NCBI RefSeq assembly: GCF_028583425.1 | Contig: NC_072793.1 | Coordinates: forward strand, 172,399,681-172,463,680 | Origin: Eublepharis macularius | Taxonomy: Eukaryota > Chordata > Lepidosauria > Squamata > Eublepharidae | Length of the DNA stretch: 64,000 nt | Reading direction: 5' to 3' | Part shown: positions 1 to 64,000 of the stretch, piece by piece | Numbering within the stretch: position 1 is the stretch's first letter | How the letters are laid out: every line of letters begins with the position of its first letter | Notes under the pieces: model-generated | Databases searched by the model: none | Told to the model about the DNA's origin: nothing | What the model saw: the letters and a program-made list of their open reading frames with translations, nothing else | Program-made: the position numbers and the translations under genes

Positions 1-567
1 TTACAAATTGCTGTACATGGCGGAGATGGATAGAATGACAAGAAAACTTAAAGATCTCGATCCAGGACAATATATTGCAGACTGGGGGAAACTGAAACAA
101 TTCCTAGAAAAAAAAATGGGATGTGAAAGGGGAACTGTGGCAGTTTGAGAATTATTAAATTGAGATATCATAAATGGAAGAGAGAAGTGACTTTACCATT
201 AAGGGAAAACTGTAACCATTTTAATCTAAGCTAGGATTATAGCTAAGTATATTGTGTGTAGAATTTATAATTAATCACTGAAAAGTAAGATTGAGATATT
301 AGTAAGATTAATACAGTATATATATACTATATATAAGGGAATTTGAAATTGCTTAGAGTAAGAAATATTATATAGAGATATGAATGGTAGAAGCATTCAA
401 GATAAAATATGTTAAGTAATAAGAGGGGTTAAGGGTTGGAAAGCTGTTGGAAGTCGTTAAGGAGGGGGGGAAAGGGTGGGGATTAGAATAAATCAGGTAG
501 GATGGGAATGTAAACAATGAATGGAAACTATACTCACCAATAAAAATTTAAAAAATAATAATAAAGT
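1..567 (+). mobile_element. L1 retrotransposon 3' end (partial, enters from window edge)
   Basis: The first 130 bases read KLLYMAEMDRMTRKL..DLDPGQ, the C-terminal tail of a reptilian L1 ORF2. The same tail is present on the minus strand at 57722-57952. An AT-rich 3' UTR follows and ends in an A-rich tail around 540-567. The reading frame is broken soon after the DLDPGQ block, so this is a decayed copy. The 5' part lies outside the window. Confidence 0.8.
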
Positions 568-2360
568 TGACCATGGGTGAAGCAGCTTTCTATGAGCTGA
601 TAGCTATATTTTGTAATATTTGGCCTTGGATGTTATTAATTGCAATCAGAAAGGCTTCTTTAATTGGAAGCTGTTGTCTTTGTAATGTGAAAGGAAATTT
701 TGTGTAGTTATTAATTCTATTCTTAGGTGTGTTTGTGTAATGGTTGGTCCAGCAGCTTCTCCAGTCACTATTTTGTGACTCAAACTGTTTGCAAATGTAT
801 TCAGTATTTGTACGTAGGTGAAATTTCTCAATCTGTTTGGGATTTAAATTTCTTAGCAAAATTACCTTTCCCTTTTTTATGTGGAGGTAATCCGCTAATA
901 TCTAAGGAGATCAAAATTTTTGTGAGGAATTTCATTATTTTGCCAGGTTCCTTAGACATCACTTCATTTATACTACTATCTCATTACAAAAAGTTATCTC
1001 ATTGCAAAAAATAACTGCCTCCAGGCATCATTTTCAGGTTCTGCCGTGGATGGGAGGGGTCATACCCAGGCTGGATTGTGCCTTCCGCTTCTTTCATGAA
1101 CTTATTTACATTTATATGACCCTTACTCCCCCCTCCCTCTCCCCCCTCCCTTCCCCACCTATATATCTCTGGCCAGTTTCTTCATACCCTCCATGCATCC
1201 GAGGAAGAGAGCTGTGGCTCTCAAAAGCTTATGCTACAGTAGTCTTAAAGGTGCTACTGGACTCTGCTATTTTGCTACTGCAGACTTACATGGCTAACTC
1301 TTCTGATTCTTGGATGTCTAATGGTTGGTCCAGCAGCTTCTCCAGTTACTATTTTGTGATTCAAACTATTTGCAAACTGGCTTATGTGCAGGCCTTCCTC
1401 CACTAAATTTAGATGGCTGCTAATTGTCTCTCAGTCACTGCAAGGCATGCTGTCTTCGTCCCAATAAGATATATTATCAATGCTTCGTATATAAATGTTT
1501 TGTGGGGAAAAGCATTCCCACAAACTTCCTGGTGCATCTCAAATGTATGTTTGGGGTATATGCAGTGTCCATTGAATGGTAAATAGCATTTCCTCTTATT
1601 AGCAGTTGTTCCGGAGTAGCTTGTGGATTTATAGTTGTGTGGTTGTGTTTCTTAATCTGCTTCTTGATGGGGCAAAACCCGTGCTTCTAGTGGGACGGGC
1701 AATCCTATCCGCTCATTGGATAATCCATGTCTTTGAAATGTCTTTTATTTCTTGAAGTGCTACATTGTAACATTCTTGTTGGGGCCTTCACAGAGGTCAT
1801 TTTTGGATTTTCCCCACCTGTGATTAGTGTAGCATGGTAGCTGAAATGCACAGACTGTAGGCAAGTACTTGGCTTAGTGGAAGGGCATTTTGAATGTTGT
1901 TGCTTCTTTACTGGCTCTTTTCCACTCTGTGCTGTTTCCTTAAACTTTTCACAGATTGCCCCTTCTTTAGTACTTGATATGACTGTGAGTTTGTCACTTG
2001 CAGTAGGAGTAGTCTTAAATACAACCATTCAGTGTCTCTTGGAGTCACACCCTGCATCCTGCCTGTTATTGTTTCTGCTTTTACTTTATTCTTATCTGCT
2101 GTGGCATAGTGGTCAAGTGGTTGGGCTGTGAATCAACACTCTGCTGGTCAAAATCCCACAACCGCCGTGAGTTCACCAGGCAAAAGGCAACACATGTAGT
2201 CCCCAAGACTGCTAGACCAGATGCAATCCAATTTTCTTGCCATTTATTTGATGTATTGCGTTCTTATAATTCATTGACTGGCCAGTGGGATTCTTCTTTC
2301 TTTCTTGAATGTGCAGGGACAGGAATAAATGAACAACGGGGCAATCTTTTCTTCTTTCAG
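568..2360. other. Intron 1 sequence of gene A (non-coding, repeat remnants)
   Basis: No convincing exon is seen. A block of about 58 bp occurs twice in direct orientation (738-795 and 1319-1376) about 580 bp apart, which looks like a local duplication. Between the copies, about 1190-1315 is a copy of the dispersed element that also forms part of the 366-bp array unit (AAAGCTTATGC followed by AGGTGCTACTGGACTC). A weak tRNA-like A-box/B-box pair is visible near 2105-2160. The homology with unit B starts at about 2181. Confidence 0.55.
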
Positions 2361-2490
2361 AGATCCTCAGTGTCCTTTTGGGAGGTAGCCGTGTTCTTCA
2401 CGGAGGAGGAATGGGCTCTGCTGGATCCAGGCCAAAGAAAACTCTACTGGGAAGTGATGGAGGAAAATTACAATACCGTAGCCTCCCTTG
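2361..2490 (+). CDS. KRAB-A exon of zinc-finger gene A
   Basis: This 130-bp exon has a polypyrimidine tract and AG acceptor ending at 2360 and a GTAAGG donor at 2491. It starts in phase 0 and ends in phase 1, which fits the upstream first exons seen at 16360 and 63149 and the downstream zinc-finger exon. It encodes about 43 residues with the KRAB A-box core [15 protein letters not shown], then [23 protein letters not shown]-boxes recruit the TRIM28 co-repressor and direct heterochromatin to DNA bound by the zinc fingers. The box is intact in length; the usual Asp-Val pair is Glu-Val here. No separate KRAB-B exon was recognised. Exon 1 of this gene must lie before position 1. Confidence 0.88.
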
Positions 2491-2704
2491 GTAAGGATTT
2501 CCCCCCTTATGTTGTGAATGCAGAAGAGAAGCAAGGGGGTGGCATCTTCCTACAGCCCCTGAGAATGAACGCATTGGGTACATTCATGCTGAAAAGAGAA
2601 ATGTGTTTATGAAGAGGTCCATGTTCAGGAGAGATGGAGGATAACCAGTTTGATTCACGCTAGCAAATCCCTGCAACTCCTGTTTCCTTCTCTGGCCTTT
2701 CTCT

Positions 2705-2795
2705 GCTTGTAATTCAGGCAGCACCCTGAGTATTCGAAGCTGGGTCCCTTAGAAATTAGTGAGACCCTCCAGCCACTAGACCACACTACCATTGA
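2705..2795 (-). mobile_element. tRNA-derived SINE fragment
   Basis: Read on the minus strand, the block has a tRNA-like A box (TGGTCTAGTGGCTGG) followed by a B-box-like stretch (GCTTCGAATAC). The counterpart in unit B is at about 46905-46995, so insertion preceded the duplication. The family assignment is by promoter-box structure only. Confidence 0.5.
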
Positions 2796-3059
2796 TAGCT
2801 CAGAGGAGTGAATAACTCCCCTTTGTTTTGTATAAAAGGGGATCTTTTCACCATCCCTGTGCTGCCTCCTGGCTTCTCATGAGTAAACTTTCCCTGACAT
2901 TAAAAACAGAAGAGGGTATTCCAGAGATAATCCTCAGCCCTGAATGTTCCCGTTTCCTCCGCTTTAGGCACTGCTTCTCCATGACCATCTTAAGACTTGT
3001 GACAAATTTTCAAATGCCTGGCTTTGTTTTCTGCCACAAAAAGACAGTCAGACCATCTG

Positions 3060-4007
3060 TCAGGGCTTGTCGCTGTTGCCGCTGGACGGGGCGCCGGCTG
3101 GGCCGGCCCTGACATCAGAGGGGCACCAGGGATGCTGCAGGACCCTGCTCTGTGGAAGGAGGTGTGGTATACATCACCCTGACTCCCTCTCAATCCACTC
3201 GGTGGCCTGCTCAACCTGGCCTGCTTACCCCCTGCGTCCTCCGTCATCTCATCCTCCCAGAACTCGCCTCCAAGCCTCCACGCTCACACTGCTCTGCTCT
3301 CACTCCACACCATCACTCCTTACTCACACCCACCACCCCAGAGCTCTTCCCAGCCATCTTTTATAAGGCCTTCTCTCAGCACCCCGTCCTCCTTGCAGGT
3401 CCTGCCTGCCAGGCCACACCCCTTCTGGGCCTCCCAGCATTGGCCTGGGCTGTCTCAAGCTGCTGCAGCTGGGGGAGCTGGCTGGGCTGCCTGGATCAGC
3501 AACAGCTGCGGTATGTTGGCTGGCTGCCAGGCCTCCCTGACTGAGCTGATTACTAAAAGTAGGCCCAGCTGTGGCCCCTTGGCTGGCTGCCCAGCTCTGC
3601 CCACAGAATGCCTTCAGCAGCTCCACCTGGAGGGGCTTGGTTGTGAGCATCTCCTGAGCCAGGCTGCTGTCTTCAAGCTGAGGTGGAGGCTGGGGCGTGG
3701 CTCTGAGCTGCTGTGGCTGCTTCTTCCCCGCCAGGTAAGAGTTCTGTTTGGGCTGCTGCTGGGTCCCTATTCCCCCTGCCCTGGCCCTTCTCCTCTGGCC
3801 TGCTTAGCCTCCTCCCCCTGGAGGGTGGGACTAGCTGGTCTCTCTCTGCTCCTTCCAGCCCTCTGAGGCTTTGGTCTTTCGCCCCTTCCCCCTGGAGTAG
3901 GCAGGCTCTGGACCTGGTTGCTGGCTGGGGTAGCAGGGCCACTGCCTCCCGGTTGCCTCCCATTGTTCCCTCCTGGCAAGTCTGGGGGCTGGGACGCAGA
4001 CCCTGGA
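3060..4007. mobile_element. GC-rich insertion present only in unit A
   Basis: At the matching place in unit B (47262-47275) the sequence passes directly from GACCATCT to CCCACCCTCCC. In unit A about 950 bp of GC-rich, CTG/CCAGC-rich DNA intervenes, flanked by a similar ACCATCT / ACCATAT word that may be a 7-8 bp target duplication. The ends are weakly inverted (GTCAGGG against GTCCAGGG). No transposase is encoded. This may be a non-autonomous DNA element. A deletion from unit B is the alternative, but the flanking short repeat favours insertion. Confidence 0.45.
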
Positions 4008-4432
4008 CACCATATTCCACCCTCCCACTCCACTCAATGACCCCATAGGGGGCTGCACTCAGAATTGTTTCATAGCCTCTCTGCCCCCACACCCAATATG
4101 GGTTAACCCCCTAAATGCTGTTTAGTCATATTTTTCTCCTAACATAATAATTATTTTCAGTTCCTTCCTCAGGCAATCCTTTGCTGCTTTCTCCAGAGTA
4201 TGATCCCAATGTGCATAACGCTCAAGAAAGCCTCCTAATTAAGTTTATCCTGGCCCAGGTTAACTCTAGGCTGCCCCATTCTCCTGTTTCCATTTATGAT
4301 AGAGATGGCCCACCCCTTCTTGCTCCATTTCCCATCCCCATGCCTTTCTCATTTGCAATATCATTTTCCTGGAGATGTTCCCACTAAAAATTCTTACGAT
4401 CAGTCAGAATATTGAATGAGCAGCTCTGCCTA

Positions 4433-4620
4433 GGGTTGCCATCCTCCAGGTGGGGCCTGGAGCTATCCCAGAATTACTGCTGAATTTTGTACTCCAGAGG
4501 TTTGTTCCCCTGGAGACACGAGCCCCCCTTTGGAGTGTGGACTCCATGGCGTTGTGTCCTGCTGATCTCCCTCCCCCCTTCCGAACCCCACCCTTGCTGG
4601 ACTGCACTCCTCCAGGAAAT
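4433..4620. repeat. Dispersed reptile-type repeat (CCTCCAGGTGGGGCCTGGAG family)
   Basis: This AT/GC-mixed block beginning AGGGTTGCCATCCTCC has a counterpart at about 47675-47860. It has the look of a high-copy interspersed repeat with ends that resemble short inverted repeats. I cannot assign a class with confidence from sequence alone. Confidence 0.4.
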
Positions 4621-4994
4621 TCCCAACTCGTACTTGACCAGTCTAGCTCCGCCTCCCAGCAGAAACTGCAGCCCTATTGGACGAAGGAACAGCATCAGAG
4701 ATTATCCTTTCCAGCCACCTGCAGGCACAATTAGATGTATAACAAATGCCAGGCCCCTTTTCTTCCCTGTGGGGACCCAGGTGTCTTGCATTGCTCTTTC
4801 CTCCACTTTATACAACAACCCTGTGAATTAGGCCAGGCTGGGAATGGAAACCAGCCATTTTCAAAGGCAAACCTTTGAGAGCCTACTCAGACCGTCTACC
4901 CACCAAACTTCAGTACCTCAGGGACACATTGAAGCCTCCTTTGCTTTTCAAAGAAGGTGCTATTTTCCACACTCCCTTTCTGGGCTGCCTTTCT

Positions 4995-5178
4995 TGCCTA
5001 TGGAAAATCAAAGTGGCTCACATTGCTCTGTTCCCCTCCATTTCATCCATACAACAACCTTGTGAGGTGGCTCTGGCTGACAGTCTGTGCCTGGCCCCAA
5101 ACCATCAGAGCGGGGATTCCAACCCAGATCTCCTTGATCCCAGGCTGACATTCTAACCACTACCCCACACAGGCTCCG
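4995..5178 (-). mobile_element. tRNA-derived SINE (squamate type)
   Basis: On the minus strand it starts with a tRNA-like head: an A box in GTGGGGTAGTGGTTAG and a B box GGTTGGAATCCCC (around 5112-5125). It continues with the body CCACCTCACAAGGTTGTTGT and AAATGGAGGGGAACAGAGC that is typical of squamate tRNA SINEs. The same element is at about 48235-48420 in unit B. Confidence 0.75.
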
Positions 5179-5697
5179 AGAATTTAGAGAACTTGTTTAT
5201 ACCCCTTGACTTTTTCCATGGAGGGGATATTTTCCACCCTCCCTGTCTCTGTTGCTGGCCCTTCCCTTGCCTCTTGTAAGTAAACTTCTGCTTCTGTTGC
5301 AAATAGGAGAAGGCTGGTGTAGAGCTGATCTGTGCCCAATCCGTCTCGTTTCCTTTGTTTTTGGCACTGCAAGTCCCGCCATCATCTTGACGCAGGTGGC
5401 CTATTTTGAGATGCCTATTGTTTTTTGATGAATTCTGCCTTCCCATTTCAACCATGGCTTCCAATGCAAAAAGCAGGATTGGGACACAGGCTCTCTGGGC
5501 AATGCATGGTCCAGGACATTCTAGTTCCTTTCCTGTTCAGCAAAGCTTCGGGGAGGGGGGGCACCTCCTTTTCCTCTGTATCCAATCCCCACACTATTTC
5601 CACTTCCCTTCCTCCAGGCACCCCCCATATCCGCACCTTTTCTTGCTTCCTTCTCTCCTTCCCACCCACCCACCAATATACCTTTTGAGTGCCCTCC

Positions 5698-5925
5698 CAA
5701 TGTTCAGCTATATTTATAAGGTATTTAACTTCATTCGTACTGCACCCTTCTCCCAAATAGGGACCGAAAGCAACTTACACATTTCTCCTCTCCTCCATTT
5801 TATCCTCCCATTATCCATGTGAGGTAGGGTCGCCTGAGTGACTGTAAACCAGTGAGCTTCCCTGGTAGAACAGGGTCTTCCAGATCCTAGTTTAAAACTC
5901 TAACTACTTTACACTGGGCGAGTCA
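5698..5925 (-). mobile_element. tRNA-derived SINE (squamate type), second copy
   Basis: A minus-strand copy of the same family as 4995-5178: a head with GTAGTTAGAG.., a body with CTACCTCACATGGATAATGG and AAATGGAGGAGAGGAG, and a 3' part reading GTGTAAGTTGCTTTCGGTCC. The B box is eroded. The counterpart is at about 48950-49165. Confidence 0.7.
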
Positions 5926-6516
5926 TGCAACTCTTGTGGTCTCAGGTCACTCAGTTCTGCAGGCTCTGATGTCCTCCCTCGAAGACCAAACCACATCGCT
6001 GTAGTTCTGTCTGACAGAACACAAGGCGTGAAGGCTGGCAATACTGTGTGGTTGCTTAGCAACAGCAACTGAGAACATTTTTTTCTTATAACCATAGGCA
6101 CTACTACTATTATTTTGGGGTGCTTTAAACCCCCCCCATTTATTTCTTCTTTGTATTTCAGCTTTTCCTGCAAATTTGCATTTCTTTCAGGTATGTGGAT
6201 AGACCGGTCTTGTCTGTCCACAGCTCCAGTCTCTGGATTTAACTCTACCCATATTTTTTCCTTTCATGTAAAAAAAGCGATCAATAAAATTCAAGATTTT
6301 GTTAAACAAGGATTTCTTTTTCTAGCTTGTTTCTTTGTGCATCCTAAATCAATACAAAAAAACACATTAACTTTAAGAATAATTTTCTGCAGGAAACAAT
6401 AAACCCCTCTTGTTATCTCTTTCTCCCTTTCCAAGACAGCCCAGCACATGGTTAGATATTGCTGAAATTTTTCCAGGTCCCTGGCTCTCACTGTAGAAAA
6501 TATTCTTCACTTCTGA

Positions 6517-8193
<1,677 letters not shown>

Positions 8194-8396
8194 TCCCAAA
8201 AGAGGCGCAGGATTTAACAGGTGTTAAAAATTATAGACCTATATCTTTGTTAAATAATGATTATAAGATTTTTGCTAGAGTTCTGGTAGAAAGATTGAAG
8301 ATATTTTTGATGGATTTTATTGGAAAAGAACAAGCCGGGTTTTTACCCAGTAGACAAATGAGGGATAATCTGAGTGCTGTTATGGATGCTATAGAA

Positions 8397-9446
8397 CAGT
8401 GTTGGCGAACCTTTTTGAGCCTGAGTGCCCAAACTGCAACACAAAACCAACTTATTTATTTCAAAGTGCCAACCATTGCAATTAAACCTGAATACTGAGG
8501 TTTTAGTTTAGAAAAAACAACTCATACAGTTGTCCAAACTAATTAACATCTCTCTCTTTCTCTCTCTCTCTCACTCACAGCCACAAACGAAAATAAAGCA
8601 AGTTAAATGAAAGCTGCTTGCCTTTCTTTACACCAGCAGCGTCTTGCAAGCACTCTCTCTCTTACTCACTTAGGAGACACGAATGGAAGTAAAGCAAGTT
8701 AAATTAAAGCTATTGTCGAAGGCTTTCATGGCCGGAGAACGATGGTTGTTGTTGGTTTTCCGGGCTGTATTGCCGTGGTCTTGGCATTGTAGTTCCTGAC
8801 GTTTCGCCAGCAGCTGTGGCTGGCATCTTCAGAGGTGTAGCACCAAAAGACAGAGATCTTTGGTGCTACACCTCTGAAGATGCCAGCCACAGGTGCTGGC
8901 GAAACGTCAGGAACTACAATGCCAAGACCACGGCAGTACAGCCCGGAAAACCCACAACAACCATAAATGAAGCTGCTTGCCTTTCCACCAGCAGTGTCTT
9001 GCAAACCTTCTCTCTCTCACTCAACTCAGGAGTCACTATGCAAGTAAAGCAAGTTAAATGAAAGCTGCTTGCCTTTCTTTGCACCAGCAGCATCTTGCAA
9101 GCACTCTCTCTCTTACTCACTTAGGAGACACGAATGGAAGTAAAGCAAGTTAAATGAAAGCTGCTTGCCCTCCTTTAGAAAGCCAGGCCCAGCCCCACAG
9201 CTGCAGCCTCTGCTTCCTGCTGTTAAAGAGACTGGCAGCAGGGGGAGGCAGCATCGAGGAAAAGGAATTGCGTGGGCGGGGCCAAAACCCACGTGATCGC
9301 TTTTCAATGCTAGGGGAACTCCATTGCAGCACGTTCCCGCTCCAAATGAGCCCTGGACTTGGTGATCCGGCGACATGGCTTGCGTGCCCACAGAGAGGGC
9401 TCCACGTGCCACCGGTGGCACGTGTGCCGTAGGTTCGCCATCACTG
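8397..9446. mobile_element. Non-autonomous hAT element with 8-bp target duplication
   Basis: The element begins CAGTGTTGGCGAACC and ends GGTTCGCCATCACTG, an imperfect terminal inverted repeat. It is flanked on both sides by CTATAGAA (8389-8396 and 9447-9454), the 8-bp duplication expected of hAT transposases. L1 coding sequence resumes in register after it. The interior has no transposase. It carries several partial direct copies of a segment containing AAAGCAAGTTAAATGAAAGC (around 8596, 9045, 9143) and a nested foldback at 8702-8965. Confidence 0.85.
8702..8965. repeat. Foldback (long palindromic) element nested in the hAT
   Basis: The two halves are inverted copies of one another: the left arm runs from ATGGTTGTTGTTGGTTTTCC, and the right arm ends in the complement GGAAAACCCACAACAACCAT at about 8946-8965. 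The turn lies near 8852-8860 in AAAGACAGAGATCTTTGG. The arm includes CGTTTCGCCAGCA, a motif common in squamate dispersed repeats. A transcript would form a hairpin of about 260 nt. Confidence 0.75.
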
Positions 9447-11158
9447 CTATAGAATATTATGACAAACATCCTGAAAAAGAGGTAAGCTTTTTGTTTGTGG
9501 ATGCAGAGAAAGCTTTTGACAATTTGAACTGGGACTTTATGTTTTTAATAATGATGAGTTCGGGGCAAGAATTCACAGAAGCTTATAAAGGCAATTTATC
9601 AAGACCAACAGGCAACATTGTGTATAAATAATGATTTGACAGAAAAATTCGAGGTAAGAAAAGGAACATGTCCAGGATATCCACTTTCACCTTTGTTCTT
9701 TGTTATGGTTCTAGAAATATTAAGACAGATAAGAGAAGATCAAAGTATCAACGGTATAAGACTTAAAGGATTCTCTTATAAATTCCGAGCATTTGCAGAC
9801 GACGTGATGTTTATTACTGAAGATCCGGTTTAGACATTACCGTTATTACTGAACAAGATCAAGGAATTTGGAGATCTGGCAGGTTTTTATATCAACAAAT
9901 CAAAATCTAAATTGCTCTGTAAAAATATGATGAAAGCGAAACAGGTTGAACGAATGAATTTAACAGTGTGAGAAGTGGTCCAAAAAACAAAATACCTGGG
10001 AATAGAACTGACAATGAAAAATGTAGATTTATACAAGAATAATTATGAAAATTTATGGAAACAGAAAAAGATTTGATAAAATGGAGCAAATTGAATCTGT
10101 CACTGTTGGGTCGTATATCAGTGGTGAAAATGAATGTATTGCCAAGAGTAATGTTTTTATTACAAACAATCCCAATTGTAAAAGAGAAAAAGGAATTTGA
10201 CAAGTGGCAAAGGAAACTATTACATTTTGTGTGGGCGGGGAGAAAGCCAAAAGAGACGCAAAAGAGAGAGGGGGTTACAATTACCAAACTTGAGACTATA
10301 TCATGAAGTGATATGTTTGACATGGTTAAGAGACTGGGTAAACCTATCCAATCGTAAATTATTAAGTTTGGAGGGCCATAATAATCTTTTCGGGTGGCAT
10401 GCCTATTTATGGTATGATAAATATAAAATGGATGATATATTTCAACACCACTTTGTAAGGAGAATTTTTTTTTGGTTTAGCAAAAATATAAAAAATATGT
10501 AGAAGAGAAAAGACCATTATGGATTGTTCCGGCAAAGGTGATAAAACCGCATACAGAATATCCAGGTGAAGATTGGATAACGTATAAGGACTTACTGTTG
10601 ATAGAAGGAGATATAGTTAAAATGAAGACAGAAGAAAATTTACCTTTTAAATATGGATGGTGACAATATCGACAAATTAAAGACTTAGTTGAATCAGATA
10701 AAAGGAAAATTGGTTTTAGAACTAGAAATTCAGAACTAGAAGAACTTCTGTTAGGAGATGGAATAAAGATAATTTCTAAACTGTACAAATTGTTATTGAA
10801 ATGGTATACAGAAGATGAAGTGGTTAAGACTCAAATGGTGAAGTGGGCTTTAGATTTTAACAAAGAGATTACAATGGAGGCAATGGATTGTAATGGGAAT
10901 ACTTGTGGGAAAATGCCATGAAAATATTTACATGTGTTAACTTAAAAGAAAATGGATTTAAGATGATGTATAGATGGTAATTTAACTCCGAAAAAAACCT
11001 AGCAAATATGAGCAATGCTGTGTCAAACAAACGTTGGAAATGTAAACAACATAAAGGCTCTTTTTACCATATGTGGTGGACTTGTGATAAGGCAAAGTAG
11101 TTTTGGTCTAAGATGTACATAGAAATGTTGAAAATTATGAAGGGTAATTTACCACAAG

Positions 11159-14100
11159 AAAACCGTATAATTACTGTTTGATTTCTTCACATCAGTCTTG
11201 CAGCATCCTGCACATATAGTCAAATGGAGTACTGAATACCGCTTGCAGTTTTCCATGGAGTCCATGGAATACCGCTTGCAGATGGTTGGATAGTTTTGGT
11301 TGTCTTAGGTAAAAATTGAACGGTGGCTTCATTTCTGGACAACGTTGATTGCATATCTATTGCCTCAATTTAGCTTATCTTTTGGGATCTCTGAGCAGGA
11401 ATAAATCTAACACATTTATGTTTGTCAGTGTGGTGGGAAAGCCATCCCTGCTTTCCATGCAGTTGATGAGGCAAGATTTCAGATGTAGCACCTGAAAGAA
11501 CATCAAAGAGTTTCCAAGCTACAGCGTTTCAAGAGTCCAGCTCCTGTCGTCCGACACGAATTCCGTACAGTCCTTCAGAGATGTGTATCTGACGAAGGGA
11601 GCTTGACTCTCTAAAGGTTATATCCTGTAAACTCTTTGTTGGTCTTTAATGTGCTACTGGGCTGATATGTTGCTCTTCTACTGCAGACCGACGCAGCTAG
11701 CTACTCTTCTGAACCCAGGTGGGAAAAGGCTCCAGAAGACCGAGAGGTGTCAGTCAAGGCAACTAAAACTTGTTGGAAGGCTACTGAAAACCAAGCATTG
11801 TCCTTGTATTGGATTAGAGAATTGCCGGCTTTGTGTTTTTATCATCTTTGACCAGTCTTGGAGCGAGGTCATGTCAAGTATAAATCCCCTATATATGTGT
11901 ATTCTCAAGTATTTTGTAAATCCATTTCCTATTCTTTCCACCTCTCTGTGTCATGTATGCCCTCCTGCACAAACACCACGTGTATCTTATGTGCTCCCAG
12001 TAAAGCCTCTGGGGCTAGAAGGAGTTCTGAATGCCATTCACTAGTTGTCATTTGAAACCTCAGTGTGTGATCTCTGCCTTGAAGTTCAACGTTCTCTGAT
12101 TTGAAGTTAAACAGTTTCCCTTTAGCGCAAACGTCCTTGAGACTCAGCTGCAACTACCTCAGTTTGTATCTTTCTGGGAACAGAGATGATTTCATGCTGT
12201 ATCCATTATTGTAGCCTAAACTGTATTAATTTTTGTCTCTTGACTTTTGCGGCCGTATTTAACGGACCTCTAACCTGAGGGTGAGCCTTTCCCCAGTATC
12301 TGACCATACTTTCCGTTCACATGACACTTCTGACAATTCCACTGTCCAAACAGCCTGAACTGATGGCTCTCTAATAAAAGTTACTTCAACCAAATCACCT
12401 GTGTGTTTGCTGGGGAGAATTAAGGGATCGAGCTGCCAGGGACTGACATTCTGTCCATCTCGGATCAAGTTTATAATGTTCGGTTTTGTGCCTCTGCATA
12501 CAGACTCTTGCTGGCCTCTCTTTATAACAGCCCCTCCGCTTCTGAATGGGAGGGAAGTTGTGGGGGACATTCCTTCTCATTTCTATCTTACAGTGGTAGC
12601 TTTCGCTCACAAAAGCTTATACCCTGGAAAAATGTGTTGGTTTTGAAAGTGCTACTGGCCTTAAATTTTGTTTTACTGCTTTAGACCAACCCAGCTACCT
12701 CCCTGAAACTCTGTCCATTATCTTTGTACTCTTCATTGCTATGTGAGAGGCTAACAAGAAGTCAATATTGTCCCTAGCTATAGAGTTCGTTCATTTTCTT
12801 GCTCTAGTTTATCACTTTGTTAAATAGATTGATCCTTAGTTCTTTCATTGATAAGATTACTATATTTTTCCTGGGGCCCATTATATATCTTCAATATAAA
12901 CAAAAGACCGTACCCATCTGTGGCAGGCATAAAACCTCAGAAAATAATGGACAGGTGGCACAAGATTGCAGTGCCAGGGACAAGAAGAATGGAAGATTCT
13001 GGACTAGGCAATCCCTATGCAAGAAAGGGTCAATGTGGGTTCACTTTCCAAATGAAACTGGGGACCAGGTTCAATCACGTGATCCACTGTGTATTCCCTG
13101 GGTTAGTTGTGTGACTTGATCACACAAGTAATGTGTAACATGCTGTATTTAACAGGAGAAGTTTTCTCAGAACAATAGCCGTGTTGGGATGTGTAGGCTG
13201 AGAGAGGAATCTCAATTATTCTTTTTGAGGGAGAGTGAAAAGTTCCTTGGCATAGTTTTATAACTCCCCGTCATACAAACTCTTTAATTCGTACTTATTT
13301 TAAAATTTAAAAACCCCAGCTTCTTATCCTTTCTTCTTACGGAAGATGCACCCACCTTTCTTCAGCTCTGTGGTTTTGAGAAGAGGGAGTGAGAACTGGC
13401 AGCCAGAATCTCTATTATTTTTTTGCGGTAGACTGAAAAATTCCTTGGCATAGTTTTATAACTCCCCATCATACGCACACTCCTTAATTCGTACTCATTT
13501 TAAAATTAAAAAACCCAGCTGTGGAAAGAGTGTGGAACCCATTCCTATTGCCCAAGGAGGAACAGCCTAGACTGGAAATGGTGGGAGCCCCACAGCGTAT
13601 GTTGGACTCGTCCCCCAGCACTGTCTCTAGCCACACAAGCGAACAGAACCTGAGTGCTGCCTCCATGCTCACCTGGCTGAGCATCCCTACCAATGCCCCC
13701 AGCCCAGCTTTTCTGGGCTTTTGATCACCAGGCTCAGCCTGCACGGTAGGACAGCCCTCAGCAGGAAAGCACTGAGTCAGAGGGGAGGATGCAGGGCTTG
13801 CAGAAGCTGCTTTGTTGGGCCAGGCGCTAGAGGGAAAGGGGGTTGGGGGGAGAAAGGAGCTGGCTGGAAGCTGGTTCCCTCTCAGGGGCAGGTGGCTGCA
13901 GGGAAGTGGGGAGTCTGGGCCTGCAGCACAGGGTAGCACTGCCGCCATGTTGTCTCTGTTCCTTTGGCCCATGTCTCTTCAGCCGTCAATGGCTGCCTTC
14001 ACCCCATGCCTTCCGCGTGACGGTGCCCTGCAGCTGCTGCTCATGCATTCTGGCCAAGGCAGCTGGCTGGGCAGGCACGGTGGGTTCCCCGTCAACCGCA

Positions 14101-15612
14101 TTCTCTGGTGACCCCCCAGCCTGACTGTAGCTCCCCATGCTTTCCTACTTGGAGACAAGAAGTAGGAAAAGTATTATTTTCTGGACAGCAAGGACAAACA
14201 CGCAGGGCAGTCAAAAATAGTATACTTGGCAACCATGCCAACACTTTAATAGCTGAAGGAAAGAAAATGAGGCTCCTTCTGCCACTCTGGCATTGAAATA
14301 AACTCTTACTGTGGATCTCTTGAGGTTGTTTTTATTTTTTTCCTTGTGACAGACTGCTTTGAAAAATGAGGGTTGGAATGGAAAATATCATGAAGGAATT
14401 AAATCCTTTTCTGAATGTTTGTGTGCCCAAGAGTTTCAAAAGGGGAAGAGATTTCCTGTTCCCTATGTCAAAAAGGTCTTTGTCTCAAGATGAGGAAAAA
14501 ATAAGTATCAAGCTAATAAAAGTCACAATGCCAGAAGGACGGCAAGTTAAAAAAATGAAGTTGCCAGGCAGAGGAGTGGGTTTTTCAAAGGTCGCTACCA
14601 AAAATATGGGAAATCCCGTCTTTTTTCCAGGGTCATGAAAGCAGAACAACTCCTCTTGGGAGGGGGGGAGTTCAGACTAGAGGAGAACAAAGTTCACCTC
14701 AAAGTTGTCCCAAATTACCAGACCGGGGTTCTCTGAAGCACGGAGAGGAGGGAGGGGGTTCAAACCCCCAGCCATCTTGGTCTAGTGAATGCTCTCAGGA
14801 TCCTCTTTCAGTGCGTACCAGGAATGCTCCTACGTACTCTCATGCCCTTGGTATAAAAGACAGGACTCGCCACTTTTTTGTTTGAAATCTTTCAATCTTT
14901 TTCACCCTGTAAATTCCATTTTTTTCAAAGTACTTCCACTGCTTGTTTCCATCTTGATACCCTAAAATCTTGAAGGATGTTTTTTTCCAAACTTCATTTC
15001 TCAGTGGTATAAAAGGGAAATGTTCTTCCTACGAAGCTCTCTGGAATCAGGAAGGTATGAAGACATCCTCCTGTCAGGTATGCTGAGGAAGGAAAAGGGG
15101 GGGGGGAGAAATTACTTCCTCAACACACTGCTCAACACTAGGAAAAAAGGAAGTATGCCAAAATACTTCAACACAAGTATATTACTTATACAGTGTGCAA
15201 TACTAGTAACTTCAAATTTATACAACAATGAAAGTAAATCCAGTGCACACACGGGGGGAGAGAAAAAGTCCCAATATAATGTCCAAAATTATTTCTTCAA
15301 AACTTGCTCACGTCGCCGGGAGACACCGATGCCAGTGGGATCCAGAGGTGACTGGTTAACGGCATCCAAAGTGGAAAATAAAGGGGTGGCAACGAGCTAC
15401 ACCGGTCTTATTTCGTTCCGCTCGTTTCAGAGGGGGTCCTTCATCAGGCCACCAACATCAAGTAACCAGGCGAAATCGTGTCAACAACCATATACACAGA
15501 TCAAATTCAAATTCAAATTCCAGCTTCAATGTAAAGGTCATTGTAAAGGTCAATGTAAAGGTGGCCCAGGTCACCTCAGTGGCCAGAGCTGCGTTTTTGT
15601 ACCTCCGGCAGG
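11159..15612. other. 3' flank of gene A: repeat-rich, no gene recognised
   Basis: Parallel to 57951-62400 of unit B. Possible poly(A) signals for gene A are AATAAA words near 11400 and 12372. The segment 11318-11338 still shows the uninterrupted empty site for the L1 in unit B (ATTTCTTCACATCAGTC at about 11180-11196 in single copy). About 11590-11705 and 12595-12705 are copies of the dispersed element also found in the 366-bp arrays. 13227-13325 and 13432-13522 are a local direct duplication of about 95 bp. Open frames around 13521-14124 are GC-rich and have no recognisable domain. About 14204-15612 is absent from unit B. Confidence 0.55.
14204..15612. mobile_element. Unit A-specific insertion, possibly containing a Penelope-like fragment
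   Basis: Unit B passes directly from GGACAAACACG to AGGCAGCTTGCTCCC near 62365-62400. Unit A has about 1.4 kb more. It includes a 12-mer tandem repeat (GTAAAGGTCAAT type, about 15528-15560). Near 15421-15450, on the minus strand, a CTGATGA...GAAA pattern resembles the hammerhead core known from Penelope-like elements. No reverse transcriptase frame is seen. The class assignment is weak. Confidence 0.35.
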
Positions 15613-16277
15613 CCAGGCAGCTTGCTCCCTAGAGCCATGATGGAAGTTGTTGTTTATTGTGCTTTATTGTATTTTATAGTATATTCATTGTTGTCTATGT
15701 ATTTATTGATGTTTAAAAGGAGGATTCTTCTTCTTGCTGGTAATGAGAATAGAGTCGGGGTAGTTCCACCCTGAAACACATCCAGGGGGTTTCAAAGAAC
15801 AACGGACCCTCCAGCCAGCCCAGCCCAGCTCCCCTCCTCCTCTTTCGCGCCCACTCCCCCTTTTCAAGCGTCTCTTTCCCGCTCATCCCGCCACCCATCC
15901 TTGCCCAAGAGCGCTTCAGGAAATGGTGAATCCGCCTCTCCTCTCTCGCCAAACCGTGAAAAGACGCCCTTCAGCCCCTCCGATACACGGCGAGGGGAGT
16001 CACGGCTTCGCCCCGGAGCTCCCGCAGTTGCCTCGCCCTTGAAGGGAAACATTCAGCCCCCTTCAGGCGTCCAAGCTGGAAAAGCGCAGCGCCCGGCAGG
16101 AGTGCAAGAAAACCGGGAGATCTGGAGAGGTTTCCGCCCCGTCGCCGCGCGTCTCTCTCCGGATCTCTCCAGCGGGCCTCTCCTGCAGTGTGCCGCCAGG
16201 TGAAGCGGCACAGAAGAGCTAAGAAACCCCCTCCCCCAAGTTCCCAAATCCAGTTGGGGGTCTGGTGGTCACAGAGA

Positions 16278-16296
16278 ACTACAATTCCCAGAAGGC
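16278..16296 (+). promoter_or_regulatory. ZNF143/STAF-type promoter element
   Basis: ACTACAATTCCCAGAAGGC closely matches the ZNF143 (SBS) consensus ACTACAATTCCCAGMATGC and lies 64 bp before the ATG of exon 1. The same word occurs at 63067-63085 before gene C. Placement just before the 5' UTR fits the known role of ZNF143 at promoters. Confidence 0.75.
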
Positions 16297-16359
16297 TCAG
16301 CGAGCGCCAGCGAGGAGACATTGTTTCTTAGAGAGAGAGGAGAAGGCGAGTGGGGCGCC

Positions 16360-16449
16360 ATGGAGCTCGGCGGGGCCTCTCCTCCTCCTCCTCTGCGCCC
16401 TTTCCCTCGGCCGGAGGGAGGCTTTGGCGTTTGCGCGTCTGCAGGGGAG
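16360..16449 (+). CDS. First coding exon of KRAB-ZNF gene B
   Basis: The ATG at 16360 sits in GCGCCATGG, a good Kozak context. The exon encodes 30 residues starting MELGGASPPPPLRPF, rich in Pro and Gly, and ends at a consensus donor (GGGGAG|GTGAGT). Ninety coding bases leave phase 0, which is the phase in which the KRAB exon at 46562 starts. I therefore infer gene B as exons 16360-16449, 46562-46691 and 49821-52243, 2643 coding bases, 880 residues. Intron 1 would be about 30 kb because of the giant element inside it. The homologous exon at 63149 belongs to the next gene. Transcript data would be needed to prove the join. Confidence 0.72.
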
Positions 16450-17958
16450 GTGAGTTTCGGGCTGCATGGAGGGATCTCGGGCGGGGAGAGAAAAGACACG
16501 TGTGAATGGGAGGAAGCGAGAAGGGCTGGAGGGAGGAGCGCAGAGCAGGGCGGCTTCCCGGGCGAGAGGGCTGCGGGGGCGCCTGCCTGTGTCGCCCCCT
16601 CCCTGCAGCCCGCCTGGGGGGGGGGGGGCTCGATGTCACTCTGAGCGGCTGGACGGACCGCTGCGCTGACCCGGAGGCTGCGTCGATCTCAGGGCCCCGA
16701 AGGTGGCCGCGGCCGCGCTCGCCCTGCCGGTTTAGAGCCAGAGGAGCTCTTTGTGCCTGCGGGCTCCGCGGGCGAAGAGGCCTTTGGCCGCATTGGGCTC
16801 CTCCACTGCAAGTCTTTTCAGCACACGCTTTCCTTTCCTCTGGAGCCCAAAGTCAAAAGAGCTTCCCTTCCTCTGAGTCCAAAGAGCTTCACCCTCCCGA
16901 AGAACGCGGACTTGGCAACTGGTCCAAGTTTTGCTTTGGATGTTTGAGGCGCTCGACTTTCATGTTGTTATTCTAGAGAAGAATAATTCCCCCCTCCCAA
17001 ATGTAGTGGTATTTCTGCAAGATGTTTATCCTGCCCTTAAACCCAGGGAAAGATATTCCCCAGTGGGGTTTAGTTGACCCTTGCAAACTCGTTTAAGAGC
17101 CAAGGGGATGCCCCATTGCTGCTAGAGAAGCAAGTCATTACATCCGGGGAAAAAGGCTTCCTTTCAACTCAGTCTGTCCCACAAGATGGCCCCCTACCCT
17201 GACTCCTTTGATGTGGCTGCTCCCGTGTAATGCACTCTGCCAAGGTCTCCGCCCAAAGTCAGTACAGAGACTCCTGTTGGTGCTGAGTGCCACAGCTCGG
17301 TTATTATGAGGTATTTATACTCCGCCTTTGTCACTGGGATCCAAGGTAGAGTACACAGGGCAAGTGAAATAGAATATAATCAACAGTTAGGACATTAACT
17401 GAGCAAAATAAAATACTGGACAATAGTGCACTCAGTGAAACACAGTATGGTGTGGCTGCAGCATAAAGCCGAGTTCAGAGATGTAATCTATCTGAAACAA
17501 AGCATAACTAATTTCCATGGCATATTTTGTTGCATGGAAACTCCCTAGTAGGGGAGTATCTACATCAGTAGGCAGTACTCAGTAGCATAGCACTTAAGTC
17601 ACTGTCCCTACCATGGTATCTCTCCCGAGTTATTTCTTTTGCTACATTCTTGTAATCTGGGTAGAAGGCCCTCCTGAATGTTTCAGTTTTGCTTATTTTG
17701 GAGAAAAGCAGGAGAGTGAGACCTTTCCCAAAGGTGGGGGCTACCACAGAGAAAGCGTGCGTGTGGGCAGTTCTTGATTTTGCCTAGCTGCGCGGTGGTC
17801 TCTGCAGAAGGCCCTGTCTAGATGAGCGTAGCTGATGTGGTGGACCATAGGAGGAGAGGTGGTTGTACAGATATGAGGGGCTGAGGCTGTGAAGGGCTTT
17901 AAATGTGGTAGTCATGGCCTTGAATCCAGCCTAAGTGGTCTGCGGGTTATCCATAGAC
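16450..17958 (+). other. Start of intron 1 of gene B
   Basis: Non-coding. The first part is GC-rich promoter shoulder. Around 17305-17415 is an eroded SINE-tail-like stretch (CTCCGCCTTTGTCACTGGGATCC). About 17785-17945 is a degraded interspersed repeat containing GAAGGGCTTTAAATGTGG. No exon was recognised. Similarity with unit B (63236 onward) continues to at least 17415. Confidence 0.6.
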
Positions 17959-17996
17959 TGAGAGCTAAGCTACAAGAGACGAAGTTCACGAGTTTG
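17959..17996 (+). repeat. Left terminal inverted repeat of the giant element
   Basis: TGAGAGCTAAGCTACAAG starts the left end. It pairs with the complement of 44371-44408, with six mismatches in 37. A palindromic AACACGTGTT follows at about 18055-18064. Confidence 0.6.
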
Positions 17997-18211
17997 TGCG
18001 AGTGAACGAAATGGCGTCTGTTCCTGCTTGCCCGTGTCCATTTTGCCCAAATTGAACACGTGTTCTGTGCCTCTGATCCATCACTAACCGTGTAGTTGTA
18101 CTGGCGAGTGTCCGCAGTCATTATCATCGAGTCCCCTTTGCAGAGTGGCGTGTTTTTTTGCTTCCGCTTCCCTCTTCCCTTTTTTGCAAATGTTTTTTTC
18201 CTCAGCTCAGG

Positions 18212-18222
18212 TAGATGGCGCT
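18212..18222 (+). promoter_or_regulatory. CTCF-like core motif, left arm
   Basis: TAGATGGCGCT fits the YAGRKGGCRSY core of the CTCF consensus on the + strand. The four bases before it fit poorly. It lies about 252 bp from the left end, mirroring the stronger site at 44143-44157. Confidence 0.45.
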
Positions 18223-18344
18223 CACAGCTACTGTTTATTGGGCTACAGGAGAACTGTCAATGTACCCTTCCTCGCAGTGCAAATTGTGACGTAGGATGAG
18301 TGCAGTTTCCAAGATGACCTCCCCCCCCCTTATTTCAGAGCTGC

Positions 18345-19012
18345 GATTTTCCACAAAGTATACTGCCCCCAAATGAGCATTATTTATTAAAATGTTATTC
18401 GGATTCATTAACAGATCCGCCGTTGCACCAGAAAACAACACAGATTGTGACAGGGAAGTGCAAGAGCAGCACATGTGTCGGAGGTGACCCCCTGCTACCC
18501 GTTCCCCCCCCCACACTTTTCCCCTCCATCCCAGTGGCACCTCCCCCCCTCCACATCCTAGCTCTGGGTCAGTACAGGCAGAGCTCTCTGGTTTGGAGGG
18601 GGTGTGTGGTATGCGTGGTAGCAGTGGTAAAGACCCAGTAGCACCTTTAGGACTCAGAATATTTTCACTGCCTTAAGCGCTGGAAAATCACAGGTCTCTT
18701 TGTCAGATGCATCTGACGAAAAGAGCTGTGTTTCTGCAAAGCTGCTGTGAAGACACATTAGCACCTTTCGGACTCAGAATCTCTTTAGTGCCTTAATCGT
18801 TGGAGAACCGCAGGTCTCCTTGTCGGATGCATCTGACAAAGAGACCTGTGGTTCTGCAAAGCTTATGCCACAGTACAGTTGGCCAGGTTTTAAGGCGCTA
18901 CTGGACTCAGTCTTTACCCTTTTGCTACCACAGACTAACACGGCTACTTCTTCTGGATCTCTAGCTGGACGCTTGATGAGCCCGCAGCTGGGCTCAGAGC
19001 CCTTCATGGCTG
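18345..19012 (+). repeat. Outer flanking modules of the left arm (Q- and P-type)
   Basis: 18360-18500 is a diverged copy of the module at 32170-32285 (ACAGATCC.C.GTTGCA, GACAGGGAAGTGC.AGAGCA, TGTGTCGGAGGTGACC). 18745-19012 reads through the dispersed-element tail (ACTAACACGGCTACTTCTTC) into GAGCCCTTCATGGCTGCTGAA, the module also present at 32425-32510 and inverted at 37800-38080 and about 43841-43880. Confidence 0.65.
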
Positions 19013-19028
19013 CTGAAATCTCCTCCAG

Positions 19029-19621
19029 TATGCAAAAAGAGAGAGTAATGGTATAGACCACAGTATCACCACAATTAGAGAGTTACACCAGTGAGCGAGC
19101 TGTAATTAGGAGAGAAATGCTGTTTGACGTGCTGTATTTGTAACTGCTCTGAAGAAGGGGATACCGGAAACGGGACCTCTTGTTGGCTGACCCGTTCAGT
19201 TACAATTCTGAAAAATGTCATTTTGAATTCAATAATTAATTTTGTGTTAAAGTCGACTTGGGCAACAATTTTGTGCTTTGTACATATTGAGTTCTGCAGG
19301 AAACTGTATGATATTGTATAGAGGCTTTTGTAGCCCTTTGATAAGCTTGGATGTTTCTGCAAACAACAGGGGCTTGGTTTGAATGTTACACCACCCCTGT
19401 GAAGATGCTTATTGGAATGACAATATACACACTGTTATAGTTGTTGAAGATGCTTATTGGAATGACAATATACACACTGTTATAGTTGTCCTAACAGAAG
19501 TGGCTAGAATGACTTGCTGATATTTATATTGTGTGAGTAAATTTTGTAATTTTGCACATAACGTGCTCTAAAAGTTTTTTTACAATTGATTAGTTAGTTG
19601 ATAACGGTGATTTTGGTGATA
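19029..19621 (+). mobile_element. Retroelement insertion with 16-bp target duplication, possibly Penelope-like
   Basis: CTGAAATCTCCTCCAG occurs at 19013-19028 and again at 19622-19637, exactly flanking this 593-bp insert. Without it, the left-arm module continues as in the inverted copy at 37800. The insert contains a CTGAAGA...GGAAAC stretch (19149-19170) like the hammerhead core found in Penelope-like elements, and a 46-47 bp direct duplication (19397-19490). No coding frame was found. Target duplication and insertion are directly visible; the Penelope assignment is inference. Confidence 0.6.
19149..19170 (+). ncRNA. Candidate hammerhead-like ribozyme core
   Basis: CTGAAGA, a short GG...CC stem-loop, then GGAAAC: the order CUGANGA-stem II-GAAA of hammerhead ribozymes. 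Stems I and III could not be established by eye, so this remains a pattern match within a retroelement insert. Confidence 0.25.
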
Positions 19622-19954
19622 CTGAAATCTCCTCCAGGGCTGCCCGCCCTCTTTGAAAAAAATGAATTGAAAGAAATCCTGGGGGCTGTGGAGAGAGGGG
19701 CACGTCTAGTGCAAGAAAAGCGGGGCTGCTAGAAATGCCTGGTGTTGCTGAATGCTTTTTAAGGTAGTACTGGACAACAAGCTTTTTAAGGTGCCTCTGG
19801 ACTCTGCTGCTGCTCCGGGCTTCGTCCAAACAGAAGTTTGTTGAACCCTGCAGGAGCCGTCCTCCACCTACTAGCTCTGTGTCAGTACAGGCTGAACTCT
19901 CTGGTTTGGAGAGCTGGGGGGGGAGGGTTTGTATAGGTGGCTGTGATGGTGAAG

Positions 19955-22900
19955 ACCCAGTAGCACCTTTCGGACTCAGAATCTTTTCACTGCCTTCAGC
20001 GTTGGAGAACCACAGGTCTCTTTGTCGGATGCATCTGACAAAGATATCTGTGGTTCTGCAAAGCTTACGCTGCTATAAATGCTATATATCATCAGACGGA
20101 GCCCTGCCATGCACCCTGCTCGCCCAGTCGATTGTAGAAATATCCTTCCCCCCCCCTCCACATCCCAGCTCTCTGTCAGTACCAGCTGTGCTCTCCAGTT
20201 TGGAAAGCTGGCAGTTGGGGGGTGGGTATAGATAGTTGCGATGGTGAAGACCCAGTAGCACCTTTCGGACTCAGAATCTTTTCACTGCCTTCAGCATTGG
20301 AGAACCACAGGTCTCTTTGTCAGATGCATCTTACAAAGAGACCTGTGGTTCTGCAAAGCTTATGCCACAGTACAGTTGGCTAGTTTTAAAGGTGCTACTG
20401 TACTCTTTACTCTTTTGATACCACAGAAAAACACTGTACAGGCTGGGTCCACTCCGCTGGAGACGGAGCCCTGCCATGCACCCTGCTCGCCCAGTCGATT
20501 GTAGAAATATCCTCCCCCCCCCTCCACATCCCAGCTCTCTGTCAGTACCAGCTGTGCTCTCCAGTTTGGAAAGCTGGCAGTTGGGGGGTGGGTATAGATA
20601 GTTGCGATGGTGAAGATCCAGTAGCACCTTTCGGACTCAGAATCTTTTCACTGCCTTCAGCGTTGCAGAACCACAGGTCTCTTTGTCGGATGCATCTGAC
20701 AAAGAGACCTGTGGTTCTGCAAAGCTTATGCCACAGTACAGTTGGCTAGTTTTTAAGGTGCTACTGGACTCTTTACTCTTTTGATACCACAGAAAAACAC
20801 TGTACAGGCTGGGTCCACTCCGCTGGAGACGGAGCCCTGCCATGCACCCTGCTCGCCCAGTCGATTGTAGAAATATCCTTCCCCCCCCCTCCACATCCCA
20901 GCTCTCTGTCAGTACCAGCTGTGCTCTCCAGTTTGGAAAGCTGGCAGTTGGGGGGTGGGTATAGATAGTTGCGATGGTGAAGACCCAGTAGCACCTTTCG
21001 GACTCAGAATCTTTTCACTGCCTTCAGCGTTGCAGAACCACAGGTCTCTTTGTCGGATGCATCTGACAAAGAGACCTGTGGTTCTGCAAAGCTTATGCCA
21101 CAGTACAGTTGGCTAGTTTTTAAGGTGCTACTGGACTCTTTACTCTTTTGATACCACAGAAAAACACTGTACAGGCTGGGTCCACTCCGCTGGAGACGGA
21201 GCCCTGCCATGCACCCTGCTCGCCCAGTCGATTGTAGAAATATCCTTCCCCCCCCCCCTCCACATCCCAGCTCTCTGTCAGTACCAGCTGTGCTCTCCAG
21301 TTTGGAAAGCTGGCAGTTGGGGGGTGGGTATAGATAGTTGCGATGGTGAAGACCCAGTAGCACCTTTCGGACTCAGAATCTTTTCACTGCCTTCAGCATT
21401 GGAGAACCACAGGTCTCTTTGTCAGATGCATCTGACGAAAAGAGCTGTCTTTCTGCAAAGCTTATGCCACAGTACAGTTGGCTAGTTTTAAAGGTGCTAC
21501 TGTACTCTTTACTCTTTTGATACCACAGAAAAACACTGTACAGGCTGGGTCCACTCCGCTGGAGACGGAGCCCTGCCATGCACCCTGCTCGCCCAGTCGA
21601 TTGTAGAAATATCCTTCCCCCCCCCTCCACATCCCAGCTCTCTGTCAGTACCAGCTGTGCTCTCCAGTTTGGAAAGCTGGCAGTTGGGGGGTGGGTATAG
21701 ATAGTTGCGATGGTGAAGATCCAGTAGCACCTTTCGGACTCAGAATCTTTTCACTGCCTTCAGCGTTGCAGAACCACAGGTCTCTTTGTCGGATGCATCT
21801 GACAAAGAGACCTGTGGTTCTGCAAAGCTTATGCCACAGTACAGTTGGCTAGTTTTTAAGGTGCTACTGGACTCTTTACTCTTTTGATACCACAGAAAAA
21901 CACTGTACAGGCTGGGTCCACTCCGCTGGAGACGGAGCCCTGCCATGCACCTTGCTCGCCCAGTCGATTGTAGAAATATCCTTCCCCCCCCCCCTCCACA
22001 TCCCAGCTCTCTGTCAGTACCAGCTGTGCTCTCCAGTTTGGAAAGCTGGCAGTTGGGGGGTGGGTATAGATAGTTGCGATGGTGAAGACCCAGTAGCACC
22101 TTTCGGACTCAGAATCTTTTCACTGCCTTCAGCGTTGGAGAACCACAGGTCTCTTTGTCAGATGCATCTGACGAAAAGAGCTGTCTTTCTGCAAAGCTTA
22201 TGCCACAGTACAGTTGGCTAGTTTTTAAGGTGCTACTGTACTCTTTACTCTTTTGATACCACAGAAAAACACTGTACAGGCTGGGTCCACTCCGCTGGAG
22301 ACGGAGCCCTGCCATGCACCCTGCTCGCCCAGTCGATTGTAGAAATATCCTTCCCCCCCTCCACATCCCAGCTCTCTGTCAGTACCAGCTGTGCTCTCCA
22401 GTTTGGAAAGCTGGCAGTTGGGGGGTGGGTATAGATAGTTGCGATGGTGAAGACCCAGTAGCACCTTTCGGACTCAGAATCTTTTCACTGCCTTCAGCAT
22501 TGGAGAACCACAGGTCTCTTTGTCAGATGCATCTGACGAAAAGAGCTGTCTTTCTGCAAAGCTTATGCCACAGTACAGTTGGCTAGTTTTTAAGGTGCTA
22601 CTGTACTCTTTACTCTTTTGATACCACAGAAAAACACTGTACAGGCTGGGTCCACTCCGCTGGAGACGGAGCCCTGCCATGCACCCTGCTCGCCCAGTCG
22701 ATTGTAGAAATATCCTTCCCCCCCCCTCCACATCCCAGCTCTCTGTCAGTACCAGCTGTGCTCTCCAGTTTGGAAAGCTGGCAGTTGGGGGGTGGGTACA
22801 GATAGTTGCGATGTTGAAGATCCAGTAGCACCTTTCGGACTCAGAATCTTTTCACTGCCTTCAGCGTTGCAGAACCACAGGTCTCTTTGTCGGATGCATC

Positions 22901-25900
22901 TGACAAAGAGACCTGTGGTTCTGCAAAGCTTATGCCACAGTACAGTTGGCTAGTTTTTAAGGTGCTACTGGACTCTTTACTCTTTTGATACCACAGAAAA
23001 ACACTGTACAGGCTGGGTCCACTCCGCTGGAGACGGAGCCCTGCCATGCACCTTGCTCGCCCAGTCGATTGTAGAAATATCCTTCCCCCCCCCTCCACAT
23101 CCCAGCTCTCTGTCAGTACCAGCTGTGCTCTCCAGTTTGGAAAGCTGGCAGTTGGGGGGTGGGTATAGATAGTTGCGATGGTGAAGACCCAGTAGCACCT
23201 TTCGGACTCAGAATCTTTTCACTGCCTTCAGCGTTGCAGAACCACAGGTCTCTTTGTCAGATGCATCTGACGAAAAGAGCTGTCTTTCTGCAAAGCTTAT
23301 GCCACAGTACAGTTGGCTAGTTTTTAAGGTGCTACTGTACTCTTTACTCTTTTGATACCACAGAAAAACACTGTACAGGCTGGGTCCACTCCGCTGGAGA
23401 CGGAGCCCTGCCATGCACCCTGCTCGCCCAGTCGATTGTAGAAATATCCTTCCCCCCCTCCACATCCCAGCTCTCTGTCAGTACCAGCTGTGCTCTCCAG
23501 TTTGGAAAGCTGGCAGTTGGGGGGTGGGTATAGATAGTTGCGATGGTGAAGATCCAGTAGCACCTTTCGGACTCAGAATCTTTTCACTGCCTTCAGCGTT
23601 GCAGAACCACAGGTCTCTTTGTCGGATGCATCTGACAAAGAGACCTGTGGTTCTGCAAAGCTTATGCCACAGTACAGTTGGCTAGTTTTTAAGGTGCTAC
23701 TGGACTCTTTACTCTTTTGATACCACAGAAAAACACTGTACAGGCTGGGTCCACTCCGCTGGAGACGGAGCCCTGCCATGCACCCTGCTCGCCCAGTCGA
23801 TTGTAGAAATATCCTCCCCCCCCCCTCCACATCCCAGCTTTCTGTCAGTACCAGCTGTGCTCTCCAGTTTGGAAAGCTGGCAGTTGGGGGGTGGGTATAG
23901 ATAGTTGCGATGGTGAAGACCCAGTAGCACCTTTCGGACTCAGAATCTTTTCACTGCCTTCAGCGTTGCAGAACCACAGGTCTCTTTGTCGGATGCATCT
24001 GACAAAGAGACCTGTGGTTCTGCAAAGCTTATGCCACAGTACAGTTGGCTAGTTTTTAAGGTGCTACTGGACTCTTTACTCTTTTGATACCACAGAAAAA
24101 CACTGTACAGGCTGGGTCCACTCCGCTGGAGACGGAGCCCTGCCATGCACCCTGCTCGCCCAGTCGATTGTAGAAATATCCTTCCCCCCCTCCACATCCC
24201 AGCTCTCTGTCAGTACCAGCTGTGCTCTCCAGTTTGGAAAGCTGGCAGTTGGGGGGTGGGTACAGATAGTTGCGATGGTGAAGATCCAGTAGCACCTTTC
24301 GGACTCAGAATCTTTTCACTGCCTTCAGCGTTGCAGAACCACAGGTCTCTTTGTCGGATGCATCTGACAAAGAGACCTGTGGTTCTGCAAAGCTTATGCC
24401 ACAGTACAGTTGGCTAGTTTTTAAGGTGCTACTGGACTCTTTACTCTTTTGATACCACAGAAAAACACTGTACAGGCTGGGTCCACTCCGCTGGAGACGG
24501 AGCCCTGCCATGCACCTTGCTCGCCCAGTCGATTGTAGAAATATCCTTCCCCCCCCCTCCACATCCCAGCTCTCTGTCAGTACCAGCTGTGCTCTCCAGT
24601 TTGGAAAGCTGGCAGTTGGGGGGTGGGTATAGATAGTTGCGATGGTGAAGACCCAGTAGCACCTTTCGGACTCAGAATCTTTTCACTGCCTTCAGCGTTG
24701 CAGAACCACAGGTCTCTTTGTCAGATGCATCTGACGAAAAGAGCTGTCTTTCTGCAAAGCTTATGCCACAGTACAGTTGGCTAGTTTTTAAGGTGCTACT
24801 GTACTCTTTACTCTTTTGATACCACAGAAAAACACTGTACAGGCTGGGTCCACTCCGCTGGAGACGGAGCCCTGCCATGCACCCTGCTCGCCCAGTCGAT
24901 TGTAGAAATATCTTTCCCCCCCTCCACATCCCAGCTCTCTGTCAGTACCAGCTGTGCTCTCCAGTTTGGAAAGCTGGCAGTTGGGGGGTGGGTATAGATA
25001 GTTGCGATGGTGAAGATCCAGTAGCACCTTTCGGACTCAGAATCTTTTCACTGCCTTCAGCGTTGGAGAACCACAGGTCTCTTTGTCGGATGCATCTGAC
25101 AAAGAGACCTGTGGTTCTGCAAAGCTTATGCCACAGTACAGTTGGCTAGTTTTTAAGGTGCTACTGGACTCTTTACTCTTTTGATACCACAGAAAAACAC
25201 TGTACAGGCTGGGTCCACTCCGCTGGAGACGGAGCCCTGCCATGCACCCTGCTCGCCCAGTCGATTGTAGAAATATCCTCCCCCCCTCCTCCACATCCCA
25301 GCTTTCTGTCAGTACCAGCTGTGCTCTCCAGTTTGGAAAGCTGGCAGTTGGGGGGTGGGTATAGATAGTTGCGATGGTGAAGACCCAGTAGCACCTTTCG
25401 GACTCAGAATCTTTTCACTGCCTTCAGCGTTGCAGAACCACAGGTCTCTTTGTCGGATGCATCTGACAAAGAGACCTGTGGTTCTGCAAAGCTTATGCCA
25501 CAGTACAGTTGGCTAGTTTTTAAGGTGCTACTGGACTCTTTACTCTTTTGATACCACAGAAAAACACTGTACAGGCTGGGTCCACTCCGCTGGAGACGGA
25601 GCCCTGCCATGCACCCTGCTCGCCCAGTCAATTGTAGAAATATCCTTCCCCCCCCCTCCACATCCCAGCTCTCTGTCAGTACCAGCTGTGCTCTCCAGTT
25701 TGGAAAGCTGGCAGTTGGGGGGTGGGTATAGATAGTTGCGATGGTGAAGACCCAGTAGCACCTTTCGGACTCAGAATCTTTTCACTGCCTTCAGCATTGG
25801 AGAACCACAGGTCTCTTTGTCAGATGCATCTGACGAAAAGAGCTGTCTTTCTGCAAAGCTTATGCCACAGTACAGTTGGCTAGTTTTAAAGGTGCTACTG

Positions 25901-28900
25901 TACTCTTTACTCTTTTGATACCACAGAAAAACACTGTACAGGCTGGGTCCACTCCGCTGGAGACGGAGCCCTGCCATGCACCCTGCTCGCCCAGTCGATT
26001 GTAGAAATATCCTTCCCCCCCTCCACATCCCAGCTCTCTGTCAGTACCAGCTGTGCTCTCCAGTTTGGAAAGCTGGCAGTTGGGGGGTGGGTATAGATAG
26101 TTGCGATGGTGAAGATCCAGTAGCACCTTTCGGACTCAGAATCTTTTCACTGCCTTCAGCGTTGCAGAACCACAGGTCTCTTTGTCGGATGCATCTGACA
26201 AAGAGACCTGTGGTTCTGCAAAGCTTATGCCACAGTACAGTTGGCTAGTTTTTAAGGTGCTACTGGACTCTTTACTCTTTTGATACCACAGAAAAACACT
26301 GTACAGGCTGGGTCCACTCCGCTGGAGACGGAGCCCTGCCATGCACCTTGCTCGCCCAGTCGATTGTAGAAATATCCTTCCCCCCCCCTCCACATCCCAG
26401 CTCTCTGTCAGTACCAGCTGTGCTCTCCAGTTTGGAAAGCTGGCAGTTGGGGGGTGGGTATAGATAGTTGCGATGGTGAAGACCCAGTAGCACCTTTCGG
26501 ACTCAGAATCTTTTCACTGCCTTCAGCGTTGGAGAACCACAGGTCTCTTTGTCAGATGCATCTGACGAAAAGAGCTGTCTTTCTGCAAAGCTTATGCCAC
26601 AGTACAGTTGGCTAGTTTTTAAGGTGCTACTGTACTCTTTACTCTTTTGATACCACAGAAAAACACTGTACAGGCTGGGTCCACTCCGCTGGAGACGGAG
26701 CCCTGCCATGCACCCTGCTCGCCCAGTCGATTGTAGAAATATCCTTCCCCCCCTCCACATCCCAGCTCTCTGTCAGTACCAGCTGTGCTCTCCAGTTTGG
26801 AAAGCTGGCAGTTGGGGGGTGGGTATAGATAGTTGCGATGGTGAAGACCCAGTAGCACCTTTCGGACTCAGAATCTTTTCACTGCCTTCAGCGTTGGAGA
26901 ACCACAGGTCTCTTTGTCAGATGCATCTGACGAAAAGAGCTGTCTTTCTGCAAAGCTTATGCCACAGTACAGTTGGCTAGTTTTAAAGGTGCTACTGTAC
27001 TCTTTACTCTTTTGATACCACAGAAAAACACTGTACAGGCTGGGTCCACTCCGCTGGAGACGGAGCCCTGCCATGCACCCTGCTCGCCCAGTCGATTGTA
27101 GAAATATCCTTCCCCCCCTCCACATCCCAGCTCTCTGTCAGTACCAGCTGTGCTCTCCAGTTTGGAAAGCTGGCAGTTGGGGGGTGGGTATAGATAGTTG
27201 CGATGGTGAAGATCCAGTAGCACCTTTCGGACTCAGAATCTTTTCACTGCCTTCAGCGTTGCAGAACCACAGGTCTCTTTGTCGGATGCATCTGACAAAG
27301 AGACCTGTGGTTCTGCAAAGCTTATGCCACAGTACAGTTGGCTAGTTTTTAAGGTGCTACTGGACTCTTTACTCTTTTGATACCACAGAAAAACACTGTA
27401 CAGGCTGGGTCCACTCCGCTGGAGACGGAGCCCTGCCATGCACCTTGCTCGCCCAGTCGATTGTAGAAATATCCTTCCCCCCCCCTCCACATCCCAGCTC
27501 TCTGTCAGTACCAGCTGTGCTCTCCAGTTTGGAAAGCTGGCAGTTGGGGGGTGGGTATAGATAGTTGCGATGGTGAAGATCCAGTAGCACCTTTCGGACT
27601 CAGAATCTTTTCACTGCCTTCAGCGTTGGAGAACCACAGGTCTCTTTGTCGGATGCATCTGACAAAGAGACCTGTGGTTCTGCAAAGCTTATGCCACAGT
27701 ACAGTTGGCTAGTTTTTAAGGTGCTACTGGACTCTTTACTCTTTTGATACCACAGAAAAACACTGTACAGGCTGGGTCCACTCCGCTGGAGACGGAGCCC
27801 TGCCATGCACCCTGCTCGCCCAGTCGATTGTAGAAATATCCTTCCCCCCCCCTCCACATCCCAGCTCTCTGTCAGTACCAGCTGTGCTCTCCAGTTTGGA
27901 AAGCTGGCAGTTGGGGGGTGGGTATAGATAGTTGCGATGGTGAAGACCCAGTAGCACCTTTCGGACTCAGAATCTTTTCACTGCCTTCAGCGTTGGAGAA
28001 CCACAGGTCTCTTTGTCAGATGCATCTGACGAAAAGAGCTGTCTTTCTGCAAAGCTTATGCCACAGTACAGTTGGCTAGTTTTTAAGGTGCTACTGTACT
28101 CTTTACTCTTTTGATACCACAGAAAAACACTGTACAGGCTGGGTCCACTCCGCTGGAGACGGAGCCCTGCCATGCACCCTGCTCGCCCAGTCGATTGTAG
28201 AAATATCCTTCCCCCCCCCTCCACATCCCAGCTTTCTGTCAGTACCAGCTGTGCTCTCCAGTTTGGAAAGCTGGCAGTTGGGGGGTGGGTATAGATAGTT
28301 GCGATGGTGAAGACCCAGTAGCACCTTTCGGACTCAGAATCTTTTCACTGCCTTCAGCGTTGCAGAACCACAGGTCTCTTTGTCGGATGCATCTGACAAA
28401 GAGACCTGTGGTTCTGCAAAGCTTATGCCACAGTACAGTTGGCTAGTTTTTAAGGTGCTACTGTACTCTTTACTCTTTTGATACCACAGAAAAACACTGT
28501 ACAGGCTGGGTCCACTCCGCTGGAGACGGAGCCCTGCCATGCACCCTGCTCGCCCAGTCGATTGTAGAAATATCCTTCCCCCCCCTCCACATCCCAGCTC
28601 TCTGTCAGTACCAGCTGTGCTCTCCAGTTTGGAAAGCTGGCAGTTGGGGGGTGGGTATAGATAGTTGCGATGGTGAAGACCCAGTAGCACCTTTCGGACT
28701 CAGAATCTTTTCACTGCCTTCAGCGTTGCAGAACCACAGGTCTCTTTGTCAGATGCATCTGACAAAGAGACCTGTGGTTCTGCAAAGCTTATGCCACAGT
28801 ACAGTTGGCTAGTTTTTAAGGTGCTACTGTACTCTTTACTCTTTTGATACCACAGAAAAACACTGTACAGGCTGGGTCCACTCCGCTGGAGACGGAGCCC

Positions 28901-31900
28901 TGCCATGCACCCTGCTCGCCCAGTCGATTGTAGAAATATCCTTCCCCCCCCTCCACATCCCAGCTCTCTGTCAGTACCAGCTGTGCTCTCCAATTTGGAA
29001 AGCTGGCAGTTGGGGGGTGGGTATAGATAGTTGCGATAGTGGAGACCCAGTAGCACCTTTCGGACTCAGAATCTTTTCACTGCCTTCAGCGTTGGAGAAC
29101 CACAGGTCTCTTTGTCAGATGCATCTGACGAAAAGAGCTGTCTTTCTGCAAAGCTTATGCCACAGTACAGTTGGCTAGTTTTTAAGGTGCTACTGGACTC
29201 TTTACTCTTTTGATACCACAGAAAAACACTGTACAGGCTGGGTCCACTCCGCTGGAGACGGAGCCCTGCCATGCACCCTGCTCGCCCAGTCGATTGTAGA
29301 AATATCCTTCCCCCCCCCTCCACATCCCAGCTCTCTGTCAGTACCAGCTGTGCTCTCCAGTTTGGAAAGCTGGCAGTTGGGGGGTGGGTATAGATAGTTG
29401 CGATGGTGAAGACCCAGTAGCACCTTTCGGACTCAGAATCTTTTCACTGCCTTCAGCGTTGGAGAACCACAGGTCTCTTTGTCAGATGCATCTGACGAAA
29501 AGAGCTGTCTTTCTGCAAAGCTTATGCCACAGTACAGTTGGCTAGTTTTTAAGGTGTTACTGTACTCTTTACTCTTTTGATACCACAGAAAAACACTGTA
29601 CAGGCTGGGTCCACTCCGCTGGAGACGGAGCCCTGCCATGCACCCTGCTCGCCCAGTCGATTGTAGAAATATCCTTCCCCCCCCTCCACATCCCAGCTCT
29701 CTGTCAGTACCAGCTGTGCTCTCCAGTTTGGAAAGCTGGCAGTTGGGGGGTGGGTATAGATAGTTGCGATGGTGAAGACCCAGTAGCACCTTTCGGACTC
29801 AGAATCTTTTCACTGCCTTCAGCGTTGGAGAACCACAGGTCTCTTTGTCAGATGCATCTGACAAAGAGACCTGTGGTTCTGCAAAGCTTATGCCACAGTA
29901 CAGTTGGCTAGTTTTTAAGGTGCTACTGTACTCTTTACTCTTTTGATACCACAGAAAAACACTGTACAGGCTGGGTCCACTCCGCTGGAGACGGAGCCCT
30001 GCCATGCACCCTGCTCGCCCAGTCGATTGTAGAAATATCCTTCCCCCCCTCCACATCCCAGCTCTCTGTCAGTACCAGCTGTGCTCTCCAGTTTGGAAAG
30101 CTGGCAGTTGGGGGGTGGGTATAGATAGTTGCGATGGTGAAGATCCAGTAGCACCTTTCGGACTCAGAATCTTTTCACTGCCTTCAGCGTTGGAGAACCA
30201 CAGGTCTCTTTGTCGGATGCATCTGACAAAGAGACCTGTGGTTCTGCAAAGCTTATGCCACAGTACAGTTGGCTAGTTTTTAAGGTGCTACTGGACTCTT
30301 TACTCTTTTGATACCACAGAAAAACACTGTACAGGCTGGGTCCACTCCGCTGGAGACGGAGCCCTGCCATGCACCCTGCTCGCCCAGTCGATTGTAGAAA
30401 TATCCTTCCCCCCCCTCCACATCCCAGCTTTCTGTCAGTACCAGCTGTGCTCTCCAGTTTGGAAAGCTGGCAGTTGGGGGGTGGGTATAGATAGTTGCGA
30501 TGGTGAAGACCCAGTAGCACCTTTCGGACTCAGAATCTTTTCACTGCCTTCAGCGTTGCAGAACCACAGGTCTCTTTGTCGGATGCATCTGACAAAGAGA
30601 CCTGTGGTTCTGCAAAGCTTATGCCACAGTACAGTTGGCTAGTTTTTAAGGTGCTACTGGACTCTTTACTCTTTTGATACCACAGAAAAACACTGTACAG
30701 GCTGGGTCCACTCCGCTGGAGACGGAGCCCTGCCATGCACCCTGCTCGCCCAGTCGATTGTAGAAATATCCTTCCCCCCCCCTCCACATCCCAGCTCTCT
30801 GTCAGTACCAGCTGTGCTCTCCAGTTTGGAAAGCTGGCAGTTGGGGGGTGGGTATAGATAGTTGCGATGGTGAAGACCAAGTAGCACCTTTCGGACTCAG
30901 AATCTTTTCACTGCCTTCAGCGTTGCAGAACCACAGGTCTCTTTGTCAGATGCATCTGACAAAGAGACCTGTGGTTCTGCAAAGCTTATGCCACAGTACA
31001 GTTGGCTAGTTTTTAAGGTGCTACTGTACTCTTTACTCTTTTGATACCACAGAAAAACACTGTACAGGCTGGGTCCACTCCGCTGGAGACAGAGCCCTGC
31101 CATGCACCCTGCTCGCCCAGTCGATTGTAGAAATATCCTTCCCCCCCCCCTCCACATCCCAGCTCTCTGTCAGTACCAGCTGTGCTCTCCAATTTGGAAA
31201 GCTGGCAGTTGGGGGGTGGGTATAGATAGTTGCGATGGTGAAGACCCAGTAGCACCTTTCGGACTCAGAATCTTTTCACTGCCTTCAGCGTTGGAGAACC
31301 ACAGGTCTCTTTGTCAGATGCATCTGACGAAAAGAGCTGTCTTTCTGCAAAGCTTATGCCACAGTACAGTTGGCTAGTTTTTAAGGTGCTACTGGACTCT
31401 TTACTCTTTTGATACCACAGAAAAACACTGTACAGGCTGGGTCCACTCCGCTGGAGACGGAGCCCTGCCATGCACCCTGCTCGCCCAGTCGATTGTAGAA
31501 ATATCCTTCCCCCCCCTCCACATCCCAGCTCTCTGTCAGTACCAGCTGTGCTCTCCAGTTTGGAAAGCTGGCAGTTGGGGGGTGGGTATAGATAGTTGCG
31601 ATGGTGAAGACCCAGTAGCACCTTTCGGACTCAGAATCTTTTCACTGCCTTCAGCGTTGGAGAACCACAGGTCTCTTTGTCAGATGCATCTGACAAAGAG
31701 ACCTGTGGTTCTGCAAAGCTTATGCCACAGTACAGTTGGCTAGTTTTTAAGGTGCTACTGTACTCTTTACTCTTTTGATACCACAGAAAAACACTGTACA
31801 GGCTGGGTCCTCTGCGCTGGAGACGGAGCCCTGCCATGCACCCTGCTCGCCCAGTCGATTGTAGAAATATCCTTCCCCCCCCCTCCACATCCCAGCTCTC

Positions 31901-32098
31901 TGTCAGTACCAGCTGTGCTCTCCAGTTTGGAAAGCTGGCAGTTGGGGGGTGGGTATAGATAGTTGCGACGGTGAAGATCCAGTAGCACCTTTCGGACTCA
32001 GAATCTTTTCACTGCCTTCAGTGTTGCAGAACCACAGGTCTCTTTGTCGGATGCATCTGACAAAGATATCTGTGGTTCTGCAAAGCTTACACTGCTAT
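19955..32098 (+). repeat. Left array: about 32 tandem copies of a 366-bp unit
   Basis: Unit boundaries recur every 364-369 bp from 20261 to 31988 (32 full units), with an internally deleted unit at the outer edge (19955-20260) and a partial one at the inner edge (31989-32098). Each unit holds a head-to-head inverted duplication of the dispersed element (CCACAGGTCTCTTTGTC / complement), AGGTGCTACTG at both ends, a C-tract of variable length and a GTTGGGGGGTGGG block. Length variation is mostly in the C-tract. Two subtypes are mixed: one with CTGACAAAGAGACC, and one with CTGACGAAAAGAGC (12 of 32 units by my count). Copies are otherwise nearly identical, which implies recent homogenisation. Confidence 0.95.
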
Positions 32099-32520
32099 AA
32101 AGTAGGTTAGTCTAGGAAGTCCACGCAGAGGAGAGCAGAGGTGAGCTGAGATCATAGTTTGGGCTGGGATGTGATAACTTTGGTTATTCATGTTTTGATG
32201 TCCACTCACAGATCCACAGTTGCAACAAAAAATAACAGATTGCGGGTGCGACAGGGAAGTGCTAGAGCAAATGTGTCGGAGGTGACCAACCTTCTACCTG
32301 TCCCCCCCTTCCCCCCCAACCACCTCCACCCTGCACAGCTGATATGAGTCGGGGGGGGGGGGCTGCAGAGCCAGCAAGGCAGGGAGGCTGATCTCCGGTT
32401 TGGAGAGCTGGGGGGGGGGGTACTTCTTCTGGATCTATAGCTGGACGCTTTATGAGCCCTCAGCTGGGCTCAGCGCCCTTCATGGCTGCTGAAATCTCCT
32501 CCAGGGCTGCCCGCCCTCCA
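32099..32520 (+). repeat. Inner flanking modules of the left arm
   Basis: Starts at GTAGGTTAGTCTAGGAAGTC and continues through AACAGATTGCGGG..GACAGGGAAGTGC to the GCCCTTCATGGCTGCTGAA module. It is the mirror image of 37810-38447 on the right side, with the same junction to the array (ATATCTGTGGTTCTGCAAAG). G/C homopolymer runs separate the two modules. Confidence 0.85.
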
Positions 32521-33255
32521 TCCCCTACCAGCAACTGGACCCAGCTTGTGAGCCAGACCCGGGGAGCGATTGCTGAAGGAAGGAAAGGACCATGCTGCAG
32601 GCAGCCAAAGAGAGCCGTGCTCTGTTCAAGCCCTGCTTGCCCATTCCATTGCCAAAATATCTTCCCCCATCTTTCTCCCCAAAGAAATTAGCTGTGATTC
32701 ATGAAATCTCATGCCCTGCTGCGAATAGCATCAGCCTTAAAGGTGCTACTGTACTCCTGCTCTTTTTGTCAGGTATCTGAAGCATTGAGCAGTGAGCCAA
32801 GTATAAGTAATTGACGAAGAGGAACAGTTTCGCTAACCCCCGCATCCCCAACCCTCGCTTGCAAGGGTACAGCGAATTCTGCTGTACTATACTCTGCACA
32901 ATACCAGTATAATCCAACAGTTAATCTTGTGCATTGCCTACTCTTAGTACAATTTAGGCAAAGTATTCAGGTACACCACAAGAGCAAAAATTATCTGTTT
33001 AATGACACGAAACTGAGATACAAAATTCACCGTATTGGTTGTGAATAGAAGTATCAGAAATAAAAACAAAAGGAAAGTCTGAGAGACACCAACGCATGCA
33101 GTTGTGCAATTCCAATTAGGAACCGAAATTATCCAAGTGTTAAGGGTTGTCATATTTAGACTAGAAAACTTACTTTTGGATCACCCATGATGCCCATTAC
33201 ACTTGGCAGCCTGTGCTTAGTATTGCTAAGCACGGGTCAATAACAGAGATAACAT
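32521..33255. other. Left part of the central region, non-coding
   Basis: Contains a fragment of the dispersed element at about 32733-32775 (CTTAAAGGTGCTACTGTACTC) and otherwise unique sequence. A short palindrome, GTGCTTAGTATTGCTAAGCAC-like, lies at about 33211-33231. No gene is seen. This is the downstream side of the transposase gene, which reads leftward. Confidence 0.5.
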
Positions 33256-34704
33256 TTAACGTGAGAAGTGTTTACAGTACGCAGAACGGATCTTTAGCGC
33301 CCTTTCTGTCATTGCTGCTTCTGACCAGGGGATCAAGGGCCTCTCCTCAGGGGGATCTAGCAAGTCTTCACGGAGAAATGGACCATAAAGCATGTCCCCA
33401 CGAGCAAGACATATGTTGTGGAGGACGCAGCAAGTGGTGATGACAGCTGTCATCAGTCTCTCACTCATATGCAGACCCTTTTGCAAAATAAGCCATCTAT
33501 TTTTCAAAATCGCAAAACTCCTCTCCACCGTCATACGACAACTGCTTAGTCGAAAGTTAAATCTCTCTTGAGCAGCTGAGGATGGTGCAGGATATGGTTT
33601 CATTAGCCACGGACGCAATGGGTATGCAGGATCACCAATTATTACGGGATCAAATGTGACTCCCTCCAATGTCCATGGCATCTTCGGCAGTCTTGTTCCT
33701 TCCTCCATACGTTGAAAGAGGGGCGAGTTACGCAGCACTCTTGCATCATGTGCCTTTCCTGGGAATCCCACAAATATATCCAGGAATCTGGCCCTTGTGT
33801 CAACAACTGCCTGAAGGATCATGGAGCAGTAACCTTTCCTGTTGATGTAACTCTCTCCAGAAAAGGGGGGAGCTCTAATTCTGATGTGGGTGCCATCCAC
33901 AGCGCCCCAGGCATGAGGGAAACTGTGTTCCTTGAAGCCGTTAAGAACAGCATTGATATCATCAATTCGAATCCACTTCTCAGTCAACTTGGCCGCAATA
34001 AGCTCGCACACCTCATCGAAGACAGAGCAGATTGTTGACACTCCTTTGCTGAAACCTGGCAACAGAGCTGCATTTGTTGTACCCATCGCCAGTTTCCATA
34101 TGGTGATTGCCACAAGCTCCTCTGGTGAGATGGGTTCACGCATGTTTGTTGTCTCTCTCTTCAGGTATACACGTAGCTCATCTACTATGTATTCAAATGT
34201 ACCCCTACTCATGCGAAACTGCTGTAACCATTGCGAGTCATCAAACTGATTGTTGATCCACCATGGCCACCAATGAGGGCTAGCCCGCGCAAGCACCCAT
34301 GCCGACCGTCTGTGTTCAAACATTGAGTTGGTCCAGTATGCCATCTCCTCTAATGCTGCCAACATCGCCATTGCAGCTCTCAACCTTCGGCGGCTCTTGG
34401 TGTTTTGATGTGCAGCCGGGGTAGTTCCATGCACCCTGTTGCAAAGCTCCACCAGCAATATACTGCTTTTAGCAATTTCACTTGCAAAGCTCTGAACGTT
34501 GATTTGTAGCCGATGGATAAGTCTGCGGCCCATTCTTCGGTTCAGAATGGAATGCACCTCATCAGCGTTGCTAGATTTAATTACTTTTTCTGGAAATCGT
34601 CCCATTGTAAGTTTATCTCGTTGATGTTCCAGGGATTTATGTCTTTTTCCAAAAATGTGGGTAGAGAAAAATGCGTAGTGACAGCAATTGAAGTGTAGTT
34701 CCAA
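33256..34704 (-). CDS. PIF/Harbinger DDE transposase, intact
   Basis: An uninterrupted 482-residue frame. The C-terminal two thirds are a DDE_Tnp_4 catalytic domain: AVDGTHI (Asp 270), GFPGKAHDARVL (Asp 320), IGDPAYPL (Asp 358) and MTVERSFAILKNRW (Glu 394). That gives the catalytic Asp-Asp-Glu set with 35 residues between the second Asp and the Glu. Residues about 140-260 contain the conserved WLQQFRMSRGTFEYIV and AITIWKLA helix-turn-helix-like region that precedes the domain in this family. The enzyme would cut and rejoin element ends in the nucleus. The start may be Met 1 or Met 34. Nothing in the frame suggests decay, in contrast to most old DNA elements. A Myb/SANT partner protein, normally needed by Harbinger elements, was not found nearby. 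Confidence 0.92.
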   Translation of the reverse strand: MELHFNCCHYAFFSTHIFGKRHKSLEHQRDKLTMGRFPEKVIKSSNADEVHSILNRRMGRRLIHRLQINVQSFASEIAKSSILLVELCNRVHGTTPAAHQNTKSRRRLRAAMAMLAALEEMAYWTNSMFEHRRSAWVLARASPHWWPWWINNQFDDSQWLQQFRMSRGTFEYIVDELRVYLKRETTNMREPISPEELVAITIWKLAMGTTNAALLPGFSKGVSTICSVFDEVCELIAAKLTEKWIRIDDINAVLNGFKEHSFPHAWGAVDGTHIRIRAPPFSGESYINRKGYCSMILQAVVDTRARFLDIFVGFPGKAHDARVLRNSPLFQRMEEGTRLPKMPWTLEGVTFDPVIIGDPAYPLRPWLMKPYPAPSSAAQERFNFRLSSCRMTVERSFAILKNRWLILQKGLHMSERLMTAVITTCCVLHNICLARGDMLYGPFLREDLLDPPEERPLIPWSEAAMTERALKIRSAYCKHFSR

Positions 34705-37690
34705 AATCTCTCACTGTTGAGTGCTGGGAAGGAATCCCCTAGGCCGCAAGAAAGGATGTGCTATCTGCCCAGTCATCTAATCACGAAGGAATGATTGATC
34801 GGTTAATTGGCCCACAGAAGATTGGTCAGCTGAGGCCAAATGGCAAGGGAATTGAATGGCTTAAACGCCGTGATTACTCTTTGAACTTTTTATTGTTTGC
34901 ATAGTTGATCCACGGAGGATCGAAAAATTCACTTTGGTGTATCCTTTATTTCCCACTCCACGCCTCTGTGTATGCCACGAAATGAAGAATTCAGACTATA
35001 AGACAAGGCACTGCATAGCAAGTGTGAAATATTTAAATATTACAGGAAGAAAGTAAAACAGGGATCCACACAGATCCTAACAGATCCTTTTTTTTAAATA
35101 GGGCAGCCACAAATGAAACATCAAAAAACATAATACAGCCAGGTCCAGTGAGTGAAAGATAAAGTTATTGGATTCAAAGAGTAGTTCTCGCGGCCACTGC
35201 AAAAATGAGTTGAATTTGAGAAAGGGATCCTCATGAAGTCATTTGTTTTTTATATAGAAACAAAACAAATATTTTCACATTGATGATCATTTTGAAAACC
35301 AAAATCAAACATGCAAATCCAGAACATTTCTATCGCCCCAAATGGCACCCAACCAATCAGCCATCCACCGCTTCCTGGCCACGACACAGCGCATAAATTT
35401 TTTTCAATAGTAGGGATTCTCATGGATCCTATGGTTTTTTTCATAGGGCCACTCAAAATTAACCTCAAAATACTAGATCTTGTCTATTGCCACAAAAGAG
35501 ACCCAAAAAATCAGGTTCACCACTTTGTGGCTCCACCACAGCCATAGACTGAACACCTTGAAATCTTGGTGCATACCCAAGATTTTTATGCTGGTCAAAC
35601 CAGAATCATCTTCAAATCCTTCATCATGCCCTTTGTGCCTTGCCACAGACTGCACCGTTCATATTTGAACCACCACTCTGTGTTTCCATCCATAACCATA
35701 AAATATGGATCCAATGTACAGTTCCACATGGATCCTCAGGGTTTTTTAAAAGGAGTCACCAGAATTCCGAATGAGAAGCTCACTTTCACAGCAACAAAAT
35801 AATAATTTTTAAAAACCCTTTCTGATCCAAGTCTGTGCGGCATTGTTGTTGTTCCAACACACATTAAATACATGGATCCTCACACGGCGTTATGATTTCT
35901 TCTATTCCTACATCCAAATACATGGTGAAATGACATTGCTCATCAATGACCATGTAGTGACCCATTAGACCAACAAATGTAGCATTTCATGGTTCCTTAA
36001 TTGTAAGAAAACTGTATCAGAAGTTGTTGATTCTCATGCAAGTTTCATGGAGTACCATCATAATTCAGATCAGAGAATCCTTGCTTTATTCAACCATTAT
36101 TAACTGTGATGAAAACTAACTAGGAGTTGCATTTATTATTTCTCAGGGAACTGACTCCCAACTGTCCTTTCCAGACTACTCAATTTTCCTGCCTAGTGGA
36201 CCCAGGGTTCATAATCTACCCCCTCCCCCACAATGTGCCCACAGCCACTTCATCAGCTCCCATGGTGTTAAAGGCACAGCTGACTTCCACTCCAGAAACA
36301 CGTGAGGCACAGCTACCATGGCAAAGGCACACTCCCAAATGCTAGAAAGTTTCCAAACACACAGGAGAGATTGCCAGGTATCAGAGGCACACTCCCATTG
36401 CATGCTCATCCCTGGAAAAGAACAGCAGAACCAAACTGTTTAGTGCAACAGAACCAATGTCATTCATAGCAGCCCAGCAGAAGCCAGTACCAGTGGGGCG
36501 GGGGGGGGGGGGGGAAACAAACATAAGCAAGTGAGATACAAAAACAGTTGTATAAGATCCCACTTGGACTCAACCTGAAAGAGAGAGTGAGGTTTATTTT
36601 CTGCACCTTTCTTGCAGAACCTCGTTTATGAGAGGTTTCCATTCCCTCGCTTCAGTTGGGTTCTTTATTTCTTACCCAGAATGAACTTGCACTAGCTGGC
36701 ATGCCTTTTCCAAGCCTGTGTTGGTTGCAGAGAGTGGAGTACTTGTATTGGCACAAATTGTCCCTCTCACTCTAACTTTCTGATGCCATCCCTGTACAAA
36801 GGATCTTTTCCCACTGTTTGTGGTACATGACGCTGGATGTAAGACTGTTTTTAGTGCAATATGTGGCAATGGACATGATATGAGACAGCACATTGAATTT
36901 GGGAGGATACTATGCAAAAAAACATAGGATTCATGAGGATCCATGCTTTTGGACCTATTTCTCGCTGTTATGGAGATTCAATACCCCTCCCTGAATTCCT
37001 GTTTCTGGCTCCTGCTAAGTAACGGATTTCTGAGGATCAGGTTAACCAATGCATCATTCAGAGTCCGAAATTGCGACTTGCCTCCCATGAATCAAATTTT
37101 AAATTCACAGCAGACCAAAGTTATGTTTAAAGTTAACCAAAAGAAAAGAAGGAATCAACCAGTCTCCAGGAAACAGCTCTTCCCATGCCGGCATCATTAA
37201 ACTGGCAGGGATCATAAATTTCATTCTCAAGTACTGTGACATGGGATAGAAATTTCAGCATGATTGGGTAACATAAACATCCGCTGTGAAACAAATACAG
37301 ATGGCTATCTAGGCATAACATCTGAGTCTAAGGCTTTGATGTCAGTGGCAGTCTCTTGGAAGTTGTAATCAATGTGGCCCCATTTACATTTCAAACTTAC
37401 ATCGCTATCCAATTTGCATAGTATCAACAAACAGCTTTGAAACCCAAGTTTTTCAAATTTGTCTAACTCCTCTGCTCAAAGGGAATGGAAACCTCTCATA
37501 AACACAGTGAATCAAGGGGACCAAGTAGTACCAAGCCACAGGCAGAAGACAGCCGCACTAGAGAGTTCTGTTCCTGATCTACGGCTACTTATCAAAGAGA
37601 CCTATTTCGACATCCCTAAGCTGTACTTAGGTTGAAGCAGGACAGCACTAACTGTCCCACAGTCGCTGCGAAACACTTTCAGACTATCCG
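34705..37690. other. Central region of the giant element, non-coding, with diverged internal repeats
   Basis: No ORF with a recognisable domain was found. Between about 35050 and 35900 GGATCC-containing words recur (about 35058, 35227, 35423, 35706, 35730, 35873), several followed by a T-run and a GGGC(A)CCAC-like word. This suggests strongly diverged tandem repeats of roughly 150-190 bp. A G-run of 16 lies near 36500. This is where a second Harbinger ORF would be expected if it had existed. Confidence 0.45.
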
Positions 37691-38447
37691 GAATCTATTT
37701 TCATCCTTTCAGCAACACCAGGCTTTTCTAGCAGCCCCGCTTTTCTTGCACTAGACGTGCCCCTCTCTCCACAGCCCCCAGGATTTCTTTCAATTCATTT
37801 TTTTCAAAGAGGGCGGGCAGCCCTGGAGGAGATTTCAGCAGCCATGAAGGGCTCTGAGCCCAGCTGCGGGCTCATCAAGCGTCCAGCTAGAGATCCAGAA
37901 GAAGTAGCCGTGTTAGTCTGTGGTAGCAAAAGGGTAAAGACTGAGTCCAGTAGCGCCTTAAAACCTGGCCAACTGTACTGTGGCATAAGCTTTGCAGAAC
38001 CACAGGTCTCTTTGTCAGATGCATCCGACAAGGAGACCTGCGGTTCTCCAATGCTTAAGGCACTAAAGAGATTCTGCGTCCGAAAGGTGCTACTGTGTCT
38101 TCACCATCACAACCACCTATACCACCCCCCCCCCCAGCTCTCCAAACCGGAGATCAGCCTCCCTGCCCAGCTGGCTCTACAGCCCCCCCCTGACTCATAT
38201 CAGCTGTGCAGGGTGGAGGTGGTTGGGGGGGAAGGGGGGGACAGGTAGAAGGTTGGTCACCTCCGACACATTTGCTCTAGCACTTCCCTGTCGCACCCCC
38301 AATCTGTTATTTTTTGTTGCAACTGTGGATCTGTGAGTGGACATCAAAACATGAATAACCAAAGTTATCACATCCCAGCCCAAACTATGATCTCAGCTCA
38401 CCTCTGCTCTCCTCTGCGTGGACTTCCTAGACTAACCTACTTTATAG
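37690..38447 (-). repeat. Inner flanking modules of the right arm
   Basis: Mirror image of left-arm sequence. 37690-38090 is the complement of 18745-19012 joined to 19638-19760, without the 593-bp insert. 38195-38447 is the complement of 32099-32350. Junctions to the array are the same as on the left. This is direct evidence that the two arms are inverted copies. Confidence 0.85.
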
Positions 38448-41400
38448 CAGTGTAAGCTTTGCAGAACCACAGATATCTTTGTCAGATGCATCTGACAAAG
38501 AGACCTGTGGTTCTGCAACGCTGAAGGCAGTGAAAAGATTCTGAGTCCGAAAGGTGCTACTGGATCTTCACCGTCGCAACTATCTATACCCACCCCCCAA
38601 CTGCCAGCTTTCCAAACTGGAGAGCACAGCTGGTACTGACAGAGAGCTGGGATGTGGAGGGGGGGGAAGGATATTTCTACAATCGACTGGGCGAGCAGGG
38701 TGCATGGCAGGGCTCCGTCTCCAGCGGAGTGGACCCAGTCTGTATAGTGTTTTTCTGTGGTATCAAAAGAGTAAAGAGTCCAGTAGCACCTTAAAAACTA
38801 ACCAACTGTACTGTGGCATAAGCTTTGCAGAACCACAGGTCTCTTTGTCAGATGCATCTGACAAAGAGACCTGTGGTTCTCCAACGCTGAAGGCAGTGAA
38901 AAGATTCTGAGTCCGAAAGGTGCTACTGGATCTTCACCATCGCAACTATCTATACCCACCCCCCAACTGCCAGCTTTCCAAACTGGAGAGCACAGCTGGT
39001 ACTGACAGAGAGCTGGGATGTGGAGGGGGGGGAAGGATATTTCTACAATCGACTGGGCGAGCAGGGTGCATGGCAGGGCTCCGTCTCCAGCGCAGTGGAC
39101 CCAGCCTGTACAGTGTTTTTCTGTGGTATCAAAAGAGTAAAGAGTACAGTAGCACCTTAAAAACTAGCCAACTGTACTGTGGCATAAGCTTTGCAGAACC
39201 ACAGGTCTCTTTGTCAGATGCATCTGACAAAGAGACCTGTGGTTCTCCAACGCTGAAGGCAGTGAAAAGATTCTGAGTCCGAAAGGTGCTACTGGATCTT
39301 CACCATCGCAACTATCTATACCCACCCCCCAACTGCCAGCTTTCCAAACTGGAGAGCACAGCTGGTACTGACAGAGAGCTGGGATGTGGAGGGGGGGAAG
39401 GATATTTCTACAATCGACTGGGCGAGCAGGGTGCATGGCAGGGCTCCGTCTCCAGCGGAGTGGACCCAGTCTGTATAGTGTTTTTCTGTGGTATCAAAAG
39501 AGTAAAGAGTCCAGTAGCACCTTAAAAACTAACCAACTGTACTGTGGCATAAGCTTTGCAGAACCACAGGTCTCTTTGTCAGATGCATCTGACAAAGAGA
39601 CCTGTGGTTCTCCAACGCTGAAGGCAGTGAAAAGATTCTGAGTCCGAAAGGTGCTACTGGATCTTCACCATCGCAACTATCTATACCCACCCCCCAACTG
39701 CCAGCTTTCCAAACTGGAGAGCACAGCTGGTACTGACAGAGAGCTGGGATGTGGAGGGGGGGGGAAGGATATTTCTACAATCGACTGGGCGAGCAGGGTG
39801 CATGGCAGGGCTCCGTCTCCAGCGCAGTGGACCCAGCCTGTACAGTGTTTTTCTGTGGTATCAAAAGAGTAAAGAGTACAGTAGCACCTTAAAAACTAGC
39901 CAACTGTACTGTGGCATAAGCTTTGCAGAACCACAGGTCTCTTTGTCAGATGCATCTTACAAAGAGACCTGTGGTTCTCCAACGCTGAAGGCAGTGAAAA
40001 GATTCTGAGTCCGAAAGGTGCTACTGGATCTTCACCATCGCAACTATCTATACCCACCCCCCAACTGCCAGCTTTCCAAACTGGAGAGCACAGCTGGTAC
40101 TGACAGAGAGCTGGGATGTGGAGGGGGGGGGAAGGATATTTCTACAATCGACTGGGCGAGCAGGGTGCATGGCAGGGCTCCGTCTCCAGCGGAGTGGACC
40201 CAGCCTGTACAGTGTTTTTCTGTGGTATCAAAAGAGTAAAGAGTCCAGTAGCACCTTAAAAACTAGCCAACTGTACTGTGGCATAAGCTTTGCAGAACCA
40301 CAGGTCTCTTTGTCAGATGCATCTGACAAAGAGACCTGTGGTTCTCCAACGCTGAAGGCAGTGAAAAGATTCTGAGTCCGAAAGGTGCTACTGGATCTTC
40401 ACCATCGCAACTATCTATACCCACCCCCCAACTGCCAGCTTTCCAAACTGGAGAGCACAGCTGGTACTGACAGAGAGCTGGGATGTGGAGGGGGGGGAAG
40501 GATATTTCTACAATCGACTGGGCGAGCAGGGTGCATGGCAGGGCTCCGTCTCCAGCGGAGTGGACCCAGTCTGTATAGTGTTTTTCTGTGGTATCAAAAG
40601 AGTAAAGAGTCCAGTAGCACCTTAAAAACTAGCCAACTGTACTGTGGCATAAGCTTTGCAGAACCACAGGTCTCTTTGTCAGATGCATCTGACAAAGAGA
40701 CCTGTGGTTCTCCAACGCTGAAGGCAGTGAAAAGATTCTGAGTCCGAAAGGTGCTACTGGATCTTCACCATCGCAACTATCTATACCCACCCCCCAACTG
40801 CCAGCTTTCCAAACTGGAGAGCACAGCTGGTACTGACAGAGAGCTGGGATGTGGAGGGGGGGGGAAGGATATTTCTACAATCGACTGGGCGAGCAGGGTG
40901 CATGGCAGGGCTCCGTCTCCAGCGCAGTGGACCCAGCCTGTACAGTGCTTTTCTGTGGTATCAAAAGAGTAAAGAGTACAGTAGCACCTTAAAAACTAGC
41001 CAACTGTACTGTGGCATAAGCTTTGCAGAACCACAGGTCTCTTTGTCAGATGCATCTGACAAAGAGACCTGTGGTTCTCCAACGCTGAAGGCAGTGAAAA
41101 GATTCTGAGTCCGAAAGGTGCTACTGGATCTTCACCATCGCAACTATCTATACCCACCCCCCAACTGCCAGCTTTCCAAACTGGAGAGCACAGCTGGTAC
41201 TGACAGAGAGCTGGGATGTGGAGGGGGGGGGGAAGGATATTTCTACAATCGACTGGGCGAGCAGGGTGCATGGCAGGGCTCCGTCTCCAGCGCAGTGGAC
41301 CCAGCCTGTACAGTGTTTTTCTGTGGTATCAAAAGAGTAAAGAGTACAGTAGCACCTTAAAAACTAGCCAACTGTACTGTGGCATAAGCTTTGCAGAACC

Positions 41401-43690
41401 ACAGGTCTCTTTGTCAGATGCATCTGACAAAGAGACCTGTGGTTCTCCAACGCTGAAGGCAGTGAAAAGATTCTGAGTCCGAAAGGTGCTACTGGGTCTT
41501 CACCATCGCAACTATCTATACCCACCCCCCAACTGCCAGCTTTCCAAACTGGAGAGCACAGCTGGTACTGACAGAGAGCTGGGATGTGGAGGGGGGGGGA
41601 AGGATATTTCTACAATCGATTGGGCGAGCAGGGTGCATGGCAGGGCTCCGTCTCCAGCGGAGTGGACCCAGCCTGTACAGTGTTTTTCTGTGGTATCAAA
41701 AGAGTAAAGAGTCCAGTAGCACCTTAAAAACTAGCCAACTGTACTGTGGCATAAGCTTTGCAGAACCACAGGTCTCTTTGTCAGATGCATCTGACAAAGA
41801 GACCTGTGGTTCTCCAACGCTGAAGGCAGTGAAAAGATTCTGAGTCCGAAAGGTGCTACTGGATCTTCACCATCGCAACTATCTATACCCACCCCCCAAC
41901 TGCCAGCTTTCCAAACTGGAGAGCACAGCTGGTACTGACAGAGAGCTGGGATGTGGAGGGGGGGAAGGATATTTCTACAATCGACTGGGCGAGCAGGGTG
42001 TTGGCAGGGCTCCGTCTCCAGCGGAGTGGACCCAGCCTGTACAGTGTTTTTCTGTGGTATCAAAAGAGTAAAGAGTACAGTAGCACCTTAAAAACTAGCC
42101 AACTGTACTGTGGCATAAGCTTTGCAGAACCACAGGTCTCTTTGTCAGATGCATCTGACAAAGAGACCTGTGGTTCTCCAACGCTGAAGGCAGTGAAATG
42201 ATTCTGAGTCCGAAAGGTGCTACTGGGTCTTCACCATCGCAACTATCTATACCCACCCCCCAACTGCCAGCTTTCCAAACTGGAGAGCACAGCTGGTACT
42301 GACAGAGAGCTGGGATGTGGAGGGGGGGGGAAGGATATTTCTACAATCGACTGGGCGAGCAGGGTGCATGGCAGGGCTCCGTCTCCAGCGGAGTGGACCC
42401 AGCCTGTACAGTGTTTTTCTGTGGTATCAAAAGAGTAAAGAGTACAGTAGCACCTTAAAAACTAGCCAACTGTACTGTGGCATAAGCTTTGCAGAACCAC
42501 AGGTCTCTTTGTCAGATGCATCCGACAAAGAGACCTGTGGTTCTCCAACGCTGAAGGCAGTGAAAAGATTCTGAGTCCGAAAGGTGCTACTGGATCTTCA
42601 CCATCGCAACTATCTATACCCACCCCCCAACTGCCAGCTTTCCAAACTGGAGAGCACAGCTGGTACTGACAGAGAGCTGGGATGTGGAGGGGGGGGAAGG
42701 ATATTTCTACAATCGACTGGGCGAGCAGGGTGCATGGCAGGGCTCCGTCTCCAGCGCAGTGGACCCAGCCTGTACAGTGTTTTTCTGTGGTATCAAAAGA
42801 GTAAAGAGTACAGTAGCACCTTAAAAACTAGCCAACTGTACTGTGGCATAAGCTTTGCAGAACCACAGGTCTCTTTGTCAGATGCATCTGACAAAGAGAC
42901 CTGTGGTTCTCCAACGCTGAAGGCAGTGAAAAGATTCTGAGTCCGAAAGGTGCTACTGGATCTTCACCATCGCAACTATCTATACCCACCCCCCAACTGC
43001 CAGCTTTCCAAACTGGAGAGCACAGCTGGTACTGACAGAGAGCTGGGATGTGGAGGGGGGGGGGAAGGATATTTCTATAATCGACTGGGCGAGCAGGGTG
43101 CATGGCAGGGCTCCGTCTCCAGCGGAGTGGACCCAGCCTGTACAGTGTTTTTCTGTGGTATCAAAAGAGTAAAGAGTCCAGTAGCACCTTAAAAACTAGC
43201 CAACTGTACTGTGGCATAAGCTTTGCAGAACCACAGGTCTCTTTGTCAGATGCATCTGACAAAGAGACCTGTGGTTCTCCAACGCTGAAGGCAGTGAAAA
43301 GATTCTGAGTCTGAAAAGTGCTACTGGATCTTCACCATCGCAACTATCTATACCCACCCCCAACTGCCAGCTTTCCAAACTGGAGAGCACAGCTGGTACT
43401 GACAGAGAGCTGGGATGTGGAGGGGGGGGAAGAATATTTCTACAATCGACTGGGCGAGCAGGGTGCATGGCAGGGCTCCGTCTCCAGCGGAGTGGACCCA
43501 GCCTGTACAGTGTTTTTCTGTGGTATCAAAAGAGTAAAGAGTCCAGTAGCACCTTAAAAACTAGCCAACTGTACTGTGGCATAAGCTTTGCAGAACCACA
43601 GGTCTCTTTGTCAGATGCATCCGACAAAGAGACCTGTGGTTCTGCAACGCTGAAGGCAGTGAAAAGATTCTGAGTCCGAAAGGTGCTACT
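38448..43690 (-). repeat. Right array: 14 tandem copies of the 366-bp unit, inverted
   Basis: Boundaries at 38554, 38920, 39286, 39651, 40018, 40385, 40751, 41118, 41486, 41853, 42217, 42584, 42950 and 43318 give 14 full units of 364-368 bp. A partial unit at 38448-38553 has the same inner-edge form as 31989-32098. All units are of the CTGACAAAGAGACC subtype; the second subtype of the left array is absent. The unit palindrome is usually interrupted by a C/G mismatch (GGTTCTCCAACGC). Unit orientation is opposite to the left array. Confidence 0.95.
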
Positions 43691-43713
43691 GGGTCTTCAC
43701 CATCACAGCCATC

Positions 43714-43716
<3 letters not shown>

Positions 43717-43745
<29 letters not shown>
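43717..43745 (+). repeat. (AC)n microsatellite
   Basis: About 14 AC dinucleotides at the outer edge of the right array. Confidence 0.95.
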
Positions 43746-44370
43746 AGCTCTCCAAACCAGGCGCAAGCCAGGACTCCAGCTCCAGCTCCGCTTCCAGGCG
43801 GAGTGACAAGAGCGCTTGCTCGCTCGGGCCACCTACAGCAGACATGAAGGGCTCTGAGCAGAGCTGACAGCTCATTAATGGTCCTGCACGGGCTGTTTAC
43901 ACCCTCTCTCTATCTAGACTCCAGTGTATCATTTTTCTAAGGTTTTTAATAAACAAGACTGTATCATGTAGGCACCTGATAATCTGCAATCTACAGAGAG
44001 CGAGAGGGGTTTGGAGAGCTCTGTGCGAGGACCACCAAATGCTTTTTAAACTGCAATACTTGTAGTTGAGTCTAGCAGCTCCTTACAGAGCATGTATTTC
44101 CAATAGCACCGTAAAAAGGATTTAGGAACGACTGTGCACAGCAGCGCCACCTGGTGGTCAAAAGTTGAAAACATTTTCTGCAGAGAAAATTCAACAAAAA
44201 AGAATTGAGCATGCGCAAACCCGTGGTGATTCATGGGATACCTCTCACAGTATGGGAGGAACAAGGAAGAAACCCGTGCAAGGACAGACACGGGATCTAC
44301 AGCAATGTGATCACGGTAGGCAAGTGCACATGAAAGAAGGGGGGGAACACGTGCAAGTCATTTCACGTGT
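43746..44370. other. Outer part of the right arm
   Basis: 43841-43880 is a remnant of the P module (ACATGAAGGGCTCTGAGC). The rest is single-copy within the window up to the terminal repeat and holds the CTCF-like site at 44143-44157. CACGTG occurs three times within 40 bp next to the end (about 44349, 44366, 44376). Confidence 0.6.
44143..44157 (-). promoter_or_regulatory. CTCF consensus site, right arm
   Basis: On the minus strand it reads CCACCAGGTGGCGCT, a full match to CCASYAGRKGGCRSY. It lies about 250 bp inside the right end and faces the left-arm motif, so the pair is in convergent orientation. Occupancy cannot be judged from sequence. Confidence 0.65.
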
Positions 44371-44408
44371 CAAACACGTGAAATTTGTCACTTGTAGCGT
44401 CGCTCTCA
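44371..44408 (-). repeat. Right terminal inverted repeat of the giant element
   Basis: The complement begins TGAGAGCGACGCTACAAGTG and pairs with 17959-17996. It is rich in CACGTG words, which may be transposase or Myb-partner binding sites (inference). Confidence 0.6.
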
Positions 44409-46792
<2,384 letters not shown>

Positions 46793-48234
46793 TAAAGAGA
46801 AATGTGTTTATGAAGAGGTCCATGTTCAGGAGAGATGGAGGATAACTAGTGAGATTCACGCTAGCAAATCCCTGCTTCCTTCTCTGGCCTTTCTCTGCTT
46901 GTAATTCAGGCAGCACCCTGAGTATTCGAAGCTGGGTCCCTTAGAAATTAGTGAGACACTCCAGCCACTAGACCACACTACCATTGATAGCTCAGAGGAG
47001 TGGACAACTCCCCTTTGTTTTGTATAAAAGGGGATCCTTTCACCATCCCTGTGCTGCCTCCTGGCTTCTCATGAGTAAACTTTCCCTGTCATTAAAAACA
47101 GAAGAGGGATATTCCAGAGATAATCCTCAGCCCTGAACGTCCCCGTTCCCTCCGCTTTAGGCACTGCTTCTCCATGACCATCTTAAGACTTGTGACAAAT
47201 TTTCAAATGCCTGGCTTTGTTTTCTGCCACAAAAAGACAGACAGTCAGACCATCTCCCACCCTCCCGCTCCACTCAATGACCCCATAGGGGGCTGCACTC
47301 AGAATTGTTTCATAGCCTCTCTGCCTCCACACCCAATATGGGTTAACCCCCTAAATGCTCTTTAGTCATATTTTTCTCCTAAAATAATAAGTAATTTCAG
47401 TTCCTTCCTCTAGATCATCCTTTGCTGCTTCCTCCAGACTATGATCTCAATGTGCATAACGCTCAAGAACGCCTCCTAATTAAGTTTATCCTGGCCCAGG
47501 TTAACTCTAGGCTGCCCCAAACTCCAGTTTCCATTTATGTTAGAGATTGCCCACCCCTTCTCGCTCCATTTCCTAACCCATGCCTTCCCCATTTGTAATA
47601 TCATTTTCCTAGAGATGTTCCCACTAAAAATACTTCCGAACAGTAGGAATATTGAATGAGCAGCTCTGCCTAGGGTTGACACCCTCCAGGTGGGGCCTGG
47701 AGCTATCCCAGAATTACAACTGAATTTTGTACTCCAGAGGTTTGTTACCCTGGAGAAACGAGCCCCTTTGGAGTGCGGACTCCATGGCGTTGTGTCCTGC
47801 TGATCTCCCTCCCCCCTTCCGAACCCCACCCTCGCTGGGCTGCACTCCTCCAGGAATCTCCCTACTCGTACTTGACAAGTCTAGCTCCGCCTCCCAGCAG
47901 AAACTGCAGCCCTATTGGATGAAGGAACAGCATCAGAGACGATCCTTTCCAGCCACCTGCAGTCACAATTACATGTATAACAAATGCCAGGCCCCTTTTC
48001 TTCCCTGTGGGGACCCAAGTGGCTTGCATTGCTCTTTCCTCCACTTTATCCTTACAACAACCCTGTGAATTAGGCCAGGCTGGGAATGGAAACCAGCCAT
48101 TTTCAAAGGCAAACCTTTGAGATCCTACTCAGACTGTCTACCCACCAAACTTCAGTACGTCAGGGACACATTTAAGCCTCCTTTGTTTTTCAAAGAAGGT
48201 GCTATTTTCCACACTCCCTTTCTGGGCTGCCTTT

Positions 48235-48420
48235 CTTTCCTATGGAAAATCAAAGTGGCTCACATTGCTCTGTTCCCCTCCATTTCATCCATACAACAAC
48301 CTTGCGAGGTGGCTCTGGCTGACAGTCTGTGCCTGGCCCCAAACCATCAGAGCAGGGATTCCAACCCAGATCTCCTTGATCCCAGGCTGACATTCTAACC
48401 ACTACCCCACACAGGCTCCG
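48235..48420 (-). mobile_element. tRNA-derived SINE (squamate type), unit B copy
   Basis: Orthologous to 4995-5178, with the same A-box and B-box words (GGTTGGAATCCC) on the minus strand; inserted before the duplication. Confidence 0.75.
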
Positions 48421-48949
48421 AGAATTTAGAGAACGTGTTTATACCCCTTGACTTTTTCCATGGAGGGGATGTTTTCCACCCTCCCTGTCTCTGTTACTGG
48501 CACTTCCCTTGCCTCTTATAAGTAAACTTCTGCTTCTGTTGCAAATAGGAGAAGGCTGGTGTAGAGCTGATCTGTGCCCGATTGGTCTCGTTTCCTTTGT
48601 TTTTGGCACTGCAAGTCCCACCATCATCTTGACGCAGGTGGCCTATTTTGAGATGCCTATTGTTTTTTGATGAATTCTGCCTTCCCATTTCAACCATGGC
48701 TTCCAATGCAAAAAGCAGGATTGGGACACAGGCTCTCTGGGGAATGCATGGTTCAGGACATTCCAGTTCCTTTCCTGTTCAGCAAAGCTTCGGGGAGGGG
48801 GGGCATCTCATTTTCCTCTGTATCCACTCCCCACACTATTTCCACTTCCCTTCCTCCAGGCACCCCCCATAACTGCCCCTTTTCTTGCTTCCTTCTCTCC
48901 TTCCCACTCACCAACCAATATACCTTTTGAGTGCCCTCCCAATGTTCAG

Positions 48950-49165
48950 CTATATTTATAAGGTATTTAACTTCATTCGTGCTGCACCCTTCTCCCAAAT
49001 AGGAACCGAAAGCAGCTTACACATTTCTCCTCTCCTCCATTTTATTCTCTCATTATCCATGTGAGGTAGGTTCGCCTGGGTGAGTGTAAACCAGTGAGCT
49101 TCCCTGGTAGAACAGGGTCTTCCAGATCCTAGTTTAAAACTCTAACTACTTTACACTGGGCGAGT
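48950..49165 (-). mobile_element. tRNA-derived SINE, second unit B copy
   Basis: Orthologous to 5698-5925; body CTACCTCACATGGATAATG and AAATGGAGGAGAGGAG on the minus strand. Confidence 0.7.
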
Positions 49166-49820
49166 CATGCAACTCTTGTGGTCTCAGGTTACTCAGTTCT
49201 GCAGGCTCTGATGTCCTCCCTCAAAGACGAAACCACATTGCTGTAGTTCTGTCTGAAAGAACCCAAGGCGTGAAGGTGGCAATACTGTGTGGTTGCTTAG
49301 CAACAGCAACTGAGAACATTTTTTTCTTATAACCATAGGCACTACTACTATTATTTTGGGGTGTTTTAACCCCCCCCCATTTATTTTTTCTTTGTATTTC
49401 AGCTTTTCCTGCAAATTTGCATTTCTTTCAGGTATGTGGATAGACTGGTCTTGTCTGTCCACGGCTCCAGTCTCTGGATTTAACTCTACCCACATTTTTT
49501 TCCTTTCATGTAAAAAAAGCGATCAATAAAATTCAAGATTTTGTTAAACAAGGATTTCTTTTTCTAGCTTGTTTCTTTGTGCATCCTAGATCAATACAAA
49601 AACACATTAATTTTAAGAATAATTTTCTGCAGCAAACAATAAACTCCTCTTGTTATCTCTTTCTCCCTTTCCAAGACAGCTCAGCACATGGTTAGATAAT
49701 GCTGAAATTTTTCTAGGTCCTTGGCTCTCACTGTAGAAAATATTCTTCACTTCTGATGGTACCTGATAACTCTTATTTTGTTCTTTTTCATTCTAATTTA
49801 CTGCTCTCTCGCTTTTCCAG

Positions 49821-52243
49821 TTGCAGATAGAAGAGAGATGGCAAGTGAGATGGAACCAGGACGGGTGATTATAGAAAGAGAGGAAGATCTACATGTGGAA
49901 GAGAAATCTGGAGATCAGCAGGTACCAAAGAGACAATGCCGAGGGAAAATGGAAGCAAAGCAGAAGCAGAGGAAAGAATTGGTTGCCTCTCAGAGCAGGA
50001 AGATGCAGGAGGCCCCAATCCAAGATGAAAGGCTGACGAGAAAGAGAAGGCAGAAGAGACTTGACATAGAGGAAAGGTCCAGGTGCAAATACAATCTGAA
50101 AAAATATAAAAAATATGCAACCTGCCAGAAAGAATATAAAAGTTTTGAGCATGGACAGGGCTTTCACTGGAGTAGTGAACTAACTGTACATCAGAAGGCT
50201 CTCACAGGGGAGAAGCCATATAAATGTTTGGAGCGTAGAAAGAGCTTTTCTCAGAATGGCAGCCTAACTGTACATCAAAGAATTCACACAGGGGAGAAGC
50301 CATATAAATGCCTGGAGTGTGGAAAAAGCTTTTCTCGCAATCACTACCTTAATGAACATCAAAGGATTCACACAGGAGAGAAACCATATAAATGCTTGGA
50401 GTGTGGAAAGAGCTTTTCTCAGAATGGCAGCCTAACTTCGCATCAAAGAATTCACACAAGGGAGAAGCCATATAAATGCTTGGAGTGTGGAAAGAGTTTT
50501 TCTTGGAATGGCAGCCTAATTGTGCATCAAAGGATTCACACAGGGGAGAAGCCATTTAAATGCTTTGAGTGTGGAAAGAGCTTTTCTCGCAATGACAAGT
50601 TAACTGTGCATCAAAGGATTCACACAGGTGAGAAGCCATATAAATGCTTGGAATGTGGAAAGAGCTTCTTCGAGATTCGTATCCTAACTAATCATCAAAG
50701 GATTCATACAGGGGAGAAGCGGTATAACTGCTTGGATTGTGGAATGAGGTTTTCTCAAAATGGCCACCTAACTGTGCATCAAAGGATTCACACAGGTGAG
50801 AAGCCATATAAATGCTTCGAGTGTGGAAAGAGCTTTTCTCAGAATGGCAGCCTAACTGTACATCAAAGGATTCACACAGGTGAGAAGCCATATAAATGCT
50901 TGGAATGTGGGAAGAGCTTCTCTGAGTCTGGTGTCCTAACTGCGCATCAAAGGAGTCACACAGGGGAGAAGCCATATAAATGCTTGGAGTGTGGAAAGAG
51001 CTTTTCTCGGAGTAGCAACCTAACGGTACATCAAAGGATTCACACAGGCGAGAAGCCATATAAATGCTTGAAATGTGGAAAGAGCTTCTTTGAGACCGGT
51101 GCCCTAACTAGTCATCAAAGGATTCACACAGGCGAGAAGTCTTATAAATGCTTGGAATGTGGGAAGAGCTTCTCTGAGTCTGGTGCCCTAACTAAACATC
51201 AAAGGATTCATACAGGGGAGAAGCGGTATAAATGCTTGGAGTGTGGAAAGAGGTTTTCTCAAAATGGCCACCTAACTGTGCATCAAAGGATTCACACAGG
51301 AGAGAAGCCGTATAAATGCTTTGAGTGTGGAAAGAGCTTTTTTCAAAATGGCAGCCTAACTACACATCAAAGGATTCATACATGCGAGAAGCCATATAAA
51401 TGTTTGGAATGTGGGAAGAGCTTCTCTGAGTCTGGTGCCCTAACTAAACATCAAAGGATTCATACAGGGGAGAAGCGGTATAAATGCTTGGAGTGTGGAA
51501 AGAGGTTTTCTCAAAATAGCCACCTAACTGTGCATCAAAGGATTCACACAGGAGAGAAGCCATATAAATGCTTTGAGTGTGGAAAGAGCTTTTTTCACAA
51601 TGGCAGCCTAACTGCATATCAAAGGCTTCATACTGGGGAGAAGCCAAATAAATGCTTGGAGTGTGGAAAGAGCTTTTTTCAGAAGGGCAGCCTAACTGCA
51701 CATCAAAGGATTTACACAGGCGAGAAGCCATATAAATGCTTGGAATGTGGGAAGAGGTTCTTTGAGACTCGTCTCCTAACTAAACATCAAAGGCTTCATA
51801 CTGGGGAGAAGCCATATAAATGCTTGGAGTGTGGAAAGAGCTTTTTTCAGAAGGGCAGCCTAACTGCACATCAAAGGATTCACACAGGCGAGAAGCCATA
51901 TAAATGCTTGGAATGTGGGAAGAGCTTCTCTGACTCTGGTGTCCTAACTAAACATAAGAGGATTCATACTGGGGAGAAGCCATATAAATGCTTGGAGTGT
52001 GGAAAGAGCTTTTCTTGCAATGACCGCCTAACTGCGCATCAAAGGATTCACACAGGGGAGAAGCCATATAAATGCTTGGAGTGTGGAAAAAGCTTTTCTT
52101 GGAATAGCAGCCTAACTGCGCATCAAAGGAGTCACACAGGAGAGAAGCCATATAAATGCTTGGAGTGTGGAAAGAGCTTTTCTCGGAATGGCTACCTAAC
52201 TGCACATCAAAGGATTCACACAGGCGAGAAGCCATATGAATGA
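49821..52243 (+). CDS. C2H2 zinc-finger exon of gene B, 23 fingers
   Basis: Acceptor TTTTCCAG ends at 49820. After a basic, Lys/Arg/Glu-rich spacer and two decayed fingers come 23 C2H2 units of the form [14 protein letters not shown]2-H-x3-H joined by HTGEKP linkers, ending HTGEKPYE and TGA at 52241. Finger 16 has Tyr for the first zinc His (TAYQRLH) and finger 17 has Tyr for the second (HQRIYT); the others are intact. Internal duplications are visible: fingers 11-13 and 14-16 repeat one three-finger module, and 17-18 and 19-20 a two-finger one. The product is predicted to be a nuclear sequence-specific repressor acting through KRAB/TRIM28, often aimed at transposons. It is the intact member of this pair. 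Confidence 0.93.
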
Positions 52244-53094
52244 TTGGAGAGTTGAAAGAGCTATGTTTGTGTCTTCTGTCTTAACTTACACCATAAGAAA
52301 GCCGTATAATTACTGTTAGATTTCTTCACATCAGTCTTTTTTTTTTAAATTTTTTTATTGGATTAGAAATATTTTAATGTCCATTACAATCAATTTCCTT
52401 TAAATATTCCAATTCTAACCCCCTCCCTTCCCCCCCCTTTTGTTGACTTCCAACAGTTTTCCAACCCCTTGTCTATTTTCCCCTACTCATTTCAAACTTA
52501 TTTTACCTATTAAACATATACTTTCACTCTCTTCTAAGCTTACCTATTATATCACAATGCTGTCTCATTTCCCTTTCCATTTAACTTAACAACTGAGTAA
52601 TACATAATAACTGAATAATACATTTCTGGCATATATTCTTCAATAATCATTTTGGTAGCCTATACTTTATCTTACTCATTCTGATCTCCTCTATATTGAA
52701 CAAACAATTTGTTCCTCATTATACATAATTTTAAATACATTATAGACATTGCATACCTTCAATATAGGTCAATCAATTTAACCCATATATATCTTATCTT
52801 CATACTATTTTAGTTATCTAATTTCTCCATTATGCAACTCTGTCAGAGATAATCAATCACTTTAACTATACTTTGAACATAAGAACATAAGAACATAAGC
52901 AAAGCCATGTTGGATCAGGCCAGTGGCCCATCCAGTCCAACATTCTGTCACACACAGTGGCTAGAAAATCCAGTGCCATCTAAAGGACTGTCAGTGAGGC
53001 CAGGACACCAGAAGCCCTCCCACTGCCTTCCTTCCAGCACCAAGACAACAGAGCACCACCTCCCCACAAAGAGAATACCATCTATCTCCTGTGG

Positions 53095-56043
53095 CTAATA
53101 GCCACTAATGGACCTCTGCTCCATATATTTGTCCAGTCCCCTCTTGAAGCTGGCAATGCTTGTAGCTGCCACCACCTCCTGTGGCAACGAATTCCATGTG
53201 TTTATCACCCTTTGTGTAAAGTAGTATTTTCTTCTATCTGTTCTAACCCGACTGCTCAATAATTTCATAGAGTGCCCACGAGTTCTTGTATTGTGAGAAA
53301 GGGAGAAAAACACATCTTTCTCTACCTTCTCTAACCCGTGCATTATCTTGTAAACCTCTATCATGTCTCCCCTCAGTCGTCTTTTCTCCAGGCTAAAGAG
53401 CCCCAAGCGCCTCAATCTTTCCTCATAGGGAAAGTGTTCCAACCCTGTAATCATTTTAGTTGCCCTTCTCTGTACTTTTTCCAGTGCTATGATATCTTTT
53501 TTAAGGTGTGGCGACCAGAACTGTACACAGTACTCCAAATGAGGCCTCACCATCGATTTATACAGAGGCATTATGATACCGGCTGATTTGTTTTCAATCC
53601 CTTTCCTAATAACCCCTAGCATAGCATTAGCTTTTTTTATGGCAGTCGCACACTGTGCTGACGTTTTTAGTGAGTTATCTATCATGACTCCAAGATCTCT
53701 GTCTTGGTCAGTCTCCGCCAGTTCAGACCCCATCAACTTGTATTTATATTTTGGATTTTTGGTTCCAATGTGCATTACTTTGCACTTGGCTACATTGAAC
53801 CTCATTTGCCACATGGATGCCCACTCCTCTAGCCTCGACAGATCCCTTTGGAGTGCCTCACAATCCTCTCTGGCTTTCACCACCCTGAACAATTTCGTGT
53901 CATCTGCAAATTTAGCCACTTCACTGCTTAATCCCAATTCCAAATCATTAATAAACAAGTTAAAAAGCATTGGACCCAATACCGACCCCTGTGGCACCCC
54001 ACTGCTCACCACCCTCCACTGTGAGAAGTGCCCGTTTATACTCACTCTCTGTTTCCTATTAATTAGCCAGTTTTCGATCCACAAGAGGACTTGGCCCTTT
54101 ATCCCATAGCTACTGAGCTTACTTAGGAGCCTTTGATGAGGAACTTTGTCAAAAGCTTTCTGGAAGTCAAGATAAACAATATCTATCGGGTCTCCCTTGT
54201 CCACTTGTTTGTTCACTCCCTCAAAGAACTCTAACAGATTGGTGAGACAAGATCTTCCCTTACAGAACCCGTGCTGAGTTTTCCTCATCAGCTTTTGGTC
54301 ATCAATGTGCCCACTAATTTTATTTTTGATAATAGTTTCCACCAACTTACCCGGTATTGACGTCAGGCTGACTGGCCTGTAATTTCCCGGATCTCCCCTG
54401 GAACCTTTTTTAAAGATGGGGACAACATTAGCTACCTTCCAGTCCTCAGGAACAGATGCAGAGTTTAATGACAGATTACATATTTTTGTGAGGAGATCTA
54501 CAAGTTCACACTTGAGTTCTTTCAGAACTCTTGGATGTATGCCATCTGGGCCCGGTGATTTATCAGTTTTTAAATTATCTAGCAGTCGCATAACCTCCTC
54601 TCTCGTCACCTCAATGTGACTCAGGTCTTTCAAAACCCCTCCCAAAGTCAGTGCTTCCGGAGTGGGCATGCACTTCTTATCTTCCACAGTGAAGACAGAA
54701 GCAAAGAACGCATTCAGCTTCTCGGCCATTTCCCTATCACCCTTTAGTAATCCTTTTACGCCTTGGTCATCCAAGGGCCCCACTGCCTCCCTAGCTGGTT
54801 TCCTACTTCTAATATATTTAAAGAATTGTTTATTGTTTTTCTTTATGTTCTTTGCAATATGCTCCTCATATTCCCTTTTTGCCTGTCTGATCACAGACTT
54901 GCACTTTTTTTGCCACAGCTTATGCTCCTTTTTATCAACCTCACTCCGACTAGTTTTCCACTGCCTAAAAGAATCCTTTTTACCTTTTACAGCTTCTATT
55001 ACATTGCTTGTTAACCATGCTGGCCTTTTCCTAAACCTATTTGTGCCTTTCCTAACCAGCGGTATATATTTAATTTGAGCTTCCAGGATTGTAGTTTTAA
55101 ATAGTCTCCAAGATTCCCCAAGTGTTTTGACCTTTTTTACTTTCCCTTTCAGTTTCTTCTTCACGTACCCCCTCATCTCAGAAAAGTTACCCCTTTTGAA
55201 GTTAAACATGGCTGTGTTGGTCTTATTTGGCAATTTCCTATTTATACATATGTTGTACTCAATAACATTATGGTCACTGTTCCCAAGTGGTGCAATCACA
55301 TTTACATCTCTCACCAGGTCTTCAGCATTACTGAGGACCAAATCCAGGATCACCTCTCCCCTAGTAGGTTCTGTAACCATCTGTTCCATAGCACAGTCAT
55401 TGAGACAGTCTAGAAACTCACTTTCTCTCCCCCGATTCGAACACCCATTGGCCCAGTCAATGTGTGGGTAGTTAAAATCACCCATTACAACACAGTTTTT
55501 TTGTTTAGCAGCCATCTTTAATCCTGTCATCATTTTATAATCCTCCTCTATTTTCTGATCTGGAGGGCGATAACAAACTCCCACAGTTAAGTTTCCATTT
55601 GGGCCCGTAATTTCAACCCATAGCATTTCCAGAAGCGAATCTAATTCAGTTACCTTCTCAATCTTACTGGAATGTATACCTTCTCTGACATATAGAGCCA
55701 CCCCACCACCAACCCTTCCCTCCCTATCCTTCCGATATAATTTATATCCAGGAATCACCGTGTCCCACTGATTTTCCTCATCCCACCAAGTTTCTGATAT
55801 GCCCACAATGTCTATGGATTCGCCCAACACTAAACATTCCAGCTCCCCAATTTTACCTCGGGCACTTCTAGCATTTGTATATAAACACCTGTAACTTCCC
55901 CGGCACACTTTGCCTCGAGACGTAGTTAGGTCATCTGCACTGTTTGTCTCCATCTCAGTTGACAACTCTAATCTATCTCCCTGTAGAAGTGTTATACCTA
56001 GCCCTTCATCTCTCTGAGATGAACCATCCTGAACCAGAGACAC
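53095..56043 (-). CDS. CR1 ORF2: endonuclease and reverse transcriptase
   Basis: An unbroken frame of 982 residues, normal for CR1 ORF2. Residues about 53-265 form an APE-type endonuclease: SETWW (Glu 84), GVCYRPPDQ, GDFNYPH (Asp 189, Asn 191) and the catalytic SDH at 256-258. Residues about 535-790 form the reverse transcriptase: GNYRPVSLTS, VYLDFQKAFDKV (Asp 626), SSGVPQGSVLGP and KFADDTKLF (catalytic Asp pair 714-715). The conserved YKSMVRPHLEYCVQFW tail follows. No inactivating change is visible. It would nick the target and copy the element RNA at the nick. The first Met lies 29 bp after the ORF1 stop, suggesting reinitiation or an upstream start for translation. Confidence 0.96.
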   Translation of the reverse strand: MSLVQDGSSQRDEGLGITLLQGDRLELSTEMETNSADDLTTSRGKVCRGSYRCLYTNARSARGKIGELECLVLGESIDIVGISETWWDEENQWDTVIPGYKLYRKDREGRVGGGVALYVREGIHSSKIEKVTELDSLLEMLWVEITGPNGNLTVGVCYRPPDQKIEEDYKMMTGLKMAAKQKNCVVMGDFNYPHIDWANGCSNRGRESEFLDCLNDCAMEQMVTEPTRGEVILDLVLSNAEDLVRDVNVIAPLGNSDHNVIEYNICINRKLPNKTNTAMFNFKRGNFSEMRGYVKKKLKGKVKKVKTLGESWRLFKTTILEAQIKYIPLVRKGTNRFRKRPAWLTSNVIEAVKGKKDSFRQWKTSRSEVDKKEHKLWQKKCKSVIRQAKREYEEHIAKNIKKNNKQFFKYIRSRKPAREAVGPLDDQGVKGLLKGDREMAEKLNAFFASVFTVEDKKCMPTPEALTLGGVLKDLSHIEVTREEVMRLLDNLKTDKSPGPDGIHPRVLKELKCELVDLLTKICNLSLNSASVPEDWKVANVVPIFKKGSRGDPGNYRPVSLTSIPGKLVETIIKNKISGHIDDQKLMRKTQHGFCKGRSCLTNLLEFFEGVNKQVDKGDPIDIVYLDFQKAFDKVPHQRLLSKLSSYGIKGQVLLWIENWLINRKQRVSINGHFSQWRVVSSGVPQGSVLGPMLFNLFINDLELGLSSEVAKFADDTKLFRVVKAREDCEALQRDLSRLEEWASMWQMRFNVAKCKVMHIGTKNPKYKYKLMGSELAETDQDRDLGVMIDNSLKTSAQCATAIKKANAMLGVIRKGIENKSAGIIMPLYKSMVRPHLEYCVQFWSPHLKKDIIALEKVQRRATKMITGLEHFPYEERLRRLGLFSLEKRRLRGDMIEVYKIMHGLEKVEKDVFFSLSHNTRTRGHSMKLLSSRVRTDRRKYYFTQRVINTWNSLPQEVVAATSIASFKRGLDKYMEQRSISGY

Positions 56044-56072
56044 TTTATCTCTTGTCGGCTTTCCCCTAGCAT

Positions 56073-56981
56073 TTAGTTTAAAAACTGCTCTGCCACCTTT
56101 TTGATTTTAAGTGCCAGCAGCCAGGTTCCTTCTCGGGACAAGTGGAGACCGTCTCTCTTGTACAGCTCCCGCTTGTCCCAAAAAGAATCCCAGTGCCTAA
56201 CAAACTTGAACCCTTCCTCCCTACACCATCGTCTCATCCACGCATTGAGACTCCTGATCTGCGTTTGTCTCTCTGGCCCTGCGCGTGGAACAGGTAGCAC
56301 TTCTGAGAAGGCTACCTTGGAGGTCCTGGCCTTGAGTCTCCTGCCTAACAGCCTAAATTTTTGTTCCAAGACCTCACGACTGCATTTCCCAACATCGTTG
56401 GTTCCAACATGGACCACGACCGCTGACTCTTCCCCAGCACTATCTACCAGCCTATCTATAACACGCGTAATGTCCGCTACCTTCGCACCAGGCAGGCAAG
56501 TCACCATACGGTCAGAACGCGGTTGTGCCACCCAGCTATCTACTTGTCTAAGGATCGAATCACCAACTACCAAGAGCCTCCCTCCCGCCCCACCCAGGGA
56601 TGGTTCCTTGATGCGAAGGGAAACCTGCTCACCAACTGAAGAAGAGGTCCCTTCTGAGGGCATGTTCCCCTTATCCTCAGTACGGTGCCCTGATTCCACA
56701 AGATCCTCATTCTCCTTGACAACAAGAACGCTGCCATTTTTAGAGTGGGACACATCTATCCTGTCCCTGAGAATCTTGTCCTCGTGCCTATCTAACTGTC
56801 TCCGCTTCTCCAGGTCAGCCACCTTAGCCTCAAGGGTACGTACTCGTTCCCTGAGAACCAGGAGCTCCCTGCAGCGAGCACACATCCAGGACTTCTGACC
56901 AGAAGGCAGATAGTCATACATGTGACACTCAGTGCAATACACTGGAAAGCCCCCAACCCCCTGCTGGCATTCTGACTTCAT
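56073..56981 (-). CDS. CR1 ORF1: zinc-binding, coiled-coil and SGNH-esterase protein
   Basis: 302 residues, unbroken. The N-terminus has paired cysteines (CTECHMYDY...CARCREL), fitting a PHD/zinc-finger-like unit. A heptad-rich segment follows (LRERVRTLEAKVADLEKR). The C-terminal half is an SGNH hydrolase fold: VVGDSILRQ (Ser block I), HVGTNDVGK (Gly/Asn-Asp blocks) and DGLHLSREG (Asp-His block V). This is the esterase-bearing ORF1 type known for CR1/L2 elements. It probably binds element RNA and assists assembly. ORF2 follows in the same direction. Confidence 0.93.
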   Translation of the reverse strand: MKSECQQGVGGFPVYCTECHMYDYLPSGQKSWMCARCRELLVLRERVRTLEAKVADLEKRRQLDRHEDKILRDRIDVSHSKNGSVLVVKENEDLVESGHRTEDKGNMPSEGTSSSVGEQVSLRIKEPSLGGAGGRLLVVGDSILRQVDSWVAQPRSDRMVTCLPGAKVADITRVIDRLVDSAGEESAVVVHVGTNDVGKCSREVLEQKFRLLGRRLKARTSKVAFSEVLPVPRAGPERQTQIRSLNAWMRRWCREEGFKFVRHWDSFWDKRELYKRDGLHLSREGTWLLALKIKKVAEQFLN

Positions 56982-57442
56982 TAATCTGTTTTAGGAATAG
57001 CACACTAAGAGGAAAGAAAATGGCTATGATCCCCCGGCTAAGAGCCACAGGCCAAGAGCCCTTTAGCTCTCGCCCTTTGGCTCGCGCCAAAGGCTCACAC
57101 CCCTGCCCAGCAGTTGCCTTTTCAATGCAAAAGGTCACTTCCTGCTAAGCACAGGAGGTGAGCACAAAAGGGGTGTGTGTGGCTTGTACTCCAGCAACCC
57201 CCAGCAGCCTTACAAACACACTCACCCTCAAACACAATCAAGCCCAAACACACTCAGCCTCAAAACTACACTCAAATCAACACAAAACTACACACAAAAA
57301 GCCCCAAAGCTAGAGAGGACCACCCTTAGCTTCTCAGCTTAACTCACCACAGCCAAGAAAGGCAAAAAGCCCTTACCTCCTCTAGCAGCTGTAGACCATG
57401 TGCTCCTGAGCCCAGGTGACTCTGCTCAGGAGCACATGAATA
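56982..57442 (-). other. CR1 5' UTR/promoter region
   Basis: Between the ORF1 start and the right edge of the element. Contains A/C-rich repeats (CACACTCA, ACACTCAAA around 57218-57300) and a GC-richer part. No TATA box is evident, and an internal promoter would be expected here. Confidence 0.55.
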
Positions 57443-57967
57443 TATACTTTAAGCATAAGTCAATCAATTTGACCCATATTCTGTATATCACCATGTATTT
57501 TCCCCTCTTTTCCGATATTCATTCATTTTAATTATACAATTTCTCCATTATACCATTATCTGCCAGCAATGAGATTAATCAGTTTCTATCCCTATTAAAA
57601 CTTATAATAACACCACTATTACTTAATACTATATATAATAGTCAAATAAAATAATTGCTTAGATATTTTTCAATTAACTCTCCCCCCCGGTATAGTCACT
57701 TCTCTCTTCTTTTGTTATATTTCAGTAATTTTCAAACTGCCATAGTTCTCCTCCCACCTCCCATTTTTTCACCAAGTATTGTTTCAGCTTCTCCCAGTCC
57801 GTGTTAAACTGTCCTGGATCAAGGTCTCTCAATCTTCTTGTCATTTTGTCCATCTCCGCCATGTACAGCAATTTGTAAATCCAATCCTCAATAGTTGGCA
57901 CTTCTTGTACTTTCCACTTCTGCGCATACAAAAGTCTAGCCGCTGCCGTCATTTCTTCACATCAGTC

Positions 57968-60900
57968 TTGCAGCATCCTACGCATTTAGTCAAATGGAGT
58001 ACTGAATACCGCTTGCAGGTTTCCAATTTTTTGTTTTGTAATGTTTGCCTATTATATTTTTAGATGGTTGGATACTTTTGTTTGTCTTAGGTAAAAACTG
58101 AACGGTTGCTTCATTTCTGGACAACGTTGATTGCATAGCTATTGCCTCAGTTTAGCTTATCTTTTGGGATCTCTGAGAAGGAATAAATCTAACTCATTTA
58201 TCTTTGTCAGTGTGCTGGGAAGATCATCCCTGCTTTCCATGCAGTTGATGATGCAAGACTCTACTGTTTCGCTGGTTGAGCTATGTGGAACTGGACCACA
58301 ACCAGAGATGATAATCCTGGGCCAGATTCAGGAGCACCTGGATATCTGCTATTCGTCACATGCCATCCCATGGCTTAGAAGGCTCTGCTTTAAGCACGTA
58401 ATCTCCAGTTTGATAGTCTTGGCAGAAGTTGGTAGGAGGTTTTGGTTCCTCTTCTTAGCTGAGTAGACATAGATGAAAATCCAGTTTATCTTGTGGTAAT
58501 GAATCGACCCTGTATGAGAATTTCTTCCCTCCACCCCATGATCCAGATAGATTAACCATCTGAAAATGAATTACACCTCCCTGATGGATTCCAGCCCGCT
58601 TCACTCATCTCGTAGCAGCTGGGAAAAGCAAGATTCAAGCCCAACAGCACCAGAAAGTACTCTCCAGTCTTGGAGCAAGCTCATTTAAAGTATAAATCCC
58701 CTATATATATGTATTCTCAAGTAATTTGTAAATCCATTTTCTATTCTTTCCACCTCTCTGTGTCATGTATGCCCTCTGCACAAACACCACGTTTATCTTA
58801 TGTGCTCCTAGTAAAGCCTCTGGAGCTAGAAGGAGTTCTGAATGCCATTCACTAGTTGTCATTTGAAACCTCAGTGTGTGATCTCTGCCTTGAAGTTCAA
58901 CGTTCTCTGATTTGAAGTTAAACAGTTTCCCTTTAGCGCAAACGTCCTTGAGACTCAGCTGCAACTACCTCAATTTGTGTCTTTCTGGGAACAGAGATGA
59001 TTTCATGCTCTATCCATTATTGTAGCCTAAACTGTATTAATTTTTGTCTCTTAACTTTTGTGGCACATATATAACGGACCTCTAACCTGAGGGTGGGACT
59101 TTCCCCAATATCTGACTATACTTTCCATTCACATGTCACTTCTGCTATTTCCACTGTCCAAGCAACCTGAACTCATGGCTCTCTAATAAAAGTTACTTCA
59201 ACCAAATCACCTGTGTGTTTGCTGGGGAGAATTAAGGGATCGAGCTGCCAGGGACTGACATTCTGCCTATCCGCCCATCTCGGATCAAGTTTATAATATT
59301 CTGTTTTGTGCCTCTGCATACAGACTCTTGGTGGCCCCTCTTTTTTAATTTTTGTTTATTAATATTAATATTAATAATATTTACAATACAAGATAGTTAC
59401 AAAGCTTTTAAATATTCTTAGTGAAACTTTTGTGGTTTACAATATAAGATAGATAGTCTGAAATTTTTACAAAAAAGGTTAACTTTAGTCATAAACTTGT
59501 GCTTGAAAATTGTTAGAAAAAGGGCAATAATATGTAACTATCATTGAGTCATTACAACATTAGCAGACCAAATTCTTCTTCCCTCTCCCTCCCCCCTCTT
59601 TTCCCTCTAAAGATAGTTATCAACCATAAATTCTCCTGACTTTGTCTTCCCTCCCACCTCACCCCCTCCCTCTTCCCCAAACCCCACATATAGACAATCC
59701 TGACACGGTGACCTGTAGGTTATTGGTATAGAATACCGATTACAAGTGCAGGAAAAGACAATGAGGGCTAAGTGCAATTACCCCCTATCCCCCCTACCAC
59801 CCCAATCCCCTATGGTATCTTAATTAACTGCTTTTTCATTAACTTCACAACATGAAAAGGAAGGACAGCGGCTGCCCCTCTTGTTGCCAGTTTGCAGGAG
59901 GGTGGGTTTGCCTCTCCCTGCCGGCTTGATGGGGGGCGGGTTTGTCCCTCCCCTCACGCAATCCAGGCGGCAAGGAGAAGGCGAGCGGCTGCCCCTCTTG
60001 CTGCCAGTTGAAAGTAGCAATGATGTCTCTGGGATACTTGTTCTTTCTGCTGTGTCTTATTCCCACTCTATAAGCATTTTCTATTTTTATTGTCTCATCT
60101 TCGTCTTCATTCCACTGCAGTTGCTTTATTAGCCATGATGCCAAAAGGTTAGGCAGACCTTCATTTGTATTAATATTTTCTTTAAATCCTCTAAATTTAA
60201 CGTTCCTCTGTCGTATGGCCATTTCCAACCTTAATAAACTTTCCTATTGATAAGCATTTTTACGCTGAAGCTCTTTGACTTCTATCTGAGTTGCGTTGTT
60301 TATTTCTACCGCTTTATTAGCGTTCTGGGTTGCTTTTTTTATTTCGATTTTCATTTCAGCAAATTGTGCTGTAAATTGCTGTGAGAACATTTTTATGTTG
60401 TCAAGCAGATTTTGTTCCATTTGTCTTATTAATTGGGAAAAGCTGTCCTGTTGGGAGGGTGAGCTTATATCGGCAGTTTTAGTTGCGCCCGCCATTTTGT
60501 CTTCCACTCCTTGCTGCCTCCCAGGCTCTAGTGCTGCTTCCTGGCTCGGAAAAAAGTTCTGTAAGTTTTTTACTGCCTTTACCTGGTGCCGCGTTTTCTC
60601 TGACATCTGCTTTTCCATAATTAGTGCGTTTCTTTTCATTGTGACTATTTTAAAAGGGGAATAGGAGGGGGGGATGGAGCTCTTGCACTAAGCGTCCTTC
60701 CTCCTCTCCTTTGATGCTGCGCCCTGTTGCTGGCCCCTCTTTATAATACCCCCTCAGCTTCTGAATGGGAGGGAAGGTGTGGCTGACTTTGCTTCTCACT
60801 TGTATCTTACAAAGGTAGCTTTGGCTTGTGAAAGCTTATACCCTGGAAAAATGTGTGGCTTTTTAAAGTGCTACTGGCCTTAAATTTTGTTTTACTGCTT

Positions 60901-62640
60901 CAGAACAACCCAGCTACCTCCCTGAAACTCTGTCCATCACCTGTGTACTCTTCATTGCTATGCGAGAGGCTAACGAGAAGTCAATATTGTCCCTAGCTAG
61001 AGAGTTCATTCATTTTCTTGATCTAGTTTACCACTTTGTTAAATAGATTGATCCTTAGTTCTTTCATTGATAAGATTACTATATTTTTCCTGGGGCCCAT
61101 TATATATCTTCAATATAAACAAAAGGCCGTACCCATCTGTGGCAGGCATAAAACCTCAGAAAATAATGGCAGATGGCACAAAATTGCAGTGCCAGGCACA
61201 AAAGGAATGGAAGATTCTGGACCAGGCAATCCCTAAGCAAGAAAGGGTCAATGTGGGTTCACTTTCCAAATGAAACTGGGGACCAGGTTCAATCATGTGT
61301 TCCACTGTGTATTCCCTGGATTACTTGTGTGACTTGATCACACAAGTAATGTGTAACATCCTGTATTTAACAGGAGAAGTTTTCTCAGAACAATAGCCGT
61401 GTGGGGATGTGTAGGCTGAGAGCGGAATCTCAGTTATTCTTTTTGAGGGAGAGTGAAAAGTTCCTTGGCATAGTTTTATAACTCCCCGTCATACACACAC
61501 TCCTTAATTCGTACTCATTTTAAAATTTAAAAACCCCAGCTTCTTATCCTTTCTTCTTAGGGGAAGATGCACCCATCTCTCTTCCAGCTCTGTGGTTCTG
61601 AGAAGAGGGAGTGAGAACTGGTGCCATTTGCATTATCTCCCCTCTCCCCCCACCCAGCAATGCTTAATTCAAACATGCACAAGATTCACACCTGAGAATA
61701 TCCTGGGGAACCCATTCCTATTGCCCAAGGAGGAACAGCCTAGACAGGAAGTGGTGGGAGCCCCGCAGCGTATGTTGGACTCATCCCCCGGCACTGTCTC
61801 TAGCCACACAAGCGAACAGAACCTGAGTGCTGCCTCCATGCTCACCTGGCTCTGCATCTGTACCAGTGCTCCCAGCCCAGCTTTTCTGGGCTTTTGATCA
61901 CCAGGCTCAGCCTGCAGGGTAGGACAGCCCTCAGCAGGAAAGCACTGAGTCAGAGGGGAGGATGCAGGGCTTGCAGAAGCTGCTTTGTTGGGCCAGGCAC
62001 TAGAGGGAAAGGGGGTTGGGGGGAGAAAGGAGCTGGCTGGAAGCTGGTTCCCTCTCAGGGGCAGGTGGCTGCAGGGAAGTGGGGAGTCTGGGCCTGCAGC
62101 ACAGGGCAGCACAGCCACCACGTTGTCTCTGTTCCTTTGGCCCATGTCTCTTCAGCCGTCAATGGCTGCCTTCACCCCATGCCTTCTGCGTGACGGTGCC
62201 CTGCAGCTGCTGCTCATGCATTCTGGCCAAGGCAGCTGGCTGGGCAGGCACGGTGGGTTCCCCGTCAACCGCATTCTCTGGTGACCCCTCAGCCTGACTG
62301 TAGCTCCCCATGCTTTCCTACTTGGAGACAAGAAGTAGGAAAAGTATTATTTTCTGGTCAGCAAGGACAAACACGAGGCAGGCCAGTGAAGAACAGGCAG
62401 CTTGCTCCCTAGAGCCATGGTGGAAGCTGTTGTTTATTGTGCTTTATTGTATTTTATAGTATATTCATTGTTGTCTATGTATTTATGTATTTATTGATGT
62501 TTAAAAGGAGGATTCTTCTTCTTGCTAGTAATGAGAATAGGGTCGGGGTAGTTCCACCCTGAAACACATCCAGGGGGCTTCAAACAACAACGGACCCTCC
62601 AGCCAGCCCAGCCCAGCTCCCCCCCTCCTCTTTCGCGCCC
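57968..62640. other. 3' flank of gene B: repeat-rich, no gene recognised
   Basis: Parallel to 11197-15830 of unit A. Candidate poly(A) signals: AATAAA near 58183 and 59184. Because the L1/CR1 nest begins 94 bp after the gene B stop, natural 3' ends may use these sites or AATAAA words inside the antisense elements (for example 53950). About 60815-60930 is a dispersed-element copy (AAAGCTTATACCCTGG, AGTGCTACTGGCC). GC-rich open frames near 61669-62297 match those of unit A but encode no known domain. Confidence 0.5.
59343..60730 (-). mobile_element. L1 piece carrying ORF1 sequence, with target duplication
   Basis: TGGCCCCTCTT borders both ends (59332-59342 and 60731-60741), and unit A has one copy near 12512. 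On the minus strand, 60244-60639 encodes the N-terminal coiled-coil part (MSEKTRHQVKAV..., ending KELQRKNAYQ). 59845-60228 encodes the RNA-binding core (AIRQRNVKFRGFKE, YRVGIRHSRKNKYPRDIIA). A stop separates the two. After IIATF the frame runs into a GC-rich duplication (GCGGCTGCCCCTCTTG repeated at about 59868-59885 and 59987-60005). ORF2 is absent, so this is a non-autonomous L1 derivative or a deleted copy. Confidence 0.8.
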
Positions 62641-63066
62641 ACTCCCTCTTTTCAAGCGTCTCTTTCCCGCTCATCCCGACACCCATCCTTGCCCAAGAGC
62701 GCTTCAGGAAATGGTGAATCCGCCTCTCCTCTCTCGCCAAACCATGAAAAGACGCCCTTCAGCCCCTCCGATACAAGGCGAGGGGAGTCACGGCTTCGCC
62801 CCGGAGCTCCCGCAGTTGCCTCGCCCTTGAAGGGAAACATTCAGCCCCCTTCAGGCGTCCAAGCTGGAAAAGCGCAGTGCCCGGCAGGAGTGCAACAGAC
62901 CCGGGAGATCTGGAGAGGTTTCCGCCCCGTCGCCGCGCGTCTCTCTCCGGATCTCTCCAGCGGGCCTCTCCTGCAGTGTGCCGCCAGGTGAAGCGGCACA
63001 GAAGAGCTAAGAAACCCCCTCCCCCAAGTTCCCAAATCCAGTTGGGGGGTCTGGTGGTCACAGAGA

Positions 63067-63085
63067 ACTACAATTCCCAGAAGGC
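63067..63085 (+). promoter_or_regulatory. ZNF143/STAF-type promoter element of gene C
   Basis: ACTACAATTCCCAGAAGGC, identical to 16278-16296, 64 bp before the ATG of the next first exon, within a CpG-rich block (about 62630-63600). Confidence 0.75.
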
Positions 63086-63148
63086 TCAGCGAGCCCCAGC
63101 GAGGGGACATTGTTTCTTAGAGAGAGAGGAGAAGGCGAGTGGGGCGCC

Positions 63149-63235
63149 ATGGAGCTCGGCGGGGCCTCTCCTCCTCCTCTGCGCCCCTTCCCTCGGCCGG
63201 AGGGAGGCTTTGGCTTCGGCGCGTCTGCAGGGGAG
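63149..63235 (+). CDS. First coding exon of KRAB-ZNF gene C
   Basis: ATG at 63149 in GCGCCATGG; 29 residues (MELGGASPPPLRPF...), one Pro codon shorter than gene B exon 1; donor GGGGAG|GTGAGT at 63236; phase 0 at the end. The rest of the gene lies beyond the window. Its presence shows that the array of KRAB-ZNF units continues. Confidence 0.7.
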
Positions 63236-64000
63236 GTGAGTTTCGGGCTGCATGGAGGGATCTCGGGCGGGGAGAGAAAAGACACGTGTGAATGGGAGGA
63301 AGCGAGAAGGGCTGGAGGGAGCAGCGCAGAGCAGGGCGGCTTCCCGGGCGGGAGGGCTGCGGGGGCGCCTGCCTGTGTCGCCCCCTCCCTGCAAGCGGCC
63401 TGGGCGGGCGATGTCACTCTGAGCGTCTGGACGGACCGCTGCGCTGACCCGGAGGCTCCGTCGATCTCAGGGCCCCGAAGGTTTAGAGCCAGAGGAGCTC
63501 TTTGTGCCTACGGGCTCCGCGGGCGAAGAGGCCTTTGGCCACGTTGGGCTCCTCCACTGCAACTCTTTTCAGCACACGCTTTCCCTTCCTCTGAGTCCAA
63601 AGAGCTTCACCCTCCCAAAGAACTCCGACATGACCGTCGCAAACTCGTTTAAGAGCCCAAGGGAGGTATCGTTGCTGCTAGAGAGGCAAGTTCAGGCATT
63701 TGGGCAAAAAATGCCTCCTTCCAACTCAGTCTGTCCCACAAGATGGCCCCCTGCCCCCTGCCTTGACTCCGCCCGTGTGGTCGCTCCCCTGTAATGCACT
63801 CTGCTGAGATCTCTGCCCAGAGTCAGCTCTGCGTCTACAGTTGGTGCTGAGTTCCACTGCTTGGTTATTGCGATTATTATGATTATTGTTTATTAATAGT
63901 CCACCTTTCTAACTGGTATCCAAGGTAGAGTGCAAGTGAAATACAATATAATCAAGAGTTAGGGCTTTCACTGAGCACAAAAAATAAAATAATGGAGACT
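63236..64000 (+). other. Start of intron 1 of gene C
   Basis: Homologous to 16450-17415. GC-rich shoulder, then an eroded SINE-tail-like stretch near 63880-63960. The window ends before the point where a giant element would start if gene C had one. Confidence 0.6.

Follow-up and report, generated by a model that had tools for sequence, protein, structure and literature searches.

A PIF/Harbinger-type transposon copy of Eublepharis macularius with mirrored tandem arrays that were probably amplified in place

The window analyzed here, a 64-kb stretch of the Eublepharis macularius genome (C4:172399681-172463680), contains a single inserted PIF/Harbinger-type copy of 26,444 bp (17962-44405) in a cluster of duplicated zinc-finger genes. 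We regard it as likely that this interval is one PIF/Harbinger-type transposon copy whose two arrays of ~366-bp units grew in place. Each of its arms is composed, from the outside inwards, of an end, a module, an array and a second module that leads into the centre, with the following features (coordinates, strand, feature and the evidence for it):

17962..44405, unstranded: whole element (family ends at other loci, empty site, lengths)
17959..17961, + strand: left target-site duplication (TSD), TGA, with TCA at the empty site (TSD comparison of copies, empty site)
17962..18410, + strand: T-left, the left terminal domain, with a short hairpin and a CTCF-like core at ~18208 (40 listed genome matches, 10-copy alignment)
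18411..20093, + strand: left outer module with array-unit remnants and a 593-bp insert at 19029-19621 (self-comparison)
20094..32089, + strand: left array, 33 anchored units of 365-369 bp (TRF, anchors, unit-core search)
32090..32518, + strand: left inner module, mirror of the right inner module (97.6% over 333 bp, 95% over 101 bp)
32519..37707, unstranded: centre (related centre sequence at C1, C2 and C5 loci)
33256..34704, - strand: DDE transposase open reading frame, 482 aa from a TTG, with the first ATG at residue 34 (34605) (reading frame, Pfam, alignment)
37708..38452, - strand: right inner module (self-comparison)
38453..43722, - strand: right array, 14 anchored units of 362-369 bp (TRF, anchors, unit-core search)
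43723..44405, - strand: T-right, the right terminal domain, with a hairpin and a perfect CTCF-like core at 44157-44143 (40 listed genome matches)
44406..44408, + strand: right TSD, TCA (TSD comparison of copies, empty site)

The original prediction described the two ends as matching inverted repeats, and their inverted similarity indeed starts exactly at 17959 and 44408. Local alignment of the 500-bp ends gives a score of 64 over the first ~110 bp (maximum of 42 in 500 dinucleotide shuffles) and BLAST finds 73% identity over 66 bp, so that the element has short terminal inverted repeats as known for the PIF/Harbinger superfamily. However, the two ends are well alike only in their outermost ~65-110 bp and are two different end sequences further in: The likeness of segment 110-320 lies 1.3 s.d. 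above shuffles and that of segment 320-460 below them. The inner sequence of each end is kept among its own relatives, as seen in separate left-end and right-end alignments. Furthermore, the outermost 3 bases belong to the target duplication, so the element itself spans 17962-44405 and not 17959-44408. A search for a TSD just outside 17959/44408 yielded no equal 3-mer or longer match at equal offsets from -12 to +12, and relatives then placed the duplication in the outer 3 bases of these limits, with the left one off by one base. The TSD of the window copy is imperfect (TGA/TCA, with two of three bases equal), a point against our explanation, and nothing longer than 3 bp is found at the element's ends at equal offsets.

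The right flank in the window has a 95% paralogue at C4:172210259-172210851, and its edge at C4:172210851 is an empty site where the window's left flank, one TCA and the right flank follow each other without the element. Given this single TCA, one base in the left half of the window copy's TSD (TGA/TCA) has been substituted. The left flank of the empty site aligns with a score of 47 (maximum of 27 in 2000 shuffles) and agrees ungapped at 25 of its last 30 bases, but the similarity stops ~50 bp from the junction, which counts against our explanation. A 74% paralogue at C4:184834776 with a similar arrangement and ACTCA at the junction was left uncounted as a second empty site, given a left-flank score of 26 against a shuffle maximum of 27. 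In the zinc-finger neighbourhood around the element, 2181-17420 resembles 46394-63996, and the best-scoring zinc-finger relative comes from Gekko japonicus.

Searches of the 2.24-Gb genome with the terminal sequences show that both ends recur across the genome and are paired in small elements. Among the best 40 of 322 candidates scored for the left end, 28 begin no more than 3 bases from the tip, and 25 of the best 40 of 225 candidates for the right end begin within 4 bases of it (window included in both). Seventeen loci with a left end were retrieved for right-end inspection. In nine of them (L036-L043 and L046), all short elements, the left end lies on one side and an inverted right end on the other, L031 carries both ends within 2.36 kb, and the remaining seven have no complete right end within the retrieved stretch. 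Another both-ended copy of 2.6 kb is L013 (C1:245487441-245490055). Setting aside L046, for which the right tip was not placed, the TSDs of 10 of these 11 both-ended copies could be compared: They are identical in seven (three times TCA, twice TGA, and CAA and AGA once each) and unequal in three (CTA/TAG, TGA/TAA and TTA/TAG), the latter counting against our explanation. Members of the family thus end in two different sequences with ~65 bp of inverted repeat in common, and they insert with a 3-bp TSD that is mostly TNA. The end pattern has no match in viral contigs.

A full-length copy of 11,676 bp with the TSD AGA/AGA is found on C5 (16499240-16510915), though its right tip has lost ~30 bp, a further point against our explanation. 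As to whether copies of the centre end well inside the tips of the window element, this copy speaks for the original prediction: It contains pieces of the centre and ends at the same two tips as the window element. Its flank equals that of L031 except for two bases of the 77 shown, and such near-identity means that the two represent one insertion in duplicated DNA, which we counted once. Similarly, a single insertion in duplicated DNA may account for the two right-end matches on C3, whose flanks are the same over the length read. T-right is 99.3% identical over 689 bp to a C3 copy, with the match reaching the edge of the array, which indicates recent movement or copying of elements with this end.

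The centre encodes a complete DDE_4 transposase as predicted originally, with a reading frame (33256-34704, - strand) that has no internal stop and matches DDE_Tnp_4 across the whole profile (E 1.9e-34). In an alignment of 22 sequences, D358 is invariant and D270 and E394 are nearly so; we read these three residues as the putative catalytic triad. Among the best 88 of 1833 candidates scored in a protein search of the genome, the window copy matches at 100% and all others at no more than 74%, with many uninterrupted copies at ~70%. A search of the PDB by sequence gave no relatives. Three other transposase relatives in the genome (C6:114846238, C4:182915082-182916403 and C4:169805435) have a right-end match within 7 kb, for which the chance expectation is 0.02. 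These matches begin at query base 12, so the tips are not resolved there, and the right end lies on the same side of the gene as in the window in two of the three relatives and on the opposite side in the third. Together with the C1 relative described below, this indicates that the transposase belongs with the ends. Autonomous Harbingers usually carry a second gene with a Myb/SANT DNA-binding domain. Pfam searches of 30 of the 96 stop-to-stop (unspliced) frames of the centre gave no significant match and no such partner gene; two hits at E ~0.1 are to unrelated families.

Another relative, C1:245307393-245315296, consists of a left end, then a unit-like piece and then an inverted centre, with a 93% match to 34361-35557 that covers the first 344 bp of the transposase gene. 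In the window, the left end sits next to the 32.5-kb edge of the centre, but in this relative it sits next to the opposite, 37.7-kb edge. Such a difference is what one would expect from an inversion between the mirrored arms.

TRF delimits the arrays at 20094-32089 and 38453-43722 (97-98% matches), and they contain the same ~366-bp unit in opposite orientation, just as predicted, with ~2% divergence: 33 unit anchors lie at 20091-31818 on the + strand and 14 at 43486-38723 on the - strand, spaced by 362-369 bp. Together they account for 17,266 of the 26,444 bp (two-thirds), leaving 9,178 bp, and the arms measure ~14.6 kb (left) and 6.7 kb (right). The original claim of shared modules in the two arms also holds, as 26819-32421 matches 43722-38124 inverted at 97.9% and the module pairs follow each other in mirrored order without any match to two neighbouring control stretches. 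A hairpin repeat that is scattered through the genome makes up about half of the unit; it may belong to the Chompy-like MITEs known from reptile genomes.

A copy of the right inner module is also present in the left outer arm at 98.6-99.2% identity, split by the 593-bp insert, which carries a 16-bp duplication. This near-identity fits a history of inversion between the arms. Units differ on average by 1.95% within the left array, 1.33% within the right array and 2.04% between the sides. The innermost units of the two arms are 0.73% apart and differ by at least 2.55% from every other unit, which points to exchange between the arms. We also considered that one whole array had been mirrored into the other. 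The inner-anchored register is the best of 20 (1.64%, others 1.79-2.23%). However, the closest units show no consistent order, with a clear link for the innermost pair only, so that this was rejected.

CTCF-like cores at equal distance from both tips had been noted originally and are found at a distance of ~250 bp on the left and 252 bp on the right, with two and zero mismatches, respectively, to a 15-base CTCF consensus. All 10 aligned left ends retain the left core with 2-3 mismatches, and all three aligned right ends retain the right core with 0-2 mismatches (window included in both). Across the 64 kb of the window, 11 sites have at most two mismatches and 10 of these have two; such cores are common, and the left one is by itself unremarkable.

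The arrays appear to be confined to this copy. A 32-base unit core from outside the hairpin was searched genome-wide with up to three mismatches (reversed control: 0 matches) and found 47 times, with 33 matches in the left array, 13 in the right array and one at C1:245308878, inside the single-unit relative C1:245307393-245315296. TRF detects no 366-bp array in the stretches of any of 10 relatives (S1-S4, the first 8 kb of the C5 copy and L031-L035; 10.6 copies in the window control), and exactly one loose unit anchor is present in five of these 10 stretches. Tandem repeats of a different kind, with periods of 140-164 bp, occur in L035 and the C5 copy. With 46 of 47 unit cores in these arrays and a full-length relative of 11.7 kb, the window element looks like one swollen copy, and a module of the element was probably amplified in both arms, in place. 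We prefer expansion in place because the searched assembly has no second array-bearing copy. The original reading as a giant Harbinger with an expanded subterminal region is thus borne out by the family ends, 3-bp TSDs, the empty site, the DDE_Tnp_4 match and single units in array-less relatives. However, the notion of a 26-kb Harbinger needs qualification: The element is of this size, but its relatives are much smaller, so that it is probably one expanded copy and not a family. Related centre sequence is present at the C1, C2 and C5 loci.

Alternatively, the arrays could predate the insertion, and a mobile giant form of ~26 kb with satellite arms would have jumped whole. Array, ends and transposase do lie within one insertion with one empty site, and the 99.3% match of T-right to the C3 copy up to the array edge speaks for recent movement or copying. 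Yet we consider this unlikely, given that no second array-bearing copy is seen (46 of 47 unit cores are here, and no array is found in the stretches of the 10 relatives). The original prediction also raised capture and mirroring of a satellite, which is less likely with a single unit core in the genome outside the element. Either capture of an existing satellite or entry of a Harbinger into a satellite followed by inversion is extremely improbable in our view: About half of the unit is indeed a genome-dispersed repeat, but the one unit core elsewhere sits within a relative of the element, and single unit-like anchors occur in five of the 10 relatives' stretches. Insertion into an array would leave the same orientation on both sides, and the opposite orientation observed rules out simple insertion of a transposon into a satellite.

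The transposase might instead be a domesticated host gene with arms of regulatory or structural function, as could be suspected from CTCF-like cores at both ends and from an uninterrupted gene with no other listed copy above 74% identity. But the gene sits in an insertion that is missing from the paralogous site, and the genome has many uninterrupted sister transposases, so that an open frame is nothing unusual; we hold domestication to be highly improbable. Tandem arrays of units with ~2% divergence are hard to assemble, and the array lengths could be an assembly artefact. This seems very unlikely to us, since the units vary, their types differ between the two arms and both arrays have distinct, structured edges.

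Under our preferred explanation of growth in place, the transposase would have acted on the ends and placed an element of ~9-12 kb here by cut and paste. The ~366-bp module, single in relatives, would then have been amplified in both arms by unequal exchange or slippage, and exchange of sequence between the mirrored arms could keep the arrays alike and allow the centre to flip. More tentatively, and with considerable doubt, we propose that a Harbinger with its own transposase gene has become a foldback element with exchanging satellite arms, a flipping centre and growing size. If true, a Harbinger of this kind can act as a mobile source of new satellite.

Foldbacks and transposon-derived satellites usually come without a transposase or with a parent element that is already gone. 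Here, one genome shows ends, TSD, empty site, transposase, single-unit relatives and expanded arrays together, and with all stages readable in one place the step from module to satellite can be dated and tested. It is rare that the making of satellite DNA by a transposon can be seen in this way. The case also calls for caution, as what looks like a "giant transposon" may be an ordinary element that has grown through repeat expansion.

PIF/Harbinger elements are usually a few kb in size, are not known to have arrays and are characterized by short terminal inverted repeats and 3-bp TSDs, typically TWA/TNN. The gecko element shares with them the DDE_Tnp_4 domain, TNA-type 3-bp TSDs, short terminal inverted repeats and dispersed short copies, but is unusual with its 26.4 kb of which two-thirds are tandem array. 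It also has the long inverted arms with tandem repeats around a middle that are typical of foldback elements; these occur in several copies with such arms, whereas the one described here is the only array-bearing copy found, and we therefore call it built like a foldback without classing it as a foldback family. No Harbinger of this design appears among the titles found in the literature, though this is weak evidence of absence with most subscription journals and Repbase outside the coverage. Satellite-like repeats are reportedly carried by Helentrons in the Pacific oyster, and the gecko element resembles these as a mobile element with satellite-like arrays but belongs to another transposon class.

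In a review of transposon-derived satellites, Harbinger is not mentioned and the cases considered here are mostly non-autonomous elements, including the MITE-derived satellites Xstir and miDNA4 of Xenopus (PMC9659126). As described there, a module inside a DNA transposon turns into a tandem array, much like in the gecko element. The closest design that we know is Tetris, a foldback transposon of Drosophila virilis without transposase (PMC4079207). According to its description, the long inverted arms of Tetris each comprise an outer flanking domain, a ~220-bp tandem repeat and an inner domain and surround a middle, and its repeat also makes satellite-like arrays; it has no coding capacity, TSDs of 8-9 bp and arms of up to 1.7 kb (PMC4079207). 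Compared to Tetris as described there, the gecko element runs likewise from outer domain through tandem repeat and inner domain to the middle, but its middle encodes a Harbinger transposase, its TSD is 3 bp long and its arms extend over ~14.6 and 6.7 kb.

Short hairpins lie at both tips of the element, GTTCAC...GTGAAC on the left (about 17984-18008) and TTTCAC...GTGAAA on the right (44385-44360), and these look like a compensated pair; judged by eye, the tip hairpins are retained among aligned copies. The centre itself contains a perfect 24-bp inverted repeat (36624-36647 / 37480-37503, 832 bp between) that possibly marks a nested element, with no duplication around the pair that is clear by eye. 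Other repeats occur within the element, outside it and in two related loci of the same genome (L035 and the joined L030 and L047):

Repeats and inserts in the window and in relatives of the element
1193-1285, 11467-11703, 12585-12661, 60800-60911: dispersed hairpin repeat, outside the element
19029-19621: insert (593 bp, 16-bp duplication) interrupting the left outer module
53095-56981, minus strand: LINE-like pair of open frames (982 and 302 aa), only in the second zinc-finger unit
L035, 687-2074: tandem repeat, period within 140-164 bp, in the centre or arm of the relative
L030 and L047 joined, 5537-6965: tandem repeat, period within 140-164 bp, in the centre or arm of the relative

About half of the array unit of the arms is the dispersed hairpin repeat, found at around 30 further places in the genome among the matches listed. 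Different modules seem to have been amplified in different copies. Judged by eye, the 593-bp insert is similar to a Penelope-like element.

The window also carries zinc-finger gene units duplicated in tandem (2181-17420 and 46394-63996), which share approximately 93-96% identity where they match best and differ in their number of fingers. We read the LINE-like frames as putative CR1.

A sister Harbinger with around 70% protein identity to the window transposase is present in the same genome, with many uninterrupted copies among the matches listed. Two of these, L048 (G000:C9:94768477) and L049 (C11:12005986), are 99.8% identical across the 4.49 kb compared, so this sister family has expanded very recently.
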